33,783 bases of DNA from a virus, in the IMG/VR virus record IMGVR_UViG_3300024518_006527, positions 1 to 33,783 of that record; one strand, written 5' to 3'. Of the stretch, positions 1 to 33,783 are shown one piece after another; within the stretch, counting starts at the first letter, position 1; each line of letters starts with the position of its first letter. The notes beneath the pieces were generated by a model that did not search any database, was not told the DNA's origin, and saw only the letters and a list, made by a program, of their open reading frames with translations. The position numbers and the translations under genes were made by a program.

Positions 1-1415
1 TGGATCAGTATCACGGCGACCCTCTGTACGCGCAGCTGCATGTCCTGTCGCGCGAGCGCCCTCTCGTCCGTGAGATGTTGAAGACTGCTGCCTTCGAAAA
101 GGTGGCGGTCGACAGTCTGCCCTCCACCGCTTTCGCGTGGGAAGACGAGCGACGGTTTCCTATCCATACGAAGGAAGATGCCGTTGCCTCAATCTTATAC
201 CGCAGTAAATGCGCTTCTGTGCCTTCGCACGTAGACGACAAGCTGGCCAAAGCCACAGAAATCTATGGCATTGAGGATCATGTTTTTGCGACCAAGATCG
301 CGCACGTAGGTACACCGGAGGTGGAGTACGCGCTGCCGGTCTACAAGCAGAGCATGGAGAAGACAGCCGTGGCTGCTCGGCTTGGAGAGGAAGTGCTTTA
401 CAAAGCCCTCACCTCGGGAGCCTCAAAGTCCCCCATGGTACAAAAAGGCTTGGGAGCCTTAGAGCGCGCTGGTACTGCCCTCGGAGGGAAAGGCGTAGAG
501 CAAGCCACTGGCCGTGGGCTCATGGCCGCTGGTGGACTTGGGGCCGCAGGTACAGTGGGTACCGGAGCAGCAGGGTACGCTGCTCTGAGCGGTGACGAGC
601 CGGAAGACCAAGTTCGTGTTGCCTACGAATTGGACCACGAAGAGAGCCGCTTGCCGCTGGGCAACGAAGGTCAAATCAAGGTCGCTGAGTACGTGCTCAA
701 GCGTGACTACCAGAAGCTCCCGATGGAAAAACGAGCCGATGCGTTCTCCCGGCTGGCCCTCGCGGCAAGAGAGAAGGGCATCGAGCTGGAACCGCTCACC
801 ATGAAGATGGCGGGGATGACTATCTGCAGCACCCAGATGCTGCGTGACTGGCTGGGAGCTCGCGCTGCCGCTACCGAGAAAATAGCCAGCACCGGGGGTG
901 CCAGTTGGGGCCCCATGTATGGGGAAGGTGAGGGAACACGCGGAGCACCGGATCCCCTGGCCTCGCTCAGTAAACTCGCTCCTCTTGCGAAAGCTCTGGC
1001 TTCAGAAATGAAAGAAGCGCAGGCACAGAAAGTCGCTGCGGCTTTCGACAAGCTCGCCGACGACTTGCGCAAGTCACCGCCGTTCATCCAAGACCGCCCG
1101 AGTCTCGTCAAGCTGGCAGCAGCCATCGACACGCTTGACCGCCTCGTTGGGTTGAACCAGCACTACGACCGCAAGCTTCCCGACCCGCTGCAGACCGTGT
1201 TCAACACGGAAAAGGTAGCGATGGAAATGGCTGACGTTGCAGGCATGCAGGTACCTGTAGACCAGCTCATGCAACTACCTCCTCAAATCTGGGAGCAGGT
1301 AGACATGCCCGAGCTCGCTGAGGTCGCCCAGGCAGGTGACCCTGCGCTGTTCAAGCAGATGTTCGAGACGATGCCCCTAGACATCAAGGTCGCTCTCCAG
1401 GCACACTTAGGCTGA
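1..1415 (+). CDS. Putative virion protein, 5'-truncated at window edge
   Basis: The reading frame is open from base 3 to the TGA at 1413-1415. The first ATG is at 75, but the in-frame codons before it (3-74) read as normal protein and no ribosome site precedes that ATG, so the true start probably lies upstream of the window. I do not recognise the family. From the ATG at 75 the protein is 446 residues, Ala/Lys/Glu-rich and mostly helical in appearance. A Gly/Ala-rich stretch around residues 148-168 looks like a glycine zipper that could touch a membrane. The tripeptide K-[T/V/I/L/M]-A occurs about 13 times, far above chance, and is also frequent in the partial gene at 32539. The stop overlaps the next start (TGATG), showing translational coupling. 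Its place before terL suggests a structural or head-assembly role, which is inference. Confidence 0.6.
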   Translation, partial: DQYHGDPLYAQLHVLSRERPLVREMLKTAAFEKVAVDSLPSTAFAWEDERRFPIHTKEDAVASILYRSKCASVPSHVDDKLAKATEIYGIEDHVFATKIAHVGTPEVEYALPVYKQSMEKTAVAARLGEEVLYKALTSGASKSPMVQKGLGALERAGTALGGKGVEQATGRGLMAAGGLGAAGTVGTGAAGYAALSGDEPEDQVRVAYELDHEESRLPLGNEGQIKVAEYVLKRDYQKLPMEKRADAFSRLALAAREKGIELEPLTMKMAGMTICSTQMLRDWLGARAAATEKIASTGGASWGPMYGEGEGTRGAPDPLASLSKLAPLAKALASEMKEAQAQKVAAAFDKLADDLRKSPPFIQDRPSLVKLAAAIDTLDRLVGLNQHYDRKLPDPLQTVFNTEKVAMEMADVAGMQVPVDQLMQLPPQIWEQVDMPELAEVAQAGDPALFKQMFETMPLDIKVALQAHLG

Positions 1416-1651
1416 TGACTATGTTTTATCGGGCGGGACGCTACGCAGCTCTGGTGAAACTGGGCATGGGTCCTCCAGGGCCAACACCTACAGGCCCTGT
1501 GCAAAGAGAATTCTCCGCACCCCGTTCCATCGCATCTGCTCCCGTAAATCAGGGGCGGAAACCTGGGGAAAGCTACGGGGACCGTGTGACCATGAAAAAC
1601 ATGACTCCACGTGAAAAAAGCCAACGCCTAATGTACTTGTTCAGTAACTAA
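1415..1651 (+). CDS. Small protein with shared N-terminal YxxGxxAALxKLGM motif
   Basis: A 78-residue protein whose ATG overlaps the previous stop by one base and whose TAA overlaps the next ATG by one base (TAATG), so it is the middle gene of a coupled trio. The N-terminus reads YRAGRYAALVKLGM, closely matching the N-termini of the genes at 29142, 30027 and, more loosely, 32539. The motif is followed by a Pro/Gly-rich linker and a basic C-terminal half. No enzyme motif or membrane segment is visible. The function is unknown. The shared leader and the structural context suggest a virion-associated peptide, but this is inference. A second in-frame ATG two codons downstream could also serve as the start. 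Confidence 0.65.
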   Translation: MTMFYRAGRYAALVKLGMGPPGPTPTGPVQREFSAPRSIASAPVNQGRKPGESYGDRVTMKNMTPREKSQRLMYLFSN

Positions 1652-2331
1652 TGACTACCTCTGCAGCGAAAGCAGCTCTCCGTGACGAGAAAACATGTGC
1701 GTCAGCGTGCATGTTCGCCATGGATGCGCTCTTGGGATCTTCATGGAGAGCGTGGGAGCCTGAGACCCTTTGGCTCTCACTCACTCGGATGAGGGTCCAT
1801 GTTCCTGATGAGAATCGGGAACAGATCATGGCAGCCCGCAGCCTCATCACCACGGGCCGCTTCTACTATGACATGCATGCCTTCGAGAAAACATGCATGA
1901 GCTTCAACAACGAAGAGGGTAACTACGACGCCCTCGATGACGCCCCTGTCATGTACATCAGCTGGGCGGTAGCTGAAGCGGAGATGATCCACCGCTTTTA
2001 CGAAGACGGAGAGACGGGCGTATTAGACCGAGAGCCTGTCTGCTACACCGCAATACAGCTTCACCGTGCTGGGTTCGTGCAGGCCCCTACCCCCTTGGGC
2101 TGGGCTCAGAAAGAGCTCGACAAGCACAACGCCAATGATGCCGCATGTAAAAAACTATGTGCTACGGTGCGAGAGGGATGGGCTGCTGCACCCAGGGGAG
2201 ATGACCTCCTGAGTGCAGCATTTCCCGAAACTCCCGAGGGAGTACAGCTTGCTCGACTAGCCGCTGTCCACGTCTATCACGAACGTCGTCGTAAAGAACG
2301 TGAGCAGCAGCTAGCCAAGCTCAAGACCTAG
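1651..2331 (+). CDS. Conserved-looking phage protein of unknown function
   Basis: A 226-residue protein starting with an ATG that overlaps the TAA of the preceding small gene, and ending 97 bases before the convergent AAA+ ATPase gene. The sequence is mixed helical with many Trp, Tyr, His and Cys residues (Cys near 16, 20, 82, 131, 165 and 169), which gives it the look of a compact globular protein. The C-terminus is basic and probably coiled (HERRRKEREQQLAKLK). There is no signal peptide, membrane segment or recognisable catalytic motif. It is coupled with presumed virion genes upstream, so a head or DNA-packaging accessory role is possible but unproven. Confidence 0.6.
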   Translation: MTTSAAKAALRDEKTCASACMFAMDALLGSSWRAWEPETLWLSLTRMRVHVPDENREQIMAARSLITTGRFYYDMHAFEKTCMSFNNEEGNYDALDDAPVMYISWAVAEAEMIHRFYEDGETGVLDREPVCYTAIQLHRAGFVQAPTPLGWAQKELDKHNANDAACKKLCATVREGWAAAPRGDDLLSAAFPETPEGVQLARLAAVHVYHERRRKEREQQLAKLKT

Positions 2332-2399
2332 AATTCGACCGTCCATTTGATCTTGTACTCGTACATGGGTACCGCTGGCACGTACACGTAAGAAGCATC

Positions 2400-2430
2400 A
2401 AGGAAGAGAGTGCTCTCCCTTTCCTTGTTT
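2400..2430. terminator. Possible terminator between convergent genes
   Basis: Between the plus-strand gene ending at 2331 and the minus-strand ATPase gene ending at 2429. AAGGAA (2400-2405) plus GAGA (2406-2409) can pair with TCTC (2414-2417) and TTCCTT (2421-2426) across a 3-base bulge and a 4-base loop. TTGTTT follows on the plus strand. The stem is imperfect, so this is a weak call. Nothing else is visible in 2332-2428. Confidence 0.3.
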
Positions 2431-3706
2431 ACTGGGCCGGGTCTCGGCCTTTGATTAAACCCGCGTCTTGCTTGTACTTCCTCATGGCCTCGACGATGAC
2501 CTTCATCTTGTTCTTGTAGGCCGGGTGTCCCTGCATCGCACCGGACAGCTTGCTGAGGTATTTCTCCCCTTCAAGCCCTCGCTCTTTGCCCTGCTCGTTG
2601 AGGTGCTGGGCAGCGAAGGTGCTCAACAGCTCGTTGGGCAGGTCTCCGATGTAGAGGGCGATGTTCTTGGCGATCTTGGCCGGGTCCGGCATGGAGCTGA
2701 AGAGCTCGATGGCGACCGACTCGTTGAGGTCGTTGATGACCCCAGCGCGGTTCTGCTTCTTGCGGGTCTCGACGAACACACCTTGTGCGTCGATTTTGCA
2801 GTTCAGGAGTGCAGCCACGCGCTTCCGCACGCTGCTGTTCGGCTTGTACTTATGGATGATCTCGCTGGGCTGGATGAGCGTGTTCTGGTCCGCGACGAAG
2901 TCGAGAAACTTGCCCGAAGCCACGGATCCGATTTGACCTTCGACGAGTGCACGTACAGCAGGCCCCGTCAGGTCCATGCCTGCCGCTTCGGCCCCCTCCA
3001 TGATGTTCGAGACCTTCTCCCAGTTCGACGGGCACGTGAAGGTCTTGCCTGCGTCCCGAGCTCCAGCGTCGTAGAGGTAGTTCGAAGCCGACTTGATAAA
3101 CGCGGGCACCAACGGGTACCACTTGCTCTTCTTGGTGTAGTCCAGCCACGCCTTGAGGTCATGTACGCAGTACACGAAGTTGAGGCGCTTCCGGATAGCG
3201 TGGTCCTTCTCCGCCTCGTTGACGAGATACACTCCGTCAGAGGGGTTCATGGCTGCCACGACCATGATGTTTCGGTGGAGCGTGAAGTCGTGAATCCGAC
3301 GCTCGTCGGTGAGTGTGAACAGCGCGTTCACGAGAGCCTTGTCTCCGCGGTTCCACTCGTCGAGGAAGAGAATCGCGTTCCCTTTCCTTTCTGCGATCTC
3401 GTTGAGTTTCAACATCCACCCAGGGGGGACGAAGTCGAACGACGCTCCATCAGCGGCGAACATGATCATCGAGATCTCTTCTTGCGTCATGTGACCGAAG
3501 TTGAGAATCTTGGTGTGACCGCCTTTCTCGGCTGCCCACTGCTGTACAATGGGGGTCTTGCCAATGCCTGTTTCCCCCACTAGGCAAACAGTAAGTCGTT
3601 TGGGCATAGCCCATACGACATCAAGGATTTTGGGAACCATCCCGATGTTCGTAGGCCGAACCCCGAGTTTCTCCCAGGGGTCGACCATATCCTTTTTATC
3701 TGACAT
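2429..3706 (-). CDS. MoxR/AAA_5-type AAA+ ATPase
   Basis: A 425-residue ATPase. Walker A is GETGIGKT at residues 44-51, Walker B is LFLDEWNR at about 113-120, and a sensor-1 Asn lies in AAMNPS near 154. The acidic-Asn-Arg Walker B and the hairpin that follows are typical of the MoxR/dynein-like (AAA_5) branch, whose members remodel or chaperone partner proteins, often with a VWA-domain partner. No VWA protein is in the window. The C-terminal 200 residues are helical and unassigned. The gene stands alone on the minus strand and is divergent from terL, 36 bases away. No Shine-Dalgarno precedes its ATG, but a TATAGC hexamer (minus strand, 3722-3717) sits 10 bases upstream, so the mRNA may be nearly leaderless. 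The family call is firm; the partner and role (head assembly, tail sheath or lysis) are unknown. Confidence 0.85.
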   Translation of the reverse strand: MSDKKDMVDPWEKLGVRPTNIGMVPKILDVVWAMPKRLTVCLVGETGIGKTPIVQQWAAEKGGHTKILNFGHMTQEEISMIMFAADGASFDFVPPGWMLKLNEIAERKGNAILFLDEWNRGDKALVNALFTLTDERRIHDFTLHRNIMVVAAMNPSDGVYLVNEAEKDHAIRKRLNFVYCVHDLKAWLDYTKKSKWYPLVPAFIKSASNYLYDAGARDAGKTFTCPSNWEKVSNIMEGAEAAGMDLTGPAVRALVEGQIGSVASGKFLDFVADQNTLIQPSEIIHKYKPNSSVRKRVAALLNCKIDAQGVFVETRKKQNRAGVINDLNESVAIELFSSMPDPAKIAKNIALYIGDLPNELLSTFAAQHLNEQGKERGLEGEKYLSKLSGAMQGHPAYKNKMKVIVEAMRKYKQDAGLIKGRDPAQ

Positions 3707-3718
3707 ACTTTTTTTCGC

Positions 3719-3724
3719 TATACT
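3719..3724 (+). promoter_or_regulatory. Candidate -10 element for terL (TATACT)
   Basis: TATACT lies 18 bases before the terL ATG, with GAGGAAA (3731-3737) as ribosome site between. No good -35 is found at 16-18 bp spacing. On the other strand the same stretch supplies TATAGC to the AAA+ ATPase gene, so it may drive both directions. Confidence 0.35.
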
Positions 3725-3742
3725 CTTCTAGAGGAAACCGCA

Positions 3743-5410
3743 ATGGTTACCGGGCTTGACGACATATCAATACGGAGATCGGAGTGGGTAACCACACTCT
3801 TGTACCTCGACGGGAAACCTTTTTCGCTTCGAGATTACCCCTTCTACAACATGGTGTACGACAACACGTACTCGGCCATGCTTTTGAAAACTGCGCGACA
3901 GGTGGCCAAGAGCACCACCCTGTCAAATTTTTTGATCACTGAAGCGTGTAGTACTCCCCACTGGAAGAGCCTCTTTGTAGCACCCAGTCAGGAGCAAACA
4001 ACGAAGTTCTCCCAGACGCGTGTGGGAAAAACGATTTTCTATTCGCCAGAAGTAAGGCGACGTTGGATCTCGAAAGAACTCTCTAGTCGTGTGTACATGA
4101 AGATGTTCACCAATGGCTCGGAGCTCGCTTTCTCCTACGCCTGTGATGACCCTGACCGTGTGCGTGGTGTGTCTGCAGACCGCGTCGCCTACGACGAGGT
4201 GCAGGACATCATGTATGACGAGGTCATCCCCGTCATCAACGAGTGCATGGCCAACTCTGACTTCGCCTATGAAACGTACTGTGGAACTCCTAAGTCGATG
4301 GAGAACACCATAGAGACTTTGTGGCAGTGGAGTACACAAACAGAGTGGGTGGTCAAATGTGATGCTTGTGGTCGATTCCAGTTCTTTGTCGACGACAAGT
4401 GCTTGGGCAAACTAGGCCCTATTTGTTTGAACTGCGGGGCATACATAAACGTACGCAACGGTGAGTGGATCGACATGAATGTCTATCCACCTGGATTCGA
4501 CGGGAAACGGATCAAAGGCTTCCATGTTCCCCAGGTAATCCTACCTAAAAACTCACCTGCGGCTATGCCACGCGACGCTCGTAACCAAGAACTGGCCGAG
4601 CGTCGTTGGAAGCGAATACTAGAAAAGCATGCTGTTTATCCGACAGCTAAATTCAAGAATGAGGTCATGGGTGTTTCCGATGCCATCGGTACACGTCTCA
4701 TCTCCAAGGAGGAACTCGAAGCCCTTTGTCTTGACTACGAGGTCACGGATTATCCCACAGGCAATATGTTGATGAGCAACTACCGCAGTGTAGTGGCGGG
4801 CGTCGACTGGTCAGGTGGGGGTATGCAGGGCAACTCCCGCACTGTCCTTTGGATCTGGGGTATCTGCTCAGGGGGACAACAGCACAACTTCCGTCTTAGA
4901 ACGCTGTACTTCAAAGTCTACCCTGAGACCAACCCCATTTCGGGCGGGGTTGTTGACCATATTGTAGACATGTGCACCCGCTTCAACGTAGAGCTGGTGA
5001 TAGGCGACGCTGGTGCTGGAGCTCTAGCTAACTCCAACCTCCGAGAACGCCTCGGGGGACACCGTGCCATGCAGGTACAGTACAAGGGCGGCACCTCAGG
5101 TAGTGGCGGTGCAGGTCGCTCCTTTTACTGGAACAAAGTCGACCGCTTCTTGGCCGAACGCACGACCATGATTGATCACTTCTTCATGTTCGTAAAGCGA
5201 GAAGGGGTTGTCTATCCCAACGTCCGACAGATGGCGATTCCCATCAAGGACATGCTCAACGAATACGAAGAAGAGACCAAGCATGGCCGTAAGGTGTGGA
5301 GGCATGCCCCCACGCAGCCGGATGACTGCCTTCATGCTCAAATCTTTGGCTGGATGGCAGCCAAGTTTGCGACCATGGATCCGATGTTCACTTTCAACAG
5401 TGAAGTCTGA
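3743..5410 (+). CDS. terL: Terminase large subunit (ATPase-nuclease) with zinc ribbon insert
   Basis: This is the DNA-packaging motor: an N-terminal ATPase that translocates DNA into the prohead through the portal, and a C-terminal nuclease that cuts the concatemer. The 555-residue protein shows a deviant Walker A KTARQVAKST (49-58), Walker B RVAYDE with D151 and E152, and a coupling motif CGTP (180-183). The nuclease has an RNase H-like acidic set: D355 in VAGVDWSGG, D422 in VIGDAG and D527/D528 in QPDDCLHAQ. Between ATPase and nuclease is a Cys-ribbon, C206-x2-C209 and C228-x2-C231, reminiscent of lambda gpA-type terminases. The ATG at 3743 has GAGGAAA eight bases upstream. No small-terminase gene was recognised beside it. 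Downstream lies the structured island at 5411-6289. Confidence 0.93.
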   Translation: MVTGLDDISIRRSEWVTTLLYLDGKPFSLRDYPFYNMVYDNTYSAMLLKTARQVAKSTTLSNFLITEACSTPHWKSLFVAPSQEQTTKFSQTRVGKTIFYSPEVRRRWISKELSSRVYMKMFTNGSELAFSYACDDPDRVRGVSADRVAYDEVQDIMYDEVIPVINECMANSDFAYETYCGTPKSMENTIETLWQWSTQTEWVVKCDACGRFQFFVDDKCLGKLGPICLNCGAYINVRNGEWIDMNVYPPGFDGKRIKGFHVPQVILPKNSPAAMPRDARNQELAERRWKRILEKHAVYPTAKFKNEVMGVSDAIGTRLISKEELEALCLDYEVTDYPTGNMLMSNYRSVVAGVDWSGGGMQGNSRTVLWIWGICSGGQQHNFRLRTLYFKVYPETNPISGGVVDHIVDMCTRFNVELVIGDAGAGALANSNLRERLGGHRAMQVQYKGGTSGSGGAGRSFYWNKVDRFLAERTTMIDHFFMFVKREGVVYPNVRQMAIPIKDMLNEYEEETKHGRKVWRHAPTQPDDCLHAQIFGWMAAKFATMDPMFTFNSEV

Positions 5411-5735
5411 CCTTGCTGTCCTCTCGGACCTCTGAGCACCCAATCAAGGTAGCGAAGTCGTCAAGTCAAGATACCCTAGTAAGGGGTATCTGACGAAGGA
5501 CGTTGAAGCTTCTTGATCCAGTGACGAGGAGGCCGCAGTGCAATGTGCGAAGCACCATAAGGCTCTATGTGTGCGCGCTTCTGCATTTGTCGTTAGGTGA
5601 CGGAACATCACCTGTAGTCAGTGACTATGACTTTCCAAGGTCTTCTCTTGCTGGGCTGTGAGCGGGACGTCCCGAATCAGGAAATGCATTGCATCTTCTG
5701 ATTTGATCAAGGAGTCTACGCGTTCGGACAAAAAA
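5411..5735. other. Structured non-coding stretch A downstream of terL
   Basis: About 325 bases with no credible gene but dense secondary structure. Visible elements: GATACCC/GGGTATC stem with 7-base loop (5470-5490); CTGACGA (5490-5496) that could pair with TCGTTAG (5590-5596, one G-T) to enclose a multibranch domain; GTGC-GAA-GCAC (5545-5555); AGGTGA-CGGAACA-TCACCT (5595-5613); a 13-base palindrome TAGTCAGTGACTA (5615-5627); the 12-base palindrome CGGGACGTCCCG (5663-5674); and an imperfect hairpin of about 12 pairs at 5675-5703. It could be a structured RNA transcribed past terL, or a DNA site such as a packaging or replication site. It shares one hairpin type with stretch B (5995-6289). Confidence 0.5.
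5595..5613 (+). repeat. Stem-loop copy 1 with CGGAACA loop
   Basis: AGGTGA and TCACCT form a perfect 6-bp stem around the loop CGGAACA. The copy at 6227-6245 has the same loop on the stem CTGCGA/TCGCAG. Three of six base pairs differ while pairing is kept, which argues for selection on structure. Confidence 0.6.
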
Positions 5736-5768
5736 GAAGGGGGCAGCCAGTGTTACCTGACCGCCCCC
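5730..5768 (-). terminator. Rho-independent terminator of the 72-aa gene
   Basis: Read on the minus strand, GGGGGC (5768-5763) pairs with GCCCCC (5744-5739), with an extra CAG/CTG pairing inside, and is followed by TTCTTTTTT (5738-5730). The hairpin begins 7 bases after the stop codon of the minus-strand gene at 5776-5994. No T-run follows the hairpin on the plus strand, so it should act only on minus-strand transcripts. Confidence 0.8.
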
Positions 5769-5775
5769 TCTAGGG

Positions 5776-5994
5776 TTACTCCCAACCTTCGACCAACTCT
5801 ACCTTTTGGGTAGAGACGCTGTAATGGCGTTGTTTGTAGCCGTACCCGTGAGCCACCATGAGTTGGCGGATTTGTTCTTGGAGAGCTTGGAGTCTCTCCT
5901 TTTCCTCTTCAGCCTTATGCATGTGGCTGTAAGCACGGATATAGCTCTCCCCTGTTTCACGGTTTTCGACGTGGAGCAAGTGCACCTTCTTCAT
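5776..5994 (-). CDS. Small charged coiled-coil protein, unknown
   Basis: A 72-residue protein. A longer open frame reaches 6240, but its upstream part runs through highly structured DNA. The ATG at 5994 is preceded by ATGGAGG with good spacing, so I take that start. Residues 26-50 are Glu/Lys/Gln/Leu-rich and likely form one long helix. The C-terminal part is Tyr/His-rich and basic, then acidic at the end. No known family is recognised. It is the only gene in the structured island and has its own strong terminator. Its leader on the minus strand is stretch B (5995-6289), so its expression may be controlled by that structure. A small regulatory or host-takeover protein is a guess. Confidence 0.6.
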   Translation of the reverse strand: MKKVHLLHVENRETGESYIRAYSHMHKAEEEKERLQALQEQIRQLMVAHGYGYKQRHYSVSTQKVELVEGWE

Positions 5995-6122
5995 GAGTAC
6001 CTCCATTGGAACTTTTTGCCGTTGGAGATTCGAAGGTGAACAATAGCGAGCGGGACCCGCCAACCTGAGATCTTGAAGAAGCGCAAAGCTGCTTCTCAAT
6101 ATCAGGCTTTTGGGTGGCCAGA

Positions 6123-6168
6123 TATCTGACAAGGTCGAAGACCGTCCCCCGAAGGGGAGTGTCAGATA
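6123..6168. ncRNA. Three-way-junction structure, RNA or DNA element
   Basis: A perfect 9-bp stem (TATCTGACA 6123-6131 with TGTCAGATA 6160-6168) encloses two 4-bp hairpins, GGTC-GAA-GACC (6133-6143) and CCCC-GAA-GGGG (6147-6157). Only five of 46 bases outside the loops are unpaired. On the minus strand the second hairpin reads CCCC-TTCG-GGGG, the classic very stable C(UUCG)G tetraloop in RNA. That favours a minus-strand transcript, the sense of the flanking genes. Type ncRNA is an inference. Confidence 0.45.
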
Positions 6169-6226
6169 GCACAGGCACCCTGCGTCTAGCACAAGCGTAA
6201 CGCAAGGTACTAGGTGACCTAGCAGT

Positions 6227-6245
6227 CTGCGACGGAACATCGCAG
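6227..6245 (+). repeat. Stem-loop copy 2 with CGGAACA loop
   Basis: CTGCGA and TCGCAG form a perfect 6-bp stem around CGGAACA, the same loop as at 5595-5613. The 13-base palindrome CTAGGTGACCTAG ends 4 bases before it; at copy 1 a 13-base palindrome starts 1 base after it. I found no third copy of GACGGAACATC in the window. Confidence 0.6.
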
Positions 6246-6289
6246 CCTTAGGAGGGATTTACCGGGCCCCGCTCATATGCTTTTACCAG

Positions 6290-6934
6290 TTATGCAATCG
6301 CTGTAGTGACTGCTTCATCTGCTTCATTGTCCAGCTCGGGCGAGACCGCCATGGGGATCTTCGCAGCGAGCTGGTACAGGTACATGCGGTTCTGGAGAAT
6401 GAATCCAGGGTAACTCGCTACAATAATCTCCGCGGGAGCTTGGCGACTGCGAATAGCAGACCTCTCCAACCGCAGGGTGCGAGCAACATTGAAAATTGGC
6501 ATGTAACTGATGGTTCCGTTTTGGTCATTCACAGTGACCACGCAGGGATCCAAAAGCGTTATCTCACGTTCGGTCTCTTCTTTGACGATGCCAAGAATAG
6601 GTCCATCGGGTGTGGCAATGATTTCCACGCGAGCGTTTTGACAGTCTTCCTGATCCGTGACGGTCACGAATTCGACGTAAGATTTGGCGACCTTAGCGTC
6701 CGTCTCAATCCAATCAGGGCGTAGCTTGGCGCCATGCTCCACCATTTTTTTGAGCATATCAGGAGAGGGATCTTTAACGATATCGTCGTTCTGATCCTTG
6801 ATCACACGAGTCCATTGATTTCGAGTCTCCGTGACGACATGCAGGGTGAATGTCATCCCGAATTTTTCGAAGACCTTGGTCTCGTGCTCAGGCTGCCACG
6901 AAGGCGTCTTCTCGGAGTTCTGTGAGGAGCTCAT
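6290..6934 (-). CDS. Unknown protein, possible Sm-like fold
   Basis: A 214-residue protein whose ATG (6934) lies 47 bases inside the 3' end of the polymerase gene, so it is the last member of the replication operon before the structured island. Residues about 102-180 read as a series of beta strands (VEIIATPDGPILGIVKEE, then TLLDPCVV, then ISYMPIF), a rhythm like small Sm/LSm-type proteins seen in phages. That resemblance is weak and by eye only. The first 90 residues are polar and helical and the C-terminus is acidic. There is no Cys cluster or nuclease motif. A nucleic-acid-binding accessory to replication is plausible from context. Confidence 0.65.
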   Translation of the reverse strand: MSSSQNSEKTPSWQPEHETKVFEKFGMTFTLHVVTETRNQWTRVIKDQNDDIVKDPSPDMLKKMVEHGAKLRPDWIETDAKVAKSYVEFVTVTDQEDCQNARVEIIATPDGPILGIVKEETEREITLLDPCVVTVNDQNGTISYMPIFNVARTLRLERSAIRSRQAPAEIIVASYPGFILQNRMYLYQLAAKIPMAVSPELDNEADEAVTTAIA

Positions 6935-9900
6935 GTTCTTCTACGATTCCTTCCTGTCTAGGCACATAGCTGTGCTTAGCAAGGTACTTATCAATGGCTT
7001 GGCACTCTCCATAACTGGGCCCCACTTCTATGTCAACCTTGAAGGGCACTGGTAGCCACGGGAATTTCTCACTAACACGTGTCTCAGCGTAGTATGTCAC
7101 GAACTCCTTCAGTTCCAACAAGTGCTTCTTCGGGAACTGAAAGACCATGGAGTCATGCACTGTGAGTAGATGACGCGCCCCTGGAAAAGTAGACCGCAGC
7201 GGTTCACTGATTTCCACGAGCTGAGCTACGACGATATCCGAGCTCGTCGATTGAATCTTGAAGTTACGCGCTTGGCGAACCGCACGGCTACGATGCCGTG
7301 AAATATGCGCAAGGGGGAAGCGACGACGACGGAAGAAGTGTGTTTCCACAAACCCGTTACGCAGCACCTCTTGTTCGATGCGCTCCGCGTAGGTCTTGAT
7401 CGCGGGGAACATCTCATAAAGCAAAGCAATAAGCGCCTTGGCTTCATCGAAGTCCACTCCGATACTCTCAGAGATCTTCATGGGGCCAGCCCCGTAGAGA
7501 ATCCCAAAGACAACACGCTTGATACGAGATCGTTCCTTGTCTAAGAGTTTGCGCTCTTTTTCATCGGGTACAATGCTCGCGTCGTCCCGGCCAGCGTATT
7601 TCGCATACGGCCTGCCAAAGACCTTGTGCGCAAAGAAACTGTGCATGTCTAGACCCTCGTTGAGGGCCTTGATCAATGCAGGGTCGTGTGCGTAGGCCGT
7701 AAAGACACGTACCTCAGCGCCTTTGTAGTCGACGTTGACGATCACATAGTCTTCGTTGTCCGGTATGAACAGCTTCTTGATATTCCATCCCGCCAAGAAT
7801 TTCGGGATGTTCTGCATGTTCATGTCTGAGCTGGACAGACGCCCCGTACCCGTTCCGTTCAGATGAAACTGGGTATGAAGAAACCCATCTCGCTTAGACA
7901 GCACACGCACGTTGGCCAAGAAGGTGTTGAGTGCCTTGGAGCTCTTACGCCAGCGCAGTAGGCGCTCCAAGAAGTACGACTTCTGCGTAGGTACTTTCTT
8001 GTCTTCGTCTTGGTACTCGACCAGAGGCCCGAGGAGTTTGGCTGAGGTACTGGGCTGACCCTTCTTCGTCTTGGCTAAGACTTCATAGGGTTCCATTTTT
8101 GTACCGTCAGGGTGTGTCCAGCCCCAGTTGTACAGCACGTTGGCTAGCGACCCTGCATGGTTCAAGTTGAGCGGTGTACCGTCCAGCTTGACCGTGCCTG
8201 CCATTTGATAGAGCTCAGATTCCGTCGAGTTGACGATCTTACGAAGCCCCTCATCAAGCACTGCGATGTACGGTCGGTCGACCTTCAGTCCCTCGTACTC
8301 CATCGCACCCAGTACCCGAGTTGCGGGTATGGCGTGGGAACGCATGAGGCGAGCTACCTTGGAGCCCTCCTTGGCGATCCGCACTTTCTGAACACGAGTG
8401 AGTTGCCTAGTTACGTCAGCATCGACTGCTCCATAGATTTGAAGATCGCGCACAGGCACGTTCTCAAACCCCGCGTCCTTGGAGATCTGTTTCTCCTTCT
8501 TGGTACGCGGATCCTTGGGTCGTTTAGGCTTCTTGATGGCCTTGGGCTTCTTGGGCTTCGTGAACCACTTGACCGGCTTCTTTGGTTTTCCACGCTTACC
8601 TTTCGGCCAATCAGAAACCACTACCTTCCACGCTGCCTGCTGCCCGGCCAAGTGCGCCTTGATGAACGTGTAGTCTTCCATGGCTTGGGTGTATTCAGCC
8701 ATGGCCAGTGCGCGCTCTTTGAGCTCCCTGGTGTGTACGACGAGCTCTTCGCGATACTGTCGGAGCAACGCCAAGAACTCAGGATGGTCTTCCTGAAGGG
8801 AGACCTCCTGGTCTTTGATTTCCTTGTCAGTCGCTTCGACCTGAGAGATCCCTGCCTGGAGCATGAGAATGTCGTAGAGCTTGTCCTCATAGCCACAGTA
8901 CTTGGGCAGCCACCCTGCAGTGAGTGCCTTCAGCCCGTAGCTACCCTTCTTGTCTTCATCGAGAAGGTGCTCTCCGAGCAGCGTGTCCCACACCACGTTA
9001 CGTACAACAAATCCATCCTTCAATTCGATGAACTTGAGATCGAACTTGGCGTTGTGAAATATCTTCGGCTTGAAGGTACCCAGCACACGCTGGATGACCT
9101 CCCGGATTTCAGCTAGTCGGTCAAGATACTCTTGTGGCGCGTGGGGATGCTCGTAGAGAATAGTAGTAGCAAGACCCTCACCCCACCCAAAACAGAAGCC
9201 AATGATCTTGGCTGATTTCTTTTCCGGGTGGAGCGTCGTGGTCTCTGTGTCCACAGAGATGGCCCAGTTTTCTGGGTCACCCTTTTTGGCGTAGTTGATG
9301 ATGTCGTCACATACCGCGACTGCTTCTTCGACAGTCTTGGGTATGATGTACTTGCCCGAAATCTTCTCTAGGGTGACCTCTTCATCAGGGCCTCGTTGAG
9401 ACCGTTCAAAAGCATTCTGTAGATCGAGTTTGAATGTTTCGAAGAGACCTGGCTTAGCCAACAGCGCCTTCTGGCTGAAAGTAACCAAGACCTGAGCATT
9501 GTATTTGGGGTGCTTGAAGAACTTCCCCCGCGCATCTCGGTGCTTACCTTTGAAGCCAAGCTGCCGCATCACAGCAGCGCCCATAGCTACAATGATTTTG
9601 GGGCGCGTAGAGAAGATGGTACTCGTGAGGTAGGTGCTACACGCAGTGAGTACTTCTTTGTTTGGAGCCACGTCTTCTTCGTCCATACACTGCACCGCGT
9701 AGGTGTAGCGACACTCGACGAACTTGAACTCTGGCTTCTGACGCAACATCGTAATCGCAGTTTTTACGATGCGCCCTGCATGTCCCAAGAAGGGCATGTT
9801 ATTGACGCCGGACTTGTCATCCGGTTGATCCGCAATGACTAGTAAGTCAAAGGGCTTGGATACATTGGGACTCGAAGGGGTACACCTCTTGTTGTCGTAT

Positions 9901-9950
9901 CTAGGGCATCCTTTACAAGGTTTGCCCTTCGGTTCTTGCGGTCTACGCAT
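6888..9950 (-). CDS. polA: DNA polymerase I family: UDG-like, 3'-5' exonuclease and polymerase domains
   Basis: The 1020-residue replicative polymerase. Residues 1-185 are a uracil-DNA-glycosylase superfamily domain (family 4 look) with C12-x2-C15 and further Cys at 23, 80 and 88 that could hold an Fe-S cluster. The motif FLGHAGR is present, but the usual GExPG and HPS motifs are changed to ADQPDD and TFSQ, so glycosylase activity is doubtful. The exonuclease follows: Exo I D234-x-E236, Exo II N300/D304, Exo III Y506/D510. Polymerase motif A is VNVDYKGAEVR (D741), motif B is RIKRVVFGILYG (K811, Y819) and motif C is TVHDSM (D933). A Lys/Pro-rich insertion of over 100 residues separates Exo II from Exo III. 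A UDG-like domain in front of PolA is known from SPO1-type phages. The ATG follows the TAG of the primase-helicase gene directly. Confidence 0.95.
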   Translation of the reverse strand: MRRPQEPKGKPCKGCPRYDNKRCTPSSPNVSKPFDLLVIADQPDDKSGVNNMPFLGHAGRIVKTAITMLRQKPEFKFVECRYTYAVQCMDEEDVAPNKEVLTACSTYLTSTIFSTRPKIIVAMGAAVMRQLGFKGKHRDARGKFFKHPKYNAQVLVTFSQKALLAKPGLFETFKLDLQNAFERSQRGPDEEVTLEKISGKYIIPKTVEEAVAVCDDIINYAKKGDPENWAISVDTETTTLHPEKKSAKIIGFCFGWGEGLATTILYEHPHAPQEYLDRLAEIREVIQRVLGTFKPKIFHNAKFDLKFIELKDGFVVRNVVWDTLLGEHLLDEDKKGSYGLKALTAGWLPKYCGYEDKLYDILMLQAGISQVEATDKEIKDQEVSLQEDHPEFLALLRQYREELVVHTRELKERALAMAEYTQAMEDYTFIKAHLAGQQAAWKVVVSDWPKGKRGKPKKPVKWFTKPKKPKAIKKPKRPKDPRTKKEKQISKDAGFENVPVRDLQIYGAVDADVTRQLTRVQKVRIAKEGSKVARLMRSHAIPATRVLGAMEYEGLKVDRPYIAVLDEGLRKIVNSTESELYQMAGTVKLDGTPLNLNHAGSLANVLYNWGWTHPDGTKMEPYEVLAKTKKGQPSTSAKLLGPLVEYQDEDKKVPTQKSYFLERLLRWRKSSKALNTFLANVRVLSKRDGFLHTQFHLNGTGTGRLSSSDMNMQNIPKFLAGWNIKKLFIPDNEDYVIVNVDYKGAEVRVFTAYAHDPALIKALNEGLDMHSFFAHKVFGRPYAKYAGRDDASIVPDEKERKLLDKERSRIKRVVFGILYGAGPMKISESIGVDFDEAKALIALLYEMFPAIKTYAERIEQEVLRNGFVETHFFRRRRFPLAHISRHRSRAVRQARNFKIQSTSSDIVVAQLVEISEPLRSTFPGARHLLTVHDSMVFQFPKKHLLELKEFVTYYAETRVSEKFPWLPVPFKVDIEVGPSYGECQAIDKYLAKHSYVPRQEGIVEEHELLTELREDAFVAA

Positions 9951-12900
9951 CTATAGGTTTACTCCACCCAGCGGGTCGTCCTCATCTACCTCAGTCTCTG
10001 CCTGCTTTTCTTGGTTTTCTTGCTCTGTCTGTGCTGCCTTCTCTGCGGCCATGAGCTCTTTCCGCGCGTTGGCGGCGTCTATCAATATGTGCTTCACATC
10101 GAACACAGATGTAGCTGGTGAGCCTACCATGCCTTCAGCACGGAGACGCATCGTTATACCTGTGCGTCGAGCCTCGTCTGGGCGTACGAAATGCTGGGAC
10201 TCCCCCGCCTTGGCCCGCAGACTAGTGATGGACATTCGCCCGTACTTGTTCAGCGAACCTATCAGCAGAGTCTGTCTCACCTGAGGCCAGAGGATACCTA
10301 TGCACCCCGAGATCTCATCAAAGTAAATGCCAGTGTCCGACGAGTTGATTCGCTCTCGCCATTCCTGGTGTTGAATAATGCTCCGCAACGACTTCTTCAG
10401 AGGGACATCGTCAGTGCCAATCTGAATATGCGGAGCGTTTATGATCGCGTCGACCAAAGCATTTCCAGGAGATGAAGCTGTGCGCTCATCTACCAAGTCC
10501 TGTCTGGATGCCGAATAGTCATCGATGAACTGGTCCCCATCTATCCCGATGACCTTAGCCACGGCGACTAGGGGCATGAGGATCTCATGACGACGTTGGA
10601 GATTACGTTTGACGTTCTGTCCGTAGCTCAGGTAGGCGTTCTGATACGCCTGCGCTATCAGCGGAGCAGTGCGAAGTACGTTCAGACAAATGGATTCCCG
10701 GAGGCCATGGAATACCTGGATCCCAAATTTCTGAGTGAGCTCTGAACGGGTGTTGGCCTTGTTGGGATTCTTGCGCAGGTTCAGCGTGTTGAATCGGCTC
10801 TCGTCCATAGTGTCAATGATGACGGTGGCACTGGCTGTGATGACGGGGTTGTGTATGAAATAGCTGTTCCCGGTACCATCAATAGTGCCGACGCTGTAGT
10901 CGGCCATACCTTTGGTCGCGAGACCTCGCATACGCCGGTACAGCTGCTTCATCTTCTGGGACTCGTGGGTACCGTCGTCCGGATCGTTAGCCTCATCCAG
11001 CCCCAACATCACTCGGGTGCTGTTGAAGTGCTGGAACACCGCAGCTGATGTACAGCTGTCGGAGGTGGCCGCATGGAAAGTCAGCGCAAACTCAGGCATC
11101 TGCTTGTGCCCACAACACAGAGACAAGAGGGCTGACTTACCTGACTCGTGTTCACCTAAGATGTGCGTCATCACGCGCTTTTGCATAGCGTCCGACACAT
11201 ACCCATAGAAAATCAGTAGCGTCATGTACATGACATCTACCTTCTGGTATCGGAACTCACAGGCGGTGTCGATGATGTCGTACACAAGGTCAAAGCACTG
11301 CCGCAAGCTGTACTTAGGTCGCCGCAGTAAATCCTTGGCTTCCGCTACGAAAGGAAGCCAACCTTCAGCCATGCTTTCAGGACAGATCAATGTGTTGCGG
11401 TGGATATTGAAAACTGATTCGCCATCCGAGGGACCGTCGAGCTCCGTGACATCCTTGAAGTCGGTGCCTTCGGCGTTCCACTCCATCTTGTAGATGCGGT
11501 TCCCGTTGACGATGTAGCCAGGCTCACCCATGCCCACATCGCTCAAATGGATGCCCTGGCCCTTGAGCAGCCACGGAGTCTCCTTCGCCTGGCTAGACAG
11601 CGCTGAGAACGCCATGTCGACGGACTCAGCGATGTTCTTCTCACACTGCGCAAAGGACGAGTGTGTGGCATCAGCAGCCTCAGGGTTGGGCAGGTAGGTG
11701 GGAAGGCCTATCTCGTCGCGTACCCACTCGTACAGCACTCCTGTGGGCGTGTACGCCTTGAAAGTAGTGACCCCTCGCTTGAGACCCACACACAGCTCGA
11801 CCTCGGTGCGGTTCTCTTTGTGCCACAGCTTCAAGATGTTGGTGTTGTTGTTGACCGAGATGACGTGGAAGTTCTGACGAATCCAATCCGCGATGCTCTG
11901 GATGAACCCCACAGGGTTGTCCTCGTACTGCATCGCAGCCAGCCGAATGCGCGCTGGAGTCAGTAGCGGGTAGTCCTTGGAAATCATGTCAGCAAAGGAC
12001 CGGAGCTCTGCGTCGTTACGCAGAAGGCTCGCGATCTCGATGACCACAGATTCTTGCTGGACTACGTCGTCATCCTCTACGTCTAGGAGCTCGTGAAGAG
12101 ACCGTTGATGGCACCACCTCGCAGCGAATACAAAGTTTCGGTTGTCGATGACCGCTCGGAAAAACGGATCGAACCCATAGAAACGAATCGCCTCATCAGG
12201 GTCGTACTTACCACCGGAGGGATTCTGTAATCCTATCGGCCAGTCAAATACCTTACACGCAACTTTGCTTGATTTCTTGAGTATGTTGACCGGGTATTCG
12301 TCTCCCGCGTCATCATGGTCGCCTACGATACTGGCCTTGGTCAGCCCAATACGCGACAAGAAATCTATACCCTGATGTCCTCCCCCTCCCAACGCGAGGA
12401 AAATCTCATCAAACACAGCCTTCTCATGCTGGCCTTGGTAGGCCGCCAGTTGGTCGTGTTCACCTTCCACCAGGATAACGCTGTCTACTTTGTCGCTCCA
12501 AACGAGGGGCGAGTAGGCTGTGTGGGTGAGTCCGAAACATCCCATCGGTTCATCATCATGCAGTTTCACTACCCGCACTGAGTCTTTGTCTGGCTCAGGC
12601 TTGCGGAGTTTGAACGCAGTGATGTGATCAGGGGCGGTAGCGTAGGTGTAGACTATGCAGTCCATGTACCCTGTGCCCAGATAATCACTGAGCAAACGCA
12701 GGATCCACTTGATGTCTTCGTCGGTAGCGTTTTTCTCTTTGCAGAGACGCTCCAAGTCATGCTTACGCGGCAGCAGTCCTATCCCCGTCATGGAGAAGAC
12801 ATCTTTGATGCCACGAACCTCACGCAACCAGTGACAAGCTGCCCTGGCTGACTCAGGAGCTGTCGGCGCAGTCCATACGTTGCAGAGGTAGTTGAAGCAC

Positions 12901-13319
12901 GCCTCGGCGATAATACCCATACGCTTGCGCAGGGTAGTTTCTTCGTCGAATGCTTTTACGTCATCGGGACGTATCGAGCGCGACAATTTGAAGTGGCGTC
13001 TGAATGCGTCGAACGCCTCCGTGTAGGAGACGTTCATCAGACGCTGCACTAATTTGATAGGATCCTTGACCCCTTTTTTACACGTTTCGGCGAAGCACTT
13101 GTAGTAGCCCTTCGTCGTGTGTATGTGCCCCGAAGGGTTGGAGTCTACGTGAAAAGGACAACAGAGCTTCAATCTAGTTCCTGTGACGACAACTTTGCCG
13201 GCCCCGACACCGGGGGAGTGAAGAAACTCTTCCCACGCCCCAGTCGGTTGTTGCCACAGTTTGGTTTGTTGAGCCCAGAAGTCCTTTCGGTTCTTGCTAG
13301 CTGGTTTCCCCGTTGCCAT
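9951..13319 (-). CDS. Primase-helicase fusion (zinc finger, Toprim, P-loop ATPase)
   Basis: A 1122-residue protein that should both lay primers and unwind or load at the fork. The N-terminus has a DnaG-type CHC2 zinc finger (C54-x2-H57, C75-x4-C80). A Toprim domain follows with VEGEHD (E285) and GDHDDAGD (D334, D336, D337). After about 350 poorly assigned residues comes a P-loop: Walker A GEHESGKS at 722-729 and Walker B VMLGLDEAN with D775/E776, in a setting like the DUF927/COG5519 and superfamily 3-like phage helicases. The last 40 residues are Gln/Glu-rich and disordered, ending acidic. The ATG lies 23 bases inside the end of the nuclease gene and its stop abuts the polymerase start. The primase half is secure; calling the ATPase a true helicase is inference. 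Confidence 0.9.
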   Translation of the reverse strand: MATGKPASKNRKDFWAQQTKLWQQPTGAWEEFLHSPGVGAGKVVVTGTRLKLCCPFHVDSNPSGHIHTTKGYYKCFAETCKKGVKDPIKLVQRLMNVSYTEAFDAFRRHFKLSRSIRPDDVKAFDEETTLRKRMGIIAEACFNYLCNVWTAPTAPESARAACHWLREVRGIKDVFSMTGIGLLPRKHDLERLCKEKNATDEDIKWILRLLSDYLGTGYMDCIVYTYATAPDHITAFKLRKPEPDKDSVRVVKLHDDEPMGCFGLTHTAYSPLVWSDKVDSVILVEGEHDQLAAYQGQHEKAVFDEIFLALGGGGHQGIDFLSRIGLTKASIVGDHDDAGDEYPVNILKKSSKVACKVFDWPIGLQNPSGGKYDPDEAIRFYGFDPFFRAVIDNRNFVFAARWCHQRSLHELLDVEDDDVVQQESVVIEIASLLRNDAELRSFADMISKDYPLLTPARIRLAAMQYEDNPVGFIQSIADWIRQNFHVISVNNNTNILKLWHKENRTEVELCVGLKRGVTTFKAYTPTGVLYEWVRDEIGLPTYLPNPEAADATHSSFAQCEKNIAESVDMAFSALSSQAKETPWLLKGQGIHLSDVGMGEPGYIVNGNRIYKMEWNAEGTDFKDVTELDGPSDGESVFNIHRNTLICPESMAEGWLPFVAEAKDLLRRPKYSLRQCFDLVYDIIDTACEFRYQKVDVMYMTLLIFYGYVSDAMQKRVMTHILGEHESGKSALLSLCCGHKQMPEFALTFHAATSDSCTSAAVFQHFNSTRVMLGLDEANDPDDGTHESQKMKQLYRRMRGLATKGMADYSVGTIDGTGNSYFIHNPVITASATVIIDTMDESRFNTLNLRKNPNKANTRSELTQKFGIQVFHGLRESICLNVLRTAPLIAQAYQNAYLSYGQNVKRNLQRRHEILMPLVAVAKVIGIDGDQFIDDYSASRQDLVDERTASSPGNALVDAIINAPHIQIGTDDVPLKKSLRSIIQHQEWRERINSSDTGIYFDEISGCIGILWPQVRQTLLIGSLNKYGRMSITSLRAKAGESQHFVRPDEARRTGITMRLRAEGMVGSPATSVFDVKHILIDAANARKELMAAEKAAQTEQENQEKQAETEVDEDDPLGGVNL

Positions 13320-14091
13320 TACTTACCTGCTCTGGACAAATGTCCTTGTAGTCACACCACCTGCAATGTGTCCCGACCCTTGCAGAGAATGCGGCTACAG
13401 CATTCGCTCGATCGTTCAGATATTTGATCAACCATGGTCTAAGCACCTCAACAATGAACCGCGTCGACTTAGGTTTGCCCCACTTGACTTGGTCATGCGC
13501 CATGAAGTTAAGCGCACACTGTACGCCCTTCACTTCAGGGTAGTACGCATGTGCCATCACCGAGTATATGTCCAACTGCGTCCCGAAATGAGACATAGGG
13601 TGCATACGTCCACTTTTGTGGTCGATGATGATCAGGTAACCGTTCTCTAACAAGAGCCCCATGTCCACGATGCCGCGGACCATGCCGTCGTTATCAAAAA
13701 AATCACACGGGGTGAAATCCGGTGTGACTGCCCACTTTTTTTCTAGGAACAACTCCTTGGCGGGGAAGCGTCCACAGAAACTGTCCACCTTCTCTTTGAA
13801 GGCAGCCAGCGACTGAGCAAAAGTTCTGCACTTCTCTTCTTCTTTGTGAGTGAGTACCTCATCCACATCAACGATAGCTTGGGCTAGCGCTTCCTTTACG
13901 CGCACCCCTTCGAACACGAGCTCTTGAGCTCGGTGAACCGTAACACCGACTTTGGCAGGCGTCCCTCGGGGACCCCCTTTTACCTTGTCGACGTACCTGT
14001 ACTTGAAGGATAGGCCGCAGCGCGCTGCCATGTCCGCTTTTGAAGGAGACCACGGGTTGTGGTCCAACAAAGGGAGTCGAATTTTCTGCAT
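13297..14091 (-). CDS. Cas4/RecB-like PD-(D/E)XK nuclease with Fe-S cysteines
   Basis: A 264-residue nuclease. Active-site pattern of the RecB/Cas4 branch: H53 (VTVHRA), D143 (RGIVDMG), D157-x-K159 (IIDHKSG) and motif III Q172-x3-Y176. Four cysteines fit an iron-sulphur cluster: C25 near the N-terminus and C243-x2-C246-x5-C252 at the C-terminus, the arrangement known for Cas4 and AddB. Such proteins resect DNA ends or act in phage recombination. It lies between a putative ssDNA-binding protein upstream and the primase-helicase downstream, which fits a recombination or end-processing job. Its ATG is preceded by AGGTGG just after the terminator at 14100-14144. No cas1 or cas2 is present, so it is not a CRISPR gene here. 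A second, divergent member lies at 18407-19294. Confidence 0.85.
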   Translation of the reverse strand: MQKIRLPLLDHNPWSPSKADMAARCGLSFKYRYVDKVKGGPRGTPAKVGVTVHRAQELVFEGVRVKEALAQAIVDVDEVLTHKEEEKCRTFAQSLAAFKEKVDSFCGRFPAKELFLEKKWAVTPDFTPCDFFDNDGMVRGIVDMGLLLENGYLIIIDHKSGRMHPMSHFGTQLDIYSVMAHAYYPEVKGVQCALNFMAHDQVKWGKPKSTRFIVEVLRPWLIKYLNDRANAVAAFSARVGTHCRWCDYKDICPEQVSNGNGETS

Positions 14092-14099
14092 GTCCCACC

Positions 14100-14144
14100 T
14101 AAAAAGGAGCAGCGGTTAGGGGGGCGTGCCTCCTAACCGCTGCT
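14100..14144 (-). terminator. Strong intra-operon terminator or attenuator
   Basis: A perfect 13-bp stem (14108-14120 with 14132-14144, AGCAGCGGTTAGG and its complement) with an 11-base loop. On the minus strand it is followed by CCTTTTT (14106-14100). It begins 5 bases after the stop of the ssDNA-binding-like gene and ends just before the nuclease gene. It should let the first gene be made in excess over the replication enzymes. Confidence 0.85.
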
Positions 14145-14149
14145 AGCTC

Positions 14150-15010
14150 TTACATGTTTTCTGAGAAATCCAACACTTCGGAGTCATCGCTGATCTCGAT
14201 GTTCTCCCCTGTGGCGTTGGCCCCATTTGAGCCCTCCTTCAGCCGCTTTGCAAAGAGCGACTGGAAGTGAAGAGCTTGGTGGTAATTCGCCTGGTAGTAT
14301 GTGTGGAGCGCGTCACAGACCTTCATGGTCTCTTCGTCGGTACGACGCCCTGTTGCTGCGGTGCGCAACTCGTAATAGTTGCGACTATTTGCGCTGATCT
14401 TTTCGGTGGAGACAGAGAAGGAGCGACCCCAAAGGGCAGGAGGTTGAATCAACCGCTTGATGTTCTTCCCTGCCTTGGCGCTGGACTTCATGAAACTGAT
14501 ACGGTACAAAGCCGTCAGATCCTCGGTTACAACGAAATAGCTGTAACCATTACTGCAATCTGGACGAGCTCCCTGCACGAAACGCCCGTAAGGACAGGCT
14601 TGGCAGTCGCCGTATCGCGTACCTGTGACACCATCTAGAGACTGGCAATCCATTTGGTCCTCACCCCACTTCTGCCGCATCTCATGCAACAAAATCGGAA
14701 TGAAGCTGAGCGAGTCCCCCAGGGTATTTCCCTGGGAATCGAACAGCTGTCCGTTCTTGCAATCCTCAGGGATCACATCCGAGGTGGAGCTCGGTTGACG
14801 AACACGAACCGTAGGGATTCGAACTCGTTGTTCGCCTTCCATGCCTTTGATGCCAGGCTGGGTGAGCCTGGCCAGGTCCAATACTTTAGACCCCAATTCA
14901 TCGTCAAGGCTCTCGGCGAGTTCTGAAAGCGTAGCTACTGAGCTTGCAATGCGTGTATCGAATTCTGCTTCTATCTTAGCTAGGTCGGTGGTTTCCGTAG
15001 TGTCACTCAT
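14150..15010 (-). CDS. Putative ssDNA-binding protein with Cys cluster and acidic tail
   Basis: An in-frame ATG at 15073 exists, but AGGAG sits 7 bases before the ATG at 15010, so I use the latter (286 residues). After a helical N-terminal 55 residues comes a beta-rich core with a cysteine cluster (GDCQACPYGRF, a Cys about 13 residues before it and PDCSNG after it) that could bind zinc. The C-terminal tail is disordered and acidic, with DDSE and LDF near the end, as in many single-stranded-DNA-binding proteins whose tail recruits partners. The spacing of the cluster recalls a common class of phage proteins found beside recombination nucleases. It is the first gene of the replication operon and is followed by a strong terminator, consistent with a protein needed in high amounts. 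The assignment is inference from tail, cluster and context. Confidence 0.6.
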   Translation of the reverse strand: MSDTTETTDLAKIEAEFDTRIASSVATLSELAESLDDELGSKVLDLARLTQPGIKGMEGEQRVRIPTVRVRQPSSTSDVIPEDCKNGQLFDSQGNTLGDSLSFIPILLHEMRQKWGEDQMDCQSLDGVTGTRYGDCQACPYGRFVQGARPDCSNGYSYFVVTEDLTALYRISFMKSSAKAGKNIKRLIQPPALWGRSFSVSTEKISANSRNYYELRTAATGRRTDEETMKVCDALHTYYQANYHQALHFQSLFAKRLKEGSNGANATGENIEISDDSEVLDFSENM

Positions 15011-15086
15011 TTGTACTCCTAAAGTACGTTTGCTGAAGAGGCTTAGCCTACCCCAAGTCACCCTGAGAGGCAATACCTCATTTAGG

Positions 15087-15092
15087 TATCTT
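15087..15092 (+). promoter_or_regulatory. Candidate -10 element of sigma gene (TATCTT)
   Basis: TATCTT is 8 bases before the sigma ATG, with no Shine-Dalgarno between, so the transcript would start at or next to the ATG. No convincing -35. GAGGCAATACCTC (a 4-bp inverted repeat at 15067-15079) lies just upstream and could be an operator. Confidence 0.3.
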
Positions 15093-15100
15093 TTCTAACA

Positions 15101-15811
15101 ATGAGTACGAAAAACACTACCGCTGTTCGCCCCTACAATCACGATTCGCTCGCGATCTACTACAAGGACGTGGAGGGGACCCGAATACTAACTCGGGCTG
15201 AGGAACAGGGGCACATACGAAAATTTCATGAGACACAAGATCCTGCAGCACGTGATCTGATTATTCAAGGAGCTTTGCGATATGTAATCGCAGAGGCCCG
15301 CAAACACCCTAGAGCCTTCCATAATCGTTCAGTTTTGGAAGATCTCATAGCCGCTGGGAATATCGGACTGATCCGTGCACTACACAAATTCGATCCAGAG
15401 GCAGGCACTCGGTTCTTAACGTACGCCGGTTGGTGGGTACGCCATGAGATGCGCGAAGAAGGACGCCGGATAGGCATTGTCCACATCCCCGCCCACGCCA
15501 TCGCTAAAGGAACCAAGATACCTATTGCCACTGCGCTCGCCGAACATTCTGCTACGGATACGATCACGCGGGATGCTACAGCTCAAATCAACTCTACGCA
15601 GAGCGTCGTGAAGTTGCTTGTGCTCACCCCGTTGAGTACCCGTGAAACTTTTATTGTGAAGACCTGTTACGGTATTCATACATCTGCAAAAACCTTGAAA
15701 CAAATAGGCAAGGTTTTGGACATCACTGGGGAGCGTGTACGCCAGTTACGAGAAGCGGCGCTTACTAAGCTCCGCTCGTCTGCGTCTACACACCAGATTT
15801 CTCTTTTTTAG
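15101..15811 (+). CDS. Sigma-70 family RNA polymerase sigma factor
   Basis: A compact 236-residue sigma factor. Region 1.2 is at about 16-44 (SLAIYYKDVEG, LTRAEEQ), region 2 at 48-120 (LEDLIAAGNIGLIRALHKFD and TYAGWWVRHEM), a short region 3 at 124-140 (VHIPAHAI), and region 4 at about 173-226 (LSTRETFIVK, then the helix-turn-helix ITGERVRQLREAALTKL). It directs core RNA polymerase to promoters. In region 2.4 the Gln and Thr that contact the -10 box in the housekeeping factor align with His and Glu here, so its -10 preference may differ. The gene is alone on the plus strand between two minus blocks. It lacks a ribosome site and may be leaderless. It likely partners the phage polymerase at 24753-32458, or reprograms the host enzyme. 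Its stop overlaps the parB stop by 3 bases. Confidence 0.92.
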   Translation: MSTKNTTAVRPYNHDSLAIYYKDVEGTRILTRAEEQGHIRKFHETQDPAARDLIIQGALRYVIAEARKHPRAFHNRSVLEDLIAAGNIGLIRALHKFDPEAGTRFLTYAGWWVRHEMREEGRRIGIVHIPAHAIAKGTKIPIATALAEHSATDTITRDATAQINSTQSVVKLLVLTPLSTRETFIVKTCYGIHTSAKTLKQIGKVLDITGERVRQLREAALTKLRSSASTHQISLF

Positions 15812-16836
15812 CCTGCAGCGGCGGTTTCGCTCTCAGCTGCAGGTGCCTTTTTCTTTTTCGGACTGCTCTTCTTTTTCGCCGCGCCTTTCGTGGCTTTCGC
15901 CTTGGCAGTCTTTTTGGCAGTCTTCTTTTTGGCAGACTTTTTCGCCTTCGCTTCTTTTTCCTTGCGCGCCTTGGCATGGAAATCCATGTCCGTGTGGCTG
16001 TCACCAGGCTTCAGATTCTCGAAATCGAGGTCTCCTAGAGCAACGCGCATCCCAGCGGCCAGGCCGTTGTAGAACGCTTTGTCTCGTGCAGTGGCAACGT
16101 CTGCGTCGGCGTCGAAGGATGCGTCGCTGACGAACTGAGCAAGGTTCTTGGCCGTAGGACGACCCTTGTTGGCGTACGTACGCCGGGTACCCGCTTCCTT
16201 GGATGCCTGCTTGGCAACCTTGCGAGCTTCTGAACGTGTGTCTGCGCCGAGCACCTTGGTGACAACGTCCTCTTGGGCGTCCTCAGGTACGTCAGCGATG
16301 TTGAGCGCCTGCTCCAGGGTCAGATCCCCTGATTCAAACGCCTTGGTGGCTGCTGGGCCCAGTTTGGTAGCTGCCTTGTAGTGGTAGCTCACCCAGCTCT
16401 GTGGACGGCCTAAGCGCTTTGCGATGTCACGCTGCTCCAGGCCTGAGTTAGCCATCTTCTTGATGGCGTTGGCGATTTCGTGTGGCTTCAGGTTTTTGCG
16501 ATCGATGTTCTCCTTGAGATTTCGATCCCTGAGCTCTTCGGTGGTGCCGTCGTTGAGCACCACGTCCAGTACTGAGTAGGCGTCTTCCCCGAGCTCAGCT
16601 CGGATCAGCTCTATCGCTTTGAAGCGACAGAAACCGTAGACCAGGTAGTACTGCTTGTTGTCATCTATGTCGTTGCGGTTGGCTTGCGTTACCCCCACCG
16701 GCTGGAGCAATCCCGACTCCATGATGGAGACCTTCAAGGACTTGATGTAGTCCTCATCGTAGTCCGTACGTGCGTTGAACCCCTCATTGGGCATCACGCT
16801 TTCAAAAGGGATTTGGATGATCTTTTTCTTGGCCAT
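15808..16836 (-). CDS. parB: ParB-like protein with histone-H1-like Lys/Ala tail
   Basis: A 342-residue protein. Residues 5-115 are a ParB/Sulfiredoxin-type N-terminal domain with GFCRFKAIE (68-76) in place of the usual GERRxRA, and NLKENIDRKNLKPHE (106-120). A helix-turn-helix follows (RDIAKRLGRPQSWVSYH, 136-152), as in ParB/Noc DNA-binding domains. From about 289 to 330 the chain becomes an Ala/Lys repeat (KKSAKKKTAKKTAKAKATKG) like eukaryotic and bacterial H1-type tails, ending in Ala/Glu. ParB proteins bind parS sites and spread along DNA; the tail should add sequence-independent DNA binding. No parA is in the window. GAGGTG precedes the ATG. A segregation, DNA-compaction or transcription-control role is possible. 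The domain call is firm, the role is not. Confidence 0.9.
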   Translation of the reverse strand: MAKKKIIQIPFESVMPNEGFNARTDYDEDYIKSLKVSIMESGLLQPVGVTQANRNDIDDNKQYYLVYGFCRFKAIELIRAELGEDAYSVLDVVLNDGTTEELRDRNLKENIDRKNLKPHEIANAIKKMANSGLEQRDIAKRLGRPQSWVSYHYKAATKLGPAATKAFESGDLTLEQALNIADVPEDAQEDVVTKVLGADTRSEARKVAKQASKEAGTRRTYANKGRPTAKNLAQFVSDASFDADADVATARDKAFYNGLAAGMRVALGDLDFENLKPGDSHTDMDFHAKARKEKEAKAKKSAKKKTAKKTAKAKATKGAAKKKSSPKKKKAPAAESETAAAG

Positions 16837-16969
16837 TTTTCACCTCGTCGTTGCTTAGCAGTTCCATTATCAAAACTATCTGTGCGTCATATCTCTCGTA
16901 GAGGATTCGATCTGTATCTTTGTTTACACTTTGAGATTGCAGAGTTATATGTTGGAGTTTTGCACGTAA

Positions 16970-17206
16970 CTACACTTCGGCATCTGCTTTGGTCAGGACC
17001 TGACGCTGCGCTACTCCACTGACAGTGTCAATTGCGCACGCCACTAGTGGTTGATTGAAAGCACGGAACAAATCTGAGGACATACCCATGACCTGAAACA
17101 GGACGTCCCAGGTCTCGTCCCTGGCATACCACGGGGGTGTGGTATCCAGATCTCCTCGTCTAATCTGTTCCATCGCACGGATAACTATTTGCGCTCTCGT
17201 AGCCAA
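16970..17206 (-). CDS. Small unknown protein, TTG start
   Basis: A 78-residue protein. Its start is TTG at 17206, chosen because GAGGAGG sits 4-5 bases upstream and no ATG fits. It overlaps the end of the preceding gene by 22 bases. The first 20 residues form a likely helix, followed by TTPPWYARDETWD and a helix with Met and Phe residues. No known family is recognised. It is the last gene of the minus block that begins with the SNF2-like helicase, and is followed by a 133-base non-coding gap before parB. Confidence 0.55.
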   Translation of the reverse strand: MATRAQIVIRAMEQIRRGDLDTTPPWYARDETWDVLFQVMGMSSDLFRAFNQPLVACAIDTVSGVAQRQVLTKADAEV

Positions 17207-17445
17207 GCTACCTCCTCTCTCACCTTACCCTTATTGATGTAGGTGAGACTGAGATCGGTTAACGCCATCCCCTCTAAGACGTCGCCAACTGCTTGGTGGA
17301 ATTCCATCAGAACCTCATCCCGAGGTCCACTGGTAGCCACGCTGACTATGTAAATCGCTCGAATAATCGCAGTACGCTGAGTGATTAGCTCCATCGTACT
17401 GCGAATGCGGTCCATCCGCTGTTTTTTATGTTGCTTTGTCGTCAT
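17185..17445 (-). CDS. Small basic helical protein, unknown
   Basis: An 86-residue reading from the ATG at 17445. An in-frame ATG at 17517 would give 110 residues, but it lies inside the zinc-ribbon gene and lacks a ribosome site. The chosen start overlaps the zinc-ribbon gene by 20 bases, which fits the style of this block. Neither start has a clear Shine-Dalgarno and the ATG at 17415 is also possible. The sequence is basic and mostly helical, with no motif recognised. Confidence 0.5.
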   Translation of the reverse strand: MTTKQHKKQRMDRIRSTMELITQRTAIIRAIYIVSVATSGPRDEVLMEFHQAVGDVLEGMALTDLSLTYINKGKVREEVAWLRERK

Positions 17446-17593
17446 CACGTTCGAAAGGTTTTGACCCGTGGGTCGGACAAAGCACCACATTGCCGTGTGA
17501 TTTGCACTGGCTACCACACCAAGGACAAGTCACGTCAGTGCTAGCCTGTTTCACAACAGGCTTAGCGTTCTCGTCTACCCCAAACTTCTCCAT
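17426..17593 (-). CDS. 55-aa zinc-ribbon microprotein
   Basis: A 55-residue frame on the minus strand, too short for a 60-codon cutoff. Its ATG (17593-17591) overlaps the TGA of the preceding gene by one base (TGATG). It fills an otherwise empty gap between two genes. It contains TCPWCGSQC and LCPTHG, giving C23-x2-C26-x3-C30 and C39-x2-H42, a plausible zinc ribbon or knuckle. The C-terminus is acidic (FERDDDK). Such microproteins often bind nucleic acid or other proteins; here that is inference. Confidence 0.6.
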   Translation of the reverse strand: MEKFGVDENAKPVVKQASTDVTCPWCGSQCKSHGNVVLCPTHGSKPFERDDDKAT

Positions 17594-17973
17594 CACTCAG
17601 CAGACGCTGGAGACGTAGAGGTTGTGGGAGAGCTTTCTCTTTTACCATTGTTTCCCGCTTTCTTGCGTGGCTTGACGGGAGGTGCAGGGAAAGTCGGTGA
17701 GTTGGTGAGCGTATTCAGCAACCGAAGAACTGTTGCATCCTTTTTATCGACCACGGTGGGCAATACGACTACCTCTCCGCGGAACATGACGACCAAGTCT
17801 GGCTTGGGGAACGGCAACCCACCCAAGAAACTGGCCACCTCCTGCGCATTGGTCTCTTTCAGCGCCAGATTCTCGTTGTACTTTGCTGCCTGCTCCAAAG
17901 TCATAGGGACTTTGTGCGTCTTCTTGGTGCGGCTGCACATTACGGGGACTTCGACTTCAAAATCTTCACTCAT
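17593..17973 (-). CDS. Unknown protein with disordered Pro/Ser-rich tail
   Basis: A 126-residue protein from the ATG at 17973, chosen because GAGG lies 7 bases upstream; the longer frame to 18033 overlaps the previous gene too far. It overlaps that gene's TGA by 8 bases. The N-terminus (EVEVPVMCSRTKKTHKVPMT) looks like two beta strands around a turn, followed by a helix and two more strands (DLVVMF, VVVLPT). The last 35 residues are Pro/Lys/Ser/Thr-rich and disordered. No family is recognised. Confidence 0.6.
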   Translation of the reverse strand: MSEDFEVEVPVMCSRTKKTHKVPMTLEQAAKYNENLALKETNAQEVASFLGGLPFPKPDLVVMFRGEVVVLPTVVDKKDATVLRLLNTLTNSPTFPAPPVKPRKKAGNNGKRESSPTTSTSPASAE

Positions 17974-18403
17974 CAGTTGCCTCAGGAATAGTAGGTTTTT
18001 GTACCAGGGGAGAACGCTTGAAGGCCGCGTCAAAGACCTCTGTGATCTCTTTTTCAGTACCCCCCATGGCTAAAAAAGAATGTACTAGGCCGGCTAGTAT
18101 CGCAGGCACCTGTTGTTTTTCAAGCAAGAAGGTAGCTAACGCAGCTCTACCCGTAAAGTCAGTCATGTCTACCTGGGCGCCATCTGGTCGCCCAATGGGG
18201 CAGGCCGCATCCTTGTGGTAGTGACTCACAAGGATGCGACCATTGGGATGGATTAACCCAGGCGTTTTTTTGAAGATGATGACCCTACCACGCACCTCTC
18301 CAGGGCGTAAAGGTATATCCCCTGAAAAATTATCCCTGAGGTGTGGGGGTAGTTTTGATAGGTTCGGCCCTATCCCATTCCAATCCCATCCATCCCTTGC
18401 CAT
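17966..18403 (-). CDS. Unknown protein of the helicase/nuclease block
   Basis: A 145-residue protein with an ATG at 18403, 3 bases after the stop of the second Cas4-like nuclease; AGGA lies about 11 bases upstream. The middle (VRGRVIIFKKT, then GRILVSHYHKDAACPIG) looks like a small beta domain, followed by two helices. A single HYHKD stretch could bind metal, but no complete motif is seen. The protein ends acidic. Unknown function; co-transcribed with nuclease and helicase genes. Confidence 0.6.
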   Translation of the reverse strand: MARDGWDWNGIGPNLSKLPPHLRDNFSGDIPLRPGEVRGRVIIFKKTPGLIHPNGRILVSHYHKDAACPIGRPDGAQVDMTDFTGRAALATFLLEKQQVPAILAGLVHSFLAMGGTEKEITEVFDAAFKRSPLVQKPTIPEATDE

Positions 18404-18406
18404 GTG

Positions 18407-19294
18407 CTAGCGCTTCCTGCCGCGGCAATCTTTCCAGTAAGGGCACCACTTCTCGGTGCACCACCAGTTCTCAGGGTTAGTGCGGCGAAATCTCCCTGAG
18501 GCGATATCTTGCGCGACTTCAGCGACTACGTCTAGTGCGTGCATTGTCTCACGCTTATCCCGGATCGATTCGGTGCGCAAGAAACGCTCCGGCATTGTCT
18601 TGGTGGGCTTGACTAGTTGGTCTAGCCGCACATGTGGAATTCCCGTGACATGTGCATACAGGCTGAGCTGGATGCTGTTGTCTGCCTCGGATTGCGACGC
18701 AGCTTTCTTCTTCGTTTTGAGATCCGAAATACTTCCCTCTTCCACGAGGTCGATGACCCCCATGAAAGGGATAGGGTCGGAGTTTTCGGGCGTGACCTTG
18801 ACGCGGAACACCTGCTCAGCGGCAACAGGCTTCACTGCAGGGATGGGTTGTCCCGTCTTTGAGTCCTTGTCACTGCCCAGTGCGACCCGATGGTATTTCC
18901 GTGTCAGGCGCACGCCCATGTCCTTGATGACCCCAGGAGTAAGGGGGTCACCCTTGCTGTCCTCTTCCTTGATTTCTGCATACACAATCTCTGTATCGTG
19001 CACGTCAGAGTAGTGCTGCACCATCTCAGCAGAGGAGATGGGGCTGCCCCCAATTATACTGAGGTGGAGCTCCTCTGCTGCTTTGTGCACCCCTCGTCCC
19101 TGCACCATGAACGAGTTGGAAGGGATGAGCTGTTCCAGCACGTAGCGACGGCGATAGGCTTCGCCGCACTTGGTGTACTGCATCACCTGGGAAACAGATA
19201 GGTATCCGCGGGGCAGTGCACGGCTGTATAGGTCGTCACCCTCCCCTGTCTTTTCAATACCTTTGATTTCTTCGTTATCTATGGTGTCTATCAC
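18407..19294 (-). CDS. Second Cas4/RecB-like PD-(D/E)XK nuclease
   Basis: A 295-residue nuclease starting with GTG at 19294 (AGGA 7 bases upstream; GTGA overlap with the previous stop). The RecB/Cas4 pattern is complete: LSVSQVMQYTKCGEAYRRRYV near residue 32-52, H70 (GVHKAAE), E160, D182 (GVIDLV), D191-x-K193 (SDLKTKKK), Q209 and Y213. C43 with C279, C284 and C290 could bind an Fe-S cluster, although the C279-C284 gap is 4 rather than 2 residues. It differs clearly from the nuclease at 13297, so two paralogues or two acquisitions exist. Its place three genes below an SNF2-type helicase suggests DNA repair, recombination or host-DNA degradation. Confidence 0.85.
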   Translation of the reverse strand: MIDTIDNEEIKGIEKTGEGDDLYSRALPRGYLSVSQVMQYTKCGEAYRRRYVLEQLIPSNSFMVQGRGVHKAAEELHLSIIGGSPISSAEMVQHYSDVHDTEIVYAEIKEEDSKGDPLTPGVIKDMGVRLTRKYHRVALGSDKDSKTGQPIPAVKPVAAEQVFRVKVTPENSDPIPFMGVIDLVEEGSISDLKTKKKAASQSEADNSIQLSLYAHVTGIPHVRLDQLVKPTKTMPERFLRTESIRDKRETMHALDVVAEVAQDIASGRFRRTNPENWWCTEKWCPYWKDCRGRKR

Positions 19295-19716
19295 TGATCT
19301 TCCTTGGCCTTTTCTTCTTCTAGAGCTTTGCTTTGCGCGACTATATTTGCGACTTCCTGCTGAGATTGTCGTAGTTGTTCATCCCGCGTCGGGACACTGC
19401 CCGGTGTGGGATCGAAAAGGTCGGTGGCGGACATGGCTACGTTGGCGCTGCCATTGGATTTGTGGGGGTTCGGGTCTTCAGCTTCTGACAGTTCCTCCAC
19501 AGGGGGTGTGACAGCCGTGGGGGCATCGACTTCTGCGGCTGCCGTAGCCTCACGCGGGCCCCGAGTCTCCGCGTCCACCTTGATCCCGTCAGGGAAGGCC
19601 TTCTTGAATAGTTCACAAAGTTGATCTAGATTTTTGACCGCAAATCCATTGCGGTCAAAGTACTCCTGGATCATCTCTCGGAGATCCGAATCTTCAAACT
19701 CTAGGCGTAGCTTCAT
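19291..19716 (-). CDS. Small acidic protein with disordered middle, unknown
   Basis: A 141-residue protein that overlaps the helicase stop (ATGA) and the next gene's GTG. Residues 1-45 could form a compact domain of one strand and two or three helices (LRLEFEDSDLREMIQEYF). Residues 50-110 are Ala/Pro/Glu-rich and disordered. The last 30 form a probable helix (QLRQSQQEVANIVAQSKALEEE). No known family is recognised. Tight coupling to the SNF2-like helicase and the nuclease suggests an adaptor for one of them; this is inference. Confidence 0.6.
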   Translation of the reverse strand: MKLRLEFEDSDLREMIQEYFDRNGFAVKNLDQLCELFKKAFPDGIKVDAETRGPREATAAAEVDAPTAVTPPVEELSEAEDPNPHKSNGSANVAMSATDLFDPTPGSVPTRDEQLRQSQQEVANIVAQSKALEEEKAKEDQ

Positions 19717-21626
19717 GGGATTAACCTCACCTGTGCGGTGTCACGCAACATTGTGCGATCGTAGACACAATCGTCGTCGTAAATTTCAATCTTGTGCTTC
19801 AAGCAACGGGATATCTCAGGACACGTAGCGCACATAGAACGCTTAGTGACCAGGTCACTGAAGTCTATCTTCTGCTCCAGTGCAGTTGCCTTGGCTTCGT
19901 CCAAGGTGTGCCGCCCAATGAGACGGTACACGACCACTTTTCTGTCTTGCCCGATACGGTAATTGCGGTCCAGAGACTGCAGATAGTGATCTAGACTCCA
20001 GGGCAAGTTGTAGTAAATAGTGTAATTGGCTGCGTTTAACGTAATGCCAACCCCAGTCGATACCTGACCAATGTACACTCTGCATGCCGGTTCGTTGTTG
20101 AACTGCGCCATGCACTGCTGCACTGTGGCCCCCGTCATACCCCCTTCAACGCGCACATACCCCACCTTGGTTTTCTTTACCGCCTTTTCGATCTGGTCAA
20201 GTTCGACGCGGTAAGAAGCCCAGATGATAACCTTGTTAGCCTCATCTTCCAACACCGTTTCCAATAAACCTACGAGTTCATCGAGCCGAGCGTTCTTCTT
20301 CAGAGAATTCACAGTGGGGGCAGGCAACTTGCGTATTATTTTGCACTTCTGGGTGTAAGGCGACACCTCGTTCTCTACACAGTCGTGCACGTGTTTACAC
20401 CCATCACAGAGGCGTGGATTCTTCACCGTCTGGTACATGAATCCGCTGCCAATCTGATCTACCTTGTTCAGCAGCGAGATGACCTCAGGCACATAAACGT
20501 ATGGTTGCAGTGTCTTCCCTGCAGCCTGGTCCAGCGTGCCTTCCTCCAAGGCGTCTTTCACCACAGACCCTGCAGCGTCGCATCTCTCCATGATCATATT
20601 GTTGTACGCTTTTTTCTGTGCTCCATACACAGGGAACCGGACATCGATGACCGTTTGGTCGGGTAGATCTAGACACTCCTCTTTGGTCTTGCGTGAGCAT
20701 ACGAGATTAACCCGCTCGTTCATGATATCGAGATTCTTGAATCCCAGGAGTATCTTGGGCCGAGCCTCGTTAACTTCGTGCGCAGGATATACCCCGAACA
20801 TTTTTCGGAAAGCCCACCAGTGTTCCGCACAGAAATACTTGCCAAGAAAGCGAAGCTGTGCGTACATGTCGAAAGGTGAACCCAGAGAGGGAGTACCTGA
20901 AAGTAAAATACGCCGATAGGCCCGCCCAGCTAGGGCACGTGCTGCCTTGGTGCGTTTTGCAAACGGCGTCTTCATTTGATGAGACTCATCTGCAACGATA
21001 ACGGAGTAGGGTATTTTGATGAGCTCTTCGTAGTACAACGACGCCATCGTATACGTCACAATAGTGGCGACCGGGTTGGTACCGATTGCCTCTTGGATAC
21101 GCTGCTGTTTCTTCTTCGGGCTGTATCCGTCTACTACAACGACATCGTCTATGTTACCGTGCTTCCCGAACTCTTCAGCCCAAGTGTGCAGCATCACCCT
21201 AGGGCAGAGGATGAGAGAATGGTCACCCGTCAACCGCTGCAGATCCACAGTCACTTTGCACTTCCCGAGGCCAGGGGAGTAGAACAGCCCCGCGCGTAAG
21301 TGCTTGTAGAGGTGCAGCAGCCCGTCCATTTGGTGTTGGTAGGGATCCGTGACAAAGCTAAACTCGATAGGCAATACGGCCGGCTTGCCGAGCTCAGCGA
21401 CGTGGGCGGCAGTCCCCTCGCTCAGTTCAAGGTTCGGCACTACCTTCGACAGGTCAGACAATACAAATGAATGGACGGGGAAAAACGCAGGAAAACGCCA
21501 TGATGTTGAGTCACCATGGTACACTGCGCCGTACACTTTTTTCATCTCGTTTGCCAAACCGAGATCTACCCGAAGAGTAAAAATGGGCGTTCGGTACACA
21601 GACGAGATTTGTAAGACAGGGACCAC
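19713..21626 (-). CDS. SNF2-family (SF2) helicase/translocase with two cysteine modules
   Basis: I start at the GTG at 21626 (637 residues) because GAGGAGG lies 5 bases upstream; an in-frame TTG at 21668 overlaps the portal gene. Motifs: Q-like YQHQ near 96, motif I SPGLGKCK (about 118-124, with Cys where Thr is usual), DESH (213-216), SGTP (243-246), motif V STGVGITLNAAN, and motif VI QSLDRNYRIGQDR. These are SNF2 hallmarks. An insertion near 406-427 and the C-terminus near 598-619 each carry C-x2-C-x5-C-x11-C with identical spacing. Phage SNF2-like proteins are usually assigned to replication, recombination or anti-restriction tasks. It is first in the minus block, 27 bases from the divergent portal gene. 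Confidence 0.9.
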   Translation of the reverse strand: MVPVLQISSVYRTPIFTLRVDLGLANEMKKVYGAVYHGDSTSWRFPAFFPVHSFVLSDLSKVVPNLELSEGTAAHVAELGKPAVLPIEFSFVTDPYQHQMDGLLHLYKHLRAGLFYSPGLGKCKVTVDLQRLTGDHSLILCPRVMLHTWAEEFGKHGNIDDVVVVDGYSPKKKQQRIQEAIGTNPVATIVTYTMASLYYEELIKIPYSVIVADESHQMKTPFAKRTKAARALAGRAYRRILLSGTPSLGSPFDMYAQLRFLGKYFCAEHWWAFRKMFGVYPAHEVNEARPKILLGFKNLDIMNERVNLVCSRKTKEECLDLPDQTVIDVRFPVYGAQKKAYNNMIMERCDAAGSVVKDALEEGTLDQAAGKTLQPYVYVPEVISLLNKVDQIGSGFMYQTVKNPRLCDGCKHVHDCVENEVSPYTQKCKIIRKLPAPTVNSLKKNARLDELVGLLETVLEDEANKVIIWASYRVELDQIEKAVKKTKVGYVRVEGGMTGATVQQCMAQFNNEPACRVYIGQVSTGVGITLNAANYTIYYNLPWSLDHYLQSLDRNYRIGQDRKVVVYRLIGRHTLDEAKATALEQKIDFSDLVTKRSMCATCPEISRCLKHKIEIYDDDCVYDRTMLRDTAQVRLIP

Positions 21627-21653
21627 ACTCACCTCCTCTAGGACGGAATAGCT

Positions 21654-23387
21654 ATGCCTGGTGCTCAAGGAGATCTGGGACTGGCTGACCTGGCTACCTC
21701 ACGCGGAGGAGCGAGTCACCCCAACCCCATGTTCGACTTCCTGACGGGGTTCGCCCCTAGGAAGCTCAAAGACCTATTCCGATGGGTTGAATATCTCTAC
21801 TACAACTCAGCGCACATTTTTGCTGCGCTCAAGAAATTCGCTGAATATCCTATCACAGATATTACCATCGATTCCAACGATGAGGCGCTGAAGGACAACT
21901 GGACTCGGGTACTAGAAAAGTCACTGAAGATCAAGAGCATCTCTATAAAGACGGGCCTTGACCTCCATCTCTACGGCAACTCATTCATCTCAGTGTACCA
22001 CCCCTTCAACCGATTCCTACTCTGCAATTCATGCGGAGCGCGGACCGGGATAAAAAAGGTCAAGTACAAGTTCAAGCTGAAGGCGATGAGCTTCAGCTAC
22101 CACTGCCCGAGCTGTCATTCTCGTGTAAGCGGCAAGTTGAAAGACGAAAAGGTTTCCGACGAAAAACGTATCAACGTTATCCGTTGGGACCCCAAGTTGA
22201 TGGACATCAACCACAACCCCATCACGGGTGAGAGCAAGTACTACTACACCATCCCTCAAGAGCTGAAGCACAAAGTTGAGAAGGGCGACGCCCATATCAT
22301 CAACACGCTTCCGGTAGAGTTTCTCCGCGCAATCAAAGAAGACAAAGTCTTTGAATTTGCAGATGACCACCTCTACCACATGAAGATCGACCCCCCTGCA
22401 GGCATTGAAGCCCAGTGGGGATTTCCTCCTCTTACCTCAACCATCAAGCTCTTTTTCTACACCGCCATTCTTCGGAAGGCGAACGAGTCCATCGCCCTTG
22501 AACACATAGTACCCTTCCGAGTACTGCACCCTGCGCCCATCAGCGGAACCGCAGACCCTGCGTCTACGCTCAACATGTTGAAGTGGCGCCAAGAGCTCGA
22601 AACCAACATCAAGCAGTGGCGCAGAGACCCACTGCATATCATGTTCGCCCCCGCCGCTTTGGGCGTCACCATGATGGGTGGCCAAGGCCGGTCCCTGCTC
22701 ACCCTTGGTGAAGTAAAAGACGCCGAGGACAACATCATCGCAGCCATGGGCATCCCCCGAGAGTTTCTCTACGGAGGGCTATCTTTTACGGGGTCTGCGA
22801 TCACACTACGCATGCTGGAGAACCAGCTAGAGACCTACACCAGCCATCTAAATGAGCAGCTCAACTGGATTGTCGGCCAGTCCGCAACTATTTTGGGTTG
22901 GAAATCGGCGGAGGTACATTACACCCCGTTCAAGCTCATCGATGATGCACAGCAAAAACAGAGTCTCCTGAATCTCAATGCGATGAAGCCTTTGGTTTCC
23001 GACGGCACCATCCTTGAGTTACATGACATCGACATCAACAAGGAGCGGGGTAAGCGTCAGCAAGAAATGCTTGACGAGACCCGATTCCAGATGGAGACAC
23101 AACAGAAAATGGAGAAGCTGCAAAACTCCCTGGCACAGCAAGCGACGCAAGAGTCTCAGTCAGGGACAGGGCTCTCCTACAACCCGCAGATGGTCATCGC
23201 ACAAGCCGAACAGATCATCCAACAGATGCAGCGAATGGATCCTGGGTCTCAGAAATCTCTCATGGCGCAGCTCTCCCAGGAGGACGCTGTCATGTACGCC
23301 GTAGTGAAGGATCGCTGGGCAACTATGCAGTCTATGCAAAAACAGCAAGCAACGTCACAAGCTGCGATGGGTGGGGGTCCGGTATGA
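21654..23387 (+). CDS. Portal protein with zinc-ribbon insert
   Basis: A 577-residue protein that I read as the portal, the dodecameric gate for packaging and tail attachment. Support: size, order (directly before a small acidic protein), the helix-rich middle with an aromatic/Arg-rich segment, the turn AAMGIPREFLYGG (about 363-375) typical of phage portals, where Met-Gly-hydrophobic-Pro precedes the stem region, and the Gln-rich C-terminal coil. An unusual ribbon, C124-x2-C127 and C151-x2-C154, is inserted in the N-terminal third. The terminase of this phage also has a ribbon, so the two motor parts may both need zinc. The ATG at 21654 has a weak AGGA upstream. The stop overlaps the next gene by 4 bases. 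Confidence 0.82.
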   Translation: MPGAQGDLGLADLATSRGGASHPNPMFDFLTGFAPRKLKDLFRWVEYLYYNSAHIFAALKKFAEYPITDITIDSNDEALKDNWTRVLEKSLKIKSISIKTGLDLHLYGNSFISVYHPFNRFLLCNSCGARTGIKKVKYKFKLKAMSFSYHCPSCHSRVSGKLKDEKVSDEKRINVIRWDPKLMDINHNPITGESKYYYTIPQELKHKVEKGDAHIINTLPVEFLRAIKEDKVFEFADDHLYHMKIDPPAGIEAQWGFPPLTSTIKLFFYTAILRKANESIALEHIVPFRVLHPAPISGTADPASTLNMLKWRQELETNIKQWRRDPLHIMFAPAALGVTMMGGQGRSLLTLGEVKDAEDNIIAAMGIPREFLYGGLSFTGSAITLRMLENQLETYTSHLNEQLNWIVGQSATILGWKSAEVHYTPFKLIDDAQQKQSLLNLNAMKPLVSDGTILELHDIDINKERGKRQQEMLDETRFQMETQQKMEKLQNSLAQQATQESQSGTGLSYNPQMVIAQAEQIIQQMQRMDPGSQKSLMAQLSQEDAVMYAVVKDRWATMQSMQKQQATSQAAMGGGPV

Positions 23388-23866
23388 GTTTCGCTGACGC
23401 TGTTGAAAAAGCACAACGAATGCCTGAGCTCCCCGAGGAGCTCTCCGAACAGGTACCTGATCTACTGGCGGGGGGTGCCCCCAAAGGCATTGGTACCCGC
23501 GTTGTAGATGACGTCAAGAATACCGAAATACGAGGCTTGACCAAGTACGACTTCGAGTACAACTGTGCGCGCCTGATGATCGGACCTATTGAGTCAGGTT
23601 ACTCACAAGGCCAGGCCGTATACACCGAGTGCGATGATGGTGACCGCCTCAAAGAGATCATGGACATGAATCTCAAGGCGGAAGCAATTGTACTCAAGAA
23701 GGAGACAACCTTTTTGAAGACAGGGGCCGTGATCATTTGGATTGAGTGGGGCACTCCCAAAAAACCCGTGCCTAAAGAAAAGCGAGGGTACCTCACGGAA
23801 GCCGAGTTAAAATCCCCAGAGTCATCGGACAAAGATTCCAATGACTCCGAAGACGACCTAACCTAG
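23384..23866 (+). CDS. Small acidic protein after portal, unknown
   Basis: A 160-residue protein with an ATGA overlap to the portal gene. The N-terminal 40 residues are acidic and helical. The core (about 45-125) has Tyr, Cys and several beta strands (EAIVLKKETTF, GAVIIWIEWG). The last 20 residues are Ser/Asp/Glu-rich. No family is recognised. The position beside the portal is that of head proteins, proteases or scaffolds in many phages, but no protease motif is visible. Confidence 0.65.
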   Translation: MSFADAVEKAQRMPELPEELSEQVPDLLAGGAPKGIGTRVVDDVKNTEIRGLTKYDFEYNCARLMIGPIESGYSQGQAVYTECDDGDRLKEIMDMNLKAEAIVLKKETTFLKTGAVIIWIEWGTPKKPVPKEKRGYLTEAELKSPESSDKDSNDSEDDLT

Positions 23867-23935
23867 GTCCTTGTTGGTCGACGTTTCACTTCAGCTAAGT
23901 GGAATGGGCCTGACATCCATTTGACTACTCCTGGG

Positions 23936-24625
23936 TTATGACTCCGCCGTAGGTGGCGAAACTTGAGCAACCTTGGCGTGCAGCTCTTCCAACGTAGCAG
24001 ATGGTGTTTCCACGGTGCTCTTCACAGGAGCACTGGGAGTAGATCTACTACGTGGCCCTCGGAAGCGCGGCTCACCCTGGTCACGTTGCTTTTGCTTTTG
24101 CTTCGCTTTGAAGCACTCTTGACAGAACTTGGGCGACCGCCAAACTGATCTACCCTTTCGGAACTTGGCTGCGACCACATGGGCCTTCACCTCCGCTGTG
24201 TCACCACAGGCTTGGCAAAGAATCGTTTCCATGATGTGCTCGTACCAGTCCTCGGGATACGTCTTCTTGAGCCAGAGAATGCTCTCTGTAGTTGTGGGGA
24301 TCCATACCCCTACCTGCGCCACTCGGAAACACCGGCACAACCGCTCCAAGTGCGTCGGCAACACAGCCTTGCACAAGAAACAGTCCTTCCGATCTGCCCG
24401 GCTCTCATCGATCTGCCATACCTTACGGAAGAAGAAGGCTACCTCGTAGATATCCTCTTCCGTCAGAGTGCAGCCTTGACGTTCGCTCAGCATTCGCCCC
24501 TGTTCGACCCGCTCATGATGCACTGCCCAAACGCAGATCCGAGCGATCTTCTGATCAACTCTCAGGTCTACGAACTCTTCCAGTTTCAACTTAGCGAACC
24601 GCTGTATCTCGTTTAGCTCTTCCAC
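23936..24625 (-). CDS. Cys-rich putative zinc-binding protein
   Basis: I start at the GTG at 24625 (229 residues) because AGGAGGG lies about 6 bases upstream; the longer frame to 24667 is less likely. The protein has CFLC and CRC about 70-90 residues in, then CQACG and CQEC about 135-170, so two CxxC pairs could form one or two zinc sites. A segment of Lys/Arg/Gln (KAKQKQKQRDQGEPRFRGP) follows and the tail is disordered. It is a lone minus-strand gene between the portal block and the polymerase gene, with which it shares a 127-base divergent upstream region. No family is recognised; nucleic-acid binding is inference. Confidence 0.65.
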   Translation of the reverse strand: MEELNEIQRFAKLKLEEFVDLRVDQKIARICVWAVHHERVEQGRMLSERQGCTLTEEDIYEVAFFFRKVWQIDESRADRKDCFLCKAVLPTHLERLCRCFRVAQVGVWIPTTTESILWLKKTYPEDWYEHIMETILCQACGDTAEVKAHVVAAKFRKGRSVWRSPKFCQECFKAKQKQKQRDQGEPRFRGPRSRSTPSAPVKSTVETPSATLEELHAKVAQVSPPTAES

Positions 24626-24691
24626 AATCACCCTCCTAAAGATGTGTAGAAATGTCGTGTCGTGCATACTCCAGGTCTAAGTCCGGAGCAT

Positions 24692-24743
24692 CACAACCTT
24701 TTACCACTAGCGGTTGTGTAATTAGGACAACACCGAGTATAAT
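24692..24743 (+). promoter_or_regulatory. Promoter of the RNA polymerase gene with inverted-repeat operator
   Basis: A perfect -10 hexamer TATAAT lies at 24738-24743, with TTGTGT (24714-24719, 3 of 6 matches to TTGACA) 18 bp upstream. A 7-bp inverted repeat CACAACC (24692-24698) / GGTTGTG (24712-24718) covers the -35 area and may be an operator. The -10 is only 9 bases from the ATG and there is no ribosome site, so the mRNA is probably leaderless. Confidence 0.55.
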
Positions 24744-24752
24744 TCACTAGCT

Positions 24753-27700
24753 ATGGCCTCGGAATTACAGCCACTACTGACCGACGCGGGCACTCGCCGT
24801 GAGTCCATTCGTGAAAAGACGGTCGAAGGCCTCAAGGCTTTGTTCCCCATCGTTGGGCGGAGCACCACCCTTGAGGTCAAACACGTCAACGTAAAGAAAA
24901 AGGACTACTCGTCGAATCAGCAGAAGGAAGCCCTCATGAAGGGGCGCACTCTGCATGAGCCGATCACGGGTACGCTGGTTCTCAAGGACAACGACGGTAA
25001 AGTCGTAGAGGAAAAGAAAAACCATACCCTTGTCCATCTGCCCTACTTCACAGAACGCCACACATTCATCGTGGGCGGTAACGAGTACGACATACCTAGC
25101 CAGATGCGGCTCAAGCCGGGGGTGTATACCCGTGAGCGCAACAACGGAGAGTTCGAAGCTGCCTTCAACCTGAGCAAAGGAAGCAACTTCCGTCTGTCCA
25201 TGGAGCCTGAGTCCGGGCGTCTTCACATGGAGCTCGGGACATCCAAGGTCCCGCTGTACTCTTTGCTGCGATCCTTAGGCGTGCCCGAGGCAGATATCCG
25301 GCAGCACTGGGGTGAAGAACTGCGTGACGTCAACGCAAACAGCTTCAAGGGCAAAGAAGAAATCGCCATCAACAAGGTCATCAATAAGATCAAACGTAGG
25401 GGAGATACCGTACCCACTACGGTTGAGGGAAAAAAGGAATTCGTACGTAACTACTTTGATGCCACCGCCATGGATGCTGACGTCAATATGCGCACCTTGG
25501 GTGTCCCTGTAGACAAGGCCAACCCTCTGGCGTTGCTGACAGCCTCCAAAAAACTAATAGAAGTACAAAAGGGTAACGACTCAGAGGATGACCGCGATAG
25601 CCTTGAGTTCAAGACCATCCACTCCGTAGATGACTTCTTTAGGGAGCGGCTCAACGTAGACGCCAAACGCACCATCGCACGTAAAGTGGGCTTGAAGATG
25701 AATCAAGCTCGTGGACGGACCTTGAAAGAACTCGTCCCCAACTCCACGTTTACGCGCTCGCTCAATTCGTTTATTACGAGCTCCAATCTGAGCTCTATCC
25801 CGATGCAGATCAACCCTGTTGAAATCATCGACCACGCGTCCCGTATTACTTCACTGGGTGAGGGTGGTATCGGTAGTGAGCGCGCTATTCCTTTTGCAGC
25901 GCGCCAAGTACACAACACCCACCTCGGCATTCTGGACCCGGTTCGTACACCTGAGTCCTTCAAAGCAGGTGTTGATGTACGTGCGGGGCTGGCTGCATTC
26001 CGAGATCGACGTGGGAATCTTTACTCCCTAATGAAGGATATTCGTTCTGGGAAAATGACTCACGTGCCTGCCACTACTTTAGCCAAGAGCACCGTTGCAT
26101 TCTCAGGGCAAGAACATCGGTCTCGGCTAGATGCCGTCCGAGGTAGAGACGTAGTATCCGTAGCGCGCAAAGACGTAGACTACGAGCTGCCCAATGCTGC
26201 GTACATGTTTGGCCCCACCACTGCGATGGTGCCCCTGATAGATGGGATGCAAGGTAACCGTACCATCATGGGCTCCAAGTTCCAGACTCAAGCACTGCCG
26301 TTGCTGGAGCGCGAAGCTCCCTACGTACAGGCTGCTGCGCCTCGTAAGGGCGAGAGCATGGAACGAGAAATCGCACGACTTGTCGTGCCCACTGCGAAAG
26401 GGGCTGGCACTGTAACTAAAGTAGATGCCGATTACATCTACGTCCGCCCTGATGGTCCCAAGACAGCCGCGCCGGCCGTCCAAAAAATACCCTACGACAC
26501 TTATTTCCCCCTCTCATCTAAGACGTACCTTCACAACGATGTGACCGTGAAGGCAGGGGACAGAGTCAAAAAAGACCAGACGCTGGCCACCTCTAACTTC
26601 ACCAAAAACAATACCATGGCTCTTGGTAAGAACATGACCGTAGGGTACATGGCTTACTACGGGAAAAATTCTAACGACGCTGTGGTGATTAGTGCAGGGG
26701 CTGCAAAAAAGCTCACCTCTGAGCACATGTACAAGGAGGTCATGACCAAAGGTCAGGATGTAATCCTTGGCAAAGAGAAGTACACGGCCTACTACGGCTT
26801 GAACTTCACGGCCGAGCAGCTGGGAAACCTTGACAGCAACGGTATAGCCAAGGAAGGCGTCACACTACACAAGGGTGACCCTATTATCCTTGGCATGCGC
26901 AAGTCTCCTCCCTCTCCTGAGGCTGCGCTACTCGGTAACTTTCACAAGTCACTGGTCAAGCCCTACCGCGACATCACAGTCACCTGGGAAAAGACGGTAC
27001 CGTGCGTCATCCAAGACACCATGGACAGCGCCCGGCAAATCATGGTGACTGTGCGTACACAAGAACCGATGAAAATCGGAGACAAGCTTGCCAACCGTTT
27101 CGGCGGTAAGGGGGTCGTCTCTGAAATCGTCGATGATGAACGCATGATTCAAGCGGAGGACGGCAACCCTATTGATGTTTTGTTCACATCAGCAGGCGTA
27201 GTAAGCCGCATCAACCCTGGTCAGATCGTAGAGTCAGCGCTTGGTAAAGTGGTAGCCAAAACAGGCAAGCCAATAATCCTCCCGCAATTCATGCGAGAAG
27301 ACAATGTGAAGTTCGCCAAGAAGCTGCTGAAAGAGCACAAGCTCAAGGACAAAGAAACAGTCTACGATCCCATCGCCGACAAAAAGATAGACGACATCTT
27401 CGTAGGTAATTCCTACATACATAAGCTGTTCAAATCTACTGAGACCAACTACTCAGCCCGAGGGGTGTCTGCTTATGACATCAACCTTCAACCTACACGT
27501 GGTGGCGACGAAGGTGCCAAGGGCGTTGGCAAGATGGAAATCAATGCGTTGTTAGCGCACAACGCACGGAACGTCTTGAAAGAAAATCTCACAACCAAAG
27601 GTGAGAAGAGCGATGAGTTCTGGCGAGCCTATGAATTTGGGCTGCCCCCTCCCCCTCCCAAGACTCCATTTGTGTCCGAGAAGTTTGTCACCATGCTGCA

Positions 27701-29132
27701 AGGTGCAGGCATCAATGTAGACAAACAGGGGTCACAGGTTTCCTTGGGACCTCTCACCGACCGAGACATCAAAAAGCTGAGCTCGGGCGCTCTTGCCGTA
27801 CCCAGCTTGGAGAAGTCCAAGTCCTTCATGGTTAGCGCCAAGAACATGAAGCCGGAAAAGGGCGGGCTTTTCGACCCTAGTTTGACAGGGGGCCTTAGCG
27901 GTACTCGTTGGTCTCACATGGATCTAGCTGAGCCAGTAGTCAACCCCGTCTTTGAAGAGCCCGTACGTAGATTCCTGGGCATGACCAAAGCCCAGCTGCG
28001 CGCTGAAATGGGAGAGATAGGCGGTGATGGAGTGCGTAAACGCCTCAACCGCATCGACATGGAAAAGAAGGAGGATGAACTTCTTCAACTCACAAAGACC
28101 AAGCGCGGCGCTGACTTAGACAACGCAATCAAGCAGCTGAAATACATCCGCGCTTTGAAGGCGGGGGACCACAAGAAAATAGGAGACGCATACACGATCT
28201 CCAAGGTTCCAGTCATCCCTCCTGTGATGCGTCCTATCCTTCCATCGCAACGAGGTAACGAGCTCCAAGTTTCCGACATCAATTACCTGTACCGAGATGT
28301 TGGGTTGGCTTCTGAAGCTTTGAAGGGTATGGCGGCGATCGGGCTTCCGAGTGCTACTTCGGACGCACGCCATCACTTACATGACGCAGCCGGTGCGTTG
28401 TTTGGCACAATGCGCCCCACAAGTCCGCAGTTGAAGGGGCGCGAAGCCAAGGGCTTTATCGAACAAATCACGGGAGCTGGCTCTCCCAAGTCTGGCTTTC
28501 TGCACAAAAAGATACTGAAACGACAGCAAGACCTGTCGGGACGAGCCACGGCCACCCCAGACAACACTCTCAACATGGATCAAATTGGTATCCCCGAAGA
28601 CATGTTGTGGAAGACCTACTCCAAGTTTTTGATGCGAGGCCTAGTGGGGCAAGGGTACAAGCCCACACACGCTGCCGAGATGATCGAAGAGCGTCACCCA
28701 GCCGCCAAGGTTATTCTTGATGCCGAGATTCAAAAAAGGCCTGTGTTTGTTAATCGCGCTCCCTCTCTGCATAAGCATAACTTCGTTGCTGCTTACCCTG
28801 TATCAGTTCCAGGAAAGTCGCTACGAGTAAATCCATTCATGGAGAGGGGACAGAACCTCGACTACGACGGCGACACCATGCAGCTGCATGTGCCTGTCGG
28901 AACCAAGGCCGTTGAGGAAGCACAAGGACTTACCTTGTCTAAGCTACTCTTCAGCGACAAAAATAGGAACGACCTCATGGTCTTCCCGCAACATGAAGCC
29001 ATCCTGGGTGTCTATCTCGCCACTGCGAAGAAGGAGCCTGGGCGTGCCAAGAAGTTCAAGACCAAAGCCGCCGCCATGAAAGCCTATCGTCTTGGCGAAA
29101 TCACCATGAATACCCCTGTCTCCATCGGATAG
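24753..29132 (+). CDS. rpoB-rpoC: RNA polymerase beta subunit fused to N-terminal half of beta-prime
   Basis: A 1459-residue fusion. Residues 1 to about 960 are a full but short beta subunit: VGGNEYDIPSQMRLKPGVY near 105-125, the rifampicin-region counterpart FITSSNLSSIPMQINP, the fork counterpart SLGEGGIGSERA, GDKLANRFGGKG (776-787), and SYIHKLF to GKMEINALLA at the end. A five-proline linker (965-969) leads into beta-prime: KPEKGGLFDP, then HMDLAEPV with no zinc-finger insert between, VIPPVMRPILP, NRAPSLHKHNF and the catalytic loop NLDYDGD (1368-1374; three Mg-binding Asp). The chain stops about 85 residues later, before the funnel. The rest is at 30647-32458. The four Cys of the usual N-terminal beta-prime zinc finger are absent. 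This is a viral-type core lacking alpha and omega in the window. Confidence 0.95.
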   Translation: MASELQPLLTDAGTRRESIREKTVEGLKALFPIVGRSTTLEVKHVNVKKKDYSSNQQKEALMKGRTLHEPITGTLVLKDNDGKVVEEKKNHTLVHLPYFTERHTFIVGGNEYDIPSQMRLKPGVYTRERNNGEFEAAFNLSKGSNFRLSMEPESGRLHMELGTSKVPLYSLLRSLGVPEADIRQHWGEELRDVNANSFKGKEEIAINKVINKIKRRGDTVPTTVEGKKEFVRNYFDATAMDADVNMRTLGVPVDKANPLALLTASKKLIEVQKGNDSEDDRDSLEFKTIHSVDDFFRERLNVDAKRTIARKVGLKMNQARGRTLKELVPNSTFTRSLNSFITSSNLSSIPMQINPVEIIDHASRITSLGEGGIGSERAIPFAARQVHNTHLGILDPVRTPESFKAGVDVRAGLAAFRDRRGNLYSLMKDIRSGKMTHVPATTLAKSTVAFSGQEHRSRLDAVRGRDVVSVARKDVDYELPNAAYMFGPTTAMVPLIDGMQGNRTIMGSKFQTQALPLLEREAPYVQAAAPRKGESMEREIARLVVPTAKGAGTVTKVDADYIYVRPDGPKTAAPAVQKIPYDTYFPLSSKTYLHNDVTVKAGDRVKKDQTLATSNFTKNNTMALGKNMTVGYMAYYGKNSNDAVVISAGAAKKLTSEHMYKEVMTKGQDVILGKEKYTAYYGLNFTAEQLGNLDSNGIAKEGVTLHKGDPIILGMRKSPPSPEAALLGNFHKSLVKPYRDITVTWEKTVPCVIQDTMDSARQIMVTVRTQEPMKIGDKLANRFGGKGVVSEIVDDERMIQAEDGNPIDVLFTSAGVVSRINPGQIVESALGKVVAKTGKPIILPQFMREDNVKFAKKLLKEHKLKDKETVYDPIADKKIDDIFVGNSYIHKLFKSTETNYSARGVSAYDINLQPTRGGDEGAKGVGKMEINALLAHNARNVLKENLTTKGEKSDEFWRAYEFGLPPPPPKTPFVSEKFVTMLQGAGINVDKQGSQVSLGPLTDRDIKKLSSGALAVPSLEKSKSFMVSAKNMKPEKGGLFDPSLTGGLSGTRWSHMDLAEPVVNPVFEEPVRRFLGMTKAQLRAEMGEIGGDGVRKRLNRIDMEKKEDELLQLTKTKRGADLDNAIKQLKYIRALKAGDHKKIGDAYTISKVPVIPPVMRPILPSQRGNELQVSDINYLYRDVGLASEALKGMAAIGLPSATSDARHHLHDAAGALFGTMRPTSPQLKGREAKGFIEQITGAGSPKSGFLHKKILKRQQDLSGRATATPDNTLNMDQIGIPEDMLWKTYSKFLMRGLVGQGYKPTHAAEMIEERHPAAKVILDAEIQKRPVFVNRAPSLHKHNFVAAYPVSVPGKSLRVNPFMERGQNLDYDGDTMQLHVPVGTKAVEEAQGLTLSKLLFSDKNRNDLMVFPQHEAILGVYLATAKKEPGRAKKFKTKAAAMKAYRLGEITMNTPVSIG

Positions 29133-29141
29133 AGATCACCC

Positions 29142-29528
29142 GTGAGTACTACCTACTACCAACTTGGTTGCTACGAAGCCTTGGTGAAGATGGGCATGCA
29201 GCTCACCTTCAACTCGCCGCAAGAAGCAGCGGCTCACGCCAAGACACGGGAAACCATCGGAGATGTCACGGGGTTCGCAGGTAGTCTCGCAGGCGGCTTG
29301 GCAGGTGGCGCTGTCGGTACAGCAGCAGGTGGTCCTGCGGGGAGTCTTGCTGGCGGACTGGCTGGAGGGTATGCAGGGGAGAAGATGCTCAGCATGCCTG
29401 CCACTACGGCCTACGATACGGCCCACGATGTGAAACAGCGTACTGGAGCTCAGTACAACAAGACGGTGGGGCAGCTCAACGCTGCTTCGGGGGTACCCAC
29501 TGGTGTGCCCCAAGGGAGAGCTTTCTGA
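29142..29528 (+). CDS. Gly-zipper protein with shared N-terminal motif
   Basis: A 128-residue protein starting with GTG at 29142, 9 bases after the polymerase stop; only a weak AGAG precedes it. The N-terminus YYQLGCYEALVKMGM matches the leader of the genes at 1415 and 30027. Residues about 48-83 repeat GGLAGGAVGTAAGG-like units, a glycine zipper typical of membrane-inserting or tightly packed helices. The rest is polar. There is no signal peptide. It might be a virion or membrane-perturbing peptide, for example a DNA-ejection protein; the true role is unknown. Confidence 0.6.
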   Translation: MSTTYYQLGCYEALVKMGMQLTFNSPQEAAAHAKTRETIGDVTGFAGSLAGGLAGGAVGTAAGGPAGSLAGGLAGGYAGEKMLSMPATTAYDTAHDVKQRTGAQYNKTVGQLNAASGVPTGVPQGRAF

Positions 29529-29550
29529 GCTCTCAAAAAAAGGATAAAAA

Positions 29551-30024
29551 ATGACTCGTAACATCACATTCGTATTGTTCTTCGCGCTCCTGCTAGTTGG
29601 GTGTGGCGGTGACGGTGAGGCAGTAGAAGGCCAGGAGTTCTGGCAAGCCATCGTGGCTCACCTTCTGGAGATCGTGGTCGTCATCGCGACCCCGCTCATT
29701 CTCATCCTCGTGCGCAAGCTCATCCAAGTCATCGAGAAGAAGACCGACATCGATGTGGCTGAGAAGCACGAAAAGATGATCGATGAGTGGATCACCAAGG
29801 GTATCGCATACGGCCATGAGCAAGGGCGGAAGGCGCTCAAAGAGGGCAAAGACCCTGTCACTGGCGACGAGAAAAAGAACGCGGCAGTTGATTTCATCGC
29901 CGCTGGGCTAGACAATACGGGTCTAGTCACCATGGGCCGAGACGCATTGGCTAAACTCGTAGAGTCCAAGCTGAACGTTGAGCGGGCGGCCGAAGACACC
30001 GAAGCCCCTGAAGAATCCGAGTAA
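29551..30024 (+). CDS. Holin-like membrane protein with lipobox
   Basis: A 157-residue protein with AGGA 7 bases before its ATG. It begins with a signal-like segment ending in LLVGC (Cys18), a lipobox. A second hydrophobic helix spans about 30-55 (VAHLLEIVVVIATPLILILV). The remaining 100 residues are charged and helical (AEKHEKMIDEWITKG, DEKKNAAVDFIAAGL, DALAKLVESKL). A hydrophobic N-terminus followed by a Lys/Glu-rich helical half with a late (V/I)E(S/A)xV-like end recalls the phage LL-H holin family, which lets endolysin reach the wall. No endolysin is next to it. Alternatively it is a lipoprotein or inner-membrane accessory. It sits between the two polymerase halves. Confidence 0.55.
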   Translation: MTRNITFVLFFALLLVGCGGDGEAVEGQEFWQAIVAHLLEIVVVIATPLILILVRKLIQVIEKKTDIDVAEKHEKMIDEWITKGIAYGHEQGRKALKEGKDPVTGDEKKNAAVDFIAAGLDNTGLVTMGRDALAKLVESKLNVERAAEDTEAPEESE

Positions 30025-30026
30025 CC

Positions 30027-30647
30027 ATGTCAAACTACGCCTACCTGCTGGGGAGCCGCGCCGCCTTCACCAAACTCGGGATGCCCTATCAGGGCCCCGA
30101 GGCTGAGGAAGAGGAGGAGGATCCTATAGCCCCACCCGAAGGCGTACCTCCTTCCCCTGAAGAGGATGAGGAGATTCCACCGGAGTTGCTCGCCGCGCTC
30201 ATGGCACAGGCTGAGGAACAAGGGCCTGAGGGTGCTCCTCCTGAGATGGAGGGCGCCCCGCCCGAGATGGAAGCTGGGCCTCCCGGCATGGAAGAGGAAA
30301 TGCCGCCCGAGATGGAAGCTGGCCCTCCCAGCATGGAGACAGAAGAGGAAGTCCCCGAGGAGCTCATTGCAGCGCTCATGGCAGCACAAGAACAAGGCGA
30401 AGGCCCTGGCGCCGCCATGGGGTTGGAAGATCCTGAGGGTGAAGCGCAGTCTCCCACCGCAGATATGTTCGTAGACTTCGCACACCAAGATGGTACCGCC
30501 GACGAAGCCGACCCCAACGTCGAGATGGAAGAAGCACCTGGTACGGAAGATAAAAAGCCCTCCTGGAGTGGCAACTCTTCCCTCGAAGCAGGGGATGCCG
30601 GTACGCGTAACCACTCAATGGGTCTGCCTCAGTTCAGCGGTGCCTGA
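30027..30647 (+). CDS. Acidic Pro/Met/Glu repeat protein with shared N-terminal motif
   Basis: A 206-residue, very acidic protein starting 2 bases after the previous stop. The N-terminus YAYLLGSRAAFTKLGM carries the shared leader. The body (25-120) is repeats of GAPPEME/AGPPGME/EMPPEME with two copies of a helical PPELLAALMAQ-like unit. The C-terminal 60 residues are polar. Its stop overlaps the start of the polymerase C-terminal gene (TGATG). Proline/methionine-rich acidic proteins with a small N-terminal tag can be scaffold or tail-fibre-like linkers, or bind the polymerase. No family is recognised. Confidence 0.6.
   Translation: MSNYAYLLGSRAAFTKLGMPYQGPEAEEEEEDPIAPPEGVPPSPEEDEEIPPELLAALMAQAEEQGPEGAPPEMEGAPPEMEAGPPGMEEEMPPEMEAGPPSMETEEEVPEELIAALMAAQEQGEGPGAAMGLEDPEGEAQSPTADMFVDFAHQDGTADEADPNVEMEEAPGTEDKKPSWSGNSSLEAGDAGTRNHSMGLPQFSGA
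30232..30360 (+). repeat. Pro/Met/Glu short tandem repeats inside CDS
   Basis: Imperfect tandem units encoding G(A/P)PPEME and AGPP(G/S)ME, flanked by two copies of a unit encoding PPELLAALMAQAEEQG and VPEELIAALMAAQEQG. Low-complexity coding repeat; no mobile element features. Confidence 0.6.
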
Positions 30648-32458
30648 TGTCCAACACGTTTGGGCAGTTTCTTCTGAACGAAGCGATACCCACGCCGTAT
30701 CGACCTGACGGTACGTACACAAAAAAGAAGCTACAAGCGAGCATGATTCGCTTAGCTAAGGCTGACCCTGAGAAGTTCTCGACGGTGATCACTGAGGTGA
30801 AGCGCCTGGGGGATGAATTCGCCACCATGGAAGGCGTATCTGTAGGCCTGGATGACATAGCGCCACTGTATAAGAGGCGAAACGCCATCACACTTCCTGC
30901 GCTAAAACGGATACGCCAGGCCAAGTCCCGCGAAGCACGCCAAGATATAATCCGTGAGACACAGGATAAACTCCTCAACTATGCCATGACGCACCCCGGC
31001 ACTATGGGTGACATGGTACGTGCAGGCTCACGGGGTGCGCCCTTGCAGTTAATGCGCGCAGTGGGGGCTCCTGCTGCGGCTAGTGACGAAAAAGATGAGC
31101 TCCAACCGTGGTTAACTGTGCACAGCTATTCAGAGGGACTTCGGCCTTCTGAGTGGTGGGCTACGAACCGCGAAGCTCGTATGGCCGCCGTCAAGACAAA
31201 CATTGAGGTCACCGAACCAGGTGATCTGTCGAAAATCCTGGTCAATAACACAAGCCACCAGGTAATCACTGAGGCTGACTGCAACACCAAGAACGGACTC
31301 AGCCTGGCAACCGACGACCCCGACCTGCTAGATCGTTTTCTGGCACGGACGGCTGGGACTCAACGAGCAGAAACCCTGGTTACGCCGGGAGTAGTTCGTG
31401 AGCTCAAGAAGAAAAAAATACGCACCGTAATAGCGCGTTCCCCTATGACTTGTGAATCAGGCGTAGGTATATGCCAAAAATGCATGGGCCTGAACAGTAC
31501 AGGCGCGATGAACAAAATAGGGGACAACGTTGGCATACGCGCCAGTCAATCTCTGGGAGAACCGCTAACACAGCTCGCCTTGGACGCTAAGCATGGTGTG
31601 CGGCTCTCTGGCGGAGACCGTGCTCACCTGGCGGGGCTAACTGGATTTCGTGCCATCCTAGAATCTCCCGCCTCCTTCAAAAACAAAGCGATACTAGCTC
31701 CAGAGAACGGAAATATCACATCTGTGATAGCAGCGCCTCAAGGCGGACACTTTGTCACTATGGGCGAAACCAAGCAGCACATTGCGCAAGGGCTAAAGCC
31801 ATTAGTAAAAGCGGGAGATAAAGTACACGCAGGAGATGTACTTTCAGAGGGAGTTCCTCGCCCAGACGAAGTGGTCAAGCACAAAGGACTCGGTGCAGGA
31901 CGTGATTACGTAGTAGACAAGCTGTCCGGCATCTACAAAGATAACGGGATCAACGTTGACCGCCGACACTTTGAGGTATTGGCCAAGTCCACGTTGAATT
32001 ATCTGACTATCGAAGACATCGACGACGAAGACTCAGCCAACCACGGCCTAGTCCGCGGTGACGTCATCGACTACAACCGATTCCGTAACGTGATTTCCAA
32101 CAGCGTTGACGAGCTCCCCCTCAAGCAAGCTGAGGGACGCCACCTTGGCGAAGGTGTTTTGCACCACCTTGCAGGTACACAACTCACGGCTCCCATGGTA
32201 AAGGAACTACAGCGCGCAGGGATCCGGCGTGTGAAAGTCACCATGAAAGCACCTGTAGTTAGCCCAGTCATGGCGCCAGCTACGCGAAATCCTTTGCTAA
32301 ACCCCGACTGGATGGTCCGCTTAGGCCATAGGTATCTGAAGCAGTCTATACTCGAAGGGGCGCAAAAAGGACAAACGTCGGATCTTCACAGCACACATCC
32401 CGTACCCGGCATCATATTCAGCTCTGAGTTTGGTGAAGGATCGGCTGGTCGTTATTGA
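30647..32458 (+). CDS. rpoC: RNA polymerase beta-prime, C-terminal half
   Basis: A 603-residue protein that completes beta-prime. It begins with TFGQFLLNEAIP, matching the bacterial TTxGRxxxN(E/D)xxP segment just after the active-site domain, then GVSVGLDDIAP. It has the second zinc site: C212 and CESGVGICQKC (C269, C276, C279). The bridge/trigger-loop region reads NVGIRASQSLGEPLTQLAL (294-312), followed by KHG, where the active-site His is kept but the usual MRTF is changed to LDAK. The conserved IYKDNGINVDRRHFEVL and SPVMAPAT segments follow, and the protein ends with a rather short C-terminal region. It is translated from an ATG overlapping the previous stop. With the fused beta at 24753 it forms the two large core subunits. 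Confidence 0.93.
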   Translation: MSNTFGQFLLNEAIPTPYRPDGTYTKKKLQASMIRLAKADPEKFSTVITEVKRLGDEFATMEGVSVGLDDIAPLYKRRNAITLPALKRIRQAKSREARQDIIRETQDKLLNYAMTHPGTMGDMVRAGSRGAPLQLMRAVGAPAAASDEKDELQPWLTVHSYSEGLRPSEWWATNREARMAAVKTNIEVTEPGDLSKILVNNTSHQVITEADCNTKNGLSLATDDPDLLDRFLARTAGTQRAETLVTPGVVRELKKKKIRTVIARSPMTCESGVGICQKCMGLNSTGAMNKIGDNVGIRASQSLGEPLTQLALDAKHGVRLSGGDRAHLAGLTGFRAILESPASFKNKAILAPENGNITSVIAAPQGGHFVTMGETKQHIAQGLKPLVKAGDKVHAGDVLSEGVPRPDEVVKHKGLGAGRDYVVDKLSGIYKDNGINVDRRHFEVLAKSTLNYLTIEDIDDEDSANHGLVRGDVIDYNRFRNVISNSVDELPLKQAEGRHLGEGVLHHLAGTQLTAPMVKELQRAGIRRVKVTMKAPVVSPVMAPATRNPLLNPDWMVRLGHRYLKQSILEGAQKGQTSDLHSTHPVPGIIFSSEFGEGSAGRY

Positions 32459-32459
32459 A

Positions 32460-32516
32460 ATCGATAGGTTAATCCCCTTGGGTTCAAATAGGAACCAAGC
32501 TATCATTAACGTCGAT
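32460..32516. repeat. Interrupted inverted repeat around the last promoter
   Basis: ATCGA-TAG-GTTAAT (32460-32473) pairs with ATTAAC-GTCGAT (32505-32516), with a small bulge. Inside it is a perfect 5-bp hairpin GGTTC-AAATAG-GAACC (32481-32496). The structure begins just after the polymerase stop codon and overlaps both promoter boxes, so it may be a terminator, operator or transcript leader element. Confidence 0.5.
32478..32506 (+). promoter_or_regulatory. Sigma-70-like promoter of the last gene
   Basis: TTGGGT (32478-32483) and TATCAT (32501-32506) are separated by exactly 17 bp. The ATG is at 32539 with GAGGAG (32524-32529) as ribosome site. This implies a separate transcript for the repeat-containing protein that follows. 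Confidence 0.5.
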
Positions 32517-32538
32517 ACCTCTAGAGGAGCAGGTACAA

Positions 32539-33783
32539 ATGGCTAATTCTCCGCTGTTCAAGCGCGCTTTCGTTCGCGGTCTCAATTCCGAACTCGTTCG
32601 GACCGGGGCGATCGTATATCCTTCCAAAGAAGCTGCCGATTACGCTGCTGACTACGTCGCAGACAATTCGGGAATGCCTGATCCGGTATCACAGGGAGAT
32701 TCGGTGACTGTAAAAGTCGCCCACGCCCTGTGCGACCAGCTGGTGGACGCTTCACAACACATGTGCAAGCAGGCGGGGGACAAGTACAGCCCCGCTCTCA
32801 CCAAGACTGCTCAAGCCACAGATCCCACTACCACTGCCAAAACGGCAGCGTGGTCTCTGATGCAAAAAGCAGCGGCTGAGACCGGTTCCCTCATGGAGGG
32901 AGGCGACAACGAGAACGATCAGCCTGCTGCTGCGTCTAGCAACGCAGAAGCTGCGCTCGAAGCAGCTCGGCGTCCCGAGAACTACGCCAACATGGGCGAA
33001 GAAGGCGTTGGCAACTACGAGCGCAAGGGCCAAGGCAACGTTGGTACCGAGGAGAAGCACCCGGAGAAGCCGAAGGCTACCGAGGAAGGCACCAACTCTG
33101 TCATCGAGAACACGGCCAAGCACGGCTCGTTGGCCTCGATCATACAGAAGGTTGCTGCTGGCACTGGCTCCCTCATGGATCCGGGGCAAGAGCAGAACGA
33201 TCAACCTGCCGCTGCTTCGGGTAACGCCGAAGCTGCTCTCGAAGCGCAGCGTCGCCCAGAGAACTACGCCAACAAGGGCGAAGACGGCGTCGGTCGCAGC
33301 GACATGGTTCCTGGAACCAACTCGCAGGTGGGTTCGGAGCAGGCACATCCGCTCGCACCGAAGGCCACTGACAGCGGCAAGACCAACGTGCCCATCGAGC
33401 ACATCATGGGCAGCGACGGCGGGTCAAAAAAGGCTTCTGCCTTCGACCAGCTCTTCGGCGAGACAGCGCACTCGGTAGTTCCCTACCTGCCCGCGCGCAT
33501 GAACGAGAACCAAAAGATCGCTCACGTCCGTGCCATGATGGGCCTCGCCGACGATCAGCGGGGAGCGTACCTGCACGACCTGTACAACAGCCTCGGCAGT
33601 GAGAAGAACGCTTCCGAGCTCGTGCGCGACCACTTCCTGAAGACAGCCGCAGCTAAGGAGGCGGAAGCGGCCTCCCACCCAAAAGCACCTAGCGCCGACG
33701 CTGAAAAGCTCGGCAAAGAGCTTCCCCCAGCGCTCAAGGCTCACATGAAGGGCAAAGACTCGGACGACTCCGATGATTCGGAT
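32539..33783 (+). CDS. Virion-like protein with 49-residue tandem repeat, 3'-truncated
   Basis: An open frame of 415 codons from ATG 32539 to the end of the window with no stop. The start is supported by GAGGAG 9 bases upstream and a 17-bp-spaced promoter. The N-terminus FVRGLNSELVRTGA is a looser copy of the leader seen in three other genes. Two 49-residue units (residues 110-158 and 204-252) are 38/49 identical and Asn/Ala/Glu-rich. K-[T/V/I]-A tripeptides occur at least 6 times, as in the gene at 1-1415. A compact helical domain lies near 305-365 and the end becomes Asp/Ser-rich. Likely a head or tail structural protein. The function is unknown. Confidence 0.75.
   Translation, partial: MANSPLFKRAFVRGLNSELVRTGAIVYPSKEAADYAADYVADNSGMPDPVSQGDSVTVKVAHALCDQLVDASQHMCKQAGDKYSPALTKTAQATDPTTTAKTAAWSLMQKAAAETGSLMEGGDNENDQPAAASSNAEAALEAARRPENYANMGEEGVGNYERKGQGNVGTEEKHPEKPKATEEGTNSVIENTAKHGSLASIIQKVAAGTGSLMDPGQEQNDQPAAASGNAEAALEAQRRPENYANKGEDGVGRSDMVPGTNSQVGSEQAHPLAPKATDSGKTNVPIEHIMGSDGGSKKASAFDQLFGETAHSVVPYLPARMNENQKIAHVRAMMGLADDQRGAYLHDLYNSLGSEKNASELVRDHFLKTAAAKEAEAASHPKAPSADAEKLGKELPPALKAHMKGKDSDDSDDSD
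32866..33012 (+). repeat. Coding repeat unit 1 (49 codons)
   Basis: Encodes a unit with GSLMEGG, NDQPAAAS and RRPENYANMGEEGVG. Matches unit 2 at 33148-33294 at 38 of 49 residues; the unit starts are 282 bases apart. Confidence 0.85.
33148..33294 (+). repeat. Coding repeat unit 2 (49 codons)
   Basis: Encodes a unit with GSLMDPG, NDQPAAAS and RRPENYANKGEDGVG, in frame with unit 1. Differences are mostly conservative charge swaps. Confidence 0.85.

Follow-up and report, generated by a model that had tools for sequence, protein, structure and literature searches.

A conserved 14-residue peptide on unrelated proteins of an uncultured phage clade, a candidate tag for virion cargo

Many unrelated proteins of one phage clade share a conserved short peptide that is under selection at the peptide level. 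The peptide, YxxGxxxA[LF]xKLG[LFM], spans 14 residues, and it probably acts as a modular docking helix, or cargo tag, that loads proteins into the prohead for delivery together with a virion RNA polymerase. A broader proposal, to which we give even chances, is that an uncultured clade of phages of up to ~198 kb loads changeable enzymes and membrane-active proteins by this portable tag, placed at either protein end, so that they are injected along with a multisubunit RNA polymerase of the virion.

A conserved peptide at the start of unrelated genes

The window, meaning the whole 33,783-nucleotide stretch of viral DNA that was analysed, contains the following features, all on the + strand.

75..1415, +, 446-aa protein rich in KxA
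1415..1651, +, orphan 78-aa Pro-rich basic protein with N-terminal motif; no homologue in the relatives compared
1427..1468, +, motif copy 1, YRAGRYAALVKLGM; profile score 35.9
15101..15811, +, sigma-70-like factor
24753..29132, +, RNA polymerase gene in which beta is fused with the N-terminal part of beta′; homologous to Arash Gp206
29142..29528, +, glycine-zipper protein of 128 aa with GTG start and N-terminal motif, between two RNA polymerase genes
29157..29198, +, motif copy 2, YQLGCYEALVKMGM; found by motif expression and profile
29551..30024, +, 157-aa membrane protein between polymerase genes, weakly Holin_LLH-like; motif absent
30027..30647, +, 206-aa protein with N-terminal motif, acidic Pro/Met/Glu repeat spacer and conserved C-terminal ~60 aa
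30042..30083, +, motif copy 3, YLLGSRAAFTKLGM; found by motif expression and profile
30647..32458, +, C-terminal part of RNA polymerase beta′; homologous to Arash Gp216
32539..33783, +, protein of 415+ aa with divergent N-terminal motif, running off the window end
32569..32610, +, motif copy 4, divergent, FVRGLNSELVRTGA; conserved in 9 relatives

The sequence-only reading had noticed a common N-terminal motif on four otherwise unrelated proteins. This observation is confirmed, with three strong copies and a weaker fourth in gene 32539, and BLAST comparison bears out that the cargoes are otherwise unrelated. In genes 1415, 29142 and 30027 the motif begins 2-5 residues past the start codon (the proteins start MTMF-YRAGRYAALVKLGM, MSTTY-YQLGCYEALVKMGM and MSNYA-YLLGSRAAFTKLGM), and a six-frame scan of the full window with the motif expression returned these three matches only, all N-terminal. 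The window's replication genes (5776-21668) carry no copy, as the same reading had stated. The product of gene 29142 resembles Gly-zipper and TraT-like families at scores under the Pfam cut-offs, and the family of gene 30027 lies directly upstream of beta′-C across the clade and is short (80 aa) in relatives. The protein of gene 32539 starts MANSPLFKRA-FVRGLNSELVRTGA, with E in place of the near-invariant A and T in place of the usual L. Its copy is probably a genuine variant, if less strong than the three others, because the N-terminus LFKRA[FY]VRGxNxELxRxG is kept among relatives and because the family, which has a profile score of 9.4 in relative G009, reaches 16.2 in G026, above the profile threshold.

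Among relatives of the window phage the motif occurs in 79 of 1583 called genes, N-terminally in 61 of them, and ~45 BLAST-distinct cargo families bear it. In clade genomes that did not contribute to the profile, 17 of 496 genes carry the motif no more than 25 residues from their start, against 0.1 per replicate in shuffles, and none of the 739 genes of the outgroups Arash, D69 and G002, which have a related RNA polymerase, contains it; the motif is thus not a product of chance. Patterns of the form M-x4-motif and M-x2-motif, run against 2.9 million viral contigs, matched 14, of which 13 encode this type of RNA polymerase and the remaining one is a 24-kb fragment. A control pattern with the same residues permuted matched four viral contigs, none with this polymerase, and a control shifted by one base, out of frame, gave seven matches that all reach a stop within 10 codons. 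The M-x3 spacing gave 12 contigs, some of which were set aside after inspection of the sequences: the matches in L064, L070 and L074 fall within DNA-polymerase-like frames, and those in L065, L073 and L075 belong to a separate ~700-aa family. A further candidate in G009 (5227-5787, start MRYFIGID) resembles a RuvC-type active site and is likely a false positive. A cellular source for the motif was not found, since the eight matches in the cellular genome contigs scanned were all spurious or within long open frames, and no description of the motif was found in the literature searched.

Codons at shared motif residues are identical in only 269 of 863 comparisons. Such scrambling of synonymous codons indicates selection on the peptide, and the codon diversity rules out an element acting at the DNA or RNA level.

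Cargo, placement and predicted form of the tag

The proteins that carry the motif include glycine-zipper proteins, an SNF2-type helicase and LigD phosphoesterase/DNA ligase. One carrier of 939 aa, in G005, combines LigD_N, ligase and C39 peptidase domains, and another, tagged near the C-terminus, has an InPase domain through which it matches DarB-like as well as minor-head PHROGs. Placement is variable: the motif is mostly N-terminal, with further copies at C-termini and between domains, so that "leader" is too narrow a name. The earlier suggestion of a common leader on varied cargoes is strongly supported, as is its portability, not least by a natural pair of helicases, in which the SNF2-type enzyme of G001 is tagged and its 61%-identical relative in G014 is untagged; the G014 helicase and Arash Gp217 both start downstream of the leader seen in G001. 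In many relatives the carriers adjoin or separate polymerase genes, and in G001 and G026 they also form islands away from the main structural blocks.

Common ancestry would account for the motif if the carriers were diverged paralogues of one small family, with the N-terminus as the last recognisable part and no function of its own. The tandem glycine-zipper carriers of G001 (23-28 kb) could indeed be paralogues, but the cargoes span unrelated enzyme folds (SNF2, LigD/ligase, InPase), the tag is also found C-terminally, homologous helicases differ in its presence, and the peptide is kept where codons are saturated; we disfavour this explanation as highly improbable.

The sequence pattern suggests, with weak structural support, that the tag is a short helix closed by an L-G-hydrophobic cap, in which Y0, G3, A7 and L11 line up along the same side as a GxxxA-type packing face. 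An AlphaFold2 model of an 80-aa relative of the 30027 protein places a helix on residues 3-14, which correspond to the motif, at low confidence; a model of the tagged helicase from a two-sequence input (pLDDT 40) was uninformative. The hydrophobic moment of the motif, 0.194, is lower than the 0.253 of shuffled controls, on which ground a membrane-helix reading was rejected. A related explanation is that the motif is a helix for targeting to a membrane or host compartment within the cell, or an import tag for a replication compartment, with no role as a virion signal. That many carriers are glycine-zipper proteins and probably membrane-associated is in its favour. We nevertheless regard it as quite unlikely, as the low moment is unlike that of a membrane-binding amphipathic helix, soluble enzymes are tagged as well, and the window's replication genes are not.

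Virion packaging and candidate processing

The sequence-only reading had proposed a targeting, packaging or maturation signal. This is partly supported: packaging stands as the best inference and cleavage as a possibility, with the window's three strong carriers lacking a nearby KxA. That tagged proteins are packaged is inferred from the polymerase and helicase homologue that are abundant in Arash virions and from cargo types for which injection is known or predicted. Arash is an isolate with virion proteomics, itself without the motif, in whose virions the polymerase subunits gave 3516 and 1210 spectra, the sigma factor Gp10 467 and the helicase Gp217 1148; Gp206 is its most abundant virion protein, and Gp216 is abundant too (PMC10585845). 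The abundant Gp217 lacks the tag but is homologous to one of the tagged helicases, and would link the carriers to the virion by homology only. The window has an Arash-like gene layout, with beta and the N-terminal part of beta′ fused and the C-terminal part separate, a layout whose virion content is known from Arash alone. The G014 homologue of the protein at 75..1415 has a weak match to the Arash virion protein Gp242. InPase domains are predicted in packaged phage proteins (PMC5512222). Closeness of carriers to homologues of virion genes was not significant in a conservative rotation test (p = 0.08).

Docking on the phage RNA polymerase itself, with carriers as polymerase-associated factors that ride to the virion or to the replicating genome, would fit the carriers found between split polymerase genes in many relatives, the one family often located directly upstream of beta′-C, and the presence of an SNF2-type helicase among the cargoes. 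Arash, D69 and G002, however, have the polymerase without the motif, many carriers, among them glycine zippers and phosphoesterase, have no obvious part in transcription, and some carriers are distant from polymerase genes, so this explanation is judged unlikely.

With regard to processing, a homologue of a head maturation protease is encoded (G014, 34943-36802). Of 66 N-terminal carriers, 30 have a candidate [KR]x[AS] site after the leader (12 expected), and of 12 internal or C-terminal copies, 9 have a candidate Kx[ASG] site ahead of the tag (2.4 expected). KxA is also enriched in two window proteins, that of gene 32539 (10 sites versus 2.2 expected) and that at 75..1415 (14 versus 2.4, counted on a 470-residue open frame from base 3). 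Leader cleavage is possible in a subset of carriers, about half. If the leader were mainly a removable maturation propeptide that keeps cargo inactive until the head matures, with targeting a lesser role, the excess of KxA-type sites between tag and cargo over shuffles, on whichever side the tag lies, and the encoded protease would both be explained. This reading is very unlikely, given that a candidate site is absent from more than half of the N-terminal carriers, that the window's three strong carriers have no KxA in the 10 residues past the motif, and that the putative KxA consensus is frequent in Arash proteins whose length is almost fully covered by peptides from virions.

In the favoured model of a cargo tag, the docking helix would bind one common partner, most likely a prohead scaffold, core or inner-shell protein, and would thereby load into the head small membrane-active glycine-zipper proteins, helicase, LigD-like phosphoesterase/ligase and the InPase-domain protein. 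The cargo would then accompany the DNA and the virion RNA polymerase into the cell, and in roughly half of the carriers a KxA between tag and cargo might, more tentatively, allow release by the head protease. If true, the tag would represent a general cargo-loading code and a second, apparently independent counterpart of the T4 capsid targeting sequence (CTS); tagged genes of unknown function would be predictable as injected, factors of the first minutes of infection would become directly testable, and phage heads could be loaded with foreign proteins by means of a short portable signal. The clade genomes also hint at packaged LigD-like DNA end-processing enzymes beside the virion RNA polymerase.

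Comparison with known systems

The internal T4 proteins IPI-III and Alt bear the CTS, by which they dock on the prohead core; they are ejected with the DNA, and Alt is processed at both ends (PMC9026906, PMC7411985). Both signals are short N-terminal peptides on otherwise divergent proteins of large myovirus-type phages. They differ in conserved pattern as far as known, judged by the patterns described, and in the number of cargoes, with ~45 families here versus four named T4 proteins. The present tag can also be C-terminal or inter-domain, its candidate cleavage site is not general, and the virion location of the tagged proteins is here predicted.

Bacterial microcompartment encapsulation peptides (PMC12339742) similarly consist of a short N- or C-terminal helix (here predicted) joined by variable linkers to unrelated cargo enzymes; they load a protein shell, whereas the present tag occurs in a phage context. 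The amphipathic helix with a hydrophobic face that is typical of them was not found by hydrophobic moment: the raised moment is absent, and the small residues G3 and A7 are conserved instead.

Polyvalent and Dar proteins are injected or packaged enzymes, as proposed for the present cargoes, and the InPase domain typical of polyvalent proteins is present in one of our carriers; in the parts of the sources consulted, no shared short terminal tag is described for them (PMC5512222, PMC12810830). Unlike polyvalent proteins, the carriers are mainly small and single-domain, and a few only, such as the 939-aa protein, hold several effector domains in one polypeptide. Heads of the SPN3US/phiKZ type contain packaged enzymes and ejection proteins, with long N-terminal propeptides suspected of targeting (PMC7411985). 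Those propeptides are ~110-130 residues long and are cut at a T4-like motif, in contrast to a tag of 14 residues, and the clade described here belongs to another phage lineage, with a single fused/split RNA polymerase.

The motif in the window and its relatives

The 14-residue expression YxxGxxxA[LF]xKLG[LFM] matches three times in all six frames of the window, in the genes starting at 1415, 29142 and 30027, and each match lies 2-5 residues downstream of the start codon. The window, 33.8 kb long, is a virus record of IMG/VR and encodes a sigma-70-like factor together with the genes listed here.

Landmark genes of the window
3743-5410, terminase large subunit
21654-23387, portal homologue
24753-29132, RNA polymerase beta fused to the N-terminal part of beta′
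30647-32458, RNA polymerase beta′ C-terminal part, a separate gene

The polymerase (24753-32458) is split near the cyanobacterial rpoC1/rpoC2 boundary, as judged from the C-part, whose alignment to cyanobacterial beta′ (8syi chain Z) begins close to that protein's N-terminus. Between the polymerase genes, and retained there in relatives, is a membrane protein lacking the motif (29551-30024), with weak likeness to Holin_LLH. Among isolates, Salmonella phage Arash and Vibrio phages D69, D181 and D148 come nearest, with about 33% identity over the polymerase; closer relatives are uncultured contigs, including G001 (179.9 kb), G014 (189.9 kb), G026 (197.8 kb), G019, G009 and G010.

With a 14-column profile iterated on a first set of relatives, 17 of 496 called genes in five held-out clade genomes were N-terminal carriers, versus 0.1 per shuffle replicate, and none of 739 genes in the outgroups (Arash, D69 and the more distant G002) had the motif. 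Across all clade sequences, 79 of the 1583 called genes have it: in 61 it falls no more than 25 residues from the start, and in 7 no more than 15 residues from the end. All gene counts are approximate, because the genes were called with a simple home-made caller. The motif is present and non-random, and the sharing noticed in the sequence-only reading is confirmed and reaches far outside the window. That reading had counted four copies: three stand as strong matches, and gene 32539 carries a divergent form, FVRGLNSELVRTGA. Its family keeps LFKRA[FY]VRGxNxELxRxG in nine relatives, the G026 member scores above the profile threshold, and the form is a probable variant of the motif. A 152-nt direct repeat lies within this gene (32860-33293).

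The motif was also searched as DNA patterns anchored on ATG in 2.9 million viral contigs. Matches with M-x4 or M-x2 spacing, partly non-independent since several are orthologues of a polymerase-adjacent gene and some contigs are near-copies, fell in 14 contigs, 13 of which encode the clade-type RNA polymerase, the remaining one being a 24-kb fragment. A control permuting the same residues matched four contigs, none with the polymerase. The M-x3 spacing matched 12 contigs (4 with polymerase), the others being mostly chance or different families. The pattern search of bacterial and archaeal genomes gave only spurious matches or matches within long open frames. A family of proteins of about 700 residues starting M[YL]xHYYxGATxALxKLG occurs in phage contigs without clade-type polymerase (L065, L073, L075).

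Cargoes and placement of the tag

Single-linkage BLAST divides the cargoes, the remainders of the carriers, into about 45 families, with recognised domains including glycine zippers, an SNF2-type helicase, the InPase domain of polyvalent proteins, and a LigD 3′-phosphoesterase with or without ATP-dependent ligase and C39 peptidase. The helicase is the clearest case of modularity: the G001 protein has the N-terminus MSESYTQGRGDALLTLGIVKYA and is thereafter 61% identical to a leaderless G014 protein, and it shares 38% identity with Arash Gp217, which begins at the helicase domain. The motif forms the final 14-20 residues of a protein in G003, G010 and contig 3300031673_015952 (L004), lies 13 residues before the end of the G009 InPase protein, and in G025 and G027 stands between the LigD-like part and a small family normally upstream of the separate beta′ C-part. 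In several relatives, LigD-like proteins are encoded next to the polymerase genes or between them. Some have ligase domains and, judged by eye, a half resembling primase, and a possible role is to process the ends of the incoming genome as packaged enzymes.

LigD-like phosphoesterase proteins in relatives
G027, 58998-60482
G025, 2326-3816
G009, 47147-48439
G026, 176301-178193
G014, 73721-75181
G005, 2903-5719

Tandem small proteins in G026 (178820-179644) and L004 (11957-13033) begin MSHLDTA[YF]K[IL]GAxxA and may carry copies of the tag that have diverged further. In L093 near 8663, a tagged stretch followed by LYHGTSTARAAKILEEGL resembles by eye an ADP-ribosyltransferase-type fold and had no Pfam match. 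An acidic Pro/Met/Glu repeat expansion (window 30165-30383) in the 30027 protein is absent from its 80-residue relatives.

The peptide and candidate processing

Among residues common to copies within one genome, only 269 of 863 comparisons showed the same codon, and therefore it is the peptide that is maintained, not the DNA. AlphaFold2 places a helix at residues 3-14, spanning the motif, in an 80-residue relative of the 30027 protein; the model is poor overall, with this helix in its most confident part (pLDDT ~69). Y0, G3, A7 and L11 would lie on one face, with L-G-hydrophobic as a putative cap. The hydrophobic moment is lower than that of shuffles, which counts against a membrane-binding helix.

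Head proteins across the wider clade, Arash and D69 included, are enriched in a KxA(S/A) element, which may be a cleavage site or a binding motif.

Head-region proteins strongly enriched in KxA(S/A)
window, 75-1415
window, 32539-33783
Arash, Gp220, Gp223 and Gp242
G014, 32.8-38.4 kb

The major capsid protein has a conserved KEA about 27-33 residues in. Of 66 N-terminal carriers, 30 have [KR]x[AS] after the leader where 12 would be expected, and of 12 internal or C-terminal copies, 9 have Kx[ASG] ahead of the tag, against an expected 2.4. G014 encodes a head maturation protease homologue that itself has many KxA sites. The window's three strong carriers have no KxA-type site within 10 residues downstream of the motif. 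These sequence patterns fit a candidate cleavage between tag and cargo in a subset of carriers.

Possible virion association and a proposed docking role

Polymerase beta is the most abundant protein by spectra in the Arash virion (3516), with beta′ at 1210, helicase Gp217 at 1148 and sigma Gp10 at 467, and the authors caution that carry-over could account for some of the enzymes (PMC10585845). This shows that related phages hold in the particle the polymerase and a homologue, itself without the tag, of one of the tagged enzymes, evidence that covers no tagged protein. Carriers lie within six genes of virion-gene homologues in 32 of 53 cases versus 22.4 expected (p = 0.08), in a rotation test that is conservative because carriers, the helicase included, were left out as anchors.

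On balance, we favour the motif as a portable tag that would dock cargo for the virion. It would function like the T4 capsid targeting sequence, the likeness being in the proposed mode of working (PMC9026906, PMC7411985); the known conserved T4 pattern differs from that of the clade tag, whose virion location, partner and cleavage are proposals, and for these reasons the tag is not assigned to the T4 capsid targeting family.

Follow-up and report, generated by a model that had tools for sequence, protein, structure and literature searches.

A candidate stand-alone structured RNA and its promoter-like motif beside terL in phages that carry a multisubunit RNA polymerase

What does a phage keep in a nearly gene-free, hairpin-rich stretch between its packaging genes and its replication genes? 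The question is raised by an IMG/VR virus record of 33,783 bases, the whole of which was analyzed and is called the window here. At positions 5411-6289 of the window, terL on the plus strand and a replication operon on the minus strand stand tail to tail; the coordinates agree with the initial annotation, which had placed a structured island at this convergence. It had also described the island as nearly gene-free, and only the 72-aa frame at 5776-5994 (minus) has a plausible start and ribosome site in 5411-6289 and was kept as a gene. The features of the island and its neighbors are given below; L numbers denote loci.

3743-5410, plus: terL, left neighbor of the island
5411-5735, either strand: region A, the second structured stretch, present only in the window, L002 and L003
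5737-5770, minus: intrinsic terminator with CTTTTTTG, kept in L002, L004 and L005
5776-5994, minus: 72-aa gene between regions A and B, with no Pfam family match
5995-6289: region B stretch, with RNA B inside it on the minus strand
6290-6934, minus: 214-aa gene beside the island, convergent with terL
6888-9950, minus: DNA polymerase gene of the replication operon

Dense structure had been claimed for the whole island, and both stretches folded better than all of their dinucleotide shuffles on both strands (5411-5735, z -4.58 on plus and -3.49 on minus; 5995-6289, z -6.66 on minus and -5.66 on plus). Perfect inverted repeats, defined by a stem of 6 or more and a loop of up to 12, numbered four in 5411-5775 (0.86 expected; matched by 3 of 300 shuffles) and three in 5995-6289 (0.74 expected; matched by 8 of 300). 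The earlier count of ten hairpins, several of them perfect, is reached once imperfect helices are included. The island had been treated as one thing, and this part of the description did not hold, as its two halves, A and B, differ. When the entire window was tiled on both strands (250-base tiles, 896 in all), the island was not at the top: its tiles ranked fifth or lower, partly because they cut the closing helix of B, and the best tile was 2176-2425 on the minus strand. This most structured stretch of the window (2176-2428, minus, z -7.97) holds several long hairpins, mostly within the 3' end of a 226-aa gene (1651-2331, plus) at its convergence with an ATPase gene (minus), and L002 is about 85% identical to the window across most of it. 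That no known RNA family came to mind at first is borne out by Rfam 15, which gave nothing at or above the gathering score, in the window or in eight relatives; at a relaxed threshold, 5350-6350 gave weak, chance-level matches only, and the Rfam models of ROOL and GOLLD matched neither the window nor the eight relatives.

In region B, a predicted RNA with the following parts can be delimited.

6047-6275, minus: RNA B, multibranched and closed by helix P1 (z about -7.2 when folded alone; covariation; covariance model)
6263-6275, minus: 5' strand of P1, pairing with 6047-6059
6047-6059, minus: 3' strand of P1, pairing with 6263-6275
6227-6245, minus: hairpin P2, CUGCGAUGUUCCGUCGCAG, with the core GAUGUWCCGUC
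6250-6255, minus: CCUCCU, anti-Shine-Dalgarno-like and partly unpaired (unpaired probability 0.62, element mean 0.30)

P1 has 13 bp in the window, a length equaled in 1 of 200 shuffles. A plain MAFFT alignment of the window with L002, unfitted to structure, gave a minus-strand consensus of 68 pairs, in which 51 were the same, seven were changed on one side, ten were changed on both sides and none was broken. Read as plus, the same two rows gave 65 pairs, with eight changed on both sides and none broken, and G-U occurred in 11 pairs on minus vs five on plus. The covariance-model search that had been proposed earlier was run on 29 sources with a model of the window and L002; its hits were L004 and L005 (E 3.2e-10) and, where the element would be expected, L028 (E 0.21), with no others. 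Four rows were then aligned with the model: 23 of 66 pairs were changed on both sides (7 of the 12 model pairs of P1) and 98.6% of cells were paired; none of 500 shuffles reached as high, and slid structures gave 0-3 both-side pairs. This alignment was fitted to the structure and is biased towards it by construction, whereas the two-row alignment is unbiased. The P2 core is common to the window, L002, L004, L005 and L028, and to region A. At the level of sequence comparison, these data support RNA B as a minus-strand RNA with a homologous structure and compensatory changes. Conservation in related phages had been set beforehand as a test that could refute the island, and the structure is kept in relatives. 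The earlier proposal of an undescribed structured RNA thus stands for 6047-6275 (minus), on covariation, conserved place and the promoter-like motif described below.

The strand of B rests on its pairs, the motif and U-runs and not on folding energy, since folding is strong on both strands: among 12 elements (60 shuffles each), z ranged from -2.9 to -9.0 on minus and from -2.1 to -10.5 on plus, and plus folded as strongly as minus in L028, L022 and L023 by z and in L020 by energy. In elements of the L021 type, five pairs were changed on both sides and one was broken when read as minus, compared with three and eight when read as plus. These counts bear on the proposal of a packaging site or an origin, in which the hairpins would function as DNA. 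The location next to terL, where packaging and replication genes meet, would suit such an element. However, the G-U pairs (11 vs 5) and the broken pairs (1 vs 8) point to RNA from one strand, a preference not expected of DNA cruciforms, the element is absent from four related junctions, and a promoter-like motif lies at its edge. Neither a packaging site nor an origin gained support, and we regard a DNA element as very improbable.

A protein gene would be the other way to explain conservation here. A 154-aa frame (5776-6240), which contains the 72-aa frame, is open in the window and would make most of B coding, and 84 and 88 of 98 codons are open in two minus frames of B. However, gaps of 1, 1, 1, 4 and 11 bases between the window and L002, in or at the edge of B, break any frame, L004 has no frame above 40 codons there, and the sequence changes preserve pairs. 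A coding frame through the hairpins was looked for, and none is conserved across B. The 154-aa frame was dropped because of the gaps and the missing long frame in L004, and the chance that B is part of a protein gene appears negligible.

Scanning IMG/VR with TerL yielded 7 loci at first and 20 later; scans that used the 214-aa protein or the polymerase contributed no new close relative. Five TerLs aligned to that of the window were 75-86% identical. A TerL scan of the genome collection gave no relative, a DNA search of named phages gave no match, and TerLs of named phages were at most 30.5% identical among the matches listed (20 of 63 records). Nineteen junctions could be compared, namely the window and 18 of the 20 loci, with L003 and L032 left out because they end too early. 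At 15 of them (the window, L002, which equals L020, L004, L005, L021-L028, L031, L033 and L034), the homologue of the 214-aa gene is followed by GGTAHAAG, and a helix closing an element starts 4-6 nt further on. Several loci are near-identical, so these represent about eight distinct types. Four junctions are without the element: L007 has a gap of 22 bases, L029 and L030 have a plain terminator hairpin at its place, and L035, which equals L008, has a small gene there. L002 keeps regions A and B with a small gene that differs from that of the window, and L003 keeps region A and stops short of B. L004 and L005 carry B alone, without a gene, between the 214-aa gene homologue and the same terminator hairpin, which comes at once after terL; B is thus independent of A and of the 72-aa gene.

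For 11 of the 15 elements, a closing helix of the same length was seen in only 0-2 of 200 shuffles. In L024 and L033 the helix is weak (64 and 72 of 200 shuffles as long), and in L004/L005 it is no better than chance (151 of 200). The B model, run on the 29 sources, did not find the elements of the L021 type, L024, L026 and L027, despite having the place, the motif and the closing helix in common with it. A model of the L021 type found its own members and no others; on L026 it gave a weak full-length match of 10.5 bits, and on B of the window fragment matches only, of up to 5.6 bits. Since the two models do not join all types, we infer the common descent of all 15 elements from their place, motif and order of parts.

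The initial annotation had also considered a switch-like leader of the 72-aa gene, in which B senses something and frees or covers the ribosome site of that gene. One predicted hairpin is relevant here.

5992-6029, minus: hairpin in which the ribosome site of the 72-aa gene would be masked (predicted fold; CTCCA/TGGAG arms also in L002)

The GGAGG of the gene lies inside this hairpin and could pair with the CCUCCU of B, and a small gene stands 3' of B on the same strand in both the window and L002. However, the small proteins of the two are very different, and no gene follows motif and element in L004, L005, the L021 type, L024, L026, L027 and L028. A role as leader is secondary at most, because related elements stand without a following gene, and as the main function of B it seems improbable to us.

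The 3' side of the element invites another interpretation. A U-run lies directly 3' of P1 in L024, L033, L026 and L027, and a terminator directly behind P1 in L004/L005; in the L021 type and L028 a terminator was looked for behind P1 and none was seen. B might accordingly serve the 3' ends of both convergent operons, as a large terminator or as a block to exonucleases, and have no function as a free RNA. It sits right at the convergence, it folds strongly on both strands, P1 with the U-run resembles a terminator with a huge loop in the four loci named, and its place is taken by a plain terminator hairpin in L029/L030. However, a promoter-like motif ahead of P1 is odd for a terminator and is absent where the plain terminator stands. 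The window, L002 and L004 own a separate good terminator, and conserved unpaired loops and inner helices exceed what a terminator needs. In the window, CTATTGTTCACC comes after P1, which does not qualify as an intrinsic terminator; only P1 of L024, L033, L026 and L027 and the separate hairpin at 5770-5737 do so. On balance, we consider a pure 3'-end element unlikely, though less so than a leader.

The motif ahead of P1 therefore deserves attention, together with the transcription genes of the window.

6280-6287, minus: promoter-like motif GGTAAAAG, 4-6 nt before the closing helix, with a predicted transcription start at about 6273-6275
15101-15811, plus: sigma-70 family factor, regions 2 and 4 (PF04542 4.3e-12, PF04545 5.8e-9)
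24753-29132, plus: fused beta/beta'-like RNA polymerase subunit (PF00562 1.3e-43, PF00623 8.6e-19)
30647-32458, plus: C-terminal part of beta' (PF04998 6.6e-18)

G005, a relative contig of 189,879 bases, has its genes split evenly between the strands (89.6 kb plus, 89.0 kb minus). Between its genes, GGTAHAAG is present in 15 copies on minus and none on plus, and 13 of the minus copies lie at most 60 nt before a minus gene; inside called ORFs there are three copies on plus and 21 on minus. Letter-permuted motifs gave a mean of 0.8 intergenic minus copies in G005, with a maximum of five. Of 16 records, 13 contain GGTAHAAG followed by GAG 3-7 nt later, and no record has it on both strands; G005 has ten such copies, all on the replication-gene strand (control 0). 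The strand bias of TGGTAHAAG is weaker in some records (3 vs 8 in G003, 4 vs 1 in G006). Intergenic copies are followed by conserved A/T positions and, 5-6 nt past the motif, by two conserved purines, at the distance where P1 begins in the RNA elements. A strand-specific motif just upstream of transcription units, as in G005, is what is expected of a -10-type promoter. An alternative reading of the motif as the U-rich tail of a plus-strand hairpin was dropped in view of the genome-wide statistics of strand and place. The polymerase domain is present in 7 of 8 records and sigma region 2 in 4 of 4. A T7-type polymerase as reader was considered and set aside, with PF00940 in 0 of 8 records; the control search was equally silent, so this count does not prove absence. 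We infer that GGTAHAAG functions as a promoter and that the sigma factor and polymerase of the phage itself recognize it, an assignment drawn from genome statistics and domain content.

Two further copies of the motif may be mentioned. In the window, a second intergenic GGTAAAAG lies at 24698-24705 (minus), 30 nt before a 243-aa gene (23936-24667, minus). In G005, a stretch resembling a tRNA 3' end (L083, 67965-68328) is followed at once by GGTAAAAG.

Jumbo phages with multisubunit RNA polymerases, such as phiKZ and AR9, are described in the excerpted text of PMC7598289 as having one conserved motif per phage about ten bases before the early-gene start. The motif studied here is likewise short, conserved and placed ahead of operons, but its sequence, GGTAHAAG, is different. 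According to the same excerpt, jumbo phages lacking a polymerase of their own are the ones that usually encode recognizable sigma homologues, whereas the phage of the window has both a multisubunit polymerase and a sigma factor. It resembles the metagenomic RNA-polymerase-encoding Caudovirales (mReC) as portrayed in PMC7481178, which are tailed metagenome phages with cell-like beta and beta' subunits; the words sigma, promoter and noncoding are absent from the main text of that paper. The present data thus add a candidate promoter for phages that combine a multisubunit RNA polymerase with a sigma-70-type factor. This promoter reading is directly testable and would permit mapping of the regulon of such a polymerase.

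The motif, its placement and the phage's own polymerase and sigma factor together make it most likely that B is a stand-alone RNA starting at its closing helix. We consider it probable, judging from the genomic evidence, that RNA B (6047-6275, minus) is a structured RNA made from a promoter of the phage itself. Transcription would begin where P1 begins, about 6 nt past GGTAAAAG, so the 5' end of the RNA would pair with its own 3' end and enclose several hairpins. In some relatives, the RNA would stop at the U-run past P1 or at the terminator directly behind it; in the window, read-through past B via the small gene to the terminator at 5770-5737 is envisaged. As a small gene lies before the terminator in the window and in L002, the RNA may double as a leader there. 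The start at P1, a 3' end just past P1 and the lack of a gene between them suggest a closed noncoding RNA of about 86-230 nt, which would be expected to accumulate; its predicted length in the window is about 230 nt.

The most constant unpaired part of the elements is a pyrimidine anti-Shine-Dalgarno stretch near the 5' end. A match of 5-7 nt lies at nt 20-41 in 9 of 10 elements, with just 4 nt in L028, and in all ten the best match has an unpaired probability of 0.62-0.97 (element means 0.24-0.38). The excess of such matches is modest, being reached by 6 of 300 shuffles for the ten elements and by 9 of 300 for the eight distinct ones. It is tempting to speculate that the displayed stretch binds host or phage mRNAs at their ribosome-binding sites by base pairing and reduces their translation, with the closed fold shielding the RNA. 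Translational repression of this kind, with a protective fold, is placed first among the possible functions of RNA B, as a tentative proposal with odds clearly against it. A more elaborate version, which we hold to be doubtful, would have a closed RNA with a dedicated promoter imitate the 3' end of 16S rRNA and damp translation initiation during infection; RNA A, which shares the hallmark hairpin, could then kiss B loop to loop (CGGAACA/UGUUCCG) if A is read from plus. If ribosome-binding sites do prove to be its target, RNA B would be a translation-control RNA of phages, with rapidly changing inner parts and a constant start, closing helix and displayed loop.

RNA B belongs to a known kind, that of phage noncoding structured RNAs; what is new is the RNA B family, together with the promoter-like motif and the occurrence in a polymerase-carrying lineage. 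6S RNA is one long irregular hairpin whose central bubble imitates an open promoter, whereas RNA B has a multibranched fold and no Rfam match. ROOL and GOLLD RNAs are often carried by phages and have a length of several hundred nt. RNA B is unlike them in being shorter than 240 nt and in having no Rfam match, and like them in being an ornate structured noncoding RNA, as these are pictured in PMC12286853. For a packaging RNA of the phi29 type, the position next to terL is the only point in favor, and no Rfam match was found. Phage small RNAs treated in excerpts of PMC12197685 and, for cyanophage S-CREM1, of PMC9964418 are likewise phage-encoded noncoding RNAs and possible regulators of host or phage genes; in those excerpts they are of Rfam type or host-linked, whereas RNA B is multibranched, has no Rfam match and carries its own phage-specific motif. 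Papers describing RNA B or GGTAHAAG were not found among open-licence PMC papers. A structured RNA family absent from Rfam 15 is added to phages known here from metagenomes alone.

Region A shares one hairpin with B.

5596-5612, either strand: region A hairpin GGTGACGGAACATCACC, with the same core as P2 of B

The common core, GACGGAACATC in the plus reading, has two copies in the island and three at the junction of L002. Region A was considered as a degenerate copy of B and rejected as such, as just the hairpin is shared and the B model gave no full match in A. Searches with the terminator hairpin in phages and plasmids gave weak matches only. L010, a match to the terminator pattern with a near-identical hairpin and a hairpin-rich stretch at 227-650, was tried as a distant member and judged a chance match, since it is a contig with a CI-like repressor and about two exact chance matches to the pattern are expected, by a rough estimate, for a collection as large as this. 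L011 and 29 of 33 loci from the core search were likewise judged chance, as the arms around the core or the surroundings did not fit.

Several pairs of region A are changed on both sides between the window and L002, and its strand indications are divided. The minus strand is favored by two G-U pairs seen by eye, by both-side changes (6 vs 2) and by block 1; the plus strand is favored by the fold z-scores, by the energy of block 3 and by a helix GGAGGCC/GGUCUUC seen by eye in both sequences. When A is read from plus, its loop CGGAACA is the exact complement of the B loop UGUUCCG. This is no evidence of contact, because hairpin copies on the same strand give such complementarity for free. In L002, region A is longer (4473-5020), and the GACGGAACATC hairpin is present there twice, between similar flanks, in a way reminiscent of a partial duplication.

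What the first reader, a model, noticed from the sequence alone, without database searches (positions are those of the whole stretch)
24753..32458. Phage RNA polymerase with beta fused to half of beta-prime and the other half in a separate gene
The catalytic core is cut in an unusual way: beta and the beta-prime segment up to the catalytic NxDxDGD loop are one 1459-residue chain joined by a five-proline linker, while the funnel/trigger-loop half is a 603-residue protein three genes downstream. Cyanobacteria and plastids split beta-prime at a nearby place, but without fusing the first part to beta; here the TTxGR-like segment stays with the second half. Fusions of beta with beta-prime and split forms are known separately. 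The combination with a viral sigma factor makes it a candidate distinct polymerase type.
Basis: partly seen in the sequence, partly recalled or inferred. Interest (0 to 1): 0.85.

Follow-up and report, generated by a model that had tools for sequence, protein, structure and literature searches.

The report
Phage RNA polymerase fused, then re-split
A large uncultured phage carries its own bacterial-type RNA-copying enzyme in which the two big subunits were first joined into one chain and the chain was later cut again at a new place; relatives with the same layout include cultured phages, one of which appears to carry the enzyme in its virus particle, so an unusual polymerase design can be tested at the bench.

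Summary
A 1459-residue ORF (24753-29132 +) encodes all of RNAP beta plus beta' up to just past the catalytic DxDGD loop. A separate 603-residue ORF (30647-32458 +) encodes the rest of beta'. It is no frameshift or assembly error: 96 non-redundant loci share the layout, including Salmonella phage Arash and Vibrio phage D69. The five prolines are not a linker; they lie inside beta's ordinary C-terminus, and beta' begins about 30 residues later with no spacer.

The wider picture: hundreds of IMG/VR contigs encode relatives, and about 70 non-redundant sampled ones carry beta and whole beta' in one ~2,000-residue chain. The split forms are one clade (support 98-100), so fusion came first and one later break cut beta', between E. 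coli residues 551 and 571, near but upstream of the cyanobacterial split. No alpha gene was detected in 20 large genomes; sigma was detected in 8 of 10 split and 1 of 10 single-chain genomes. In published Arash virion proteomics the two homologous chains are among the most detected proteins.

Most likely this is a two-chain, alpha-less, sigma-dependent phage RNAP packaged in the virion; assembly, activity and sigma use are inferred. New variant of a known kind.

The parts
24753..29132 (+). Fused RNAP subunit: complete beta plus beta' N-half through the DxDGD loop (1459 aa)
24753..27734 (+). beta part of the fused chain (residues 1-994)
27645..27659 (+). Run of five prolines (residues 965-969): inside beta's C-terminal motif, not a linker
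27726..27749 (+). beta/beta' junction (residues ~992-999), no extra spacer
28854..28874 (+). Catalytic loop NLDYDGD (residues 1368-1374), Mg-binding
30647..32458 (+). Separate beta' C-half: TTxGR-like start, rim helices, bridge helix, second Zn site, trigger loop, C-terminus (603 aa)
30659..30691 (+). TTxGR-like segment TFGQFLLNEAI kept on the second chain
31145..31252 (+). Bridge helix region (residues 167-202 of the second chain)
31529..31663 (+). Trigger-loop region (residues 295-339), with the aligned His of the trigger helix
29142..30647 (+). Three small ORFs between the two chains (Gly-zipper-like 128 aa, holin-like 157 aa, acidic 206 aa); gap size and content vary between relatives
15101..15811 (+). 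Viral sigma factor with regions 2 and 4 (236 aa)
21654..23387 (+). Portal protein (577 aa), homolog of Arash gp204; lies upstream of the RNAP gene in split and single-chain relatives
19713..21668 (-). SNF2-family helicase conserved in the neighbourhood
24714..24743 (+). Promoter-like element TTGTGT-18-TATAAT, ending 9 nt before the fused ORF's ATG; conserved in relatives

Best explanation
The two ORFs encode the catalytic core of a phage DNA-dependent RNA polymerase made of two polypeptides. Chain 1 holds beta, the beta' clamp and the Mg-binding DPBB. Chain 2 holds the beta' secondary-channel rim, bridge helix, trigger loop and C-terminus. The two associate non-covalently across a break in a variable loop just past the beta' DPBB, as cyanobacterial RpoC1 and RpoC2 do. 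Tethering of beta to beta' within one chain probably replaces assembly on the alpha dimer, as no alpha was detected. A phage sigma factor probably docks on the retained clamp helices and flap and directs the core to phage promoters. In relatives, and probably here, the enzyme is packaged in the virion and transcribes early after injection. Evolution: separate beta and beta' genes, fused once into one chain, then cut once after the DPBB in the ancestor of this clade. Shown here: the ORFs, their homology, predicted folds, catalytic motifs, conservation and single origin of the split. Shown in the literature for Arash: both chains in virion preparations. Inferred: non-covalent assembly, activity, sigma use, packaging in this phage.
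For: Homology of both chains. Catalytic inventory: DxDGD, beta Lys at E. coli K1065/K1073, clamp helices, bridge helix, trigger-loop His, four Cys of the second Zn site. AF2 models: second chain pLDDT 85, Z 34 to bacterial beta' over 534 residues (rmsd 4.2); fragment 561-1459 pLDDT 80, halves matching beta and then beta'. No intein or intron in the gap: conserved RNAP residues run to both ends, no Rfam hit. 96 split loci; split is one clade. alpha 0/20 against 13/14 cellular controls. Sigma in 8/10 split genomes and in the window. Arash Gp206: 3516 spectra, 100% coverage, the most detected protein; Gp216: 1210 spectra; sigma Gp10: 467 spectra (PMC10585845). Portal-RNAP neighbourhood conserved. 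Conserved promoter-like element, 25/66 against 1.8 expected.
Against: No biochemistry for any member found. The flap tip is shortened and the N-terminal Zn ribbon is missing, so sigma binding and RNA exit may differ. Two of ten split genomes lack a detectable sigma. Virion presence in Arash might be carry-over of abundant intracellular protein, as its authors note. Arash sigma Gp196, the homolog nearest the RNAP gene, is not mentioned in that paper's main text, whose virion list has a different sigma, Gp10. The window is a 34-kb fragment, so other subunits could lie outside it.
Confidence: 0.8

Rival explanations
1. Frameshift, misassembly or decay: an ordinary beta and beta' pair broken or joined by error.
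For: D181, L052, L079, L083 and L082/L175 show extra breaks inside the ORFs, one next to a homing endonuclease and others possibly frameshifts, so breakage happens in this family.
Against: The same break site recurs in 64 lineages at 75% clustering, with a clean stop and a clean start, and in cultured phages. Purifying selection on both chains.
Confidence: 0.02
2. The halves are rejoined after synthesis by a split intein or by trans-spliced RNA, so the working enzyme has one beta-beta' chain as in its single-chain relatives.
For: Relatives carry inteins in the RNAP genes, e.g. L078 at the DxDGD loop and LAGLIDADG domains in the L087 second chain.
Against: The first chain ends 0-5 residues after conserved RNAP sequence in most members and the second starts on it, leaving no room for intein halves. 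No Rfam intron hit in the window.
Confidence: 0.03
3. The viral sigma serves the host RNAP, and the phage RNAP recognises promoters by another factor, as AR9 does with gp226.
For: Some large phages use their own sigma factors to recruit host RNAP (PMC7824862). Single-chain relatives mostly lack a detectable sigma yet keep the RNAP.
Against: Sigma was detected more often in split genomes than in single-chain ones. A sigma co-occurs with the RNAP in Arash virions. Clamp helices are retained.
Confidence: 0.25
4. The enzyme is a late, non-virion RNAP and Arash virion detection is contamination.
For: The Arash authors name carry-over of abundant protein as an alternative; they report 116 proteins in the particles, including many enzymes.
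Against: Gp206 has more spectra than the major capsid protein. The gene sits by the portal gene in both subclades.
Confidence: 0.25

Closest known systems
RNAP of Salmonella phage Arash (gp206 + gp216) and Vibrio phages D69/D181/D148
   Same: Same two-chain layout and split site, portal upstream, sigma encoded in Arash and D69; same clade
   Different: 33-34% identity in the fused chain; D181/D148 have an extra insertion in the fused gene. Arash chains are published as 'beta' and 'beta''; the passages read do not describe the half-beta' fusion
Single-chain beta-beta' phage RNAPs in IMG/VR (e.g. L176, L210, L226)
   Same: Same fused beta/beta' junction, portal neighbourhood, no alpha detected
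   Different: beta' is not split: one ~2,000-residue chain; sigma detected in 1 of 10 genomes
mReC phage RNAPs (Weinheimer & Aylward 2020, PMC7481178)
   Same: Phage-encoded, alignable to bacterial beta/beta', apart from bacteria; may overlap the single-chain forms, most of which carry NADxDGD
   Different: Fusion or splitting of mReC subunits was not found in the parts of the paper read; window motif is NLDYDGD; PF07068 capsid not detected in 25 clade records
phiKZ/AR9-type jumbo phage RNAPs
   Same: No alpha; beta' split soon after the DPBB; a virion form exists (PMC7598289)
   Different: beta also split and not fused to beta'; no recognisable sigma
Cyanobacterial/plastid RpoC1 + RpoC2
   Same: beta' split just past the DPBB
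   Different: beta separate; split lies ~15 residues further on in the second-chain model
Fused RpoB-RpoC of Helicobacter and Wolbachia (own knowledge)
   Same: beta joined to beta' in one chain
   Different: beta' not split; cellular; alpha present

Membership tests
Bacterial-type multisubunit RNAP catalytic core | DxDGD triad in the beta' DPBB, two Lys of the beta DPBB, bridge helix, trigger loop | tested here: met
Bacterial-type multisubunit RNAP catalytic core | alpha subunits as assembly platform | tested here: not met
   PF01000 0/20 large clade genomes, 13/14 controls; the window itself is a fragment, and a very divergent alpha would be missed
mReC RNAP lineage | Phage beta/beta' forming a clade apart from cellular RNAPs | tested here: inconclusive
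   Apart from three bacterial-type rows at 100; no mReC reference rows and no archaea or eukaryotes were available
mReC RNAP lineage | NADxDGD motif in beta' (their filter) | tested here: not met
   Window NLDYDGD; 18 split and 45 single-chain representatives have NADxDGD
mReC RNAP lineage | Terminase of PF03237 | tested here: met
   Window TerL, PF03237 2.7e-6
mReC RNAP lineage | Major capsid protein of PF07068 | tested here: not met
   0/25 clade records; T4 control 1.6e-122; the window fragment holds no recognised capsid gene
phiKZ/AR9-type RNAP | beta and beta' each split, no sigma | tested here: not met
   beta intact and fused; sigma present
Arash-type two-chain RNAP clade | beta-beta'N fused, separate beta'C, split at one site, one clade | tested here: met
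Arash-type two-chain RNAP clade | Packaged in the virion | not testable with these tools
   Only the published Arash proteome

The most novel reading that the evidence does not exclude
A major lineage of phage polymerases dispensed with alpha by joining beta to beta' in one chain. One branch then cut beta' again and tends to keep a sigma factor, giving a minimal three-polypeptide, sigma-dependent holoenzyme that is carried in the virion.
Probability: 0.5. Interest if true: 0.8.

Novelty: new variant of a known kind. Interest (0 to 1): 0.68.

Why it matters
It shows that subunit boundaries of a universal enzyme can be erased and redrawn: fused, then cut elsewhere. It offers a compact bacterial-type RNAP, apparently without alpha, as a test of what the alpha platform is for and how sigma might work without it. 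Cultured members (Salmonella phage Arash, Vibrio phages D69/D181/D148) make purification and infection tests possible now. It also corrects annotation: gp206 of Arash is listed as 'beta' although it carries the catalytic half of beta'.

Tried and rejected
Proline linker: rejected. Intron at the split: no Rfam hit, and gap size varies from 3 to 5716 nt. The 'Staphylococcus' and 'Enterococcus' phage contigs L012/L013 first looked like unfused phage relatives but have ordinary Firmicutes-type rpoB/rpoC with the Zn ribbon, so I treat them as bacterial contamination and used them only as outgroup (the label mReC_L012 is mine and wrong). Unfused members of the clade: none among the loci sampled, but scans keep only the best 80. 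Whether single-chain forms are a grade or a sister clade: unresolved (grade, sister, AU p 0.49); either way the split arose once. The genome-contig scan found only one phage-like MAG contig. Literature searches for a described beta-beta' fusion with split beta' found none; coverage is open-access only, and the mReC supplements could not be read.

Full report
Observation. The window is a 33,783-bp IMG/VR fragment. The two ORFs are as described. Pfam places Rpb2 domains and the first two Rpb1 domains on the 1459-residue chain, and Rpb1 domain 5 on the 603-residue chain. PDB profile searches give the same partition: the fused-chain profile matches RpoB over 21-1006 and RpoC from 1004 on; the second-chain profile matches RpoC from C. 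thermocellum residue 579 on.

Junction and split. Against E. coli, PPPPP lies within beta's C-terminal motif and beta' starts about 30 residues later. The AF2 model of residues 561-1459 (pLDDT 80.5) matches beta over model residues 1-437 and beta' over about 432-899, so there is no linker. How the two halves of that model sit relative to each other is not well tested (pTM 0.60). The fused chain ends at E. coli beta' ~551, and the second chain (pLDDT 85.3) matches from 571 to 1367. Cyanobacterial RpoC2 aligns only from residue 15-16 of the second chain. Phages YerA41 and IME392 also cut beta', at other nearby points, so this region is a repeated site of breakage.

Catalysis. DxDGD, both beta lysines, bridge helix, trigger loop with its His and the second Zn site are conserved in the window; the N-terminal Zn ribbon is missing and the flap tip is short. 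A simple pattern for the first Zn site was found in none of 63 split or 59 single-chain representatives. Selection is purifying on both chains.

Relatives. tblastn against cultured phages found the same fused chain in Salmonella phage Arash and Vibrio phages D69, D181 and D148, each with a separate second chain. Profile scans of IMG/VR found 489 and at least 519 related stretches. Sorting sampled loci by ORF content gave 96 split and 70 single-chain loci at 98% non-redundancy; a further sample of 74 loci, overlapping the first, was single-chain or truncated single-chain. In single-chain forms the split site is a short spacer. Trees rooted on bacteria put all split forms in one clade (98 in FastTree with 127 rows, 100 in IQ-TREE LG+C20 with 43 rows). 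Whether single-chain forms are a grade or a sister group is open (AU p 0.49). With a continuous beta' in bacteria and in single-chain forms, the split is derived and the fusion older.

Genome context. Ten large split genomes each have one beta' DPBB locus, inside the fused ORF. alpha: 0 of 20. Sigma-70 region 2: 8 of 10 split, 1 of 10 single-chain; divergent sigmas may be missed. The portal gene lies upstream of the RNAP gene in both. A TA[TC]AnT element 4-14 nt before the fused start codon occurs in 25 of 66 upstream regions against 1.8 expected; if it is a -10 element the mRNA would be nearly leaderless. The generic promoter scan showed no excess of sigma-70 sites in the window.

Literature. 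The Arash proteome (PMC10585845) lists Gp206 as the most detected virion protein and Gp216 among the top five, with sigma Gp10. The authors leave open early transcription or carry-over. The paper names Gp206 'beta' and Gp216 'beta''. The mReC paper (PMC7481178) reports phage beta and beta' with a NADxDGD filter; fusion or splitting within mReC was not found in the parts read. phiKZ-type enzymes lack alpha and sigma and split both subunits (PMC7598289).

Verdict. A confirmed, widespread architecture, best read as fusion followed by one re-cut. Biochemistry is missing.

Noticed in passing
L078:4001-11842: Single 2613-residue beta-beta' ORF with a LAGLIDADG intein inserted directly after the catalytic NADYDGD loop.
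   Followed up: partly
L087:5516-12280: Second-chain ORF of 2254 residues with three LAGLIDADG matches: probably several inteins in one polymerase half.
   Followed up: partly
L004:8932-14503 and L083:1293-6811: Fused gene broken at window residue ~500; in D181 a homing endonuclease lies in the gap. Intron or true gene split not decided.
   Followed up: no
L010:7965-11921: Fused ORF stops at 'VIINRAPSLNS', just before the catalytic loop, with an HNH-like ORF and a reverse-transcriptase-like ORF downstream.
   Followed up: no
L009:7989-13142: About 265 extra residues inside beta that look like added domains rather than an intein.
   Followed up: no
window 24690-24752: Besides TATAAT, an upstream CTTTTACCA element recurs before the RNAP gene in close relatives and also at window ~6279-6288.
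   Followed up: partly
window 29142, 30027, 32539: Several ORFs begin with a similar N-terminal pattern (e.g. 'YQLGCYEALVKMGM', 'YLLGSRAAFTKLGM'), perhaps a shared targeting tag.
   Followed up: no
L093: An Actinomycetota MAG contig (JAGYMN010000078.1) that carries the fused phage RNAP gene; likely a phage contig binned with a bacterium.
   Followed up: no
window 6888-9950 -: DNA polymerase A with an N-terminal uracil-DNA-glycosylase-superfamily domain in one ORF.
   Followed up: no
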